From: Pyrrhoderma lamaoense
Taxonomy: Eukaryota > Basidiomycota > Agaricomycetes > Hymenochaetales > Hymenochaetaceae
DNA length: 64,000 nucleotides
Assembly: GCA_002794735.1 (NCBI GenBank)
Contig: NBAZ01000039.1
Coordinates: 1 to 64,000 of the forward strand
Reading direction: 5' to 3'
The notes beneath the pieces were generated by a model. It worked only from the letters and a program-made list of their open reading frames with translations, searched no databases and was not told the DNA's origin. Below, piece by piece: positions 1 through 64,000 of this stretch. Every line of letters starts with the position of its first letter. The first letter of the stretch is position 1. The position numbers and the translations under genes were made by a program.

Positions 1-1
1 T

Positions 2-115
2 ATTGAGACGCCCTCTACAACTCCCTCCGACAAAGAAGAGGAACAGTTAGGCTTATATGTATTTCCGACAACGGTGTTCTACGCGCCTCTATGTCTGGGA
101 CTGTCGTTTCTATAG
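2..115 (+). CDS. Possible 3' end of an upstream gene (partial)
   Basis: An open frame enters from the left edge in frame 2 and runs 37 codons to TAG at 113-115. It starts with an acidic, hydrophilic stretch (PSDKEEEQ) and ends in a hydrophobic stretch of about 17 residues, which would suit the C-terminal tail of a membrane protein. I do not recognise the family and the length is too short to exclude chance. Bases 116-504 hold no gene I can support and contain the promoter side of the dipeptidase. Confidence 0.25.
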   Translation: METPSTTPSDKEEEQLGLYVFPTTVFYAPLCLGLSFL

Positions 116-504
116 TTCAGCATCATTTAATGCGATTCCAGGTGTCCCCCTGGTCTAGTTTAGCCTTGTCTCATGAGCCAAGGTTATTTATCGCATCAGA
201 CAAAAGGCCAGTTCTGTGTCAGTTGCACTTTAATCCAAGCAGCGCCTATTACAACTTCAAAAATATTTGTCAAACGTGATCGTAGACGATATCTAATCGG
301 TATCCTTTAGGTGCTAGTATGACATCCAAATTGTAGCCTCTATGGCCTTTGACAGATGCCTACTAGGCGTTCGGCTCGTGCCGAGACAGGAGCCGACTTG
401 TAACACGTGCTCTTGGTGAAGCAGTAGCACGGTCGCGTCAAGATCACATGTTACCATAATACTATGTAAGTTCGATCTAAGACTACTGGTTCACGACTGC
501 TGCG

Positions 505-2121
505 ATGAGTTCCTCTCATCCTTATATTCCTTCACCCTCTCCAGAGCGTGCTCCTCTTTTGAATCGTCCAGCACCCTATCTTGGTCATCTCTCTCCTTCT
601 CCCTACGAAGAACAGCAGCATAAGCGAGTGTCCGCTAGTCAGCATGTCAAACGCCGTGCAATCGCAGCATGTGCTCTCGTTGTCTTTTTTGCGCTTGCAC
701 TCGCAATAGTTCTAGCTACATGGGAAAGCGGCATCTCGAATGACCCTCTTGAAGCTGCTCACCAAATTTTATCACACTCTCCTATTATTGTGAGCAGATC
801 TTTTCAATTTTTGAAACTCATTTCTAATTGTGATCCAAGGACGGACATATCGATCTTCCTATCCTTGTCCGCGAATTGTATGCGAACAATGTATCATCCT
901 TCGATCTAAATGAGCGTATGCCTGGGCACGTAGACATTCCTAGGCTCCGCCAGGGCCGGGTGGGCGCCTTCTTCTGGTCAGTCCTAGTCGTCTAGGAACG
1001 AGGTTAACAGCATCATTCTTACATCATCAACATTCTTGGTAGGTCTGTATATGTAGACTGTAAGCCGGACAATGAGGACTTCACGAGACCATCCTACCGC
1101 GTGCGTGACACGCTGGAACAGATTGACGTCGCTCGTCTACTTATATCCCAGTATCCACATTCGTTCTCACCTGCCTTCACAGCTGCTGATATCAAGGAAG
1201 CACAAAGAAAGGGTAGGATTGCATCTCTTATCGGAGTTGAAGGGGGACATCAGTTAGGGAACTCACTGAATGTATTGCGAATGTACCATGCGCTAGGCGC
1301 ACGGTATGTAACACTAACGCATTCATGCAATAATGCATTTGCCGATTCTGGAGGGATGGTAACTGCACCACCTGCTGTACACCACGGACTGTCAAAGATG
1401 GGGGAAGCTGTAGTCTACGAGATGAACCGACTAGGGATGCTGGTAGACTTGAGTCATGTTTCTGATGAGACCGCTAAGCAGGCTTTGGAATTGAGCGCCT
1501 CAAGAGGTGCGCCTGTATTTTGGAGTCATTCAAGTGTTCGAGCTCTTCGTAACATCTCACGAAACGTCCCTGATGAGCTGCTTGTGAAATTGACCTTGAA
1601 GGAGGATGGAATAGTACGATGGAAGGGCCAGACCGATGGAGTAGTCATGGTAAGCTGCCCCATAGACAATAAGCTACCATGAAGTCTAATTACTCTTAAA
1701 CAGATTAATTTTGCACCCCAATTCATTGCTGATGAAGGCGAGCAAGCAGATGTAAGACGAGTGGCAGATCATGTAGAACATGTTGGGAAGGTTGCTGGGC
1801 GAGAACATGTCGGAATAGGAAGTGACTTTGATGGTATCTCGACTGTTCCACGAGGACTCGAGGATGTATCAAAGTATCCAGACTTAGTTCGTATTCCTCG
1901 ATACTATCTTCTTCTGCTACTAATTACTTCCCTAGATTGCTGAACTATATGCACGCGGATGGACTCAACAAGAGCTTGCTGGATTAACAGGTGGAAATTT
2001 GATTCGTGTATTAGAGCGGGCAGAACGTGCATCTGCTGGAATGATGCGAAACGGAGCACTTCCTGCAATGGATATCTATGAACTTCGCGATGATCTACCA
2101 ACACATAGAGATGAACTTTAG
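505..2121 (+). CDS. Membrane dipeptidase, peptidase family M19, with N-terminal transmembrane anchor
   Basis: Five exons (505-789, 840-976, 1043-1649, 1704-1886, 1936-2121) join into 465 codons with GT-AG introns. Seen: a hydrophilic Ser/Pro-rich head of about 50 residues, a hydrophobic segment at about residues 52-71 (a type II anchor), then the M19 zinc ligands: HxD in DGHIDLP directly after intron 1, the bridging Glu in GVEGGH, His in DLSHVSDE and His in FWSHSSVRAL. Known: this family hydrolyses dipeptides (and some beta-lactams) with a binuclear zinc centre; the human enzyme is membrane bound. Inferred: the catalytic domain lies on the luminal or extracellular side and acts in peptide scavenging. 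The start gives the typical Ser/Pro head and the next ATG lies far inside the domain. The gene appears intact. Confidence 0.92.
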
Positions 2122-2823
2122 TTATATTGTGTTTTCCCTGTTTGATATCCCGTTATTCTATACTTTTTGTACCAGTGCTGATATACTCCTACGTTTCTCA
2201 AAATAAAAAATAAAATAAAAAAGTTGTCTAGAAGAGGTTCTTGGATTGTAGGTTAACTTCGACCCTTAAGTGAGTTTTTTATCTATTAATATAGCCTACT
2301 ACATACGCTCATAGCCTCGGACAACTTGGGGGTCTATAGTTAGACATCGTCAATCTGGCAAAGTCATCATAAAAGCATTTTAACTGAGTAAGCTATATAT
2401 ACCAGCTGCGATCTGATCGGGGTGAAGAATCGAAAGGATGAGTGTGCGAGAATATACGTTCTTTAGTCCCTTTGTCATACTCTATCGTCTTTCGGTGAAT
2501 ATACATATCGCTCATTTTTTTGAAAACTTCCTAACATTTTGATCTATCGCTATATCTATAGCTCGGCATCAGATTTTCGAGAATCAAATAAATGTTCAGT
2601 AGCTTGTGTCTCGAACAGTAATAGACAACATTCTCACGTACACAAGATCGTGATATCTAACCGCATGTTGCCCTGTTCTTTCCGGCTCGGGGGTCTTACA
2701 CCTTCGTTTCTTCGAAAGGAAGCTGATAAATCCTATTCTCATCGGACAAATAAAACAGTTCCGTATGCAATAAAAACCCTCCTTGCTCTTGAGTCTTATC
2801 CTCCAAAAACTTAGTAGTGAAAT
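2122..2823. other. Intergenic stretch, no supported gene
   Basis: Between the dipeptidase stop and the adenylating enzyme start. It is AT-rich, with an A-rich tract near 2205-2222. An open frame at 2539-2814 has no recognisable content and I treat it as chance. The stretch should hold the dipeptidase 3' end and the next promoter. Confidence 0.5.
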
Positions 2824-5116
2824 ATGTCGAAATCATTCAGCATACATCCTAGCTATTTGCTGCCACCTATAACCCGACCGGTCAGCATTCCAGAAGTTTA
2901 CGACTGGCACCTTCAGAACAATAGAGAGCAACCTTTATATGTCTATGATTACGGAACTACTAAGAAGTTCATATCAATGGGTGAATCCGTCCAGGCTTTT
3001 CATCGTGCGACTCAATACATTCTTGATCATGTGAAGGTAGTAAATGACAGCAGCAAACGGGTTATCATAGCTATTCTTGCCTGGTCTGGTATATACTCTA
3101 TTACACTTTAACTCATAAAAGTTGATCAAAACTTCTTTTTTTATAGAGTCGACGTCCTACATCTCAACAGTTCTTGGTATACTCAGGGCAGGATATGTTG
3201 CTTTCCCCATCTCGCCTCGTAACTCACCTCTGGCAATTGCACATCTTCTCACTTCCGTCTCTGCAACTCATATCCTAGTTTCATCTGATCCTTCTATTCA
3301 ATCTCAGTACAATGATACTTTTGGTCTTCTCCAGAACGGGCTTGAACTGCAAAAAATTGAAATGCCTACTCATGAAACGCTATTCAAAGGATATGAACTA
3401 GAATTCAGGCCGGTACCGATGGCGAAATTGGATATAAACTCCATCGCTTGCATCTATCATACGTCAGGTGATTTTAAGTACATTTTTCATTTTTAATATG
3501 GCTTAATGTTTTCAAGGCACCACTGCTCTTCCGAGTCCTATCTACTTGACCCATAGAGCCCTCTACTGTTTCTCTACTGTTCCGAGTAAGATACATATAA
3601 ATCATACTTTACTTCTCAGACTCATGGGCTCGCTTTATATAGCCCATAGCGAGATTAAACTCACTGGTTTAGTATACAGCTGTCACTCGATTCCTATCTT
3701 TCATGGGATGGGATGGATGCCAATGACATTTCCGGCGCGTTGCGATTTCACTTGCTCTTGTTTCATAAAATAACTATTATCTAGGCAAGCGTTGGGCTAA
3801 CAATAGGTGTATTCGAACCTAAATTTCCTCCTACAATGCCCACTCCTCGTAATGTCCTCGATTCATCCGTGAATCTGATGTCAGATTTTCTGTTGACGGC
3901 TCCAATAAACATTGAAGTACTGACAGCATCAAATACGTAAAGTATTCTACTGAACTAGATATAGGCTTGGGCTGAGAGTGCTGAAGACTCAAAGAAGCTA
4001 TCAAAGATGAAAGGAATAGTATGTAATCATATTTTTTCAGCTAGTATACTTCTTATGGTTATTTCTAGGTTGTCGGGGTGCACCACTACCAAAAAGCACT
4101 GGTGATATCTTAGCGGCTCAGGGAGTTAACATAGTATGTCAATATGGGACGTGAGTGAACGTAATTTCTCCTATACTTGCTTTCTGTGCTGAACTCATAT
4201 TAAAGAACTCAGACGGCTCTCTTAAGTCGTTTTGTTTCAGGTAAGCAGGACATCCGGACTCTTTACAGATATTATTCTCAGCATGATTATGAAGAACCAT
4301 TCGCAAAGGATTGGGAATACTTCAAATTTTCTCCGGGTTGGACCATTCATCTGGAAGACTATGGTAGTGGACTGTATGAAGTCTTTGTTATAGTTCGTCA
4401 ACGAGCAATCTACCCTCTTAGGTTATTTGCTCACGTACACGTACAGGATTCTGATGCCTACAAGCCCTATCTATTCAACCATAAAATTAGCGATAAACAT
4501 GCCTATGCGACAGGTGATTTAATACAGGCACACCCAGAACATCCTGATAAATATCGTATCGCCGGAAGAGCTGAGGAACAGATTAAACACTCCAACGGGT
4601 TGAAGACGAATCCAACCCCGTTCGGTGAATATAACTGTTTATTCTGTACAATCAACACTGAGTCTTCTCTAGAGCATATGATCAATAAAGACCCTCTTGT
4701 CGAGTCCTGTATTATCTTTGGATCTGGTCATAATCAATGTGGAGTTTTGATACAGCCGAGGAAGGATCTTTCCTTCGACCCCTCGGACTCTAAGAAACTC
4801 GGTGAATTTCGGGAAGCCGTCTTGTAACTATTTTTTGCTTTACTCCTCATTATTGTCGCTGATGCTCTGACATCAAGTCCAACAATTTCGAAGGTTAATG
4901 AAATCGCTCCGCCCCACTCAAGGATCAACAAGGAGGTACGAATCTATGTTTAGCTATCGTACATGAGTATTAACTTATTTTGAGCAGATGATCATAGTTA
5001 CAACCCTGGAGAAGCCTTTTCAATACACATTAAAGCAGACTCTTCGTCGTCAGATCATGATAAAAGATTATGAACAAGAGATTGAGGATCTCTACTCATC
5101 TGTGTCTGGATGCTGA
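2824..5116 (+). CDS. NRPS-like adenylating enzyme (AMP-binding domain only)
   Basis: Ten exons fit: 2824-3088, 3147-3467, 3517-3585, 3643-3737, 3785-3916, 3965-4022, 4069-4150, 4206-4823, 4878-4935 and 4988-5116, about 608 residues. Seen: VYDWHLQNN head, P-loop-like HTSGTTALPSP formed across intron 2, FHGMGW, CQYGTT across intron 7, YATGDL and the end segment SRINKE-MIIVTT. Known: these are core motifs of adenylate-forming domains that activate a carboxylic acid with ATP. Basidiomycete NRPS-like enzymes usually continue into a carrier protein and a reductase or thioesterase; here the stop comes at the end of the A domain, so it would activate but not carry or release a substrate by itself. 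Odd: YGTTQ replaces the usual YGTTE, and the junction near 3738 has no canonical donor in the right phase (a donor one base downstream is out of frame), so one frame disruption is possible there. Substrate unknown. Confidence 0.78.
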
Positions 5117-5560
5117 TAGTATAATGGTTACAGTATACAGTATGATGAGATGTCTTGAGCAAAGTAGATTTAGAGAAAGTTTTAACCATTACTTGTATAA
5201 AAAAGATATCTGCTCAGTCTGGTGCGTGTACAACCAAGAAGCCCATGTAGATATAGAGAGAACCTGAACATATTGCATGTTTGTATTACTGGTCCGTTCC
5301 CGTATAACATGGGCGCGCGTTTATTTATATAGCCCATAGTTCATATGACAAATACCCACTTAGTGTACTAATATTACTACAACAAAAATAGCTAGGATAC
5401 AACAGTATAAACAACTTTAATAACGTTAATAGATTGAAGCAATCCGATCTAACACCGATCTTCTGTTACACTGCACTGGAACTATCACCATCCGCAAGAC
5501 TCCTACTAGCCCGCATCAGCCCGGAAATCTTAAAACAGTAAGCGCAATAGGAGACAATAC
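5117..5560. other. Convergent intergenic stretch
   Basis: Lies between the 3' ends of two convergent genes. I see no carrier-protein or reductase motif that would extend the upstream adenylating enzyme, and no RNA gene. Confidence 0.5.
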
Positions 5561-7008
5561 TTACCTCGACTTATTTGTACTGGATATCCTGTCTAACGAG
5601 AGCACATCGCCATCGGACCATGTCACTGTCTCCTCATGAATTCTTACAGCCGTTCTTCTTCCTTCCTCAAGTGACACTCCCTTTGTAGTTCGCAACTGCG
5701 GGTTTTTCGCATAAGCAATGTATGACGTGTTGCTTGTAGAAGGTGTTTGAGTCTTCCTCGATGCAAGCTTAACTCGGCTATTGAACAGCACCAACAAGGA
5801 GTTCGAGTACATCTTTGTCAATACTAGCGCTGCACACATAAAGTAGAGCTTTGTCGGTTGCGAAAGGAATAGGATTATGTCTATCACTGCCATAGTCGCT
5901 TAAGAGATCATCGATTGTCAGTAGCAGTAAGAGCAACGACTTTCGATCAATAAAGATACACACCATTGATAAGTCCCGTTTCAACAATCAGGCGAACAAG
6001 TCTATATATGAGCTCATGAGTTGCATCCATCCCGTATCTCGTCGCACAAGCTAAAGTAGGGAAATAGCGACTTTAATCTAATCAGTGAGACTAAGGTTAA
6101 GGTTAAAAAACGCACGAAGAAAGTCATGAATATTGTTATTAGAACATCGCAGACAGCACTTCCTACATGCCACATCTGCAGAAGGCGATTATTGTTGTGA
6201 AACTTAGTAGATCAGATTTTCAAATACCGTTGTTGTTGTATGGGCCTTCTGTTCTAGTAATGTGAATAGAACTGCTTGTTCTGCCTGAGCACCTGCAACA
6301 ATTGCAGATATTCCTTGGAATAGAGATACCTATATGCACATTTTTGCATTGATGAGGATGAGGAGCACTGCCTAGATATTATTATACAACTTACAACAAT
6401 AATTGAAGACGCCATGTACTTTGAACCAGATATAACATATATCCTATATGCGTAGTACATCTGCACTATAATACTTACTATCAACAGATAATCACCCATC
6501 ATCAGTATATCAGTGTTAAGGTTGGGGAACTGATTTTCACTCACTGATGCCTGTCAAAACAGGTATCGATAGCCAAATTAGTTGTATCCTAACTAGTATA
6601 TCGGTGTCTCCGAAATTTCGAGCATAGGTGTTAAATGCATCATTCGTTGCAATGATCGTTTGAGCTGTCTCGAGAACAAAAAGAGTGTAAACTAATGCAC
6701 GAGTATAGCGACCATCATCCTTGAAAGCGAGGTGATATATATCTATGATACCTTTAGTAGATTTCGACATACAATACTGAGAAACTTACACACTTGTACA
6801 ACGAGGATACCATATAGACCCCAGTTGAACATGTATCCGAGCAACTGCAGTAAAAAAATGTTGAGATGATATGCCTTACATGGAAGCCGTCACATAGCGT
6901 ACCAAAGGACCTGCTCTGTTGAAAGAAGTTAGTAATTGAATATCCAAAAATCGCTTTTGATAATATTTACAGGGACGAAAGATCAACAGGAACAGTCGAG
7001 TTTGCCAT
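5561..7008 (-). CDS. Multi-pass membrane protein of the DUF6534 type
   Basis: Start MANSTVPVDLSSL at 7008; the stop ends at 5561. Short introns separate hydrophobic exons: LLGYMFNWGLYGILVVQ, then ALVYTLFVLETAQT and LIWLSIPVLTG, then QMYYAYRIYVISGS, then GISAIVAGAQAEQA, then VCDVLITI and finally MAVIDIILFL with FNSRVKL before a Ser/Thr-rich cytosolic tail. Known: this order of about seven membrane segments with the QMYYAYRI and YSNSLLVLFNSR signatures is shared by a large family of unknown function that is strongly expanded in Agaricomycetes. One splice (about 6067-6110) had to use a GTTTTT donor to stay open; with it the gene looks intact. No biochemical role is established. Confidence 0.83.
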
Positions 7009-8095
7009 GCTAATGAAATTGGAGTCAAATGCGACAAACGGAACTAGCAGGGATCTCGATTGCCGAGTTTAAGCTTGGTATTGATAGAGGATATCTGGGG
7101 GCGAGAGGAGGCCGCTGTGCTGAGCGCTGCTTGTGTATATATGTTACATGAAACCCGTATGGGATAATGCTCGCAATAAGCGTGTGCTGATGGGAGACTG
7201 CACATTGACCAAATAAACCTGTGGGATTCTGACTCTATTTTTACTTCAGATCTATTGGTGACAGTGCTGTCGTCCGCACTTACACATGAAAGGATACAAG
7301 AAATTTGAAACAACCACCTGACCGCTGTAACCCATAAATTTTCAAGACCTTGGATTGTAACACAAAGGTGAGGAGGGTGCAATAGGCAGCCGAGAACATC
7401 GGATACTGATGTCCGATCTATGCTCTCCGTTTCGTCTGCAGAAGTTGATGTATATAGTTAAAAATACCGTATCCATTCTATGCTCCGCTTCCTCAATTCT
7501 TGGGAAGTGGTCTTCTCTCTCATATGCTATTTCAAGAAGAAAGAAAAATCAATTCAACTCAGATACGCGGACGTTTGCTCTTGGAGTACTCATCAACGGT
7601 TTGAAGGTTGATATCCAACTCGATGACACTATGGGAGCTGCCGCGGAGATCCGAAGTGCTACTGTCACATAGATCCAATCAAAAGACCAGCTTCCTAAGC
7701 TTCCTAAAAAGTGCCTATCTGACAGAAACTCTCAGCGCTTCTATCGAAATTCTCCGTAGTCTTCCACATTCTTTGATCCTAAAGTCTGTGACACCTCAAC
7801 TGCGATCTGAGCTCAGAAAAAATTGGAATTCATTATTTTTTTGCACGAGCATGCGGCATTTGTTTGGCTTATTCCGAGGCAGCGTTTAGTAATCAACGAA
7901 GAGAAAATAATACCAACAAAAGCAGTCCGAAGTCTCAATATCATTACAATCTGAATTGTAGTATTGTTATGCTAGTGAAGATACTTGGGTGACTATACAA
8001 ATGCCGCACATAGAAAAAAAAACTTTAACCTAGAAACGAAATAAGAAATTGATAGAATTTTGGAAGTTCAACAAATCACAAACCAAGGCAACGAG
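7009..8095. other. Stretch without a recognisable gene
   Basis: It lies upstream of the membrane protein gene and downstream of the methyltransferase-like gene. Open frames at 7044-7382 (-), 7409-7672 (+) and 7608-7889 (+) overlap each other, lack family motifs and have no convincing splice partners. They may be chance or the decayed rest of a gene. Confidence 0.4.
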
Positions 8096-8955
8096 CTAGA
8101 CGATGTACGGTACAAATTTCCATGGGACACGCTTTGCGTACTCATCCCACTGTTCTCCAAATGACTCGCGTAGCGTAGCGTCCTCATGTGAAGACCTTAT
8201 CGCAAGATATGGTAGTGCAAAAGATATCCAACCCAAAAAAACAACTAGCCGAGCCTCAGAGTTGAAAGTAGTGCAAGTTGACTCAGCGATAACTCGCCCA
8301 AACCACTAGTGAATCCTAGTAAAGAAAGAGCACCGGACTGCATAATGTATCCTCCCGGTCTACAAACGAGTACTGCGGCTCCAAGCCTTACAAGCGCTTC
8401 TCCCGTATATGAAGGATGCCTGACAACAGAATAAGGTCCACCGGTGATCAGCCTGTGGTCCTTTAGTGTTGTATGGCTAAATGTAAAATGTCGGCCCATA
8501 ACTATAAAGCACTGGCGACGGAGTAAATATCCACTAATAATGGAAAGAACACATGGCCAGAAGAGAAGACTAGAGTAAGGCGCAACCGTGTCTTGCAAAG
8601 GAGGTGAACCTGATCGACCAGGGAGGAGGGTAGGAAGGAGTGCATTTTTAGCATCTGCAGGTAATCCGGGAAACGAAAGAATGTATGATGATAACTCTAG
8701 CACCGTTACGATCCAGAGAATATACTTTGTGCTCGCGATGATATAAAACGCATTTTTCTGCAATCGTCTGTGTCCATGAAGTGATTCCTGCTCAGTTTTT
8801 TTGGGCGACGCATCCTCTTTTTCCTTCTCGGTATTCAGAAGGTGTACTGCTGATTTGTGTGCTATGCGAGGGGGAGTACTCGACCAATGGTGGCATGCAG
8901 TGGCCGTGATTAGGAACGACACATACGCGACTCGCTTCAGATCCATCATCCTCAA
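8096..8955 (-). CDS. Isoprenylcysteine carboxyl methyltransferase-like membrane enzyme
   Basis: Two exons, 8955-8307 and 8244-8096, give 265 codons. Seen: hydrophobic N-terminus, two further membrane segments (YILWIVTVLELSSYILSF; SLLFWPCVLSIISGYLL), then the family core GRHFTFSHTTLKDHRLITGG and VVRHPSYTG. After the intron come a last membrane segment and RSSHEDATLRESFGEQW followed by VPWKFVPYIV. Known: ICMT enzymes transfer methyl from S-adenosylmethionine to prenylated cysteine at the ER membrane; the His/Tyr core and the C-terminal Glu-rich helix form the cofactor pocket. Basidiomycetes carry many paralogs, so whether this one works on prenylated proteins or on a small molecule is open. Another ATG lies two codons downstream (MMDLKR). 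Confidence 0.88.
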
Positions 8956-9496
8956 CGAGAGCAGCTCAGTGTGAAAGTCACCGTGTTCGTGTTTGAAGTA
9001 TATAAACGCACATATTATATTAGTAATAACAAGCGAGATCTTTGATCATAAGGTGCCGTACAATATTCCCATCACTACGTAGAAATATATGTATATAGCC
9101 TGAAATCACCGGAAGTCAGCGTCCTTCTCTGAACTGCTTTTCGAGAACATATACTTTCGGTTATACAAACCATGAAGAGGATCAAATCCGGGAGAATCCT
9201 CAGCATGATGAGAGTTAGTGCATTCATTGGTCAACTACTTTGTCTTTGCCAAGTGCCATATGGTACCGTGAAATTGACTCAGATAAGCATCTGAAAGGAT
9301 CACAAGGGAATGATACAAGGGCTTAGTAGGTAATATTGGGTTTCGCAAAGTATGATCTTTACATAGCTCAAATTTAGAACAAAAGTATACAAAATAGGAA
9401 AGCACCCTTCTGCTGTGTTCTGTTAATACATTAGTCTTGACCTCTACTACAACATTGACGGAAAAATTCATAAAATGTTGCTTGCTCTTGAGAAGC
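8956..9496. other. Intergenic stretch between two minus-strand genes
   Basis: Upstream side of the methyltransferase-like gene and downstream side of the halogenase. The open frame at 9235-9558 overlaps the halogenase end in another frame. No feature recognised. Confidence 0.45.
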
Positions 9497-12719
<3,223 letters not shown>

Positions 12720-14952
12720 ATGCCACAAGTCATTGTTGTAGGAGGTGGTCTTGCAGGCCTTTCAGCCGCACACACTCTTCTTGAACGAGGTGCAAGTGTG
12801 CTTTTACTTGACAAACAGCCGTGAGTTATCCTTTCCAGCTTGTCTTACCCTCCCGCTTTCTTCCTCCTCTTTCTTCGTAACTCTAAGGTTCGATACTATA
12901 TTGGACTAGCAAGTGGACTTAATCACCATATAATATTGCATTGAGGGATTGTTCGGAATTCTTGCTCGATCTCGAAGCTTCATTAAAACAAGATTCATTC
13001 CATATTTCGCATTGTTTCTTAAGCTAATGTTACTCGGAGATGTACTGATTACTCGTTTCTCTCTAGTTTCATGGGTGGTAACTCCACAAAAGCCACCTCA
13101 GGGATTAACGGTGCCGGTACAGCGTCGCAGCAAGATGCGGGTATTCAGGATAGTGCAAAGATCTTCTTTGAAGATACGAAGCGCTCGGCGAAGGAACTCG
13201 CTCGTGACGATCTTATTCGAGTTTTAACCGGCCGCTCCGGTGATGCAGTGAACTGGCTTCAGGATAAATTCGGGTTAGACCTATCAAAGGTAGCTCGCCT
13301 TGGGGGTCACTCCCAGCCACGTACTCATCGCGGCGGTGCCCAATTCCCTGGAATGGTTATCACATATGCTCAGATGGAGCGCCTCGAAGACCTCGCTCAA
13401 TCTACTCCCGACCGTGTACAGATCAAGAAGAAGGCAAAGGTCACGAAACTCATAAAGGAAGAAGATAACGTTATCGGTGTCGAGTATGAATTTGATGGGA
13501 AGACTGAGACCGCTTATGGGCCTGTTATTCTTGCAACAGGTGGATATGCAGCAGACTTCACTTCCAATTCGTTGCTCAAAAAATACAGACCGGAGCTCTG
13601 GGACTTGCCTACTACCAATGGAGAACACTGCACAGGAGACGGTCACAAGCTTGCAATGAATATCGGAGCTGCCGGTATCGATCTTGAGAAAGTCCAAGTT
13701 CACCCAACTGGTCTCGTTGACCCCAATGAACCAGATGCAAAGGTCAAATTCTTAGCTGCTGAAGCTCTCCGTGGGGTCGGTGGTCTCCTGCTCGATAATG
13801 AAGGCAAGCGATTTGTTGATGAGCTACAAACTCGTGACTATGTCACCGGGAAGATGTGGGAGAACGGCAAAGTAAGTACAACATCCTATCTTCAGTTATC
13901 TTCGTTTCTCTTACATATAATTCCTCTACCCTCAGTTCCCAATCCGTCTTGTCCTTAACGGAAGTGCGTCCAAAGAGATCGAATGGCACTGCAAGCATTA
14001 CGTTGGACGTGGACTCATGAAACGATTTGAATCTGGTGCAGCCCTCGCAAAGGAGATGGGCATTCCAGAGTCCGCCCTTGCTAAGACATTTACTGACTAC
14101 TCTGCAGCTGCGAAGGCAAACAAGGATCCATTCGGAAAGAAATTCTTCCATCACGCCGATTTCAGGATGGATGATATCTTCCACGTTGCTATCATGACAC
14201 CCGTACTACACTACACTATGGGTGGACTTGAGATTGATCCCGAATCTCGTGTCCTTCGTGGGGACTCCCATGCTCCGATCGGCGGACTGTTTGCAGCCGG
14301 AGAAGTTGCAGGAGGTGTGCATGGAGCGAACCGTCTTGGTGGTAGCTCTCTTCTTGGATGTGTTGTCTTTGGACGAGTAGCTGGTGATAGTGCAGCAGCT
14401 TACTTGTTGCAGAACTCGGGCAGTGCATCGGATAAGGCAAAGGAACGACTGGGTGCTGTTGCAGGACACCTTGGTGCGCCTTTGTCGACCACAATCACGA
14501 TCCGGCCTGAGCAAGGCAAGGTTGATCTTTCTTTCTCATGGACTGGAAAGTCACCATCACCTTCAACGTCGTCTTCTGCACCTGCATCCGAGTCTACGTC
14601 TAGCTCGACCCCATCTCCTGCACCTCCTGCACCCGTACCAGCAGCTTCGTCATCATCGAATCCTGCAGCGACGCAGGAGAAGAAAGAAGAAGCTGTTGAA
14701 GACAAGAAGTCGAAAGGCGGAGAATACTCTGTATCCGATGTTGCAGCACACAAGACCAAGGACGACTGTTGGGTCATTGTCGATGGCCAAGTGTTAGACG
14801 TGACAAAGTTCTTACCAGATCATCCTGGGGGAGAGAAGGCCATCTTACTGTATGCTGGTCGGGATGCAACAGAGGAATTCAACATGCTCCACGATCCCAA
14901 GGTGATTCCTCGATACGCACCTGATGCTGTTATTGGGACAATCAAGAAGTAA
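12720..14952 (+). CDS. FAD-dependent fumarate reductase (Osm1/Frd1 type) fused to cytochrome b5
   Basis: Three exons (12720-12820, 13067-13871, 13936-14952) give 640 residues; intron 1 is long for this locus (246 bases). Seen: GGGLAGL FAD fold at residues 8-14, GGNSTKATSGING, GGHSQPRTHR, ILATGGYAADF, VHPTGLVDP, and RLGGSSLLGCVVFGR, the flavoprotein signatures of soluble fumarate reductase. A Ser/Pro/Ala/Glu-rich linker (about residues 500-570) joins to a cytochrome b5 domain with heme ligands in DHPGGE and MLHD. Known: soluble fungal fumarate reductases re-oxidise FADH2 or NADH by reducing fumarate, useful at low oxygen. Inferred: the b5 domain delivers electrons. No targeting peptide is visible, so a cytosolic place is likely. 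The gene is intact. Confidence 0.95.
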
Positions 14953-16565
14953 ATGGGAGAATCCCAGTGGATGATCTGACCCAAAATGCGCTGTTAACCA
15001 TCCATTCATGCACTTGTATGTACACTCGTCATCCTTATTGTGTTTTCATTCTGCTCTGTTCTTCCGTGTCTCTTCGAGTGTCTTTATCTATCTTTTATTT
15101 CCCTTTGTAAAATCGGATGCTGGATTATCAATATTCATACATTTTCACTACTGTGTCTCGCATATGTCTGTCTGATCATCAACATGTTTGTAAATTACAA
15201 TTCTGGACTAGTAAGATGAACTCACAGCTTCTAAGAGTAGTATGTGAAATTTCAAATGTGCTTCAAGCATTTCAACATCCACGTTTTGCAGATAGGTACT
15301 GTTCTTCAGCACCCCGTATTTGTATGAGCTTATATCGATAACAGAGCCCTTGTTCACCGGACATGTCTTCTGGGTTTATCAGAGCTAACGATTGCACCTC
15401 TCATTCAGAGGATAAGAGGAAGACCATAGTTACTCTTGGGTAACACCTATTCTTTGCTATGGGTCTCCGTGCGATGAATCCGAATTTCGATAACGGCATC
15501 TCTCAATTAAAACAGACTAGTACAGGCACAGTTTAAATAGAACGATCAGACACTGTTAGCCTTCAAAAACCAATTATCAAGCCTCTTGAAACGGGCCCAC
15601 CTTGGTGATCACCCCAAACTTTTACAAGTAGGGAAGCTCTCATTGCAATGATGGACTACATAAAACCAATGTGAATTCCTACTAGATATCAAGCTTGTTT
15701 TCCTAAATTATTGATATATTGGATTATTCCAGCTTGAAAGAATCACCCTCAATCTTTAGCAATACTGATCTCGTACTTTGGCGCAGAAAATTTTGAAAGA
15801 TATTTGTATGTTCCGATTTCGTACCTTATCGTAGCCCGACCAATCAGCTCACCTTCTATACTACATTCTCGCTTCAATGTGCATCTACAATACATCTTAT
15901 AATGCCTGACTAGGCATACCCCGCCTATACGAGATACTGTATCCGACTTCAAATACATCTGAAATTCAAGACAAATCGGTTCACAGCTTGCTCCGATACA
16001 TCCTTGTCGGCGCGTATAGCTAGCTATACAATATCTAAAGCATTAAATTTCAATATCTATACGTACGTGTACAACATGCACATACACCCTCTATGAACCA
16101 AGTCCTTCCATTCATCATCTCGGCCTAGCCCCATATCACATGAGATATTCACTGTATGTAACTCAAATGACAATTGATTCACTTAGCTTTTCCGCGTTGG
16201 GTAATTCATTGCACATTCATGCCTCTTCCAAGACAACCCATGAGCGCTACTCCGATGTCCACTATAGGAGGTGATGTGTATCCGTTATAGAAGATCTCCT
16301 ACTACGAGATCCGACGATACTTCAGCTCTCTCATTCATTCCTTTCGAGTTACTATCTTTGTTTCTACAATTTCTCTATAATTTGGTTGTGTTTATCAATA
16401 AATTTCTTCCCTGCCTCGGAGCCATACACGTTTTTCTGACTTGGAAGACAACGTCTAGGAACTTCTACTGGTACCATCAATCTTAAAACTTCCTCTCTAT
16501 GCATTTCTTCCGCCATTTTGTAGGCTTATCGTCGGGATTAATGTGATGTGCTCCAGGGGAATACC
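14953..16565. other. Gene-poor stretch before the small-gene array
   Basis: About 1.6 kb. Open frames at 15117-15341, 15749-15958 (-) and 16271-16486 are short, unrelated to known domains and lack start or splice context. I see no RNA gene and no repeat shared with the array. Confidence 0.45.
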
Positions 16566-16594
16566 CCGACTCGGACATCCACAGAGTATAAAAT
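16566..16594 (+). promoter_or_regulatory. CCG-N3-CGG plus TATA box of the first small Gly-rich gene
   Basis: CCGACTCGG at 16566-16574 is followed 12 bases later by TATAAAAT at 16587-16594, 89 bases before the ATG. The same pair recurs before the genes starting at 19403, 20723 and 33686. Confidence 0.6.
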
Positions 16595-16675
16595 ATCGAG
16601 AGCGAAACTGAGAAAGTCCAACAGCTTCAAATACCTCGATCTGAAATACTTTTGAAGATCTATATCATCTACACA

Positions 16676-16888
16676 ATGTCTTCTTCTCAATGTGGTACTG
16701 GAAATAAGAATATTCACACTGGCAACATCCAAGGTAGCTCTTATTGATATCTCATCCTTATACACTCTCACATGCTTGTCTCTGTTACTACTACAGGTGG
16801 TACTGGTGGTGCCGGTGGTAACGCAACTGCTGGTCCTGGAGGACAAGCAAATGCTGGATCGGGTGGAGGAGGCAACATCAGTTTCTGA
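16676..16888 (+). CDS. Small Gly-rich protein 1 (49 aa, array family, short type)
   Basis: Exons 16676-16733 and 16797-16888, phase-1 intron, 49 residues. Exon 1 encodes a polar head with GTGNKNI and TGNIQ; exon 2 a Gly/Ala tail ending GGGGNISF. The head GTGNKNIxTGNI and the ending are almost the same as in the gene at 20502-20723, and the tail pattern recurs at 19205-19403 and 33686-33890. There is no signal peptide, cysteine array or membrane segment. No known family is recognised from the sequence; reading it as a real gene rests on the conserved splice site, phase, start and upstream motif across at least four diverged copies. Function unknown. Confidence 0.72.
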
Positions 16889-17822
16889 TAGTGTAAGCTC
16901 TGATTATTTCCCTACAATCTCTAACGACTTACATTATATCAACCATCAGCCAGAGTCGACTGCATGATACTCTGTCAATGGATCAGCATGATGATAGTGT
17001 CTTGTCGTAAAGAGTTTTTGTAATGAATGAAATATTATCTGTTGAAATCACACATGAGAATCTAGTTACAATAACAATGCCAAGCCACAGATTGCCGCAT
17101 TCACACTTGATAATGAGGTTTTTGCACGGCGTAAAACCACACTCAGCTTAGGCCAAATAAATAAGAAAACAATGTGTAGCACCGAGAAGACATGTGAGAT
17201 GTTCGTCCATAGAACAACGTTATACCTCCTGTCATTTTCATGCAAAGGTAACAATAGTATCGCCATTGCAGTATCTCCTTGTGTTTGCATCTTACACAGT
17301 TTTCGGGGCGTGTATGTTTATCTTCATGTCGCAGTGTTATACACTTCAGTATTAACAGAGATCCAGGATGTAAGCAAGACCGAGCAAAGTGGTAGAAGAG
17401 AGTGAATATAGGATTGGAAATTGAAGGTAGTGTGTACGGGCCTAATCCAGGCCTCATCGAGGCCACAGCTTATAGAAAATAACAATGTCTTGGATGTATC
17501 CTACGGTGATTATTAGTGGGAATTATTTGTCGTACTATACAAACCGCACAATAAAACATGGCCTAATTCAGGCTTCAACCACTTACCTCGTTACTATGGT
17601 AAGCTTGGTCTTAAGCCTACCATTAGTATCAGGAATAGTGAAACAGATCGACGTCCAATTCCAGGAAGTGGTTTCGAGTCCACCATGATTCTTAATCCCT
17701 TTGACGCGTAAAATTGATTGTTCTGCATTCTCTGTGTCGTTCCTTTCTATCATAATTGTTCTCTCCTATCAAAGGTATTCTTCTACTTCTTTGTTTCCTC
17801 TGAAATTTACCCACGCATTGGA
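16889..17822. other. Spacer with short diverged repeats
   Basis: Contains two related short stretches, near 17438-17470 and 17558-17600 (GGCCTAATCCAGGC and GGCCTAATTCAGGC), which look like a small diverged repeat. No gene is supported. Confidence 0.35.
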
Positions 17823-17830
17823 TATAAATA
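17823..17830 (+). promoter_or_regulatory. TATA box of the gene at 17920
   Basis: TATAAATA, 90 bases before the ATG, the same distance as in the other array genes. The CCG-N3-CGG element is not present here. Confidence 0.5.
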
Positions 17831-17919
17831 TGTGGTGGATTCACCACCTTGCTAACATACATCACCACTTTCATACCCCCATCTACATCCGTATTTTCTT
17901 TCCAACACACATCAACACA

Positions 17920-18281
17920 ATGCCCATCTATCAAACTGGAAGCAATTGCTCAATGAATGTTGAGGGAGATGTAAATTACGTTACTGGACATCAGACTGTT
18001 ATTCATCAAGGCAATGATACTATCACATATGTAACCACCCAAGCAACAGGTAAGCCAAATCGTCTCTCATAGCTTATCTAGCTCACAATATCCTATCGTA
18101 GCTGCAAGTAACGGTAACAATAGCACTTCCCAGACCAGTAATAGCAGTCAACACACCGCTGGAGGTGAATCCTCCGGCAAAACCCAACGAGAATTGGTGG
18201 GAATCTTGTAAGTCTTATATCAATCCTTCGATCTCTCACATCCCGCTAAAAACTCGATGATCTCGTTTTGATAGTTCCTGA
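17920..18281 (+). CDS. Small Asn/Ser/Thr-rich protein 2 (array family)
   Basis: ATG at 17920, exon 1 to 18049, phase-1 intron, exon 2 from 18102. Head MPIYQTGSNCS matches the MPxxQTG heads of the genes at 31326 and 32440, and VNYVTGHQTV sits where those have YNDVAGNQ. Exon 2 is rich in Asn, Ser, Gln and Gly. Reading straight on stops at 18211 (...VGIL). A strong GTAAGT donor at 18208 with an acceptor ending 18274 would instead end the protein ...VGIFS at 18281, closer to the family's hydrophobic-Ser ending, so I extend to 18281. About 77-78 residues either way. No signal peptide; function unknown. Confidence 0.6.
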
Positions 18282-19204
18282 GGAATGGGAAAACTAGAGA
18301 TTCATATATAGATTGATTTTGCTCTAATAATAGAGAAATATGTATGTCAAGGCTAAGATTTCGAGACACATAGAATTATACTAGTAATTTTGAACGTCTG
18401 ATATTGAGAACAGAAGAGATAGTGTATTGTCTCTGTTATCGCACAAAAGTGGTACAGTATCCAACTGGTATCAGTTCGTGAGCTTGAGCAGTCGTATCAT
18501 TAGAGCAAGTCAAGTATGTGATAGATTCTGTCCAATTAGGGATTAACAGTATATGCTACATGACAATCTGTAAGGAGAGGTGGTCGTGAAAGCTCTCTAA
18601 CATAGTATAATGAATGCACACGCTAGAGTCTAGTAATGTTGTAAAGATACTTTGGTTCCCGGTTTTCGCACCACCGACACTGTCCTCAAGATTATACTAC
18701 GCCTAACTATCATTACTCGATGTTCTCTGAGTTTATGCTTATCCCAATATGACGATCTCTTACACTTCGCTTCATATGTAAGAATAATATAGCTTCAGTA
18801 TAATTCAAGAAAAGACTACTTACCGTTGAAAGCAGCAGACTTGTCAAACCATAGCACTACTACATTGCGACGAATAAATTAGTGACCCAATAATCACGCT
18901 ATCATTACTATGCAATTACTGATACATCAAACCACACTCTTAATGATATCTCCGTACAAGTGGGAAGAGCTTCCACAGCTTCTCATATCATACATTGAAG
19001 TATTTATTTCCACTCTTTACCGCTAGGCGTCGTTTATGCCTATACTTTATACCGTGATACTGAGATCAACATATATCAATTTATTCTTCACAATGAATCT
19101 CTAGCTGACTACAACTTTTACATTAGATGACTTAGAGGCGCGCTGGGAGTCTGAAAGTCTATTTAGAGAGATGAGTGGTGTTTATAAGTGATTAGCTTAC
19201 ACCC
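18282..19204. other. Spacer, nothing recognised
   Basis: AT-rich sequence with no open frame of note and no clear similarity to other parts of the window that I could see. Confidence 0.35.
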
Positions 19205-19403
19205 TTAGAAGGTGATATCTCCTCCACCGCCTGATCCGGCTGTAGCATTACCTCCAGGTGCAGCAGTAGATGCAGTGCCACCGGTACCTCCTTTTCCACC
19301 TATAGCGATGAAAGTGAGAAGGAGAGTGATCAGAAGCTACTTAAATTGAGTCACCACTGATATCTCCAGTTTTAATGATCTTGTTTTCAGGACTGTCAGA
19401 CAT
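19205..19403 (-). CDS. Small Gly-rich protein 3 (47 aa, array family, short type)
   Basis: Minus strand, exons 19403-19355 and 19299-19205, phase-1 intron, 47 residues. Exon 1 carries ENKIIKTGDIS, the counterpart of GNKNIxTGNI; exon 2 is Gly/Thr/Ala-rich and ends GGGGDITF. The splice falls at the same codon position as in the other two-exon members. Too short for a simple longest-frame search, but supported by the conserved structure and upstream motif. It looks complete; function unknown. Confidence 0.72.
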
Positions 19404-19484
19404 GTTGTGTATTGAGACCACGTCAAATCGGGTGTTTCACGAAGTAATTATAAAGATGGGTATGACTTACTGAGACATTGCCTG

Positions 19485-19515
19485 TTATTATACAAAGGCT
19501 TTGTTTCCGGTACGG
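19485..19515 (-). promoter_or_regulatory. CCG-N3-CGG plus TATA-like box of small Gly-rich gene 3
   Basis: CCGGTACGG at 19507-19515 lies 14 bases upstream (on the minus strand) of a TATAATAA at 19485-19492, which is about 82 bases before the ATG at 19403. Confidence 0.5.
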
Positions 19516-20501
19516 AAAATTATAAGCAACTTGAATCCCTTTATGGTAACGTCACACTGTAATGGATAAGGAAAGAGTGTATATAGTAGCTATTTTACCG
19601 AGTACAAGGCGCCTGGGTCTGATTCATATTCCTCTCACAGAATAAGGGAACGCTAAAGAAAAAGAAGCTCCTGTCCTGAATGGATCCCTCAAAGTATCTT
19701 CAATGCAAATGTTTTTAATTCGACGCTCATATGAAGCTTATCCATACTGGGAAACTTCTATTCCAGTCCTTAAGCGAAGAGGTTACAGTCACCGACGATA
19801 GGGACACCTTGTTTATAAGTCAGGGATTACTCCGTATTGTAATACCTCAAGGGTATTCCGAGCTGATCTGACTACTATCAAAGCGGAACAAAAACCTTAC
19901 TGTGAGCTTGTTGTCGCAACTTATTTATGGTCTTTATGTAACTCAAACACCATCTTAGACGGGTACTCCGTTCCTGATTGTTTGCTCTTCAGTTATACAA
20001 GTACTTAAATTGAGAAATGGCTATATCCCCTTCTGAAGCATGCATCGACTGTGCCGTTTGATTCCGAGTCTATCAATATCATCTATAACCATACTTGTTT
20101 TTAAATAGGATGGGTATATGTTCCAATATCCATCTACAAAACAAATTTTTAAATACACCTATTAATTACTGTGATACTTGTAGCATAAGTCGGTCATCTT
20201 ATGGCGAGCGTAGTGGTTTAGACACTAGTGAAACTATGATGTGATAGTCTTCACACACAGAGACAGAGTATGTAGCAAATCTAAGAACTTAGTTGGTGTA
20301 TATGTTTTAAGCAGGAAAGGCGCTCAAAGTCTAGTTATCGAGAGATTTTTCAGCAAATATTGATTTATTCTCATATAAAACATTCAAATTCAATTACAGA
20401 AATATTTCCATGTCGCTACAATGTGCACATATTCAAGTGTACTGTTTAAGAAGGGATCCTTCAGAGACTTGGTACGTGGATAAGAGAATTGGCTTACGAG
20501 C
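19516..20501. other. Spacer, nothing recognised
   Basis: About 1 kb between two minus-strand small genes. No gene, RNA or repeat copy seen. Confidence 0.35.
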
Positions 20502-20723
20502 TCAGAAGCTGATGTTTCCTCCTCCACCTGACCCAGCATTGGCAACTCCTCCGCCAGTGCAGGGATTTCCAGTTGCTGAAGCATTACCACCAGCACCACC
20601 AGTTCCACCTACATGTTATAGATCAGTAAAGCTCGGACATATCTGTCTATGTAAAGTAGTGTTACCAGTGATGTTTCCAGTGGAGATGTTCTTGTTTCCG
20701 GTTCCGGACTGAGTAGATGACAT
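20502..20723 (-). CDS. Small Gly-rich protein 4 (54 aa, array family, short type)
   Basis: Minus strand, exons 20723-20666 and 20608-20502, phase-1 intron, 54 residues. Head MSSTQSGTGNKNISTGNIT is nearly the same as that of the gene at 16676 on the opposite strand. The exon 2 tail is GGTGGAGGNAS followed by a six-to-seven-residue insertion containing the only Cys, then AGSGGGGNISF. Conservation of both exons against a copy 4 kb away in reverse orientation implies selection on the protein or recent duplication. No targeting signal; function unknown. Confidence 0.74.
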
Positions 20724-20801
20724 GTTGTTTAGACGGTTGAAGTGAAAGTATAGATGTATGTTGAGGCTGTATTTGTTGAGTTTCCTTGATTACTTCCCAT
20801 G

Positions 20802-20828
20802 TTTTATACTTTTCTCTGTCCGATACGG
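20802..20828 (-). promoter_or_regulatory. CCG-N3-CGG plus TATA box of small Gly-rich gene 4
   Basis: CCGATACGG at 20820-20828 and TATAAAA at 20802-20808 (minus strand), 11 bases apart; the TATA box is about 80 bases before the ATG. The flanking sequence also matches the gene 1 promoter (ATNCCCCGNNTCGGACA). Confidence 0.58.
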
Positions 20829-22116
20829 GGAATTTCGAGTGGTGCCATTCTCAAATGCGGAGCATATTACTGCAATTCCATTCGATTACATGGATCAATC
20901 CGTGAATGAATGGGGAGATAAGAGATTTAGTTTGTCATTGTGCTACCGCTAGCAAGTCCCTATTCTGTGCCTTCCAAGCCAAGATGTCCATGCTTCTATG
21001 TGAAGGAGTAATTAGTTATTTTGTGAGAATCCGTGAGTAGTAACAAGATCCTAATATGCATTTATGCACACATACAGGCGCACACTGGAAGTACTACAAG
21101 CTCATGCATACCCTTTTACACCGTGATAGTATTATCTAGGTGGTTCTAAGCTATACACTTTGAGTGTGGAAGGCTATACAAGAGTTTGACAAAGGGAATC
21201 TCAATTTCGAAGCAGAAACAAATAATAAGTGACATTTTTACTTTGTGGGTAAGGCTTCAGCCGTTTGTAGCCAGACAATGAGAAAATATCTATTACCTTC
21301 CACAATGCATGGATAGGGTGTGACTCGATGAATGGAAGGTCTCAAGACAAAAGATGATGTAGATGGAAATTTCATTCTTCACAGTCCATCTGTAAAGTGA
21401 GATATGCTGACCAGTTATCGGAATCGAATAGTGCCGATATATTTGAATTATATGTGACTTCGGAGCAATTTTTGGATGGAGCTCCCCTATATAGTGACTG
21501 AATGAGGGTGCTCAGTGTAAAGGACAATTAAACCTTGAGCGGAAGTGTATAGGATTTGATGAGAATACTTCCGTTGATACAGCTGGGGTTATGTAAGTAA
21601 CAGAAGTAGCCTAGAGTATTCTACACGAAGATACAATCCTTTTCAATCGTATCCTGTCTGCTCACCTCCCTTCTGTAGTTATAGGACTATCATGTACCTT
21701 TGTTCTAATCCTGGTATCAAAGTATCAAATGCATCAACAGTAGTTCAGATGGCGTACACCTTTTCTTGCATTCAAGAGCATTGTAGCATGAAGCCCACCT
21801 CGGGGCTAATAGAGGAATAAAGGCAGATAGCAATAGTTTCTCGATTTGATAGGGACGAGGGGTGAGTGAGAAGATAACTAGGACATGAGGCATGTAAGGG
21901 AACTAAAAACATGATATTTAGCAGCATAAAGTAATCTAATGAGAAGATGAGCACACATAGAGACATTTGTGTGGTTAATCGAATAGTACACCTTCAAAAC
22001 GACTCGAATGTCAATATACATGTAGGTATACGAAAGAACACAAGACACATTTGCATAAACGAATGTTTCCTCAGACTTAGGCGAGAAATATTCAGAAAGC
22101 GTTCATTTCCCTTCCA
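20829..22116. other. Spacer without supported genes
   Basis: Short open frames at 21772-21966 (-) and 21947-22138 (+) have no recognisable content. The right end runs into a duplicated block. Confidence 0.35.
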
Positions 22117-22179
22117 GCAACCAGAACGGCACCAATAATCAAATAAACAGTACGAGTCCAAAAACCAGAACAGAAGTAG
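22117..22179 (+). pseudogene. 3' fragment of the Asn/Pro-rich array gene
   Basis: A short piece ending ...CCAGAACAGAAGTAG matches the last about 65 bases of the gene at 26053-26902, followed by a shared downstream flank. The rest of that gene is missing here, so this is a truncated copy. Confidence 0.6.
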
Positions 22180-22768
22180 CGAATATGATATTACCGTGCT
22201 AAGTACGTATGGTCACATCATACTCTTCAATAGTTCAACTTCTTGCTAAAAGTAGCTTTGCATATTATCCTTTCTTCTACCTCCTTAACTTGATAAATCA
22301 GAAAAATTCAAAAGACGCGTAACTTGAGAAGCGATACTGTGAAGTTAAAATCCTTATCGTAGGCTTTACGTGAACTAAAAATAACTCATAGCAGAGACAA
22401 AATAGAGGTCTAGAGACGATCCCGGGGTTTCAGCACAATTTGTTGCAGACAAGCGCATGCTTAAGTGCTAAAAATAGAGATTACCTAGCAACGGATTGTC
22501 AATCTTGTGCTTGTTATAACGAAGATAACGTACAAAAGCCTCTCGAATAACTCTCCATTCGTGAGCAGTCTCTAAGCTTTTTATCACCTCTGTATAGCGT
22601 GAGTAACTCATATACGTCAGGATAGACAGTCATACCTGTATGGAACGTCAGAGGAGATAAATTCAGTGGCAAGTTATCACGACTCACTCCAGGGTAGAGT
22701 GAATTGGTATGCGCATGTATAGTGCGTGATCTGAGGCTTAGACGAGAGCGAGAAGACCATTTGTGTAT
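22117..22768 (+). repeat. Direct duplication, copy 1 (partner 26840-27480)
   Basis: Shared blocks include CAACTTCTTGCTAAAAGTAG, AATTCAAAAGACGCGTA and GGCGATACTGTGAA-like sequence in the same order as in the partner. The copy is diverged by substitutions and small indels and stops where the LTR-like element begins. Confidence 0.7.
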
Positions 22769-23365
22769 TGAAAATTTGAAAATTTAACTTTACGTCAGGG
22801 TTGGACATTTTAGTCGTACTTAGAGGGAGAGCACGGGGTTTAGAGTCTGCCTACACCAGATACGATGCTCAGGATAAGATTTGAGGGCTAAAAAGCGAGA
22901 TACTCGACCTCGGCCGGAGTGTAGAGACTGATAGAGACCTTGAGGCGAGCCGAGACTTCACAGACCAGTAAAAGCAGTAGAAGCATATAGAACAGAGCAC
23001 CGACCGAGGCTGTGACTTGAGACAAAAGTGTATATATTTCAGTCCATCCGGACGACTTGCAGTCTAATAAGCAGCGGAGTAGTAGATAAAGAGTACAGGC
23101 TGATATCAGAGAGATACTTCGGGGGGGGGATAAACTGGAAAGTAGTTAACTGATTGAGGGGAATTCACTGATTTTTTTCGGCCTCAAGTCTGGAGGCCTA
23201 TATATCAAAACTCGAGATAAAAATAGATAATAAGGGAAGCATGTTTTCCAGGTGACTATATGCCACTGGACGAAAGGTTCAAGTTATCAGAAACGAGGAG
23301 GCCATATAAACGAACCCTATCCTCGAGTAAGAATAAGGAATGAAGTCAAATAGTAAGAGAAATGG
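22769..23365 (+). mobile_element. LTR-like element, diverged and 3'-truncated copy
   Basis: Starts TGAAAAT and follows the elements at 51133-51871 and 39723-40440 through GGGTTTAGAGTCTGCCTACA, GATACTCGACCTCGGCC and AAACGAACCCTA. It loses similarity after AGTAAGAGAAATG, before the CA end seen in the other copies. More substitutions than the other two, so older. Confidence 0.65.
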
Positions 23366-23516
23366 TCCAGAAACGCCGACGAGAGTAAGGAAATATAGTG
23401 TTGCACGATCCCATTCTCACTCTTATACGGATGGACGACGGTCCTTGTCATTTTCTCTCTATTTGAGGCCTATGGCTTTCATAGATCCATAGAGCAAGTG
23501 ACAACCCCGCGAGAGA
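23366..23516 (+). pseudogene. Fragment of the 28 kb membrane-protein gene
   Basis: Bases about 23428-23490 match, on the plus strand, the coding region at about 28200-28270 (there minus) that encodes [17 protein letters not shown], for example ACGGTCCTTGTCATT. Frame is broken by stops. It shows that part of this gene was copied along with neighbouring array DNA. Confidence 0.6.
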
Positions 23517-25695
23517 GGCCCACAAGTTTTTGTTTCAATAAAACAGATGACATTCCGGAAATAAGACAAGTATTACTACAATTGATTCTACACAATGGGG
23601 CGTAGGGTATTACAGATGATCAGCGATAGTATGTATGTGATTACGAGAGTATCCCTAAGGGTACCTAAATACATGAGAAAGCGGTTAAACCGTCTTCAAT
23701 ATCAAGGATGTGAGGAGTCGTGCAAATTCAAAATTATTAATTTAAATAACATTATTGCTGACTAATCATATTCTTACCTAATTGTACTCCTTTGGAAAAA
23801 CTTCAAAAGGCACACAACCTATGATAATTCTATCACTGACATGTAAATCTTAATCCCATCGCACTGCAATACTATATATATAACTGTACTGTTGAATTGA
23901 CATACCAAAAAATTCCCCTATAGTGAGAAATTCTTATAGAAAAACCCAGAAATATGCTAGAACTGCACTTATAGATAAATCAAGGAGATCAGAGCTTGAT
24001 AGCCCATAAGATTTACTCGTCGGCGGAGAATTATCATGTATAAACTATTTCCTAATGATCATACATGCTCACGGATAACGAGCCTCGTAGAAAACCACCT
24101 CTGAAGAGAAGATATCGAGAATATAGTGCTCTATAGATACGAAGTCAGGTGTGAAAACTATGGCAGTGATAGAGGGAAATTATAAAACTACCGAATGGGA
24201 GCTGAGGAAGATCATGAACATCCGTTGCAGGATGCAGGGAGACATAAGTGGAAGTAAGCCATAAAATCTCAGTCGCAGGTACGCACACTAGAAGTGATTT
24301 TTACCACTTATCCGAGTTTCTCTGCTGATTATCGTGGGAATCAACGCTGAGAACTGTAAATCACATAGTATCATGAACGTTCAGGAAGGATGATTAAAGC
24401 AAGAACAGCATACAACAAGACACTAAGTCTCAAGAAAATAACTCTTGAACGTAAGCAGAGGTTGAAATCAATATTTTGAGGCACAGAATAAATCAAGGGG
24501 TACTTCAACAACAGAAAAAGTGTGTACAAACTCGGCGAGTGCAGAAATAAGGCGAGGAATTCGACAAATTATTTGCCCTTAATCGATCAATTTGAAGAGT
24601 TTCATTACCAGTGTTTCTCGCTTCCCTAAATAACGATAATACATGTATCTTGGTACACGACGAACTTGCTTTCTATAGCTTAAAGCGTGAAACCGTATGA
24701 TACGATGATAGTCTGGTAGATGCTCAGACAATCGCGATCACAAAATATGCTTAGTGACTTTGTGATATCGGATTTGGGACTCAAGTTGGAGTGAATTCCA
24801 AGGGCAAAAGCACACATGTAACACCCTCACGGAGATATTATTGGTAGATCTAGACATATATCGTTTTCCTAACTTTGGCAGTTCTATAACCGGAAGTGGT
24901 GGAGAGGCGGTTCAGGAACAGGTCCCAGCCTCGGAGCAATTGCCGGTGGTTTAGGAAGCGGTGCAGAAGGAGGGGCAGGAGGCAGTGTCAACATCTCCTA
25001 ATAGTCTCCTCCTAAGATGGTTATCTCTGAAGTATCATACAAACTTAGTCTCTAATTTGTTTTACTGCAGCATCATCGTGTAATCAGATTGTGACAGTGC
25101 AAATAGAATTGTAAGTAGATAAATAGGCATGTGACGTGGATTCAAACGGCTTGGGTGAATCAAATCTCAGTAGTATGTGGAAGGTTCAAACTAGTACATG
25201 TAGTTCATGGTTCCGGAGATGATCCGATACTAGACTGTATTAGCCACCATCATCCAATTTTCTGGGGTTCTGAGATAATGATTCTGTTCAAATATAGTGA
25301 AAACGTTCCCCGTAGCTGTGAAGAGCTGTGCTGGTATGACAAGACCAATTTCATCTCTGTCCTTAGTCGAGTGTCACGACACAATAGTACATGCGGGGCC
25401 GCCAGGCACTAGTACATAAGCGATTTTTTCCTCAAACCCAAGTGAGAAGATCCAAAAAGCGTACAGTTCCAAGCTTTCGTATACCCACTTGTATGAAAGA
25501 TATATCCCTGAAGATAAAAACATTCGCCATAATCGTATAGATATGCGGAGTGGTCTCAGGGATGGAAGATCACTCGTTTATTAAAATAGGAAGACAATGA
25601 TGTTTATGGTAGAGAGTAAGGGTACATGCACCATATAAGGCAAAAAACGGGAGTAATCGATAACCGACGGAACTAAAGAGAGCACGTACTTTTTT
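23517..25695 (+). repeat. Segmental duplication, copy A (partner 29963-32290)
   Basis: More than 2 kb in the same order as copy B: begins GGCCCACAAGTTTTTGTTTC, includes CTCGTCGGCGGAGAATTATC and the array-gene exon 2 relic, and ends in the block around GAGAGTAAGG. The first kilobase is nearly identical to copy B by eye; the later part is more diverged. Outside the relic exon I see no gene; the frame at 25131-25412 is not supported. Confidence 0.85.
24884..25001 (+). pseudogene. Array-gene relic: exon 2 only, exon 1 deleted
   Basis: Matches exon 2 of the gene at 31326-31606 (CTCGGAGCAATTGCCGGTGG and AGTGTCAACATCTCCTAA are shared). The acceptor has changed from TATAGCC to TATAACC, the frame is shifted after TGGTGGAG, and the first exon is gone between about 24820 and 24880. 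It cannot make the family protein. Confidence 0.72.
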
Positions 25696-26052
25696 TCGCA
25701 TAGCAAACCTTCTCTGTAAAAGCGTGCACTTGGTTTGAAGCGCCTACAATAATTTGATCCATTTCTCAGAGTAGCCTTTATTACTAGAACGTGTTTTGTG
25801 ACAAGTTTGTGTATAACAGAAGATGTAGCTATATTGGAGAATATAGACGCGATCTAGAGAGCTTCTCTTATATATTTACTGTTATCGCTGCTGATGGTGA
25901 GAGTTCTCATGGTCATGGGAAGCCTTGAGCACTAAAACTTCCGATACTTCGATATATAGGAGCAGCGGCGAGCTGTTGATGTAGTAACAGTTACTTATTG
26001 ACGTTCTCAAAGCTCTTCTTGCACATCTCAGCTTTGACGATACATACTTACA
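25696..26052. other. Upstream region of the Asn/Pro-rich gene
   Basis: Holds the presumed promoter. A TATATATTT-like stretch near 25869 is about 180 bases before the ATG, farther than in the other family members, so I do not call a box. Confidence 0.35.
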
Positions 26053-26902
26053 ATGCCTTTTAGCCAGTCCGGTGACAATAACAAAGCTAATTTTTACGGG
26101 AGCTACAATGATGTCCAAGGCAATCAATCCAATATCACAGACTCCAGAAACGCAAACCAGAACAACTGGGGATCTAACAACTGGGATCTAACAACTGGAA
26201 TTCTAACAACACAAACTCCAACAATGTGAACTCCAACAATCATAATAGTAATAACACCAACTCTAATAACCACAATTCTGGTAATACCAACTCGAATAAC
26301 CAGTCTCCATACGGTCCCATGCACTCTTTTGGCAATTTCCATCCAGGCCTCCCTTATCATAATAATTACCCACCCGGCCAGATTAGTAATCCCTACATGT
26401 ATCAAGGATTTCCTGCCCAGATGTTTCCTGGACCGTTTATTCCTGGAAATCCCTATCAAAACCCGACTCATCCTAGTCAAAACTTCCATAATCAACAATA
26501 TCCCAGTAACCCTAATCATGGCAATTTATGGTCCGGTGGTCAAAATCCTGGTAGCCCCATTCCCATTCCCAACCCCAATCCCAATATTTCCCATCCTTAC
26601 CCCGTTCCCAATTCCGCTCCCAATTCCATTTCTAGTCCCAGTCCCAACCCCAACCCCAATCCCAGTCCCAACTCGGCTCTTGATCTCAATTCTACTCCTA
26701 ATCCAACACCAATCTTAACTCTGGTCTTGATAAATCCCACCCCGATTCCAGTCCCCATCCTAATGATACCTACCCCAGTCCTAACCCCAGTCCAGCCTCC
26801 AGTCCCAATCCTGGCAATGCTAATCGACCCATGTCCACCAACCAGAACGATTCCAATAACCAAGCTAAACAGTACGAGTCCAGAAAACCAGAACAGAAAT
26901 AG
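26053..26902 (+). CDS. Asn/Pro-rich low-complexity protein 5, large array-family member (frame-disrupted as given)
   Basis: ATG at 26053. The first about 40 residues carry the family head MPFSQSGDNNKANF and core YNDVQGNQSN. Then come NNW and NSNNTN-like repeats, a Gly/Pro/Phe-rich middle (YGPMHSFGNFHPG, PFIPGNPYQNP), a run of PNPNPNPSPN repeats and a polar, charged end. As written the first frame stops at 26217 and the long second frame (26226-26972) turns unnaturally hydrophobic after 26700. Adding one G to GGG at 26183-26185 (the neighbouring repeat has GGGG) and one C to CC at 26703-26704 makes one frame to TAG at 26900-26902, about 280 residues with consistent Asn/Pro/Ser composition. Either a young pseudogene or assembly errors. 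Composition is prion-like (Asn/Gln-rich, low charge); function unknown. Confidence 0.6.
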
Positions 26903-27480
26903 CGAATATGATACTACCGCGCTTAGTACGTATGATCACATCTTATTCGTCAACATTGCAACTTCTTGCTAAAAGTAGCTTTGTATATCTTCATTTTTTC
27001 TACCTCCTTAGTTGAAATTCCAGAGAAATTCAAAAGACGCGTAGCTAGCGAGGCGATACTGTGAATATATATTACTTATAGTAGGCTATACACGAAGGGA
27101 AAGTCATTTTGGGCAGATGCGAAGAAGTTGGGAGCCAAGTTCAGAGTTTTAACACAAGCTGTAGGGGGCGAGCGTATGTTTGATTGTAGAAAATAGAGAT
27201 TATTCAGTAACGAATTGTCAATAATGTTTATTATAACGACGATAATTTCCTTGTACGAAAATCTACAGAATAGTCTCCCATTTGTTAGCAGTCTCTAAAC
27301 CAGAGTAGATCAATTACGTCAGTATAAACAATCATGATGGTATGGAATGTCGAAAAGAATGAATCCAGTCTGTAAATTATCACGATGATCTAGAGTTTAC
27401 TCCAGAATAGAGTGAGCTGGTATCCGCAAATACAGAGCGCATCGTGAAGTGTAGACGAGATAGGGAAAGTGTTTAGCCAT
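26840..27480 (+). repeat. Direct duplication, copy 2 (partner 22117-22768)
   Basis: The 3' end of the Asn/Pro-rich gene plus about 570 bases of downstream flank, repeated with divergence at 22.1-22.8 kb. No gene inside the flank is supported. Confidence 0.7.
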
Positions 27481-27891
27481 TTGATTCGAGTTATATTCTG
27501 CGATGAAGTTGAGGGAGTATTGTCGTCTGATTGTTCAAGGAAGTAAAATTGTTTTAAGAGTATACATATCCTTGGGAAATTACTCATCGGATGCTGAAAG
27601 TGCGTAAAAGTCAGATCACAGTTTTACAGGTTAACATAAAGACAGGGGATGAGAGTAGACTAAACGCAATCCATGATAATTTTGAGTATTCTCTCCTAAA
27701 CGGCAACCTTTATATGCTCTTTTTATCAGTTATTGATGGTGGCCGATACTAAATAGGAGCACATCAAATTAAAAAATCATGATATAGTTAGTGATTCATA
27801 TTTAGTATATATTGTACCAGAACGCCACATAGGACCTCAATAGGAGTAAATCAAAGTCGTACAGATTATAGTACATATACAATTGTAACGA
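27481..27891. other. Spacer downstream of the membrane-protein gene
   Basis: AT-rich; no feature recognised. Confidence 0.35.
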
Positions 27892-28951
27892 TTAGTCATC
27901 AGAATCAGGAACAAGAGGTGCCCGCTCTTCGTCATGTAGCACACTACTTCTGCGATGAGCGGTCAAGTGACCGTAAAGACCCTTCACAACCCAGAACAAA
28001 CTGAGTATTGCAAAAGTGAATGCCGACCAGTGAACAAATCCACTGGTCTTCTGATGATCAAACACTGCAAATAAGGACCATGTGATCGCAATTGAGCCGG
28101 CAAGATCCCCTTCTGGGCATGAAAACGCATATGATGCAGCAGTAGCCTCGAGGAAGAAAAGCCCGAGGAAAACAAACACCTTTGTCCACACACCAGGACG
28201 ATGCGTTATAGAATCTACACCAAAGGCTTCGAATAGAGAGAGAATGACAAGGACCGTTGTCCACCCATGATAAAGTGAGAACGGGAGATGAATAAAGAGT
28301 TCGTCAGGCCATGAGGTAGATGCATGATTCTTCTTAACAATGAAGTAGATGTGTGTAACAGTCGAGCTCACGAGAAGAGCAAATATGAAGGCTATATATT
28401 ATATAACATTAAAAACGTATCATATTCGCATGTTTATGTTCAGTACTCACCCACAACATAGTATTGGCGTACCCATACGTTAACATAAATGGCATTCAGA
28501 ACAGCAAGAAGCTAACAGTTGAAATAACTCGTTAGATGGACAAACAAAGAAGAACCGCTACTCCACTCACTGGAAAGCGCCAGGAGACGGCATCAACAAT
28601 GACCCGCTTTCCAGACGGAAAGAATTGATATATTATTGCACCAAAGAGGAGGAGATGGATGAGAGACCTGAGACACGATACATAAATACCATGCTTATAA
28701 GAGTCAGTGCTCATAAGAAATACCACCAAATTGCAAACGCATAGGATGCAGGAGTAAAGTAAGTCTCCTTTCCAGAGCGATATACTCCCTCAGGCCCGGT
28801 TACCGTGTATATATTTGAGCCAAGGAAGAGGAAATACACGATCACATTGACAATCTACGCACAAAGACGTTAGCCACGGTGCTAAACGATTTTCAACCAG
28901 TAAACAGCGCCATACCTTTAGCAAAATGCCATCCTTCCACGAGTCAGACAT
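27892..28951 (-). CDS. Conserved fungal integral membrane protein, function unknown
   Basis: Start [12 protein letters not shown] at 28951, stop ends at 27892, with at least four short introns. Spliced order seen: [29 protein letters not shown] joined across an intron to [16 protein letters not shown], then [107 protein letters not shown] and a charged tail. That is about seven membrane segments with conserved Trp and Tyr. I know closely similar hypothetical proteins from other basidiomycetes but no assigned reaction. An upstream ATG at 29014 would add a hydrophobic leader; MSDSW is the better start because it begins the conserved part. It is the only ordinary gene in the central array, and part of it is copied at 23.4 kb. 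Confidence 0.85.
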
Positions 28952-29962
28952 AGTTATGGGTGAGCTTGGTGTAATCGTAAGAAAAATAGAGGTTTGAGAC
29001 AAGAGAGAAAGCAAAAGGCGTGAAGCTTTTCATTCACTATGAGTAGTATGACCACTGTAGTTCTCCACACCGCAGACTGCGGTCGTTTTCAACGCGTACA
29101 TATTGACGTCATTACCGAGTAATATATATACATTACGTAATCTTACTAATTCGAAAACGCACCCTCATCGTTGAAGTCCCAACAATACGTGTACTGTCGG
29201 GCGCAAAGGATATACTTCAAGTTATTTATTGAAATTAGTACTAAGTATATCGGATAATATCCCGCGTGTGATCGTCATGTCGCTTGTGTTCTCATGAGGC
29301 AATAGGCAAGTTTTTTCATTCGACTATCTCCTCTTTCCGATCGTGAAGTACACTATAAAAAGTTAATTATCTAGAGATGGGATTAAGGAAAAGAGTCTGC
29401 ATACAAGTCCATATATCTTTGCATCTCGAAGTAGTTGTATAGAAACTCTCAAGAGAATACTTACGTATAAATACTCTTCTTTGGCCAATGTATGATTTCA
29501 AACTAAAACGCATCAAGCCTACGGAAGTATCGTGCCGCAAAGCACAGTAAAAAATATCGATTCAAGTAGAGGATCAAGTATCTAAGAAGCTTAACTTATG
29601 ATTAGAGAAAAAGTAATAAGTAACGGGGCATCATGCAAGATGGTCCATAGAAAAGGTGAGATGGAATCTAATGAAGGTCAGCCGAAGGAGCTCAATCACA
29701 TGTGGATATACAAATGAAAGCAATGGAAGTGATTTTGCTTTTAATAATCTCCTTATCACGATCAGTGCCAGGAGTAAGACTCAGAACATCACAATGAGGT
29801 ACCATGACACACTTTAGAGAATAAACCAGGCAAGAGGAAGTCTATACGAGCACAAGGGTACTCCATCTTGGGTAGCGAAAGTAGAAACTCTTCTCGAGGG
29901 CTTAAGTTACCCAAAGAGCGCTTCGATGCCAGGAGAAGCTTATATGCAAGCTCGGAGGTAAC
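28952..29962. other. Spacer upstream of the membrane-protein gene
   Basis: About 1 kb; contains that gene's promoter. No other feature recognised; the frame at 29789-30016 runs into the duplicated block and lacks domain content. Confidence 0.35.
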
Positions 29963-31227
29963 GGCCCACAAGTTTTTGTTTCCAATAAAACAGATGACAT
30001 TCCGGAAATAAGACAAGTATTACTACAATTGATTCTACACAATGGGGTGTAGAGTATGACAGATGATCAGCGGTAGTATGTATTTGTATAGTACGAAAAT
30101 ATCCCTAAGGGTACCTACATACATGAGAAAGCGGTTAAACTGTCTTCAATATCAAGGATGTGAGGAGTCGTGCAAATTCAGTATTGACAACCGACATTAT
30201 TGCTGATTAATCATATTCTTACCTAATTGTACTCCTTTGGAAAAACTTCAAAAGGCACATAACCTATGATTGGTCCTATCACAGACATGTAAGTCTTAAT
30301 CTCATCGCACTGCAATACTATATATATAATGGTACTGTTGAATTGACATACCAAAAATTTCCCCTATATTGAGAAATTCTCATAGAAAAACCCAGAAATA
30401 TGCTAGAACTGCACTTATAGATAAATCAAGGAGATAAGAGCTTGATAGCCCATAAGATTTACTCGTCGGCGGAGAATTATCATGTATAAACTATTTCCTA
30501 TTGATCATACATACTCACGGATAACGAGCCTCGTAGAAAACCACCTCTGAAGAGAATATATCGAGAATATAGTGCTCTATAGATACGGTATCGGGTCTGA
30601 AACGTTTGGCGGTGATAGGAGGAAACTACAAATTACCGAATGGGAGTCGAGGGAGCTATTGCACGATTGTAATGTCGTACGGGGGAGTGGTCCAATTGAA
30701 GGTAAGCCGAAAAAGCTCAACCACAGGTACGAATGAGAAAAGTGATTTCCACCATTCCACCGAGTTTTTCCGTTGGGCGACGTTATCGTAGTAATCAATG
30801 CTGAGAACTGTAAATCACAAGCCATCATAACCATTCTAGGAGAAGAATCAAAGCAAGAACAGCACATGACGAGCCATCATGTTTCATAAAGATAACTAGT
30901 GAACGTAAACAGAAGAATGAACCTATCTTCTGGGGCTCAAAATAACTCAAGGGTGTGCTCCAACGACAGGAAGAAATCGTGTAAACTCGACGTATACAAG
31001 AGTTTGGCGAGAAAAATCGATAATTTCGCGATGTCATTAATCGATCAACTTGAAGGAAATTCATTACCAAAGTATCTCGCATCCCTACAGGACATGAGAT
31101 TCTCGAAGGTCGACAAAATTGCCATCTAGAGCTCAAGGCGTAAATACGAAAGTCGTGTGGTGGCCATTTAGACTATCATAATCACAAGATATGCTTGGTT
31201 GATTAGTCATCCTTCAGTGGATTTGGG

Positions 31228-31235
31228 TATAAAAA
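31228..31235 (+). promoter_or_regulatory. TATA box of small gene 6
   Basis: TATAAAAA, 91 bases before the ATG at 31326. Confidence 0.5.
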
Positions 31236-31325
31236 GTTGGAGTAAGCGGCAAGGTCTGAAGTATTCACCTCTCACTTTAACCACATCTACTCTTTTTTGA
31301 AGAACCTCTTGAAACCTCTTTTACA

Positions 31326-31606
31326 ATGCCTTTCAACCAGACTGGTGCCAATGCCAAAGCCGATTTCGGAACCTACAATGATGTAGCAGGCAGCCAGACA
31401 AACAACTCAAAGGATATCAAGACCGGAAATATCTCTGGTGCGTCCACTCGTATCTAAACATGTTGGATTTTCCTGATCTTGACACTTCTATAGCCGGACA
31501 TGGTGGAAGCGGTGGTTCGGGAACAGGTCTCGGCCTCGGAGCAATTGCCGGTGGTTTAGGAAAGGGTGCAGAAGGAGGTGCAGGAGGCAGTGTCAACATC
31601 TCCTAA
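31326..31606 (+). CDS. Small Asn/Gly hybrid protein 6 (74 aa, array family)
   Basis: Exons 31326-31437 and 31494-31606, phase-1 intron, 74 residues. It combines both sub-family features: the head MPFNQTGANAKADFGTYNDV followed by AGSQTNN as in the Asn-rich genes, then KTGNIS at the splice and a Gly-rich tail (GGSGGSGTGLGLGAIAGG, ending GGSVNIS) as in the Gly-rich genes. It is therefore the link showing that the two types are one family. The gene at 32440 has the same exon lengths (112 and 113 bases). No signal peptide or membrane segment; the Gly/Leu/Ala stretch is only mildly hydrophobic. Function unknown. Confidence 0.75.
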
Positions 31607-32362
31607 TCGTCTCTTCCTAAGGTGGTTATATCTTAAGTGTGGTTTCAATCTTGGTCTCTAACTCGTTCTACTGCAGCATTCCTGTTTAATCGTAATCAGA
31701 TTGTAACCGCATAAGTAGCATTGTAAATAAAATAATAGGCATGTAACATGTATATGATGAGAGTTGCAATCGCTATATAAGACTCACAAGCTACAATGAA
31801 ATTTTTATTCTCTCCATAATGATACTACAAGTACAAAACTATGTACTTAAAACGGATTGTGTGAAACAAATCCCAGAAGTATATGTTCGGGGCTCAAAGT
31901 GGTGGTCCTGAGGCTCCGGAAATATTCCGATTCTAGACTGTATCAGCCACCATCGTCCAATTTTCTGGGGTTCTGATAGTGTGGTTTGAGATAGTGATTC
32001 TGTTCAAATACAGAGAGAACTTTCCCCGTAGCTGTGCTAGTGTGACAGGATCAATTTCATCTCCGTCCTAAGTTAATTGTCATAATACAATAGTAATTAA
32101 GATAAGGATTAATAGAAACCCGAATATAGAAACAATAGCCATAATCGTATATATCCGTGAATGGAAGATCAGACATTAATTAAAAGCAGGGAAGCATTGT
32201 TAATGGTGGAGAGTAAGGAAACTTCAATCACGCCATAAAAGAATTGGTCACAATCGATAAACGGAAGAACTCAACAATTGCACGCATTTCAGGCGTGTCA
32301 CGTTTAGCAAGTCTCCTGAAGATGCTGATCTGGATCAAGCAAGTATCCGAATAATCCACTAC

Positions 32363-32370
32363 TATATAAA
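32363..32370 (+). promoter_or_regulatory. TATA box of small gene 7
   Basis: TATATAAA, 70 bases before the ATG at 32440. Confidence 0.5.
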
Positions 32371-32439
32371 CCATCGATCAGTAACTTGAACAATCATCTT
32401 CATATTGTTTGTCTCTTCCCGCAAAGACACACTCATATC

Positions 32440-32713
32440 ATGCCTTTCAATCAAACTGGTCCTAACGCTCAGGCGAAATTCGGTACCTATAATGATGTAG
32501 CTGGCGATCAAGTCAACAATACTCGTAATGTAACCACAGGAGATATCACTGGTATGCTTCTTAATTGTAGAAAAGACAAAGCTAATACGTCTCTGTATAG
32601 CCGGAAGTGGTGGTAACGGTGGTTCAGGAACGGGACTAGGACTCGGACTTGTCGCTGGAGGCCACGGTACAGGTGGAAAAGGTGGAGCTGGAGGCTCAGT
32701 AAACATCAAATAG
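32440..32713 (+). CDS. Small Asn/Gly hybrid protein 7 (74 aa, array family)
   Basis: Exons 32440-32551 and 32601-32713, phase-1 intron, 74 residues, tandem with gene 6 and of identical exon lengths despite many base differences. Head MPFNQTGPNAQAKFGTYNDV then AGDQVNN, TTGDIT at the splice, tail rich in Gly with LGLGLVAGG and the end GGSVNIK. Length conservation with changed bases argues for selection on the protein. Function unknown. Confidence 0.75.
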
Positions 32714-33557
32714 CTGTGAGAGTGATTTTCTACAGTATACTTGTTATCGTACTTAATCTTGTCCCTTAGGAATATACAGAGCTCGTAAAGTATATAGATT
32801 AGGAGTTGTATATCATGGCAGTCAAATCTCGTTACTTGTATAATAAAGTAAAACACAAACAATATTCGCCGTAGACACTTGTAAGCTCCGCGTTGAGTAT
32901 TCAAGTCTGTATCAGCTATACTGGTAAACTTCATAGTAGAGGATTGGACAAATGCTTAGTAGGAGAATCTACAAGCTTTGTATGCACGTGCGTGATACCG
33001 AGTGATTCAATGGGAGTTTCTTGGAGAACTATACAAATTCAAAACCGTGCCGATGCGATGGTAGAAGTGCAAGAAATTCGCAATAGTTTTAAAGAGTAAA
33101 GAAACATGCATATTTGACTTTTTTGAGATGAAGATCTTTGTCCGAAAGATAATTTGCTCTTGGAGTAACAGTAGGAGGTGATTGATGAAGATATTTCTCT
33201 GTGAGCGTGCCCTCAATGATACTGTGTTCCCCAGCTTACTCGATTTCATCACCTAACTGTCCGGCCTTGGAAAAAAGTCGTTTTAGTCCTGCGTGTAGGT
33301 ACAGCTGAGGTAGTATGTGATCAAGAGAGAAGTATTGTGCTTAAATTGGACCGTGATCACGATCATACAAGTGTAGTAGAATCGCTATTCTTTGTTCGGC
33401 TCTTGCTTTTCTATTACAATCCATCATTACATACAGAGCTATAACCAGAAAACTACTAAACCCCGGGCTCATGACCAGATGATCAACGTACGATATTATC
33501 AACAAGGATAAACGGACGAAGTGGATTAGGTCACAAGCACAGGAGTAAGATTATATC
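32714..33557. other. Spacer, nothing recognised
   Basis: Two short open frames (32893-33099 +, 33007-33252 -) overlap on opposite strands and show no domain. Confidence 0.35.
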
Positions 33558-33602
33558 CCGTTTCGGCATTCTCAGGCATACATATATATATATATATATA
33601 TA
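33558..33602 (+). promoter_or_regulatory. CCG-N3-CGG plus (TA)n tract of small gene 8
   Basis: CCGTTTCGG at 33558-33566 is followed after about 15 bases by an alternating TA run at 33582-33602, in the place where the sister genes have a TATA box, 84 or more bases before the ATG. Confidence 0.52.
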
Positions 33603-33685
33603 CTATAAGACATACTTTGAGAAACTATCGATCAAGTCTATCTCTCCGTCAACTAGCTACCACCTTAGCTCAATTTTATCATCCA

Positions 33686-33890
33686 ATGTCATATACTCAA
33701 AACGGTTCTGGGAACAAGATTATAGTCACTGGAACTATCACTAGTAACTATCATACATATATGATAGTAATTGTTTCTCATTTTTGCGACTATAGCCGGT
33801 AATGGTGGTAAAGGCGGCGACGCTTCAGCGGGTTCAGGAGGTCAAGCCGTAGGAGGGGCAGGTGGACCAGGAGGTAGTATCACCTTTTGA
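33686..33890 (+). CDS. Small Gly-rich protein 8 (50 aa, array family, short type)
   Basis: Exons 33686-33743 and 33796-33890, phase-1 intron, 50 residues. Exon 1 (58 bases, the same length as in genes 1 and 4) encodes MSYTQNGSGNKIIVTGTIT; exon 2 encodes TGNGGKGGDASAGSGGQAVG and ends GGSITF. The splice position, the head and the ending agree with genes 1, 3 and 4. No targeting signal; function unknown. Confidence 0.74.
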
Positions 33891-35009
33891 TAAAGTACCT
33901 ATCCGATATCCTCAACGATGCACTCCTTTGCTGACTATGATTCAGAGCCTTACAGCGTGTTGTACTCGGCTGAAGCGTTTGGAAAGAGACGTGTCTTCAC
34001 GTTCAATGCTTGTTCGGCGCACGCATGATCTCTGTTCACATTTTAAAGGATGGAATTTGTAACTGCCATTCCAGTTCAAGGTGTGAGGTACCGTTCGATA
34101 ACCTCGATTTTGCCATTTTCAAACTACCATTATCACCCTATTTTTTTTTTATTTGTGGCACTTGTTAGTCTGCAGGAGTCTGGCTAGATAGCCAGTCTCA
34201 AAATTATTGTAAATTTTGCTTCGTGATATATATCGTAGCTCGGAATAGAGAAAAATCATTGTGCAATATATGCCGAGAGCTGTGATGGAGCGAAATTGCG
34301 GTTGTGTGAAATTGGCGTGCTGCGCGGAACCTCAAGAGTTTTTTACTTTTTAGTCCATGAAATTTATTACTTTCAATGATAATTGCAAAACATTATACAT
34401 AAACAGAGAAGAATCAACTTTGACAGAAAGGTAAGTTTACTCGAAAGCCTGGATGGATTAAATGACATCTAAAATTTAGTTTTTGAGAGTAGTTTGTACA
34501 TAATAATGATAATGCTAGTACAATTTTTCGGTTCCAAGACTCATTCACGACCGGTTGGGTCACATGTCCGCTAACTTTCTGTGACAGTATAGATCTAGTC
34601 ACACTTGTCAATTTTAATTATGTACCGTCATAACCTCTCGCATTTGTGATAAACACAATTCTTTCAGCAGAAACTTCAGAAGGATTTTAGACTCAGGAGT
34701 CCTCGCTTGGCAAGAAAGGTCCACACGTAAGTCGTTTCTACCCTTTCACAGTACTATCTATTGTAGACTCTCAAAATGCAAAAAACGGCTAATCACAGAT
34801 GAATGGTCTGAAATCATGCTTCTCCGTCACTGCGGTACGAAAATAACCCGCATCTAGTGTGCCACTGCTCTATGAAGACAAACTACGAAAGGGTAACTTG
34901 TATAGTGATCTGAACTGAACTTCCTTTGAGGTAACGGCAGTGAAACCCTCTGTAAAGGGAACCTTACTCCTTAAGTTGTTACATTCGGCTTTTCAGTGAT
35001 TTATTAAAC
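33891..35009. other. Spacer, nothing recognised
   Basis: About 1.1 kb. A minus-strand frame at 34414-34611 has no recognisable content. A T-rich run lies at about 34140-34150. Confidence 0.35.
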
Positions 35010-35333
35010 ATATATCTCATGCACAAATCTACAAATAATAGGCATAGAAACTCGTAAACATATATTCATTTGTACCGAAACATGCTCTCCTACAGCAGCA
35101 CGCCACAACCATCATATTGGAAAATTTCCACCAATTCATATCAGAGTTAGTTAACGGTCCCTGCACTTATATTATTAGGTCGAAATACCTTTATTCGTTC
35201 TTGTTACCCAGCTACTTTTAAAACCAGAATAAGATATACAGCTCTGAAAACAGGAAATCCTCGTTAATATGCAGCAATTGTAGCATAGAGAACTAGAGAA
35301 CCATATAGAACATACCAGTGAGTCGAAGCTATA

Positions 35334-35552
35334 CTAGGAAATGTTTATACTTCCACTGTTATTACCATGTTTGGCTCCAACGATTCCACCGTTTATGACA
35401 TTCTTTGGTTGTGTTTGATTCGTATTGTTGGAGTTTTCGTTCTTAACATTGTTCGTAGTGGAATTGTCATTTGAAACCGTTTGGTTACCCGCAATATCGT
35501 TGAAAGTCCCGATGTTCGTAGTACAGGTACTGCCATTCATATGGATCGGCAT
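35334..35552 (-). CDS. Small Asn-rich protein 9 (72 aa, array family)
   Basis: Single open frame from 35552 to 35334 on the minus strand. Head MPIHMNGSTCTTNIGTFNDI then AGNQTVSN, a middle dominated by Asn/Thr/Gln, then IVGAKHGNNSGSINIS. The G(T/R)(F/Y)ND(I/V)xGNQ core matches genes 5, 6, 7 and 13 and the SINIS end matches the SVNIS end of gene 6. No intron is needed. A TATA-like box (TATAAAT) lies at 35631-35637, 79 bases upstream. Cytosolic, Asn-rich, function unknown. Confidence 0.72.
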   Translation of the reverse strand: MPIHMNGSTCTTNIGTFNDIAGNQTVSNDNSTTNNVKNENSNNTNQTQPKNVINGGIVGAKHGNNSGSINIS

Positions 35553-35630
35553 AATGGCTATTTCGTGTAGCAGATATAAAGAGTTTTTCTAGTAGGCTGC
35601 CGTTGGGAGTAGGTGTTCTCAACATGTCCA

Positions 35631-35637
35631 ATTTATA
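35631..35637 (-). promoter_or_regulatory. TATA box of small gene 9
   Basis: TATAAAT on the minus strand within GATTTGATATAAAT, conserved as GGTTTGATATAAAG before gene 13. Confidence 0.5.
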
Positions 35638-35640
35638 TCA

Positions 35641-38600
35641 AATCAAGACCTCTAGAACCACTACCAGAATCTAGTCTACGTCCGAAACCAGTATCCCTGA
35701 GCCATTGAGAGCATGTCTGATGGAATCAACTCCGAGATTGCCGTCAATAAAATCATTAGAAAAATATGATTCCTGGAAATATTAGCAATTTGAAAATCAT
35801 CATGGTAAGAGCGATATATATTTCCTGATATACGCGAAGGTTCTTTCGGGTCATCAGAATGTCCATTACTTCTACTTCTTTTGGCCTTGATGTGCTGACA
35901 CGTGTTCTGATCCTCCCAAAATTTTATTATGAGACGTCTTCCCTTTGATTATTAGCAAATGGATTCCTACTAAGTTTACTATGTATTGTTTATACAGCCA
36001 GGTAACTCTTTCAATGGAAAACCTAGTACAGAGTAAATAAGAGAAATGTTTGTATATATTGAAGGCGCTTATATCACGGTCAAAGCAGTGTCACCGTATC
36101 TAGACGGATATTAACCCTGTTTTTAGTGGGTATTACGGACTAAGTAAGCGTCAACTTTTCTATCTGTACCATCCTAGTAGTCCTCTTTATTCGTAACAAC
36201 CTTTTTCTATTACTCGAACGTCATCGGATTTCCAACTCTTGCGAATTAGCTAAGAAGTCATATGGATAAAGGTAGTAGCAGCATACTGAGGGGTCTCTTC
36301 TACAATGCTAGTTTCTCCTGGGATGCTAGCATCACCTAGAGTAAAGCAAAATAGTGCTGTAACACAAGTGATAAAGCCCATATCTTCAACGGATATATCA
36401 AAGCTTCATAATATATGTCTTTGAAAGCTTCACATACTAAAGATAAATTTAGACACTATAGTTGATAGTAAAGTAGTCTGGTATTGTAACAAATAACATA
36501 ATAATTAGAGCTGCTAGCTAGCTCGTTTTTTAATTTAACTTGTAGAAATAGTATGATGTCGCATTACTTTCTCGATCCTAGTAGCTAGTTATCTACTTAC
36601 TAAAAGTATGTTAATCACACCAGGTGCTCGTTGAAAATAACATATACAATAATCGTATATATAATTTATTTTTCTCATTTATCTCATTACGGATTTTATA
36701 TAAATACTACCACTTTCGGTACGTGTTGTATTCGAAAGTAGCTTCAATATTGTCCCTCAAACTCTCAATCAGCATCAATGGAAGGCAATTTATCTCTGAC
36801 ATGTGTACCAAGAGTTCCCCTGAGTATCACCCTGGATCTGGCCTTTTACTTATCATGCAACGGGAGGAGAAACCCCCCCAAAATGACATCTTATACCATT
36901 CACGTGATCTAACCTACTCTTCACCACGTAAGGTCTGACACTTCCACGAAAGTCCTTCAACGCACGAGACATATCTTTAACATTTATCCTTAATCCGTAT
37001 GGTATGATTGAGCCCGTGGTGTGGGTGATACTAGTCCTAATACACTAGTAGAGAGCACAAAGGCCGCTATCCTCGTTGAACGTGAGATTAGAAATCCAGA
37101 AAATCGAATGATGTTAACTGGTTATGTATAGACTTGGCTCATCTTCGGAGTTACGGATCAGTCTTCATGATCTTCTTACACACCACTGCCGAGTCTTGAT
37201 ACCGCTGCATGTATCATTCATGTTTCTTCTAGACTTAATAGTAGGCGGTGTACATGCACATACACGTACCTGTACCTCATGGGTCAAAGAATAGTGAGAG
37301 AAAACTCTCATCATATACGTGTACATGGCATGTTCTTATTCTTCGTTCAAAAGACGTCTGTATAAAAAAAACGTTTATGACGGATTTAGACTAGCTCAGG
37401 CACGCCACTTTCTTGTACACTTCTGAGGTATGAATAACACCGGTTTTTTTAGAAGCGGAGCAGCTGTAACAACTGAGCGTCTATTAAGAGGTCTGGGCTT
37501 ATATTTTAGTGTGCAGGTTGATGAATATGTCTCTTGTAAATTTATTTGAGGATGGCGACCTTCGGATTTACGTTATTCGTCATTTGAAGCTTCTACGTGA
37601 CTTGGGCCTCATGGTCACATAGTCACATCATATAGAGTATCCAACGACGTTTCTCAAGATACTCTTCTCGAATCGCCATATAGAAAAGATAGATTATAGG
37701 AGTACACCAGTGTACCTTACCCTGAGAAAAGTAAATTTAAAAAATGATATGTTAATAAAAGTCTGTGCATCATTCAATCTTTACATTAATAAATCGGATT
37801 AAGTCTCCGTCAGAGTCTCATCAACGCTACTACATGTATATAGATTACAGATAATCTGAGATGACTACGTTAGAAGGTGGTTGTGCCGCACCTCTCGTCA
37901 AGATGAAGGTGACTTTCTGCTTTTACTACCTTTGGCATCACTTCCAGCTATATCTTGTAATATTGTGATAACGGAGTCAATTTCTTTGAAATATCGAATA
38001 TTCGCTGTTGGACCCCAATAGTATATCCCTTCTCTCCTATCAGACTTCGTCTGATTATCACAACTTCCGAATCGATCTGGTATATCGCGGTAATAAGTAT
38101 TTCAGCGGCCTTTTTCGACCCCCCCCCGCTTCTTACAATAGTTAGACTATGAAATGCCATGAATAACCAGATATTATACGCTGTTATAGTACTTTTACGT
38201 AGCATAAGGTACAGCATACCTTATAAGACTATCATTGTTTGATCAATAACTACTCAGGAGGGCTAGCATCGTTACTCCAGGCTTAATTTAAGAGGCAAGA
38301 AAAGATCTAACTTATTGTGTATATGCAGTTTCCCTGATATGCAAGCGGTCCTATCAGATCAGAAATCTAATATCATAGTCTTGGGCTACTAGTGGATAAA
38401 AAGCGGGGCTCTCAAGTACAACGAAAAATCGAAATCTCAACGGATATAGAGCTAAAACCCGTTAAACACGCTAAGACTCTGTTCTGAAAGTATGATTCTT
38501 CAGAAGAAGATATTAGAAGAGGGGTTACTTATTTATACAAGAGTATAAGATAGTCAAGCGTCAGTTTGCGATCAGTTCATTCATTAAAATCAAAAGCATG

Positions 38601-38823
38601 TTCTTCTACGGTGGAACGTGCTATCATACTGAATAGTTTCCGAAGTTAGTAGGTTTTCTTTTGCTTATGGATTTATAAATCATAAAACCATATATACTTC
38701 TAATCTAGCTCCTTTACTTATCAGTTTATCAGAAGGGGTGTTAGCTATCAGTCCCTTCAGAGTTTATGCGACAGTTAGAGTTGCTATATAGAAAGTAATG
38801 ATGATCATAACCGCTATTTGAGT
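35641..38823. other. 3.2 kb stretch without supported genes
   Basis: AT-rich. The open frames at 36624-36938 (+) and 37948-38217 (-) show no domain or array-family features. From about 38570 on it resembles the 3' flanks of Asn-rich array genes (compare 46740-46920), so its right end is a decayed copy of that unit. Confidence 0.4.
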
Positions 38824-38880
38824 TCTCCATTAGTGCTATCAGATTTATCACCGGTATTGGCAGTACTCTTTGCCTGGGTA
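38824..38880 (-). pseudogene. Relic of an Asn-rich array gene
   Basis: On the minus strand this reads TQAKSTANTGDKSDSTNG, the counterpart of TQAKNAYNTGINTGDNSG of the intact genes at 41397 and 46979. No start or long frame remains. Confidence 0.6.
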
Positions 38881-38989
38881 TATAGTATCTACGTCTCTTT
38901 AGCTGTTCTAGGAGTCGGTGCAGATCATGGTTTTCTGGCTCTCACATATGAAACTCCAGAATTACATGTGAGTCGTAGTATATAGCTCG

Positions 38990-39660
38990 TATAAGGATGA
39001 CGTAAATGTAAAGGGGATTCAGTTATCCAGGTTGGAAGGCCATATCAAAACGTACATAGAAAATTGTCTGTAGGATGTAGAGAACGGTACCCTTTCAGCA
39101 TTCCGTGTGTTCATACACACTTAATTTTGATGTTCACATTTATCGCTTCAGTAGCCTTTGGACCAAATTTACTCAATTTTGTCGTACAAGTTGCGGTTGT
39201 AATAATACATATACAGATTGACATACATGACGGGAAACTGAGTCTACTCGCACAGTGAGCTACCTTCATGATGATACCCGTAGAATGATGCTAGAAGGGG
39301 CATTCATAAGTTACTGAACTGAGCTCTATCAGATTTGAAGAGTCATCAGCGATCGACATTGTCGTTAGCTTACTAGTTCAGAGAACAGTCCTGAATGGCA
39401 ATGTCCAGAGATTATATAACATTCCCCATCTCCGATATATCGATGCCAATCTCCTAGAAAAGTATGGAAATTTTATGTTGTCCATAGGTTCTATCTCTAT
39501 GATAACGAGTGGCAAAAGTAGAATCACAGAGTCATGGGGTCAATGTGGTAGTACAAACGGACACTGTATAGGGGAAATAAAAATATAAGGAGTATAAATG
39601 GATTTGCTAGTAAATAACGCTGTTATAAAATTGGGTAGAACCATCACACTTCATCGCCTG
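38990..39660 (+). repeat. Direct duplication, copy 1 (partner 45790-46610)
   Basis: Shared, diverged blocks in the same order include GAAGGCCAT, GAACGGTA/GAGCCGTA, TTCATGATGATACCC/TTTCATGTTGATACCC and CAATGTCCAGA, leading into the GTCCTCATTCGC block next to an Asn-rich gene. No protein-coding potential survives. Confidence 0.6.
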
Positions 39661-39722
39661 TGTCGTCCTCATTCGCGCGATAACTGATAGCTTCCCGGTC
39701 TTGATATTAAGCTCAAGCTCAC

Positions 39723-40440
39723 TGTAGGACCAGCCAAGTGTTTGGCCGGTCGTAGTGCATTTATAATGCACTTTCTGACTCGCCCGGGAAGTCCATTTCT
39801 ACTACTCGGCCGCGCGCCTGTTTCATTTCTCTTACTATTTAGCTTCACTTTCTACTCTTACTCGAGGGTAGGGTTCGTTTATATGATCCTCTCGTTTCTG
39901 ATAGATTAAACCCATCGTCCAGTGGCATATAGCCACCTGGACGCCATGCTTTCCTTACTACCTACCCTTTATCTCGCGTCTTTGCTATATAAACCTCCAG
40001 ACTTGAGGCCGTAGGGAATCACTTAATTCCCAGCTACTCCTTTTGGTCACTATCTTTCTACCCCCGAGTATCTCTCTAATAGTCGCCTGTACTCTTTATC
40101 TACTGTGCTGCTTTATTAGTCTGTCCGGGCGCGCTTGTAACGCTTTGACCGTACTGCAAGTCGTCCAGATGGACTGAAATATATACACTTTTGCCACAAA
40201 CTACAGCCTCGGTCGGGGCTCTGTTCTATACGCTTCTACTACTTTTACTGGTCTGTGAAGTCTCAGCTCGCCTCAAGGTCTCTATCTTTCTCTACCGTCC
40301 GGCCGAAGTCGAGTTACTCGCTTTTTAGCCCTCAAATCTTAGCCTGAGCATCGTTTTTGGTGTAGGCAGACTCTAGACCCCACGTCCTCGCCACTAAATA
40401 CGACACGAAGGTCAAAATCTGACCAAAAGTCTAGTTCTCA
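39723..40440 (-). mobile_element. Solo LTR-like element with 4-base target duplication
   Basis: 718 bases bounded by TG...CA and flanked by TCAC at 39719-39722 and 40441-40444. The related stretch near 46620 reads AAACTCACACTATTCG with no insert, which is an empty site. The element at 51133-51871 is the same family in the opposite orientation. There are no terminal inverted repeats beyond the TG/CA ends and no coding sequence, as expected for a solo LTR. Confidence 0.85.
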
Positions 40441-41113
40441 TCACACTATTCGATGACCGGACTTGTATAGAGTAAATTTTTAAATGATGTAGATTCTGAA
40501 CACGCCAAACCCTCGAATTTGTTATCGATCGATACAGACGAAATCTCGCAAACAAAAGATATTGTACAGAATTATATGATACATAATGGTAGCTTGTGAG
40601 TGATTCATCGACTTCGGAAGTATGGTCTTCTACACCAAGGCGTATCATCATACTGGACAGTTACGATTGTAAGCGAAAAACTGGTATTTATGAACTTATA
40701 GCTCACAGTACATGTCTTAGTTTAGAAATCCATCTCCCTTCAATATCAATATGAAACAAGGTGATCGTTGATATTCTCTTTAGAAGCACTAGAGTATATA
40801 AAGATCTGTATACGATCTAATGTAGTATGTTACATACCGGAGTGGTAATTGCAGAACTAGGAAGATTGGACATCTCCGTTAATGTTACCGGAGCTATCGC
40901 CGGTATTGACACCAGTGTTGTAAGCATTCTTTGCTTGTGTAGTGTTGTTGTTAGTGAGATTATTTGTAGTATTGATAGAGTTGTTCTTGGAATCAGTGTA
41001 GATTGTGTTCGTTTGCTGGCCAGAATGTGATTAATATATGTACCTATTGTGACACTACCCGCAGTAATGGTAGTGCCATTATAGTTGAACGAAGGACCCC
41101 TATTGTTTGCCAT
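40441..41113 (-). repeat. Inverted duplication, left arm (right arm 41397-42120)
   Basis: The arm holds gene 10 and its 3' flank, and matches the right arm in reverse complement almost base for base over long stretches, for example around GTATCATCATACTGGACAGT. Similarity continues past the LTR-like insert to about 39600, so the insert entered one arm after or without the duplication. The loop between the arms is 283 bases and holds the two divergent promoters. Confidence 0.88.
40857..41113 (-). pseudogene. Small Asn-rich gene 10, frame broken
   Basis: Minus strand. The frame from ATG at 41113 reads MANNRGPSFNYNGTTITAG and GTYIN as in gene 12, then leaves the family frame; the expected SGQQTN, NTTNNLTNNN, TQAKNAYNTG and GDVQSS all follow in another frame up to TAG at 40857-40859. 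One extra base after ATTAA (about 41030) would restore it. As written it would make a chimeric protein ending at 40817. Either a pseudogene or a base-call error; the sister gene 11 in the other arm is intact. Confidence 0.65.
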
Positions 41114-41224
41114 TGCAACGGTTTATTACAATATTTGGACAGTGGTGTCGTAACACCAGAAGAACACTTTTGAGAGTATCTCCTTTCGTAAAAGACACGG
41201 GAGGTTTGTGCTTACCTGAAGCCT

Positions 41225-41300
41225 TAGAAATTTCCCATCCATACCAACCCTATAGTCACATGAGGATAGGAAGTTTCCGCGGATCTAGGTAGTTATAATT
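41225..41300 (+). promoter_or_regulatory. Upstream element and TATA box of gene 11
   Basis: GGAAGTTTCCGCGG at 41269-41282 is followed 11 bases later by TATAATT at 41294-41300, 97 bases before the ATG. A second GAAATTTC lies at 41227-41234 and could serve the divergent gene 10. GGAAGTTTCC fits nGAAnnTTCn, the heat-shock-factor half-site pair. Confidence 0.55.
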
Positions 41301-41396
41301 TTCCCATGTCTTATCACAGAAAGAAATATTCTCAACAGTATTCTTCTGGCATAACGGCGGTTACTCAAGTTATCAAATTTAAACCAAGCAGTTTCA

Positions 41397-41660
41397 ATGG
41401 GTGTTACTGTCCACTATAATGCCCCGTGTAGTGGCCCTAGCGTTATTGCGAATAGTATTACATTTGAAACATTCACCGTTTTCGGGTCACATTCTGGCCA
41501 GCAAACGAACACAATCTACACTGATTCCAAGAACAACTCTATCAATACTACAAATAATCTCACTAACAACAACACTACACAAGCAAAGAATGCTTACAAC
41601 ACTGGTGTCAGTACCGGCGATAGCTCCGGTAGCATTAACGGAGATGTCCAATCTTCCTAG
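41397..41660 (+). CDS. Small Asn-rich protein 11 (87 aa, array family, long Asn type)
   Basis: Single exon, 87 residues, intact. Begins MGVTVHYNAPCSG, continues with ITFETFTVFG, then the conserved SGQQTNTIYTDSKNNSINTT, NNLTNNNTTQAKNAYNTGVS, TGDSSGSINGDVQSS. From SGQQTN onward it is nearly identical to gene 12 and to the out-of-frame part of gene 10, while the N-terminal third differs. That is an unusual pattern: variable N-terminus, conserved C-terminus. No signal peptide. Divergently paired with gene 10 across 283 bases. Function unknown. Confidence 0.74.
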   Translation: MGVTVHYNAPCSGPSVIANSITFETFTVFGSHSGQQTNTIYTDSKNNSINTTNNLTNNNTTQAKNAYNTGVSTGDSSGSINGDVQSS

Positions 41661-42120
41661 TTCTGCAATTACCACTCCGGTATGTAACATACTACATTAG
41701 ATCGTATACAGATCTTTATATACTCTAGTGCTCCCAAAGAGAATATCAACGATCACCTTGTTTCATATTGATATTGAAGGGAGATAGATTTCTAAACTAA
41801 GACATGTACTGTGAGCTATAAGTTCATAAATACCAGTTTTTCGCTTACAATCGTAACTGTCCAGTATGATGATACGCCTTGGTGTAGAAGACCATACTTC
41901 CGAAGTCGATGAATCGTTCACAAAAGTCATCAATGTATCGTATAATTCTGTACAATATTTATTATTTACGAGAATTCATCTGAATTGATCGATGTCAGAT
42001 TCGAGGGCGTGTTCAGAATCAACATCATTTAATCATTTACTCTATAATCAAGACCAGTGAGCTATCAGTAGTCGCGCGAATGAGGACGACACAGGCGATA
42101 AAGAGTGATGGTTCTACCCA
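41397..42120 (+). repeat. Inverted duplication, right arm
   Basis: Reverse complement of 40441-41113 and, beyond a small deletion near 42060, of the sequence left of the LTR-like element (GTCCTCATTCGCGCGA). The deletion has removed the bases that correspond to the element's insertion site. Confidence 0.85.
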
Positions 42121-42309
42121 GTCTCATAATAGCGCTACCCACTAGCAAATACATACTCAAGAATACGTGAGTAATGGTAATGATGATCACTTTAATATCC
42201 TGTAGTGGATATTCGGGTACTGTGAAGACTGACGTAAATCTTATGTAACGTGAGACTTCTGAGAATAACTGCGCTCATAAGTAAATTTCTGTGATTGCAG
42301 CCGTGATCA

Positions 42310-42990
42310 TGTAATCTGTAAATTGCAAAGCAGCACTGACCATTCCAGAAGAATCAAAGCAAGGACAGTACATGTACATGACGATCACCGCCATGTATCA
42401 ACAAGAACAATTCATGAACGTAAATCGAAGTACAAACTAAACTTCTGGGACCAAGATACATCAAGAAACGCTTCAATAACAGGAAAAAACGGTGTAAACT
42501 CAGTGTGTACAAGAGTTTGACTACAAACGTCCAGGATAAACCAGATCCCAGTAGTAGTAGTGATGTGTATGGGGCTCATGGGAATAGTCCTGGATCTCCG
42601 TAGCTGATCCGATTCTAGACTGTATTAACCACCATCGTCCAGTTTTCTGGGGCTCTGATCGCTGCTTTTGAGATGACGATTCTGGTCAGTTGTAGATAGA
42701 ATGTTCCCCGTAGCTTTACTGATGTGGCAAGACTAATTTCATATCCGTCGTAAGTTAAGTGTCACAATACAATAGTATTGTAGATAAGGTCTAACAGAAT
42801 CTTGGAGAGAGAAACATAAGCCATAATCGCATAGATCTGCAGAGTTGCTTCATGAATGGAAGATTGGCCGTAAATTAGAAGCAGGGAAGTTATGATTTTT
42901 ATGGTAAAGAGTAAGGAAACTTACACGATATCAGGAAAGAATCAGGCACAATCGATAAATGGCGAAACACAGGGGTGCACGGCGATGTGA
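42310..42990 (+). repeat. Segmental duplication, partial copy C
   Basis: Matches pieces of copies A and B on both sides of the place where their small gene lies (for example CGATTCTAGACTGTATTA, then GGAAGATTGG...GTAAAGAGTAAGG), but the gene itself is absent. Confidence 0.7.
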
Positions 42991-44629
42991 CTGAATGATT
43001 GTAAAAAATAGATCACATAGAGGCTTAAAGCGACGAGTAACTAAGATCCATATGTAACCATCCTCATATACACTAGACAAACTCGTCGATTTGCCCAGTA
43101 AGCCTATAGTTCAAGCCTATTGTGCATCCATATATTTCAGTTAAATCGATTCATGATAACGGAGCAATAATCCCTCAGAAGTCTCACGAGAAAATTGTGC
43201 ATTTGTGACATCCTAAGCTCTATCGTAAACATTGTTTATCGGAGAAATTTAGTACAAAAATAGACGCTTATCATGAACGCGTCGGGATGAGAGCTTACTC
43301 CCAATATTCTTTGACCTGTACGGTACAATCACGGTATACCACCTGCTGATATGCCTAGGACAAACGTGTGTGGTAGTATCAAACATCAGCCGCAGTGTGC
43401 ACGAGGACCATAGAGATTGATTGTGTCCCGGAAGTCATGATAACTCATGGCACAGTTAAACGTCATCACTCGATTCTCTAGGCCCCTGAAGCATGCTTGG
43501 AAGTGTTGATTTTTATTGCTATTAAAGACCATTTTGAAGAGCTCTACTAGTGAGCTAGGACCAATATCATCTACATTGCAGCTTTGATTATACTATACGG
43601 ACCAAAGATGAATTATTATAAGCCAAGGGGAGCGGAGAAACCCTGAAAATAGTGTCGGATCTTATGAAAGTGAAGGGAAGGATAGATCACGTACGAGTAA
43701 CAGATAATGGCATCTGGGAGTCCCCTCTCGTCATAAAAACAAAGGGATAGATGCAGGGTGATACTCGGGGAAAATACTGGCGTACATGTCAAGATTTAGG
43801 TAGGTATTCCATTGATGTTGATCGTGCATCTTGAGAACTTAGTCTGAGATCATCTTTGAATACAATACCTATCGGTCATAATCAACTAAACTATGTTTTT
43901 GCTTGAAAATGATTCATAATCAGATTATTGAGAAAAAACTATTGCATATATTATTACCGTGTTGGTTGATTTCGACTAGCAACTTGGGTTAGGAGCATAC
44001 TCTTAGTATGTGAAGGCCACAAAAGACTGAGACGCTACCCAAATGAGTTTGCACTCATACACGTCAAGGATTAAATGTGTTTACCTATAACAGTGCAGTA
44101 TCAACTACATAATCTCCGCAAACTAAAGTTAAAAAAGGGGGCTAACCAACGGCTTTATACATACTATTACTTGTTTACAGTATCACTACTTCACTTTATT
44201 CAGATTGTTATCTATAGTAGTATTCATTACCTTCATAAGCATGAAGATAATATAGGTCTCTATCACAATGTCTTTACTTTAATATATTGATTATAGTGAC
44301 CTGAGCGAAGCTAGCATTGTGACCGACTCTGTACACGAAAGTACAGTAAAGAGAAACTCATTTATATTTGACGATAACAAGACACATAGCAGCTAACAAA
44401 CCTGTAAGCGAAGTCGAAGTTGTGGTCATATCAATGGCCCGGAGGAACTTACACGTACATCAGGAAAACTATATTTCTCTAATCGTATTGGTTTCGTAAA
44501 TGCCATAATCATCAGTGATCATCTATTTTAGCATGATTTTATCGATGGAGTCTACTAGGCATGAGCTCATTGGCTCAGGATTATGATTCTCGTACATAGG
44601 CTAGACTCTACTATAATTTTAGAGACTCT
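42991..44629. other. Spacer, nothing recognised
   Basis: About 1.6 kb, AT-rich. The frame at 44075-44290 has no recognisable content. Confidence 0.35.
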
Positions 44630-44636
44630 GGTTTGA

Positions 44637-44643
44637 TATAAAG
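44637..44643 (+). promoter_or_regulatory. TATA box of small gene 13
   Basis: TATAAAG within GGTTTGATATAAAG, 86 bases before the ATG. Confidence 0.5.
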
Positions 44644-44728
44644 TGGACCAGTTGAGAGCGAATACTATCAGCAGTCCCTGCTACAGAAACTCCTTACAAC
44701 TATACAGCCGCTACACTACACTGTCATC

Positions 44729-44941
44729 ATGCCGATGAATAACAATGGCAATGGCGCTGTGAACGTCGGGCGTTACAACGATGTTGGGGGCAACCAAGTG
44801 AACAACTATGATAAACGCGTTGTAAACAAAAACGGTGTCAGAAACTACAACGGAGACCAAGTAAACGCAAAGAATGTCGCAAACGGTATAGTTAAAGGTA
44901 AAAACAATGTCCATAACGATGGAAATTTCAACTTTTCCTAG
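44729..44941 (+). CDS. Small Asn-rich protein 13 (70 aa, array family)
   Basis: Single exon, 70 residues. Head MPMNNNGNGAVNVGRYNDV then GGNQVNN, a second NGDQVNAKNVANG segment, and the end NVHNDGNFNFS. Core and ending follow the family; the protein is more basic than gene 9 (KRVVNKNGVR). It is the inverted sister of gene 9, and the proteins have diverged far more than the flanks, which is worth noting. No signal peptide; function unknown. Confidence 0.72.
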   Translation: MPMNNNGNGAVNVGRYNDVGGNQVNNYDKRVVNKNGVRNYNGDQVNAKNVANGIVKGKNNVHNDGNFNFS

Positions 44942-45265
44942 TATAGCTTCGACTCGCTGGTATGTTCTGTATGATTCTCTATGTCTACAATTGCTGCTTA
45001 TTAACGAGTATTTCCTATTTTCAGAGTTGAAAGCATTATACTGGTATTGAAAGGAACTGGATAACAAGATCGAATAAAGGTATTTCGACCTATAAGTCTA
45101 AGTGTAGGGGCCCTTAACTAACTCTAATATGAATTAATATGAATTGGTTGAAACTTTCCGATATGATGGTTGTGGCGTGCTGCTGTAGGAGAGAATGTTT
45201 CGGTTTAGATGAATATATGTTTACGAGATTCTATGTCTGTTGTTTGTAAATTTGTGAGTGAGATA

Positions 45266-45789
45266 TATGTTCAGTGAATCACTTAAAAGCCGGATGTAGC
45301 AACTTGAAGCGCATGATCCTCGACTCAGAGGCTGGTGGCTATGATTGACAAGGGTATTGCCTGGGGAAAAACTACATACTTTTGTGGAAGTTCTGAATGT
45401 CACACTATCATCAGTAATCAAAACGCTTGCAAGTTTGCGTATATGATGATCGACGAATAAATCTAAGATTTAAGCTACTTGAAAAAGGAGATTTTTATAC
45501 ACAACCTAAGAACCTTGTTAGATAGATAATCAGTATCACAGAATGATAATCCTCTCTTCTCTTTTTCTTCCTCAGTTCAAAGGCACATGATGTACCGTCT
45601 CTTTATAATGTGGAAATATGGATTATCGTATCATCTGAAGACTTCTTGAAATTGTCTGGGGCGACACAGATAAAATGGAGATGACCCAGCAATTCTCTTC
45701 CGACTCCACCTGCCACCCACTTTTACAAAGTAGTCCTCTCACGTTTCGTATCTCTCTATCCATGAATCTGGTATATACTTGATGAAGGA
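45266..45789. other. Spacer, nothing recognised
   Basis: About 0.5 kb; no feature supported. Confidence 0.35.
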
Positions 45790-46610
45790 TGCGTTGTAAG
45801 CTAAACTATTGAGGTTAGAAGGCCATGTATTGCAACATACATGGCAAAGTACATGGCAAAGAGTGTGCAGGACGTTGAGAGCCGTATCATTCAAGCAGCC
45901 GGTGAGTTCAGATACATTCCGTTTTGATGTAGTACATTTCTCAATGCAGTAATAGCTATTGAACCAACTTCACACGTACGGAAAACGGTTGCAGCCGTAC
46001 ATATTGACGCGCACGTTGGTTTAACTCGGGATGCTGAGGCATACCTACATTGTGAACTACTTTCATGTTGATACCCATAATCAATCAGAAGGAACATTAG
46101 TCACTTACTGCACCGATTCCAACAAGCTTGAAGGATTATCAGCGATAGTAAATGTCGAAAACTCGCTACTTCTGTGAACACACTAAGAGACAATGTCCAG
46201 AAACGACCTATACTTTTCCCCGTCTCCAGCTGGATTTTTCCATATTACACAAAGCAAACAAACGACTCATCTTCGTCCTCTTGAACACTGCCACCCTCAT
46301 ACCTACTATGCAAAGCGTGAAAACTGCTTGTTATCTATGAGTTCCATTCTATGAATTTGAGCAGAAAAATATACTCACAGAATAATGAGGCTGGCGTAGT
46401 AGTACAAACGGACACCGTAGGGAAGAGATAAAAATAAAAATAGCTCATATGAACCTGATGTCTGATACAAATCACTATTGTCCGCATGAAAGGCCTGAAT
46501 AGACATGCTGTGACTAGAGCTATTCTAAACCAGCTAGAACCTTTGTTAAACCTTTGTTCATCATGGCCCATGACGTCCTCATTCGCACAACCACTGATAG
46601 TTCCCCAGTC
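45790..46610 (+). repeat. Direct duplication, copy 2 (partner 38990-39660)
   Basis: Diverged copy that leads, through the GACGTCCTCATTCGC block, to gene 12 in the same layout as copy 1 leads to gene 10. It lacks the LTR-like insert, so it gives the empty site near 46620. Confidence 0.6.
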
Positions 46611-46978
46611 TTGATCTGAATCTCAAACTCACACTATTCGATTGCTGGATTTGTATAAAGTAAACTTTTCAATAATATGGATTCTCACAAACAATAATCA
46701 CGATACATAAACGAGAGGAAGTGTGTATTTCACCGATTTGCATCGGAAGCATGATCACGGTAGAGCGTGTCATCTTACTGAACACTTCTAAGAGTCAGTG
46801 AACAAATATTGTTTTTGGATTTATAGTTCACAGTACCATGTCTAGCTTTGCAATCTATCTCCCTAAAATATCAAAATGAACTGAGTTGATCGTTGCCATA
46901 CTCTATTAAAGTAATAGTAGTGTAAGATTTTATAGAATAGAAAGCTCAATGGAACATACCGGAGTGGTAGTTGCAGAA

Positions 46979-47254
46979 CTAGGAAGATTTGACATCTCCG
47001 CTAATGTTTCCGGAGTTGTCACCAGTATTGATACCAGTATTGTAAGCATTCTTTGCTTGTGTATTGTTATTATTAGTGAGATTATTAGTAGTGTTGATAG
47101 AGTCGTTCTTGGAATCGGTGTAGATTGCGTTCGTTTGCTGGCCAGAAAAAGAGGCGTAATTGGTGTATGTACCAATTGTGATGCTCTTCGCAATAATGCT
47201 GGTGCCACTCCACGAGCCATTATAGTTGACAGTAGCACCTGTAGTGTCTGACAT
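46979..47254 (-). CDS. Small Asn-rich protein 12 (91 aa, array family, long Asn type)
   Basis: Single exon on the minus strand, 91 residues. Head MSDTTGATVNYNGSWSGTS, then SITIGTYTNYASFSGQQTN, NSINTT-like NDSINTTNNL, NTQAKNAYNTGINTGD and NSGNISGDVKSS. It is the intact counterpart of the broken gene 10 and shares the C-terminal two thirds with gene 11. The KNAYNTGINTGD segment also recurs in gene 14. Function unknown. Confidence 0.75.
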   Translation of the reverse strand: MSDTTGATVNYNGSWSGTSIIAKSITIGTYTNYASFSGQQTNAIYTDSKNDSINTTNNLTNNNNTQAKNAYNTGINTGDNSGNISGDVKSS

Positions 47255-47339
47255 TATAGCGGCTTATCGTAGCAACTTGAGTAATTGTCGTTATGCCAGA
47301 AGAATACTGTTGATAACATTGTGATAAGACATGGGAAAA

Positions 47340-47363
47340 TTATATAGATCCGCGGAAACTTCC
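47340..47363 (-). promoter_or_regulatory. Upstream element and TATA box of gene 12
   Basis: On the minus strand GGAAGTTTCCGCGG (47363-47350) is followed by TATATAA (47346-47340), 86 bases before the ATG. Compared with gene 11 six bases between the two elements are missing. Confidence 0.55.
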
Positions 47364-47720
47364 TATCCTCATGTGACTATAGTGTTGGTATAAGCTAAGT
47401 CTGCTTCCATCAAGAGTGATATATTGAATTTGGCTCACATAATTCATTTGTTTATTCATCTATGCGCGTCGATAATCCTATGAAAAATTAAGATCACAAG
47501 AAATGAGCACATAGTTCAGATATTACACACATGAGTGTTAGTGACGTTGGGCATTTTGATATCCCGATAGTATATAGTGAGTACCCATGTACGTCATATA
47601 TTTGACGCAAACCCTGCTCACTACGGGCTCATGAGAAAGAACGCACCTTATTAGAAACGAAGGATATTGCGATTTTAGCTATCTTCATCACCGTTAGATA
47701 TTCTAATTCTGGTTCCCGAT

Positions 47721-47833
47721 TCCATGAATGACTCCAATAATACTACTAATAATCTCCCCAATAAACACAATACACAAGCAAAGAACGCTTACAACACTCT
47801 AAAAGCATCAGCGATACCTTCAAATCGTCCTAG
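47721..47833 (+). pseudogene. Relic of an Asn-rich array gene
   Basis: Reads SNNTTNNLPNKHNTQAKNAY followed by NTLK, then loses the family sequence before TAG at 47831. Divergent to gene 12, as gene 11 is to gene 10, so it is probably the decayed second arm of an older divergent pair. Its 3' flank (47960-48070) still matches the flanks of genes 11 and 14. Confidence 0.65.
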
Positions 47834-48700
47834 AGCTGTAACACCTCGTCAAACGACTCATATTTAATTCAAATTCATGTATTCTTGCGATGACATTTAC
47901 TTCTACTTTTGAATGATATGACAGTGATCACTCTATTTCATAAGGATATTGAGAGAAGCCGTATAGTAGAGTAAAGATATGGTAATGTGAATTATGATTA
48001 CCATAGATATATTTTGCTCACTGACTCTCAAAGCTATCCAGTAAGATGGCACGCTGATTGTAGAAGATTACGATTCCGCTTTCAATGGATGCTCCATTTA
48101 CAAACTAACATCTACATATCTGCTATTTGTGCTCACAAAACCGTCCTTTATTTGCTTGCCTCTACGGTCATGAGGATATCACAAATAAAATGAGGATTAT
48201 AATTCCCAGACTTGCGGGCTACGCATTGAATCCCTGCATGTACGGAGACTACACAATGCAATCAATTCATCTGTCTATCCATTTCCTTTCATAATCAGAT
48301 AGAGAGTCCGGAAACATCAGTACTCCTATCAAAAAAGTGACCAAAGCTTTCTAAATACCCTTACAAAAGGTAAGGAGGCTGCGAGGAGATTAATTCTCAT
48401 CAAAGTATAAAACAGGTGTACGAGGGACGAAAACAGAAAAGACCATAGGTGCAATAAAATTTACTCTTATATCCGAATTCATAATTTTTGCCTTTTTATC
48501 TATATCAAAAGGTGAAATGACGTCAAAATGGGAAACTACTCTAATAAGCTGGTCTCCAGCAATCTAACGAGCTCATACCTGTAACGGGATGCAGTAACAA
48601 AAGCTACTTTAATGTCTTAACACTAGTGTACACAGTGGCTAATTGATCATGAACGACAGATGGTAGAGACCCTACTCTCTATACTTCGTTATGTTACACT
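47834..48700. other. 3' flank of the relic and spacer
   Basis: The first 250 bases resemble array 3' flanks. The rest shows no feature; the frame at 47987-48193 is not supported. Confidence 0.35.
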
Positions 48701-49744
48701 TCACGAGAGCTTCTTGTTATCGTGTGAAAGACACGTGAAAGACATCTTTTTATCTACGGTCTTTTCGCCCTCAATGGTTGTTTTCCCTTTAACAACAAAG
48801 CCTAAAGTCTTATAAAACTCGACCTAAGCTTCAAGTAAGCTACCCTGACCCTATGTATACGTAAGGTATCTATCCCCATTGACTTACTGGGCCGGCTTCA
48901 AGAGTCAGCCTCTTGTTTCTATCATGGTCCTCATGTGATGCCTACTTATGATTAAAATATCAATCTATCAGAATCAGTGACTCCAACACTCACCTCTTCC
49001 ATTACTTCTCTGATGAGCTTAGATCCGATTCCTCCTCGCTGGTGTGTCTTAGAGACTCCGAGAAACTGACAATGCCAAGAATCTAGTTTAATATTAGGAT
49101 CTTCAAGAGATTCATCCGTGAGCTTCCTATACTTGGGGAAGAACTTGTGCGGGACTTTAACAATCAAACAACAAAGCATGATGCAGATCCTATACCTCTT
49201 CTAGCCACCACGATGGTAGACCTGGAATTTTTTTCTTAGCTTTCTCTGCAAATCTGTTGAACGCCGCCATCTGTTCTTCATTAGCAATACTGACACATCA
49301 TATCAATTTATATCCCATGCTCAGGATCAAAAGGCGACTCACGACCCTAGCCATTCTTCTCCTGGTCCAAACCAGACCGCCGACCCTATCACAACCGATT
49401 TCTGTGTTTCCGCCACATATACCTTACCTCCAGAGAGTCCACTTTCTAATATCCATCGATGATAGCAAGGCATTAACTCCATCTGACCACAGAAGAAGCT
49501 CTTTTCTGAAATCGATTCAAATCAGTAATGACTTTTAAGAAATTCATACAAAGAAGCTACCTCCCAGGGGATAATCATTGTACCCAAATGCATCATTCAT
49601 GCAGTTTATTGTTGCGGTTATATCCGCCTCTATTATGAGAAGCTTCAGAGAATTATTTTTAAAATAGGAAGGGAGCAACAAACCTGAAGCAGTCTTTTCA
49701 AGGCGGCGTATGATTATAGTATACGGCTCTTCTTGTATGTTCAT
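48701..49744 (-). CDS. GNAT-family N-acetyltransferase
   Basis: Minus strand, start MNIQEEPYTIIIRRLEKTAS at 49744, stop TGA ending at 48701, with about six introns. Seen: an acceptor-side domain with ATINCMNDAFGYNDYP and VVIGSAVWFGPGEEW, then LDSWHCQFLGVSKTHQRGGI followed by GSKLI, which contains the acetyl-CoA-binding R/QxxGxG/A motif (QRGGIG), then LTLEAGP spliced to VEFYKTLGFVVKG. Known: GNAT enzymes transfer acetyl from acetyl-CoA to an amine. Fungal members with this layout often look like polyamine or antibiotic acetyltransferases, but the substrate cannot be read. Odd: the splice after WWLEE (49195-49196, CC) is out of phase by one base; an extra G on the coding strand would join it to VPHKFFPKYRK. 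An upstream in-frame ATG at 49825 exists. Confidence 0.8.
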
Positions 49745-50620
49745 CTCAGAAATGGGTAACAGGGTACAAAAGCTAGTATGTAGTATAAACTGAACAATCA
49801 ACGAAGAAAGATATATCGAGCCCATCTTTTATATACATGACTGCGGCTTCTTGCTTGATCTAGTATACAAGTATACGGTATATGATTAGAATATCGGCCG
49901 AATCATATTGCGCTTTAATTCCCATGATACGAACGGAAATACAAATACATACTCTTCTTCTTAATTTGAAGGTATATCCGCTATTGATCATAACGATAAA
50001 AGCTTCATTTTTGTACTTCTTATCAGTTTGTTCCGTGTGTATCGGTCATTTTTAAGCTTTAAACAAGTAAAAGACTGAATATAATATAGCACAACTTGAA
50101 AGATTCTCCTATCGTTTACCCATATGTCTTCTGATATTCCAACCATATAAGCAGAAAGCTTAGATGCTATCCATATAGCTTATTCACTCTTGCTTAAGTA
50201 CATGACTCTTAACAGTATTTAAAGATCTACTACAAATAACTTGAATAGAGGACTTTGGTCTAATCTAAAAGCATGTACTTCAAGCACATAAGTCTTATTA
50301 TCTGGGGGTCCTGTCTTCGATATTTTGCACTCATAAACCAGCAGGTTAGATCCATCTAGGACTTGATATATTCGCCCCTTTGACTTTTACACTTCACTAT
50401 ATAGAGAAGTATAGATAGAGTATCACGCTCAGAGAGGCATCAAGATTGTGGTTTTTCCTACTTACGTATGTCTTTCCGTCTTTTGTGAATATGCTGTAAT
50501 GATAGATGTGAGTCAATCGTTTTAATCATCTCACGTAAGCGTAATTAACATTAAAATATCATACCTGATGGAAGTAACCCCAGCTTGTGCGAGCCCGATA
50601 GTCACATAAGGAATAAAATA
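49745..50620. other. Spacer between acetyltransferase and gene 14
   Basis: Divergent promoters are expected here. No gene supported. Confidence 0.4.
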
Positions 50621-50654
50621 GGAAATTTCCGCGGCTCCAAGGAAGTATAAAATA
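50621..50654 (+). promoter_or_regulatory. Upstream element and TATA box of gene 14
   Basis: GGAAATTTCCGCGG at 50621-50634, 11 bases before TATAAAATA at 50646-50654, with the ATG 86 bases further. Spacing equals that of gene 11. GTCACAT further upstream is shared too. Confidence 0.57.
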
Positions 50655-50740
50655 CCCGAATTTCTTCACGGAAGGATATATTCTTGACAGTATCCTTCTG
50701 ATATAACAACGCATACTCAAATCGACGATAAGCCGTTGCA

Positions 50741-51034
50741 ATGGCAAACACTGGAGGTTTTTCCTTCGTCTTATACACTGCAAGTAGTGTAACACATGTT
50801 GGCGATACGACTGTCACAAATAATGCCATCTCACTAATTGCAACCGTGAACGATGACTCTTCTTCTTCTAGTACCCTTACAAACGCAATTAACACCAATT
50901 CTAAAAATAATACGAAAAGTAATGATAAAAACCTCGTGAACAATAACAAAACGAAAGCAAAGAATGCTTACAATACTGGAATCAACACTGGCGATGATTC
51001 TGGAAGCGTCAACGGGAGCATCAAAGCTTCCTAG
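50741..51034 (+). CDS. Small Asn-rich protein 14 (97 aa, array family, long Asn type)
   Basis: Single exon, 97 residues. N-terminal half MANTGGFSFVLYTASSVTHV and a Ser-rich loop are unlike genes 11 and 12; the second half NSKNNTKSND, NLVNNNKTKAKNAYNTGINT, GDDSGSVNGSIKAS is clearly the same module. So within this subgroup the N-terminus varies and the C-terminus is kept. The 3' flank is interrupted by an LTR-like element at 51133. No signal peptide; function unknown. Confidence 0.74.
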   Translation: MANTGGFSFVLYTASSVTHVGDTTVTNNAISLIATVNDDSSSSSTLTNAINTNSKNNTKSNDKNLVNNNKTKAKNAYNTGINTGDDSGSVNGSIKAS

Positions 51035-51132
51035 TTCTAAATTACTTCTCCGGTATGCTCCAAATCATATTCCAGCTTATACACACTTAAAATAGTAGCT
51101 CCTTCAAATGATTATAACAGTAACTAACCCAT

Positions 51133-51871
51133 TGAAAACTAAACTTTTGGTCAGATTTTGACCTTGGTGTCGTATTTAGTGGCGAGAACGTGGGGTTTAG
51201 AGTCTGCCTACACCAGACACGATGCTCAGGCTAAGATTTGGGGGATAAAGAGTGAGATACTCGACCTCGGCCGTCCGGCCGAGATCTCGGTCGGACCGTA
51301 GAGACTGATAGAGACCTTGAGGCAAGCTGAGACTTCACAGACCAGTAAAAGTAGTAGAAACGTATAGAACAGAGCCCCGACCGAGGCTGTAGTTTGAGGT
51401 AAAAGTGTATGTATTTCAGTCCGCCCGGGCGACTTTGCAGTACGGTCAGAGCGTTACAAGCGCGCCCGGGCAGGCTAATAAAGCAGCAGAGAAGTAGATA
51501 AAGAGTACAGGAGACTAGTAGAGAGCTACTCGGGGGGGGGGGGTGAATAGACTGGAGTCGACTGGGGATTAACTGGGAATTAATTGATTAACTACGGCCT
51601 CAAGTCTGGAGGCTTATATAGCAAAACACGAGATAAAGGAGGAAAGCATGGTGTCCAGGTGGCTATATGCCACTGGACGAAGGGTTTAAGCTATCAGAAA
51701 CGAGAGGGTCGTATAAACGAACCCTACCCTCGAGTAAGAGTAGAAAGTGATGCTAAATAGTAAGAGAAATGAATGAGGCGCGCGGCCGAGTAGTAGCAAT
51801 GGACTTCTCGGCGAGTTAGAAAGTGCATTATAAATGCACTACGACCGGCCAAACACTTAGCTGGTCCTACA
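51133..51871 (+). mobile_element. Solo LTR-like element with 4-base target duplication
   Basis: 739 bases, TG...CA ends, flanked by CCAT at 51129-51132 and 51872-51875. It lies in the 3' flank of gene 14; the flank resumes at 51876 with ATATTGATATTGAA as downstream of gene 11. Internal features: CCGGCC-rich palindromic stretch near 51270, a poly-G run at 51532-51542 and TATATAG near 51615. No coding sequence. Confidence 0.85.
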
Positions 51872-51875
51872 CCAT

Positions 51876-53735
51876 ACAATATTGATATTGAATCGTGCTA
51901 GATTATAACTTTGATTCAGAGTACTGTGAGTTATAAGTTTAGAAGTATATGTTGCTCACTAACCCTTGAGTCTATTCAGTATGGCGTCACGTTCAGTTGT
52001 AGAAGGCCTAGTTAGATCTATAAATCGCTCACAAAATGTCGCATATGTATCTTAAACCGTTGTTTAATGACTAATGGATGCACTTGAACCGATGTAACAA
52101 GCCCGAAGTTTTGGCAATCTTAAAATTAACAGTGTCGGAAAGTCTACTTCACACATCCCTAGAAGTCTGGCTGTGTTGCTTTATGAGTACATAAGTGCAG
52201 GACTCAGAGCAAGAGATTGAAAAACAACCTTCATGATAGCGACTTAAGCGAAAGTTTGTTTGAGAGTAACTGAGATTCCTCTCTTCATAGTGTATCTTCT
52301 TGTCAGATGTATCCTTGACCTGTACTATCTCCAAGTCTGCTTATCCCTTGATATTCCATCAATTATAGTACTCGTACAAGATTAAGGCCTCTACACATAC
52401 CTAAATACCCAAATGGTGAGGATGGAAAAATGAAAGGAAATAAGAATAGGTCATTTATATGCAGTTCTCCAAGCCATGAGTATGTCCGACTTGATATTAA
52501 GCATACACAAACCATAGTTGACAGGGAAGAGTAGATATTATTTCTTGATAAGTATGCTGCCCGTAGCTTGTTGTTCAAGTAAGCTTTTTTAACTCTTAGC
52601 TATCAATGTAACATCAATTTCTACATTGATGACCAGAAGGAACCAAAGGTAGTGTGTATGAATGATCCCACTAGTTTTTGATAGGGTATCACTTTGGCCC
52701 GTATACCATCTTAAACCTTCACCAGTGGTTAGTATTTTGTCGGGTACACAAGGAGATCTGGACCGATAATAGGGACATGCCAATCGCTTTTTTGTGCTGA
52801 ACGTATTAGTAAATTGGCTCTTATATAATTGGACATGTATCTTAATAAGCATCTACTTGCCCGTGTCTGGTATCTCGAGTAAAGCGGAGACCTAGCCAGT
52901 AGTTGTACTTCATCTTCCATGTATATTTTTTCTGCTGATTCATTAAAACTACATGTATGTAATATGTCGAGACGCCCCATCATAAGAAGTCATACAGTCG
53001 GATTCAGTGGATATTTTGTCTTGAATTTGACCTTTGTGTATCTAACACCTTTGTACGATGATATTTGTTAGCGAAAGCTAATCTCAACCTATTGACAATA
53101 AGTCCCAGAATTATAGCATTGTTTATTCCGACTTTCTTTAATGGAAGCTTACTTTGAACACTTCCCACGTTCCCAGGAGTTAGAAAGTGTTAATTGATGA
53201 GCATAAAACCTTGAGCATCAACTCAAGATCAAAGACGAAGAATTACTGAAGACAGCACGAATAAGAACGTCACAGACTATGCCTATGATGAACAAGAAGC
53301 TTTTAATAAAAAGTTCAACTAGTCTCGCTAAGATAGTACGCAAGATAGGTGAGAAATTTAAAACTTTTCCCTGACCTGATTAATTATATGGCTCTATTTA
53401 CTCCTCGTTCCCATAAATACTAGCTTTCGTGGACAAGATAAAGCATTCCACAACTTCCTAATGGTGAGAGGAGGAAAGCCAGGATGAAAAGGTAGGTCTT
53501 TTTGTTTGGAATATTCCGAATTTTTATGAATAAAGTTTGATAGTACGTCAACGCAGTTTATCGAAGATAAGGAAGAACGAGTATCGTATTTTTGGAATGA
53601 ACCTCTCTCGGGATATGTTCTTAAAACAGGTGAGCTTCTACCGTTATCAGCCATCAATGTTACTTCAGTCTTTATATTTCTTTCAGAATTCAGTAAATTT
53701 ATACATAATCTTCCTTCTGGACAATCCTACCAGTA
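51876..53735. other. Flank remnant and 1.7 kb without supported genes
   Basis: To about 52060 this is the continuation of gene 14's 3' flank. After that, minus-strand open frames at 52363-52578, 52589-52852 and 53394-53657 may be remains of a gene (some hydrophobic and Pro-rich pieces), but I recognise no family. Confidence 0.4.
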
Positions 53736-55978
53736 TCACCATGCAAATTGCTCACTGTGCAGATACACCTCAGTAGCCCGAGAAAACCCATCAATAATAT
53801 CAAGTTGTGCATCTGCGACTGCATTTCGTACGTCAAATGTGAGTGAACTTGGTCCACAAGCTATATCAACAATGAGAAACTACATCAGACCAAGAGTGTA
53901 TGTGAGATGTGAACTCACTAGCTACTGCAAGGGTACCGCATTCTACAGCTCGTATACCATCCGCCAAGTATGTTGCAACATGAGGCCTGCCAAACTGGAT
54001 AGCTAGTCCCGTCTCTATTAAGCTTTCCGGTAGCTTGCCCTTTTCATCAGAGATACTAGTGTAATGTATGGAAATCCGGATACGACCAGGAAGTAGATCC
54101 TGAGCTGCTCGCAGATCCTCTGCAATAAGAGGAACTAGTTCTAGAATAGCAGTATGTCAAAGAGGAGGTATTGCAGGTAAGATGAACACTAACCAGGAGT
54201 ACGAACAGACCAGAGGAAATCAATGAATTGACAATTTGAACGGTTCTCGAAGACAGAAACGACAAGATCTTTGAACAAGGGGTACGTGAATGTACATCCG
54301 ATACCTCCACCGACAAGCAGAACTCGATCATAATTGTTTAATGTGATATCTGGTCCTAGTGATAACTTGTTAATCAATTAATTGTGCAAATAGGGTGTTC
54401 TGACGACATACCTCCATACGGACCATCAAGCAATACAGGCGTGGATCGATCTAGTAACGTACTTAACGTTTCCGTCATGCCTGTCCCTTTTCTGATATAT
54501 ATCTCCATTTCATTCGTACTCGCTTCATGGCTACAGATAGACGTGATAGTGAAGGGGTGGCTCTGTGAAGGTCGATGGCGGATGAAATTGAGGAAGAAGT
54601 GCTGTCCAGGTTTCCACTTTACTCGCGTCGTCACAGTAAGCTTCAGAATATCTTCAGAGATCGCTGTCACTCGGCCACGTGAGATGTGTAACCCATTACT
54701 CCAGAAGATGAGCAAGAAACGTGCAAAGACAGAAAATCCGTAAACAGCAATGCTAGGGAATGATTAGAAGCTTGATAACTACAGAGTGTTACTTAGAACT
54801 TAGAAAGACTCACGTTGCATATAGATAATCCCACGATCCAAGTAATTTATTGCAGTGCATGAAGAAAAAGGCGAAAAACAAGGCAGCAGAAATCAGATGA
54901 AGAGCTATCTAGAGTTTAGTTCATCTTTGTATGCTAGATAAATGCGTATAGCCGCCTCACATTTGAACGTTTCGTAGAAACGGTTCCTATGTATGACACT
55001 GAGAGATAGATCTCAGGGGAAAATAGGTTATGCGGCTCACCTTAACGGAGAAACGCTTGCCCAGCATAACCAGGCAAGGGTGATAAGCATCGCAGTTCCA
55101 GTCCAATAGTATACCTTTCCAACTTTCCAGCTCCAAGCTAACTGAGTAAGCCCCCTGTATCCGCTTTTACCTCACGAAGCCCAGCGATAAGAAAGGGAAA
55201 AGTGTGTATAAGAGATAAACCACTGAGAAGCAAAGATTTTGCATGAACGTTTGAAGGATTAGGTAGCGCGGTATATGATCCGGGACGTACTGAATAATTG
55301 AGAGAGCCATTGGTGGAATACTTGAAGCTTTTCATGAGAAACACCAACAATGAAAGCTACTATGTTGCGTTTAGCTCCAAATGCACTTGACATCATCTCT
55401 ATGTGAGAGCTTCAAAAAGTATGACAGAGGAGCCCTTACAGTATAAAAGGGAATAACCCTAAAGCGAAAAATCCAGCTCGAATGGCAAGAGGGGGACTGC
55501 CTACATTCCAACGACTACGATAATACGGGGTCTGAGCAAACGACCAGACTAATACGAGGTTAGAAAGTAAGAGATATGAAATAGAAAACGACATACCGAG
55601 AAGTATTGCACTGAGTGCAAGTATCAGTAGACCTGAGCCTAAAACAGGATACTGAACGCCATGTATGCGTTGTTGTCGTGAAGAAAAAAATCGATTAGTA
55701 GCGACAAGTCGGCGAAAACGTTTCGTTAAGGACGCAGAATTTCTTATACGCGAATTTAGTACTAACGTTGCTGCTTTGAGATGCTGAGAAATGTACAGGT
55801 TTAACTTATCCAATTTATATAGTGCATTAAACAATCCAAAAAGACCGATGATGATGGATAGTAGGATGACTACAGCTTTTGCATACTTCGGTGACTTTTC
55901 GTATGGATCATGCAGCAGCTCTGCCGTCTCAGAGTCTGTAAGGCTTGATGTATCATGGCGCCTGATCAAGACGTCCAT
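53736..55978 (-). CDS. Ferric/cupric reductase, transmembrane (FRE/NOX family)
   Basis: Start MDVLIRRHDTSSLTDSETAE at 55978, stop TGA ending at 53736, many short introns. Seen: several membrane segments (VVILLSIIIGLFGLFNAL; SGLLILALSAILLGM), heme-ligand context GVSHEKLQVFHQW and LIHTFPF, FAD-binding HPFTITS, NADPH-binding GPYGG, VLLVGGGIGCTFTYPL and the C-terminal CGPSSLTFDVRNAVADAQ. Known: these plasma-membrane flavocytochromes move electrons from NADPH through FAD and two hemes to reduce extracellular ferric or cupric ions for uptake. Odd: a run of five C at 55151-55155 (G on the coding strand) is one base short for LREVKADTG to continue into GLTQLAWSWK, and the splice after HQWLSQLF is also out of phase by one. 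All catalytic parts are present, so a base-call problem is as likely as decay. Confidence 0.82.
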
Positions 55979-56296
55979 CCTGCACCAACTTTTCTGCAGT
56001 ATACTAGTGTACAAGGAAACCGATAATAACGAGAAGGGTACATGGAGAACATATTTGTACGCAGCAACTGCGACGGGTGGAAATCCGAAAGCCAAGAAAT
56101 ATTTTTTAGTACTTATTATTACAATCAAAATTACGTAATATCGTAAGTGCTCTTGGCCATAAACTCCACCGACTTCCTCCGAATTTCATACATGGCAAGT
56201 TTTTTGTATTGATATGTATCGATGATGAAGTACATGTACATGTACATTAATATTTACTAATGTCTATCGAGTCCTAATTCTCTCTGAACCAATCTT
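55979..56296. other. Spacer upstream of the reductase
   Basis: Contains a short ACATGTACATGTACAT palindromic run near 56230-56246; no gene. Confidence 0.4.
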
Positions 56297-58601
56297 TCAA
56301 CCACCGACATGGGTACCATTCTCTGTAACACACTGATACCAAACGGCACACGGTGGGTATATACCATCGGGCTCGTTACCCGCATCTTTCAAAAGAAGAG
56401 CAACTACACCATGAGGAGGAACAGAAGTAGCTGTGAAGTTCCTTATCGCAGTTCCATTGTCTGTATGTGTCCAAAGGTCCTAAAGAAAGCCGTAAATAAA
56501 CTTCTACGTCTGTTTCTCAGCTTCATACTCACCCGAACAGAATACTGACGTCCTGCACGAATCCATGGTGATTCGGTAAGGTTGAAAAACATATCCGCAG
56601 AATTATCAAGCGTATTAAGCTATTGATAATATAGTATCAGAAACCGCCGGCCTTCATCGTAATACACTTACCAGCATAATAACAGTTCCATTCTGAGAAG
56701 GACCACTCCAATAACTCGCTGGGTGCAATGGTCACTTGTCCAATCGGGCTATGTGAAAGCGGTTAATAGACCAAAGAGCCATGATAAGTATATGAAGAAA
56801 GTAAGCCCTACATTGACACCCCACCTGAAAGGGGAAATACTAGATCCAACAACTGAATCCTGACTAATCGCAATAATTTCTTCATTCTTAAGAATATCAA
56901 GGTCAGACTCTTTGATCGCGGACAGCTAATAATCTTCTGATCAGGGAGTGTTTTTTTTTTGAATTTTATTTTATGTTGGCATACGTTAGTTCCAATGATA
57001 AGTGGGGATTTCATGAGTGCCCAAGCTGTGAAGTGCGTTTTTGCCTCATCTACAGTCAGATCACCATTCCCGCTTGATTGAAAGTGAGATAAGACCTTAG
57101 AACTTAGAGAAGGATCATACATTTCAAGCTGGTATAGCGTTAGTAATGTCCAAGTGTGTAAAATCATCTGAACTTACCATATCCATGTCGTTATGTCCAT
57201 AAAATCCCGTACTTGAAGTAATGAACGAATTACTATAGTAAAGGGATGAATCACGCACTGAATACGTCAGACAGTTCTGGATGATCTTACAAGTTTATTA
57301 TGGATGCGATAGATGGCCAGTTGGCACCTATATCATCTGTTGTTCTCCAACTCTGTCCGTATTGTTTACCCCATAACCATACTTGGCTCTGAGATACATG
57401 ACCATTAGTTACGGAGTACTGGGACATTAGTGACACTCATACCCAACCCCATTCACAAAGAGAAAAAATAATAGGTGGCTTCCCGGAAGACTTTGCCAAG
57501 TCCGCTATCGCGTCAGCCATGCGAGCATATTCTTGATTAAAATATTTTAAGACACAAAATCACAACAGATGAGCCAAAATACGTACTTCCCATTGTGTTT
57601 TCGCGAAGAATATCATCAAAAGGGACTAAGAATTGTGATAATCAGACACTGCAGATGCAACAATGTATGCGTGAATGATTACTATAGCAGTTATCAAATC
57701 TAGCTGACAGTTAGGCTATACGAGTAAAGAATCGAGAAATCAAAAACATACTTTAGGTAGTCAAATCCCCAATCATGGAAAGTTTTTGCATCTCTCGCCT
57801 CATTTTGGAACGAACCGGGATACCCAGCACAGTGAACCAACCTGAATCACCATACTAGAGTAATCTTTAAGACCTAAACAAATGATGGATAGTAGCTACA
57901 TACTATTCCTGCATTACTGAAGTCTGGTATGTTAATATTTTGATAATCATATATCAATGGGATGACGTACAAGCCTAGAGCATGGATTTGATCTGTTAGA
58001 TTTTTCATTCCCGAACTGAACCTAGTTTGGTCTTCATTCATGATAGAAATCGTATCTTAAGAACGAGTGATAAGGCTCTAACTTGGAACATACCTGGTAC
58101 GAGATCACCAGAGGAACTCCTATTTTTCTCAGCCAGCAATCATCGATGTTGACATGTGTATATCCGGCATCCTTTTGTAACCAACGTTGAATTAATCCGT
58201 ATTCTGGCACATACAGAACGAAGTGAAACATATTTCCCAATTAGAGGAACGAACCTTGAGCCCTAGAGATACCATCAAGTTTGCAGTATCAATAATAAGG
58301 TCTTCATCAATATTACACTATATTTCATTCAGGTACCTGCATTAATATCTTATTCGATGGACGTACTTGGTAAGCATTCCAAGCTATGCATATACATGCA
58401 AACACTGTATTAGCAGTAGATATCTTGTTTGCTGCTAGCAACACATACTATTATAACCCATAACTGGAGTTTTGCAACTCCATCATTGAGGGCTAAACTC
58501 CTGTTGCTTATAGCCGGATGCAGAGGAAACTACATTTATGAGAGTAAGATAGTTGAGACAGCCAAGTGAGTGAACTTCACGCGTCTTCTGTTCAAGTTCA
58601 T
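56297..58601 (-). CDS. GH27 alpha-galactosidase (frame-disrupted as given)
   Basis: Minus strand, stop ends at 56297, at least ten short introns. Seen in order: GYN-TWNAYQ, DEDLIIDTANLMVSLGLK, DAGYTHVNIDDCW, FHDWGFDYLK joined across an intron to FDNCYSN (Asp nucleophile at 57693-57695), PPIIFSLCEWG, SWRTTDDIGANW (acid/base Asp), STGFYGHNDMDML, HFTAWALMKSPLIIGTN, ISPFRWGVN-PDWTSD, YWSGPSQNGTVIML, then a C-terminal beta domain ending NGTHVGG. Known: retaining enzyme that removes terminal alpha-galactose from oligosaccharides and galactomannans, usually secreted. Three one-base losses are needed to explain the frame: T run 58470-58473, CC 58133-58134 and GGG 56721-56723, each in a run of equal bases. 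The signal peptide region is unclear; MNLNRRRVKFTHLAVSTILL from 58601 is a candidate. Both catalytic Asp are kept. Confidence 0.75.
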
Positions 58602-59347
58602 ATACATGGCTTTGGGGTTACCAGAAAAAAGTCAAAGAAACACACGAAAAAAATATGCTTGAGTCAAACTCAGTTTATATATCTCTGCGGAGGAGCCGGG
58701 CCCAAGTGCGGCTACGCTGGCACGAGAATAGCCTCGAAGAAGCGAAGAGGAATCAAGGAGGCGCATGATCGCAAGCTCAATTCGACACTTTCTCTGTCTC
58801 GTGACAACCTCAGTTGACCTTCTTTCTCAGTTGCGTATTGTGTAATGGCTTGCAACCTCAGTGAACCTGAATTCTTGACGTCTTGTATCTTTGGTCTTCC
58901 TAGTACGAGGACAAACAACGGAGGAATATAAAACGTCTGGGGAGTTTCTTAAGCAATATGCGTGCAGAGAGACCTTCAAGGTGAACCATCAAAAGATGGT
59001 GATATATTCAACATGGAACATGGACATGGTATTGCTTCCTATACTTTGCAATATGAATATCATTGAAAATGGAAGCTTCATAGTTATCAAACGTCATGTG
59101 ATATACATAATCCCAATTTGTGAGTTACTTAACACCTAACAAACTAAAACTTTCCGTTGCACAAATCGCAATACTTACAGAATCTAAGTTAATTTTTAGT
59201 GATTCATGTATTTTGGTACAGATAAGTATCATAATAGTCAGTACTTAAAAAGAAAATAGTGGTTTATGTTACTAATATTGCCTACGGTATCTAAAAATAC
59301 ATCTGACTCAAGCGAATAAAGGAAGCTCAGCTGAGTATCACTGATAT
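58602..59347. other. Spacer, nothing recognised
   Basis: About 0.75 kb. The frames at 58566-58817 and 58891-59139 have no domain. Confidence 0.35.
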
Positions 59348-60724
59348 CTAGTTTAGCTTCGAGTAAGCACCTTCCAAGAAACGGCTTCGCATTAAATGTG
59401 TTGGCCAAGCTTTTGTGCCATTTATATCGTTCTGTACTCCACAATTAGAAATATACAGACCATCCAACTTTGTCAACTCCCAGATATAGCCAGTTTGCAC
59501 GAATTCTCTGAAAAGCCGCGACGCATCAAACACGTCTGTTTTTACGATGCCAAGTAAGCGAAGGCCCCTTAACACTTGTATAGCTGACTCTCTCGATTCT
59601 CTGAACTCTGTAAACTCACAAATCATCTCCTCACTGATGGTACTATCTTCTATCCATAATCTCTCAAGCAATGGACATTGCGAAAGACAGGAAAGAAGGT
59701 CAATTGAAGAACAATCAAGTTTGTAAAGATCTAGTTTGCGAAGAGGGGCAGAATTGTGTTGCAGAAAACTGAGAAGGTGGTGCCAATGGCCGGATATCAC
59801 TCCATCTAGCTCCAGTTCTTCCAGTACTGGGGCTCGTATGTTTTCAAAGAGCAGTCCAGGATCCACTTCATCTTCCCAAGTGAGGCATAATGTTTTGAGA
59901 CTTGAAAGTGTAATTGACTCCCTTGTCATTAATTCGTCTCCCATGAGACTGGCTCGAGCAGCGATATACTCGAGATTTGGGTAAGTACGAAGGATGTCAC
60001 GAAGCTCTGATATGGAAACGGATATATTTTCTTCTGTGTCTCTGAGATCAAGGTGAACGAGATATGGTCCAAAATCTGAATGACCCTCCAGTCCCAAGAT
60101 GATACAAGGCTGCATTGATATTCGCAGGTGTATAGAGCCATGACCTGGATTGCCGTTGACATTTAGATTGTCGGAGTTCATCCAGTAGAAGTTTTCCGCC
60201 ACATACGGGAATGCAATCTCAGTTGATGGTTCAATGGAGACACTAAGCCGGGGTGCTGTTTTCGAAGAGACTTGCAGTGAAGACTTAGCGTCTTCTGCTA
60301 ATTCAATTATCTCAAGCACAGTAGGAAGTACGTTATCTGGAGTCCTATATTGGGCATACTCAGACAAGTCCAAGTCGATAACAAGTGGGCATAGACCAGC
60401 TCGCTCGGACCATAGAAGAATTAGATTTGTCGCGCTTTCTACATCATGACGTTTGGCTCGAAGATTTGTATATGTCCAGAGTTGTGGCGTCCTAAGTACA
60501 ACCTGCCGCCATTTACGACACACATGACTGAGAGTTAAAGCTGAGTGAGGATGGCAAAAAGTACGAGAGGATACGTTTGGGCAACACCAGAGAAATATTT
60601 CAGAAAGAAGTTCATATGGAAGACGAGAGAGTTGTGCGCCTATCTTAGCATTGTCTGAAGTATCAGAACGATGGTTAATAGTAGAGTGCTCTTGAGAGTC
60701 TATTTGTGATTCACATATAGTCAT
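59348..60724 (-). CDS. F-box protein with leucine-rich C-terminal region
   Basis: Single uninterrupted frame of 458 residues, start at 60724. Seen: polar N-terminus of about 30 residues, F-box at about residues 33-80 (LSRLPYELLSEIFLWC, LSHVCRKWRQVVLRTPQLW), then irregular leucine-rich stretches such as YPNLEYIAARAS, LSSLKTLCLTWED, LEELELDG, CPLLERLWIED and LRGLRLLGIVKT. Known: the F-box binds Skp1 in SCF ubiquitin ligases and the repeats choose the target. This layout is one of the largest and fastest-evolving families in Agaricomycetes, with mostly unknown targets. Intronless and apparently intact. Confidence 0.92.
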   Translation of the reverse strand: MTICESQIDSQEHSTINHRSDTSDNAKIGAQLSRLPYELLSEIFLWCCPNVSSRTFCHPHSALTLSHVCRKWRQVVLRTPQLWTYTNLRAKRHDVESATNLILLWSERAGLCPLVIDLDLSEYAQYRTPDNVLPTVLEIIELAEDAKSSLQVSSKTAPRLSVSIEPSTEIAFPYVAENFYWMNSDNLNVNGNPGHGSIHLRISMQPCIILGLEGHSDFGPYLVHLDLRDTEENISVSISELRDILRTYPNLEYIAARASLMGDELMTRESITLSSLKTLCLTWEDEVDPGLLFENIRAPVLEELELDGVISGHWHHLLSFLQHNSAPLRKLDLYKLDCSSIDLLSCLSQCPLLERLWIEDSTISEEMICEFTEFRESRESAIQVLRGLRLLGIVKTDVFDASRLFREFVQTGYIWELTKLDGLYISNCGVQNDINGTKAWPTHLMRSRFLEGAYSKLN

Positions 60725-61931
60725 TCAAATTGCTTCTGAGTCGTCAGTTCGCGGGATGCTTTAAAAGGCAAGAAGAGGAGAACACTACCGCGGGCTAGGA
60801 GTAGAGCGGAGACTTACCACAAGTACTTTAAACGCAAGCCCTTTGCCTTGGAATCTATTCAAAAGCATTGTTTGCAAAGCTCTTCAAGCAGTGAAACTAA
60901 TTTGTCCTCCTTACGCGACGCAAATCAAATAGCGGATATAAATGTAAATTGCTGTATATGGTAGCATATTTATTAGTAATCATCCAAAGGCGACTCGCCG
61001 TCAAAAGAATTGTCGTGGATATCAGTCATCAATCCCACTCCACATAGAGATTGTTCGCTCATCACTAATTCCTATCGGAGTTCTCCAAGGACAACTGATA
61101 ACTTGCGTTGGGGCCGCCCATGAGTTTTGGGTACCTTGGAATGCGGGGAATTGTCAAACTATCTCAGTTGGCGCAATAGATCTGAACTGTTTTGATCTTT
61201 TCTTTAAATCCTTGAGCTTATCTGTAGGAGATGGACTGTGATCATATGAAAGATTATTGAAGATTGCAACTGACAGCTATAAGATCTTGTATACCGGTAA
61301 TTACCGATATCCTCAACAACTGCTAATCATCTTCTGTTCTCCATCCACAAATTACCCAGCACGAGTTCACGAAGCCAGAACGGATTCAGAAGTAACCACT
61401 GCATATACAACCACACCACACACGAATCAAGCTACAGCGATAATAATGTACGTCTAACTGCAAAAAAGTTATACTAGCTTAGATTAAACTACTGAGCATG
61501 GTAGAGCTTTTCTTGGCGAAGAGATAAAGTCGAATAAAATATCAATGTCTATAACAAGCGGGGTTTTTGAACAGATACAATCTGATAATGAGAATATCCT
61601 GGGACTACAGAGCTTGATCACCTTCCCATACTGAGCATTATTCAAATGACCCTAGGTTTTTTGAAATTAATGTGACCATTAGCGTACCGCTGTTTTGCTG
61701 TGTGTTATGATATAATACAATGCTGCATCATTTCTTCCCAGTGCTGTAGTATACCGGGATGTACTGACTTAGATCTTATGGAGTTACCCGTGGGGAACGA
61801 TCAAGGCGTCCTTGCTCCACACTTTCCAGGGGGGTACTCGCTGTTTCCTCCTCTCATCTGGCTGTCGTAGATGAAAATTCTTCTGGGCTCGAACAGGGAA
61901 AAACCTGGATACCATTACAATTTGATATCAG
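60725..61931. other. Divergent spacer between F-box gene and kinase gene
   Basis: About 1.2 kb holding both promoters. No other gene; the frame at 61257-61457 is not supported. Confidence 0.4.
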
Positions 61932-64000
61932 ATGCCCGGAAACTCCTCGAGTAATCCTCTACGCAGTGTTCGTCCCGACATCTTAGCCAGGCTCAAGCAC
62001 TTAGACGTTTCAAAACGCCTTTCTTTCGACCCCAACCGTGTCGCTAGTTGCGGCTCCTATAGCGATGTACTCAGAGGTGACTGCGAGATAGCTGTCCAAG
62101 GCCATGTCAAAGTAGGTGTGAAACGCATGCGTTTTCACTTGCAAGAAGATATAAAAAATGTGTGTATCACATAAAGTACTTTCTCCACTCACTTATCAAA
62201 TGACTGCTAGCTATTTGAGAAAGAGATCTATGTTTGGGCAAAGTTGCGTCATAATAATGTTCTACCCTTACTTGGGTTTGCGTTCGACCCTTCAACCGGG
62301 TATCCATTGCTTGTGTCTGAATGGATGGAACACGGCTCTGCATTGAGATACATAATCTCCCATCCAAAATGCAACCTGACCAAGTTCGTGAGTAGCGTAG
62401 CTCTGTAGATTCTCAGTACAATTTTTGATTTTTGATCAGATTTTCGGAATCGCGGAAGGACTTGCATATCTTCACGAACAAGGAGTTATACACTCAGACC
62501 TGAAACCAGTAAGTTACATATATCTCAGTGATTAAAATATCGCCACTTAGTGACTCTTCTTTCGTTAGGACAATATATTAGTTTCAAGTGTTGGTCATCC
62601 GGTTATATGTGATTTTGGTTGTGCCCGTATGATCGCAGCTAGCCGGTCCCTAGCAATAGTAACAGGAGGACAACTAGGTACCATCCATTATCTGGCTTAT
62701 GAGCTACTCGCCCTTTTGGATTCTTATAAGTCTCATTCATTGAAGTCGGATGTTTGGGCGTTCGGAATGACGGTTTATGTAAGAGAATCTGCCTCGATAC
62801 ATACTTTTTTATTCATAGCCTCCTAGGAGCTGCTTACTCTCTGCCGTCCGTATCATGAGCAACTTCACACACAAGTAGCAATGGCTATTGTTCAGGGACG
62901 CCTCCCTGAACTTCCATCTCACATCAAGCACTTGGTTGACAATGGCGATGAAGTGAAGGGCTTTCTTTGGAAGATCTGCCTGACGTGCTGGGAACATGAC
63001 CCTAAAGAACGTAGTGACATGAAAACAATTGTTACAATGTTCCGTGGCTCAAGCGTGTTACAACTATCCGATAAATCAAAGTTCTCATTAGATTCCTTGA
63101 ACTCAGAATACCCATCCAGTGAATACCTTCAGGTTCTAGATATTACAAGCGATACGTCGCAGGCAAGTTTGCTTGGCCAGGATCGCGGTCTCGAAAAGAA
63201 ACGTGATGTTGTCTGTCTAATCAAATTCTATTACATTTTACTCTTGTGCTTATCCCTTTTACTTACTGTAGCTGGTTAATCTCAAAAACGGTGAAGCAGT
63301 GCTCAGTATCGAAGACAGGCCAGTTACATGTTTTTCTCCTGTCCTTTCTCGAAAGAGCACAACATCTCGGCTGTCAATACCGGGCTCGACACTTCTGAGT
63401 AGAAGAGGAACAGCTCAAAGAGACAATGAGGCTCGTCTAGAGTGTCATTCTGGCTCACAAAGAAAGATCTTGATTCTAGGACAGGCTCAAAGTGGAAAGA
63501 CAACAGCATGGAAACGTATGGGATAAGTTTAATATATGATTACCACATTTTAAAATTTTGGCAGTTTTCAGGTTCATCCATTCCCGTCAAAAATGGGAGA
63601 GCGAACGGTCAAAATGGAGACCTGTTGTTCACTTAAATCTTTTACGCCACGTGAATACTGTCTTGGAGGCGCTTTCCCAAGAAACGGGTGGCGTTACCTC
63701 TCATTACGACCTCATCAATGAAGAACATCACAGACTTCGTACGAGTCTATCTTCATTGCAAGGCATAAAAATTGAGCTTGAACAAGTCCTCAAAAAATTC
63801 ACCTTGGATGGACCCTTTTGTGAGTTGACAGAGGTCGATTCCGGACAAGGACCAAAAATTTTAGTGTCGTCACCAATATCATACAATCAAGACCGAGCGA
63901 AGTATAGTTCCACCCTCTGGAAGAGTGCTGTCGGAAGAATACGCAGAGGGTCAAAGGACTCAGGTTCTTCATCTGAGTCATTGGAAAGAAAGAAATTTCT
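61932..64000 (+). CDS. Protein kinase joined to a G-alpha-like P-loop domain (3' end outside the window)
   Basis: Exons 61932-62159, 62211-62387, 62440-62508, 62569-62778, 62827-63207 (or 63210), 63272-63515 and 63565-64000 stay in one frame. Seen, kinase: Gly-rich loop ASCGSYSDVLRG, VGVKRMRF (ATP Lys), LRHNNVLPLLG, VIHSDLKPDNILV (HxD catalytic loop with Ser instead of Arg), ICDFGCARM, TIHYLAYELL, KSDVWAFGMTVYELLTLCRP, CWEHDPKERSDM. A linker of about 100 residues leads to KILILGQAQSGKTTAWK, a P-loop, then RQKWESERSKWRPVVHLNLL and RHVNTVLEALSQE. Known: the latter pattern is the start of the heterotrimeric G-protein alpha fold, with a helical insert expected next. The kinase resembles the Tyr-kinase-like Ser/Thr kinases abundant in Agaricomycetes. 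Inferred: one protein linking a kinase to a GTPase switch. The frame is still open at the window edge. Confidence 0.85.

Follow-up and report, generated by a model that had tools for sequence, protein, structure and literature searches.

What are the very small genes that follow one another along this contig of Pyrrhoderma lamaoense, and what might their proteins do? A first-pass annotation of the window, by which we mean the whole stretch of 64,000 nucleotides analysed here, had listed an array of 14 such genes, had treated them as one family unlike anything else, and had offered several guesses at their function. All 14 genes are present at the start positions assigned to them, and 12 of the 14 encode intact small proteins of 47-97 aa each; the genes starting at 26053 (+) and 41113 (-) are frame-broken. 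The first of these had been read as a working gene of about 280 codons. Because its reading frame stays open only if two frame changes are allowed for, it is to be regarded as broken and not as a long intact gene, while the second (g10) changes frame relative to its sisters at 47254 (-) and 41397 (+). Decayed copies had been reported as well, and two extra fragments were indeed found. The features are as follows, with intron positions set by hand under the guidance of sister genes.

g1, 16676-16888, plus strand: 49 aa; exons 16676-16733 and 16797-16888; short head and Gly-rich tail; copies on C16 and C62.
g2, 17920-18211, plus strand: 79 aa; two exons; divergent head; fast-changing.
g3, 19205-19403, minus strand: 47 aa; two exons; Gly-rich tail.
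g4, 20502-20723, minus strand: 54 aa; two exons; short head and Gly-rich tail.
Decayed g6-type copy, 24897-24998, plus strand: tail exon only.
g5, 26053-26902, plus strand: NLR-type head followed by a long N/P/S-rich sequence; frame-broken twice.
g6, 31326-31606, plus strand: 74 aa; a 56-base phase-1 intron separates the NLR-type head exon of 112 bases from the Gly-rich tail exon.
g7, 32440-32713, plus strand: 74 aa; a 49-base phase-1 intron lies between the NLR-type head exon and the Gly-rich tail exon.
g8, 33686-33890, plus strand: 50 aa; two exons; short head and Gly-rich tail.
g9, 35334-35552, minus strand: 72 aa; one coding exon; NLR-type head and Asn-rich body; probable 3' UTR intron.
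g10, 40857-41113, minus strand: frame-broken relative of g11 and g13.
g11, 41397-41660, plus strand: 87 aa; Asn-rich type.
g12, 44729-44941, plus strand: 70 aa; NLR-type head and Asn-rich body; probable 3' UTR intron.
g13, 46979-47254, minus strand: 91 aa; Asn-rich type.
Decayed g13-type copy, 47718-47798, plus strand.
g14, 50741-51034, plus strand: 97 aa; Asn-rich type.

Local duplications are abundant in the array. The description of the region as gene-poor is not fully right, given a 159-codon open frame (27892-28371), which is without a Pfam match. Rfam and tRNA scans of the 64,000-nt window returned no match. None of the 12 intact proteins gave a Pfam match above the cut-off, in line with the claim that they have no recognised domain; the sub-cut-off matches (DUF992 for g1, DP-EP for g14, Leader_Thr for g8) are weak and were taken as chance.

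The main finding concerns the head, the about 37 N-terminal residues of the pattern MPFNQ.G...GTYNDVAGNQ.NN. By sequence comparison it is not private to these small genes; NACHT NLR-type receptors of this genome have it as their first exon, and the idea of a family unlike anything else has to be given up. When g7 was compared with the genome, 56 matches were obtained; 49 fell outside the window (E<=1, and E<=0.001 for 15 among them), and all 49 were confined to residues 1-44. From outside the window 25 head loci were fetched, a further 24 g7 matches standing outside this count, and a NACHT-containing frame follows the head in 24 of the 25, the locus that supplied the query among them. In one NLR locus that was traced further, the head with NACHT and a WD40 region lie in successive open frames. 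A profile of 17 NLR heads matched a profile of g6, g7, three outside relatives, g1, g3 and g4 (E 6.7e-19, 99%) as well as one of g9/g12 (E 3.2e-9, 96%). Conversely, a tblastn search of the window with one NLR detected only the heads of g7, g5 and g6 at E<=0.01 (8.6e-7 to 3.2e-5). Five listed genes thus carry the NLR-homologous head (g5, g6, g7, g9 and g12), and in the four intact ones (g6, g7, g9, g12) it is joined to Gly- or Asn-rich sequence, not to NACHT; g1, g3, g4 and g8 lack its central part. No NACHT match occurs within the window, nor is there one on the rest of contig C39 among the 111 matches listed (best 108 of 313 candidates). Searched on their own, 24 heads gave nothing above the Pfam cut-off, and a profile search of the PDB gave one match (E 0.46 over 16 residues) that was taken as chance.

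The exon structure matches as well. The small genes contain seven introns (g1-g4, g6-g8), each in phase 1 with a length of 49-63 bases, so that the conserved intron phase noted at first reading stands, and g6 and g7 have their donor at base 112. Among the NLR-head loci, 18 of 25 contain a GTRAG donor-like site within bases 80-160, always including a phase-1 one at base 109-130; a phase-0 candidate is additionally present in two of these 18, and the other seven loci have no donor that fits this pattern. In control stretches further down, any GTRAG was found in only 22 of 250, with mixed phases. Acceptors of the NLR loci were read by eye, in 17 loci. The genes g9 and g12 have no intron at the head end. 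We also considered that many NLR copies might be frame-broken just past the head, and rejected this since the breaks fall within the probable intron.

How far a single family extends along the array is a matter of degree. The relatedness of the small genes in heads, tails, endings, intron phase and TATA distance was borne out, and the head group and the Gly-tail group are solid. The members g11, g13 and g14, in contrast, are tied to the head weakly: together with one outside relative, they did not match the NLR heads significantly (E 0.12) and matched the g9/g12 pair at E 3.7e-4 with 36% probability. The link of the 40-51 kb subgroup, with starts at 41113 (-), 41397 (+), 47254 (-) and 50741 (+), to the head is weak.

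The composition of the proteins could suggest that they are independent low-complexity structural or stress proteins, forming Gly-rich helices or condensates, and that the head serves localisation or assembly in general, as a tag which NLRs also use, without an immune role. Gly makes up 30-35% of g1, g3, g4, g7 and g8, and Asn 30% of g12; moreover, neither g6 (identical to P0001; mean pLDDT 48.8) nor the g13-type relative P0010 (mean pLDDT 35.2) received a confident fold from AlphaFold. We nevertheless regard this explanation as rather unlikely, because outside the window the head occurs almost only at NLR starts (the 24 of 25 loci followed up), while Gly-rich tail matches at E<=1 occur, among the matches listed, only in the array and in the C16/C62 copies.

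Are the small genes expressed and under selection, as had been proposed? A TATAWA motif is located between -110 and -60 relative to the ATG in 11 of 14 genes, which upholds the claimed TATA placement except for g3, g10 and g11, where there is none. The background among 1358 other ATGs in the region is 7.3% (binomial P about 9e-11, a value to be read in the knowledge that the genes are related and so not independent), and 9 of the 25 head loci fetched from outside the window share the motif. The spliced g6 product (31326, plus strand) is letter for letter identical to P0001, a protein encoded by a short public contig. This identity suggests that g6 is transcribed and spliced, P0001 presumably having been derived from a transcript. 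P0005, P0006, P0008 and P0009, in contrast, have extra residues at the intron position. A point on the negative side is that the last residues of P0002 do not match the Gly-rich tail.

Codon comparisons show that the Gly-tailed genes are under purifying selection. In agreement with the earlier expectation, dN/dS was 0.14 for the pair g1/g4 and 0.15 for g6/g7, both rough values since dS is above 1. The constraint in g6/g7 is visible in the head exon (pS 0.74 versus pN 0.20, P 8e-7) and in the tail exon (pS 0.58 versus pN 0.20, P 3e-4). When g1, g3 and g4 were compared with their C16 copies and pooled, nonsynonymous differences (7/328) were rarer than synonymous ones (12/116; P 6e-4) and than those in flanks and introns (318/1941); taken singly, g3 was significant (P 0.001), while g1 (P 0.27) and g4 (P 0.21) were not. 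Purifying selection was also detected in the g11/g13 and g13/g14 comparisons. Selection is uneven, however: g9/g12 gave no purifying signal (dN/dS 1.8, not significant), and in the g2 pair, likewise without a purifying signal, amino-acid change exceeds the change in its flanks. The claim of expression and selection thus holds for several comparisons, together with the sign of a spliced transcript for one member, and does not extend to g2 and g9/g12.

These data bear directly on the view that the small genes are by-products, that is, duplicated NLR first exons that acquired a downstream open exon and are weakly used or neutral, with no role in NLR assembly. Two broken genes out of 14, two decayed fragments, the wealth of local duplications and the g9/g12 ratio speak in its favour. 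We still judge it unlikely in view of the purifying selection in pooled g1/g3/g4, g6/g7, g1/g4, g11/g13 and g13/g14, the TATA placement in 11 of 14 genes, and the existence of relatives in other fungi, with annotated ones in Pyrrhoderma noxium and Agrocybe chaxingu.

The reading that we prefer, tentatively and at somewhat below an even chance, is that the small genes with a head represent the N-terminal signalling exon of the NLRs in stand-alone form, and that their products co-assemble with NLR heads as modulators or adaptors. It builds on head homology, the match in exon and phase, and the purifying selection seen in the g1/g3/g4, g6/g7 and g11/g13 comparisons. Points that weigh against it are the absence of a NACHT match in the window, the poor models of g6 and P0010, the head's lack of a Pfam match, the missing central head part in g1, g3, g4 and g8, the weak link of g11, g13 and g14, the seven NLR loci with no donor by the pattern, and the absence of a purifying signal in g2 and g9/g12. 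Splicing of the phase-1 intron of g6 and g7 connects the head exon to a Gly-rich tail in place of NACHT; the head of g9 and g12 runs straight into an Asn-rich body; and g1, g3, g4 and g8 have retained tail and splice phase together with a shorter head. We infer that the head acts as an assembly motif, homotypic and probably amyloid-like. The small proteins would then co-assemble with activated NLR heads, tuning or relaying receptor assembly, and as soluble modulators or adaptors they might limit or spread it, the sequence leaving dampening and amplifying both in play. Among the earlier guesses, it is prion-like signalling or defence that the evidence tentatively favours, through the NLR link.

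Two other roles seem less plausible. The small proteins might be effectors, executioners switched on by NLR heads through, for instance, membrane insertion of the short GLGLG(A/L) stretch in the tails of g6 and g7, which share their head with the NLRs. Since no such stretch is present in g1-g4, g8, g9 and g11-g14, and no protein has a Pfam match above the cut-off, we consider this improbable. Small size and multigene organisation would also suit precursors of secreted peptides, mating pheromones or peptide natural products, and AMP-binding-, ICMT- and halogenase-like open frames are located upstream of the array. Yet a C-terminal CaaX is found in 0 of 12 window members, all 12 together have one KR/RR site, the sequence-only first reading saw no signal peptides, and the head also occurs on NLRs, which are intracellular (PMC9815663); this role is very improbable indeed.

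Short motifs that an NLR shares, at its N-terminus, with a separate protein are familiar from HET-S/NWD2-type pairs (HRAM, sigma, PP, PUASM). In the amyloid signalling pairs described in PMC9815663, the motif sits C-terminally in the partner, which also has an effector domain. In the array, with its putatively amyloid-like head, the motif is N-terminal in NLR and small protein alike, Pfam shows no effector domain in the 12 intact proteins, and the window has no NLR gene. Mammalian PYD-only and CARD-only proteins (POPs and COPs), some of which regulate assembly, are folded, death-domain-like modules. As stand-alone signalling modules of NLR pathways (PMC7555848) they resemble the array, whose head looks unfolded and which has no death-fold Pfam match above the cut-off in the 12 intact proteins or the 24 heads; the analogy is functional only. 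Closer in description is the basidiomycete meta-family of NLR N-terminal amyloid-like motifs NLR05/08/22/29/44 (Wojciechowski et al., 2022; PMC9815663). As far as the accessible text goes, these motifs are, like the array head, short and very N-terminal on NLRs, and they occur in Agaricomycetes at dozens per strain. The genome-wide candidate partners given there are few, of the HeLo/MLKL-like type, and carry the motif C-terminally. The available table contains no neighbouring or effector protein with NLR05/08/22/29/44 motifs, and stand-alone small proteins with an N-terminal motif are not described in those parts of the paper. Likewise, no account of comparable small proteins was seen in the literature listed on amyloid NLRs of basidiomycetes, Agaricomycete NLRs with small proteins, decoys or proteins with a stand-alone motif, NLRs of Pyrrhoderma or Hymenochaetales, families rich in Gly, or the genome of P. 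noxius/lamaensis. The array head could be the published motif with its few known partners, a likeness of description rather than of sequence. It is possible, if doubtful, that arrays of this kind encode the missing soluble partners of these motifs, a head-only class arisen by exon shuffling, with signalling or its regulation through N-terminus-to-N-terminus templating, Gly/Asn-rich low-complexity tails and no effector domains.

In mushroom-forming fungi, NLRs often have short N-termini of unknown purpose, for which the 2022 survey, in the part available (PMC9815663), found amyloid-like motifs and few candidate partners. Small proteins encoded by a multigene family with an NLR head exon, for which several comparisons show purifying selection and whose members are so short that ordinary gene prediction may overlook them, would provide concrete candidates for NLR partners or regulators.

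Fourteen small genes (g1 to g14, in order of position) had been listed in the array by the first-pass annotation, and all 14 start codons were found in the window sequence (bases 1-64000 of contig C39, in a genome of 30.65 Mb and 72 contigs). After introns had been set by hand with sister genes as a guide, 12 of the 14 genes read as intact, while g5 and g10 are frame-broken, so that the long member of about 280 codons (g5) does not stand as an intact gene. The array is genuine, and part of it has decayed. Most members fall into group A (full head plus Gly-rich tail), group B (shortened head, with tail and splice phase related), group C (full head plus Asn-rich body) or group D (Asn-rich).

Members and decayed copies of the array
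g1, 49 aa, intact, group B
g2, 79 aa, intact, divergent member
g3, 47 aa, intact, group B
g4, 54 aa, intact, group B
g5, 26053, plus strand, head present, broken; open only via two frame changes
g6, 74 aa, intact, group A
g7, 74 aa, intact, group A
g8, 50 aa, intact, group B
g9, 72 aa, intact, group C
g10, 41113, minus strand, frame shifts relative to g11 and g13, group D
g11, 87 aa, intact, group D
g12, 70 aa, intact, group C
g13, 91 aa, intact, group D
g14, 97 aa, intact, group D
24897-24998, decayed copy, fragment
47718-47798, decayed copy, fragment

The genes g10 and g11 are in head-to-head arrangement (40640-41877), and because both arms match the g13 region (46765-47391) in opposite orientations, they look like an inverted duplication. 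A non-coding-looking repeat of ~0.6-0.75 kb, 72-86% identical among its copies and possibly a solo LTR, occurs in the window at 22776-23364 (plus), 39723-40440 (minus) and 51129-51873 (plus), and also flanks an NLR unit on contig C30 (locus L051, 880-1468 and 8762-9496). Upstream of the array, the first 11 kb of the window (1-11000) holds open frames with matches to Peptidase_M19, AMP-binding enzyme, ICMT and tryptophan halogenase; these are perhaps a natural-product cluster.

With g7 as query, the genome search returned 56 hits at E<=1, of which 7 fall inside the window and 49 outside; every one of the latter was confined to residues 1-44 (E<=0.001 in 15), the head being the N-terminal stretch of ~37 residues. 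A NACHT-containing frame continues from the head in 24 of 25 loci fetched from these 49 (the source of the query frame included); in the 25th (L033), which has a near copy on C33, the head runs into a longer Asn-rich frame. A head-bearing gene type with a longer Asn-rich body, at L055 (793, plus) and L056 (973, minus), has no NACHT-frame match inside the 1.6 kb seen. In the NLR traced furthest (L051), the head with NACHT (E 1e-10; NPHP3_N, E 9e-23) is followed by WD40 repeats in successive open frames, and along much of C30 head matches are spaced ~8-9 kb apart. NACHT found no match within the window; the NACHT NLR repertoire of the genome is very large, with at least 111 matches (best 108 of 313 candidates scored) on C14, C24, C28, C30, C35, C43, C44, C46, C47, C57 and others.

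In single comparisons, a profile of 17 NLR heads matched the group A plus B profile at E 6.7e-19 and group C at E 3.2e-9. Group D (minus g10, plus one outside relative) matched group C at E 3.7e-4 with 36% probability, and its comparison with the NLR heads was not significant (E 0.12). A donor-like GTRAG lies within bases 80-160 in 18 of the 25 head loci, which are mutually related and not independent proofs; each of the 18 includes a phase-1 site at base 109-130, two have an extra phase-0 candidate, and seven of the 25 loci have no site. Of 250 control stretches, each 80 bases long and taken farther downstream in these loci, 22 contained GTRAG, in mixed phases (9/6/7). The donor of g6 and g7 is at base 112, phase 1, and all seven introns of the small genes (49-63 bases) are phase 1, as had been proposed for the family. 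Since sequence, exon end and phase agree together, a head exon common to small genes and NLRs is the natural reading, and the view of an undescribed family standing apart gives way to one whose head is the first exon of NLR genes in the same genome.

The proposed TATA at a conserved distance before the ATG holds for 11 of the 14 genes and fails for three: these 11 have TATAWA between -110 and -60, compared with 7.3% of the region's 1358 remaining ATGs, and 9 of the 25 head loci outside the window have it too. A donor-like GTATGT (GTATGC in g14) follows the stop by 18-19 bases in g9-g14, and an acceptor-like TTTTCAG is common to g9 and g12.

Contigs C16 and C62 also carry group B genes, as part of duplicated copies of one block. 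This block, containing g1 and the end of a FAD-binding/cytochrome b5 (fumarate-reductase-like) gene (window 13942-22347; L048; L050), shows 82-93% DNA identity among C39, C16 and C62, and on C16 the match to the latter gene is confined to its end. Queried against the genome, g13 and g12 had no matches beyond the window. Two annotated relatives, from Pyrrhoderma noxium (73 aa) and Agrocybe chaxingu (70 aa), are hypothetical proteins. No recognised domain had been seen in the family, and likewise neither the 12 intact proteins nor the heads have a Pfam match above cut-off; none of these 12 proteins carries a CaaX motif, and they hold one KR/RR site in total.

Selection could be traced in part of the family. 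Within the window, dN/dS, rough because dS exceeds 1 in several pairs, was 0.15 for g6/g7 and 0.14 for g1/g4, both pairs singled out in the first-pass annotation, 0.21 for g1/g8, 0.43 for g11/g13 (P 0.014) and 0.33 for g13/g14; in g6/g7, head exon and tail exon are each separately constrained. The g1-g4 block is 82-87% identical to C16 over long pieces, with 318 differences in 1941 flank and intron sites; g1, g3 and g4 pooled differ from their C16 copies at 7 of 328 nonsynonymous versus 12 of 116 synonymous sites (P 6e-4), and singly, significance is reached in g3 only (P 0.001). The claim of purifying selection does not extend to g9/g12 (1.77, not significant, alignment loose) or to g2, whose dN/dS of 2.5 against its C16 copy is by itself not significant. 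Nonsynonymous change in g2 (28/166) exceeds that of the flank (40/621; P 7.5e-5), a pattern compatible with diversifying selection or a conversion tract. In g2 (17920-18211), exon 1 is 80% identical to the C16 copy (L048 5288) and the 100 bases before the ATG 98%; the two genes end in different frames.

The record P0001 (source label 'lgn', 1146-base contig) matches spliced g6 at 74/74 residues. In P0006 ('lgn,ena') the intron is read through; therefore, the pipeline behind the 'lgn' records seems to do no splicing, and P0001 probably derives from cDNA. Neither g6 (modelled as P0001) nor P0010 (a group D relative) received a confident fold from AlphaFold; this outcome fits disorder or assembly-dependent structure and proves nothing.

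Heads of this sort occupy the place of signalling motifs in fungal NLRs. A published survey (PMC9815663) reports a group of amyloid-like motifs in basidiomycetes that mostly stand at the extreme N-terminus of NLRs; its table gives zero neighbouring or effector partners for them, and it describes, in single species, a few HeLo/MLKL-like proteins as candidate partners at the genome-wide level. If the head belongs to that group, the small proteins would be natural partners, with the motif kept and the receptor part absent. The best reading is that they may assemble together with NLR heads, in the role of modulators or adaptors; that an amyloid forms, that the two are partners and which way the effect goes are all inferred. 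What gives the finding its value is the connection to NLR first exons rather than Gly/Asn richness.
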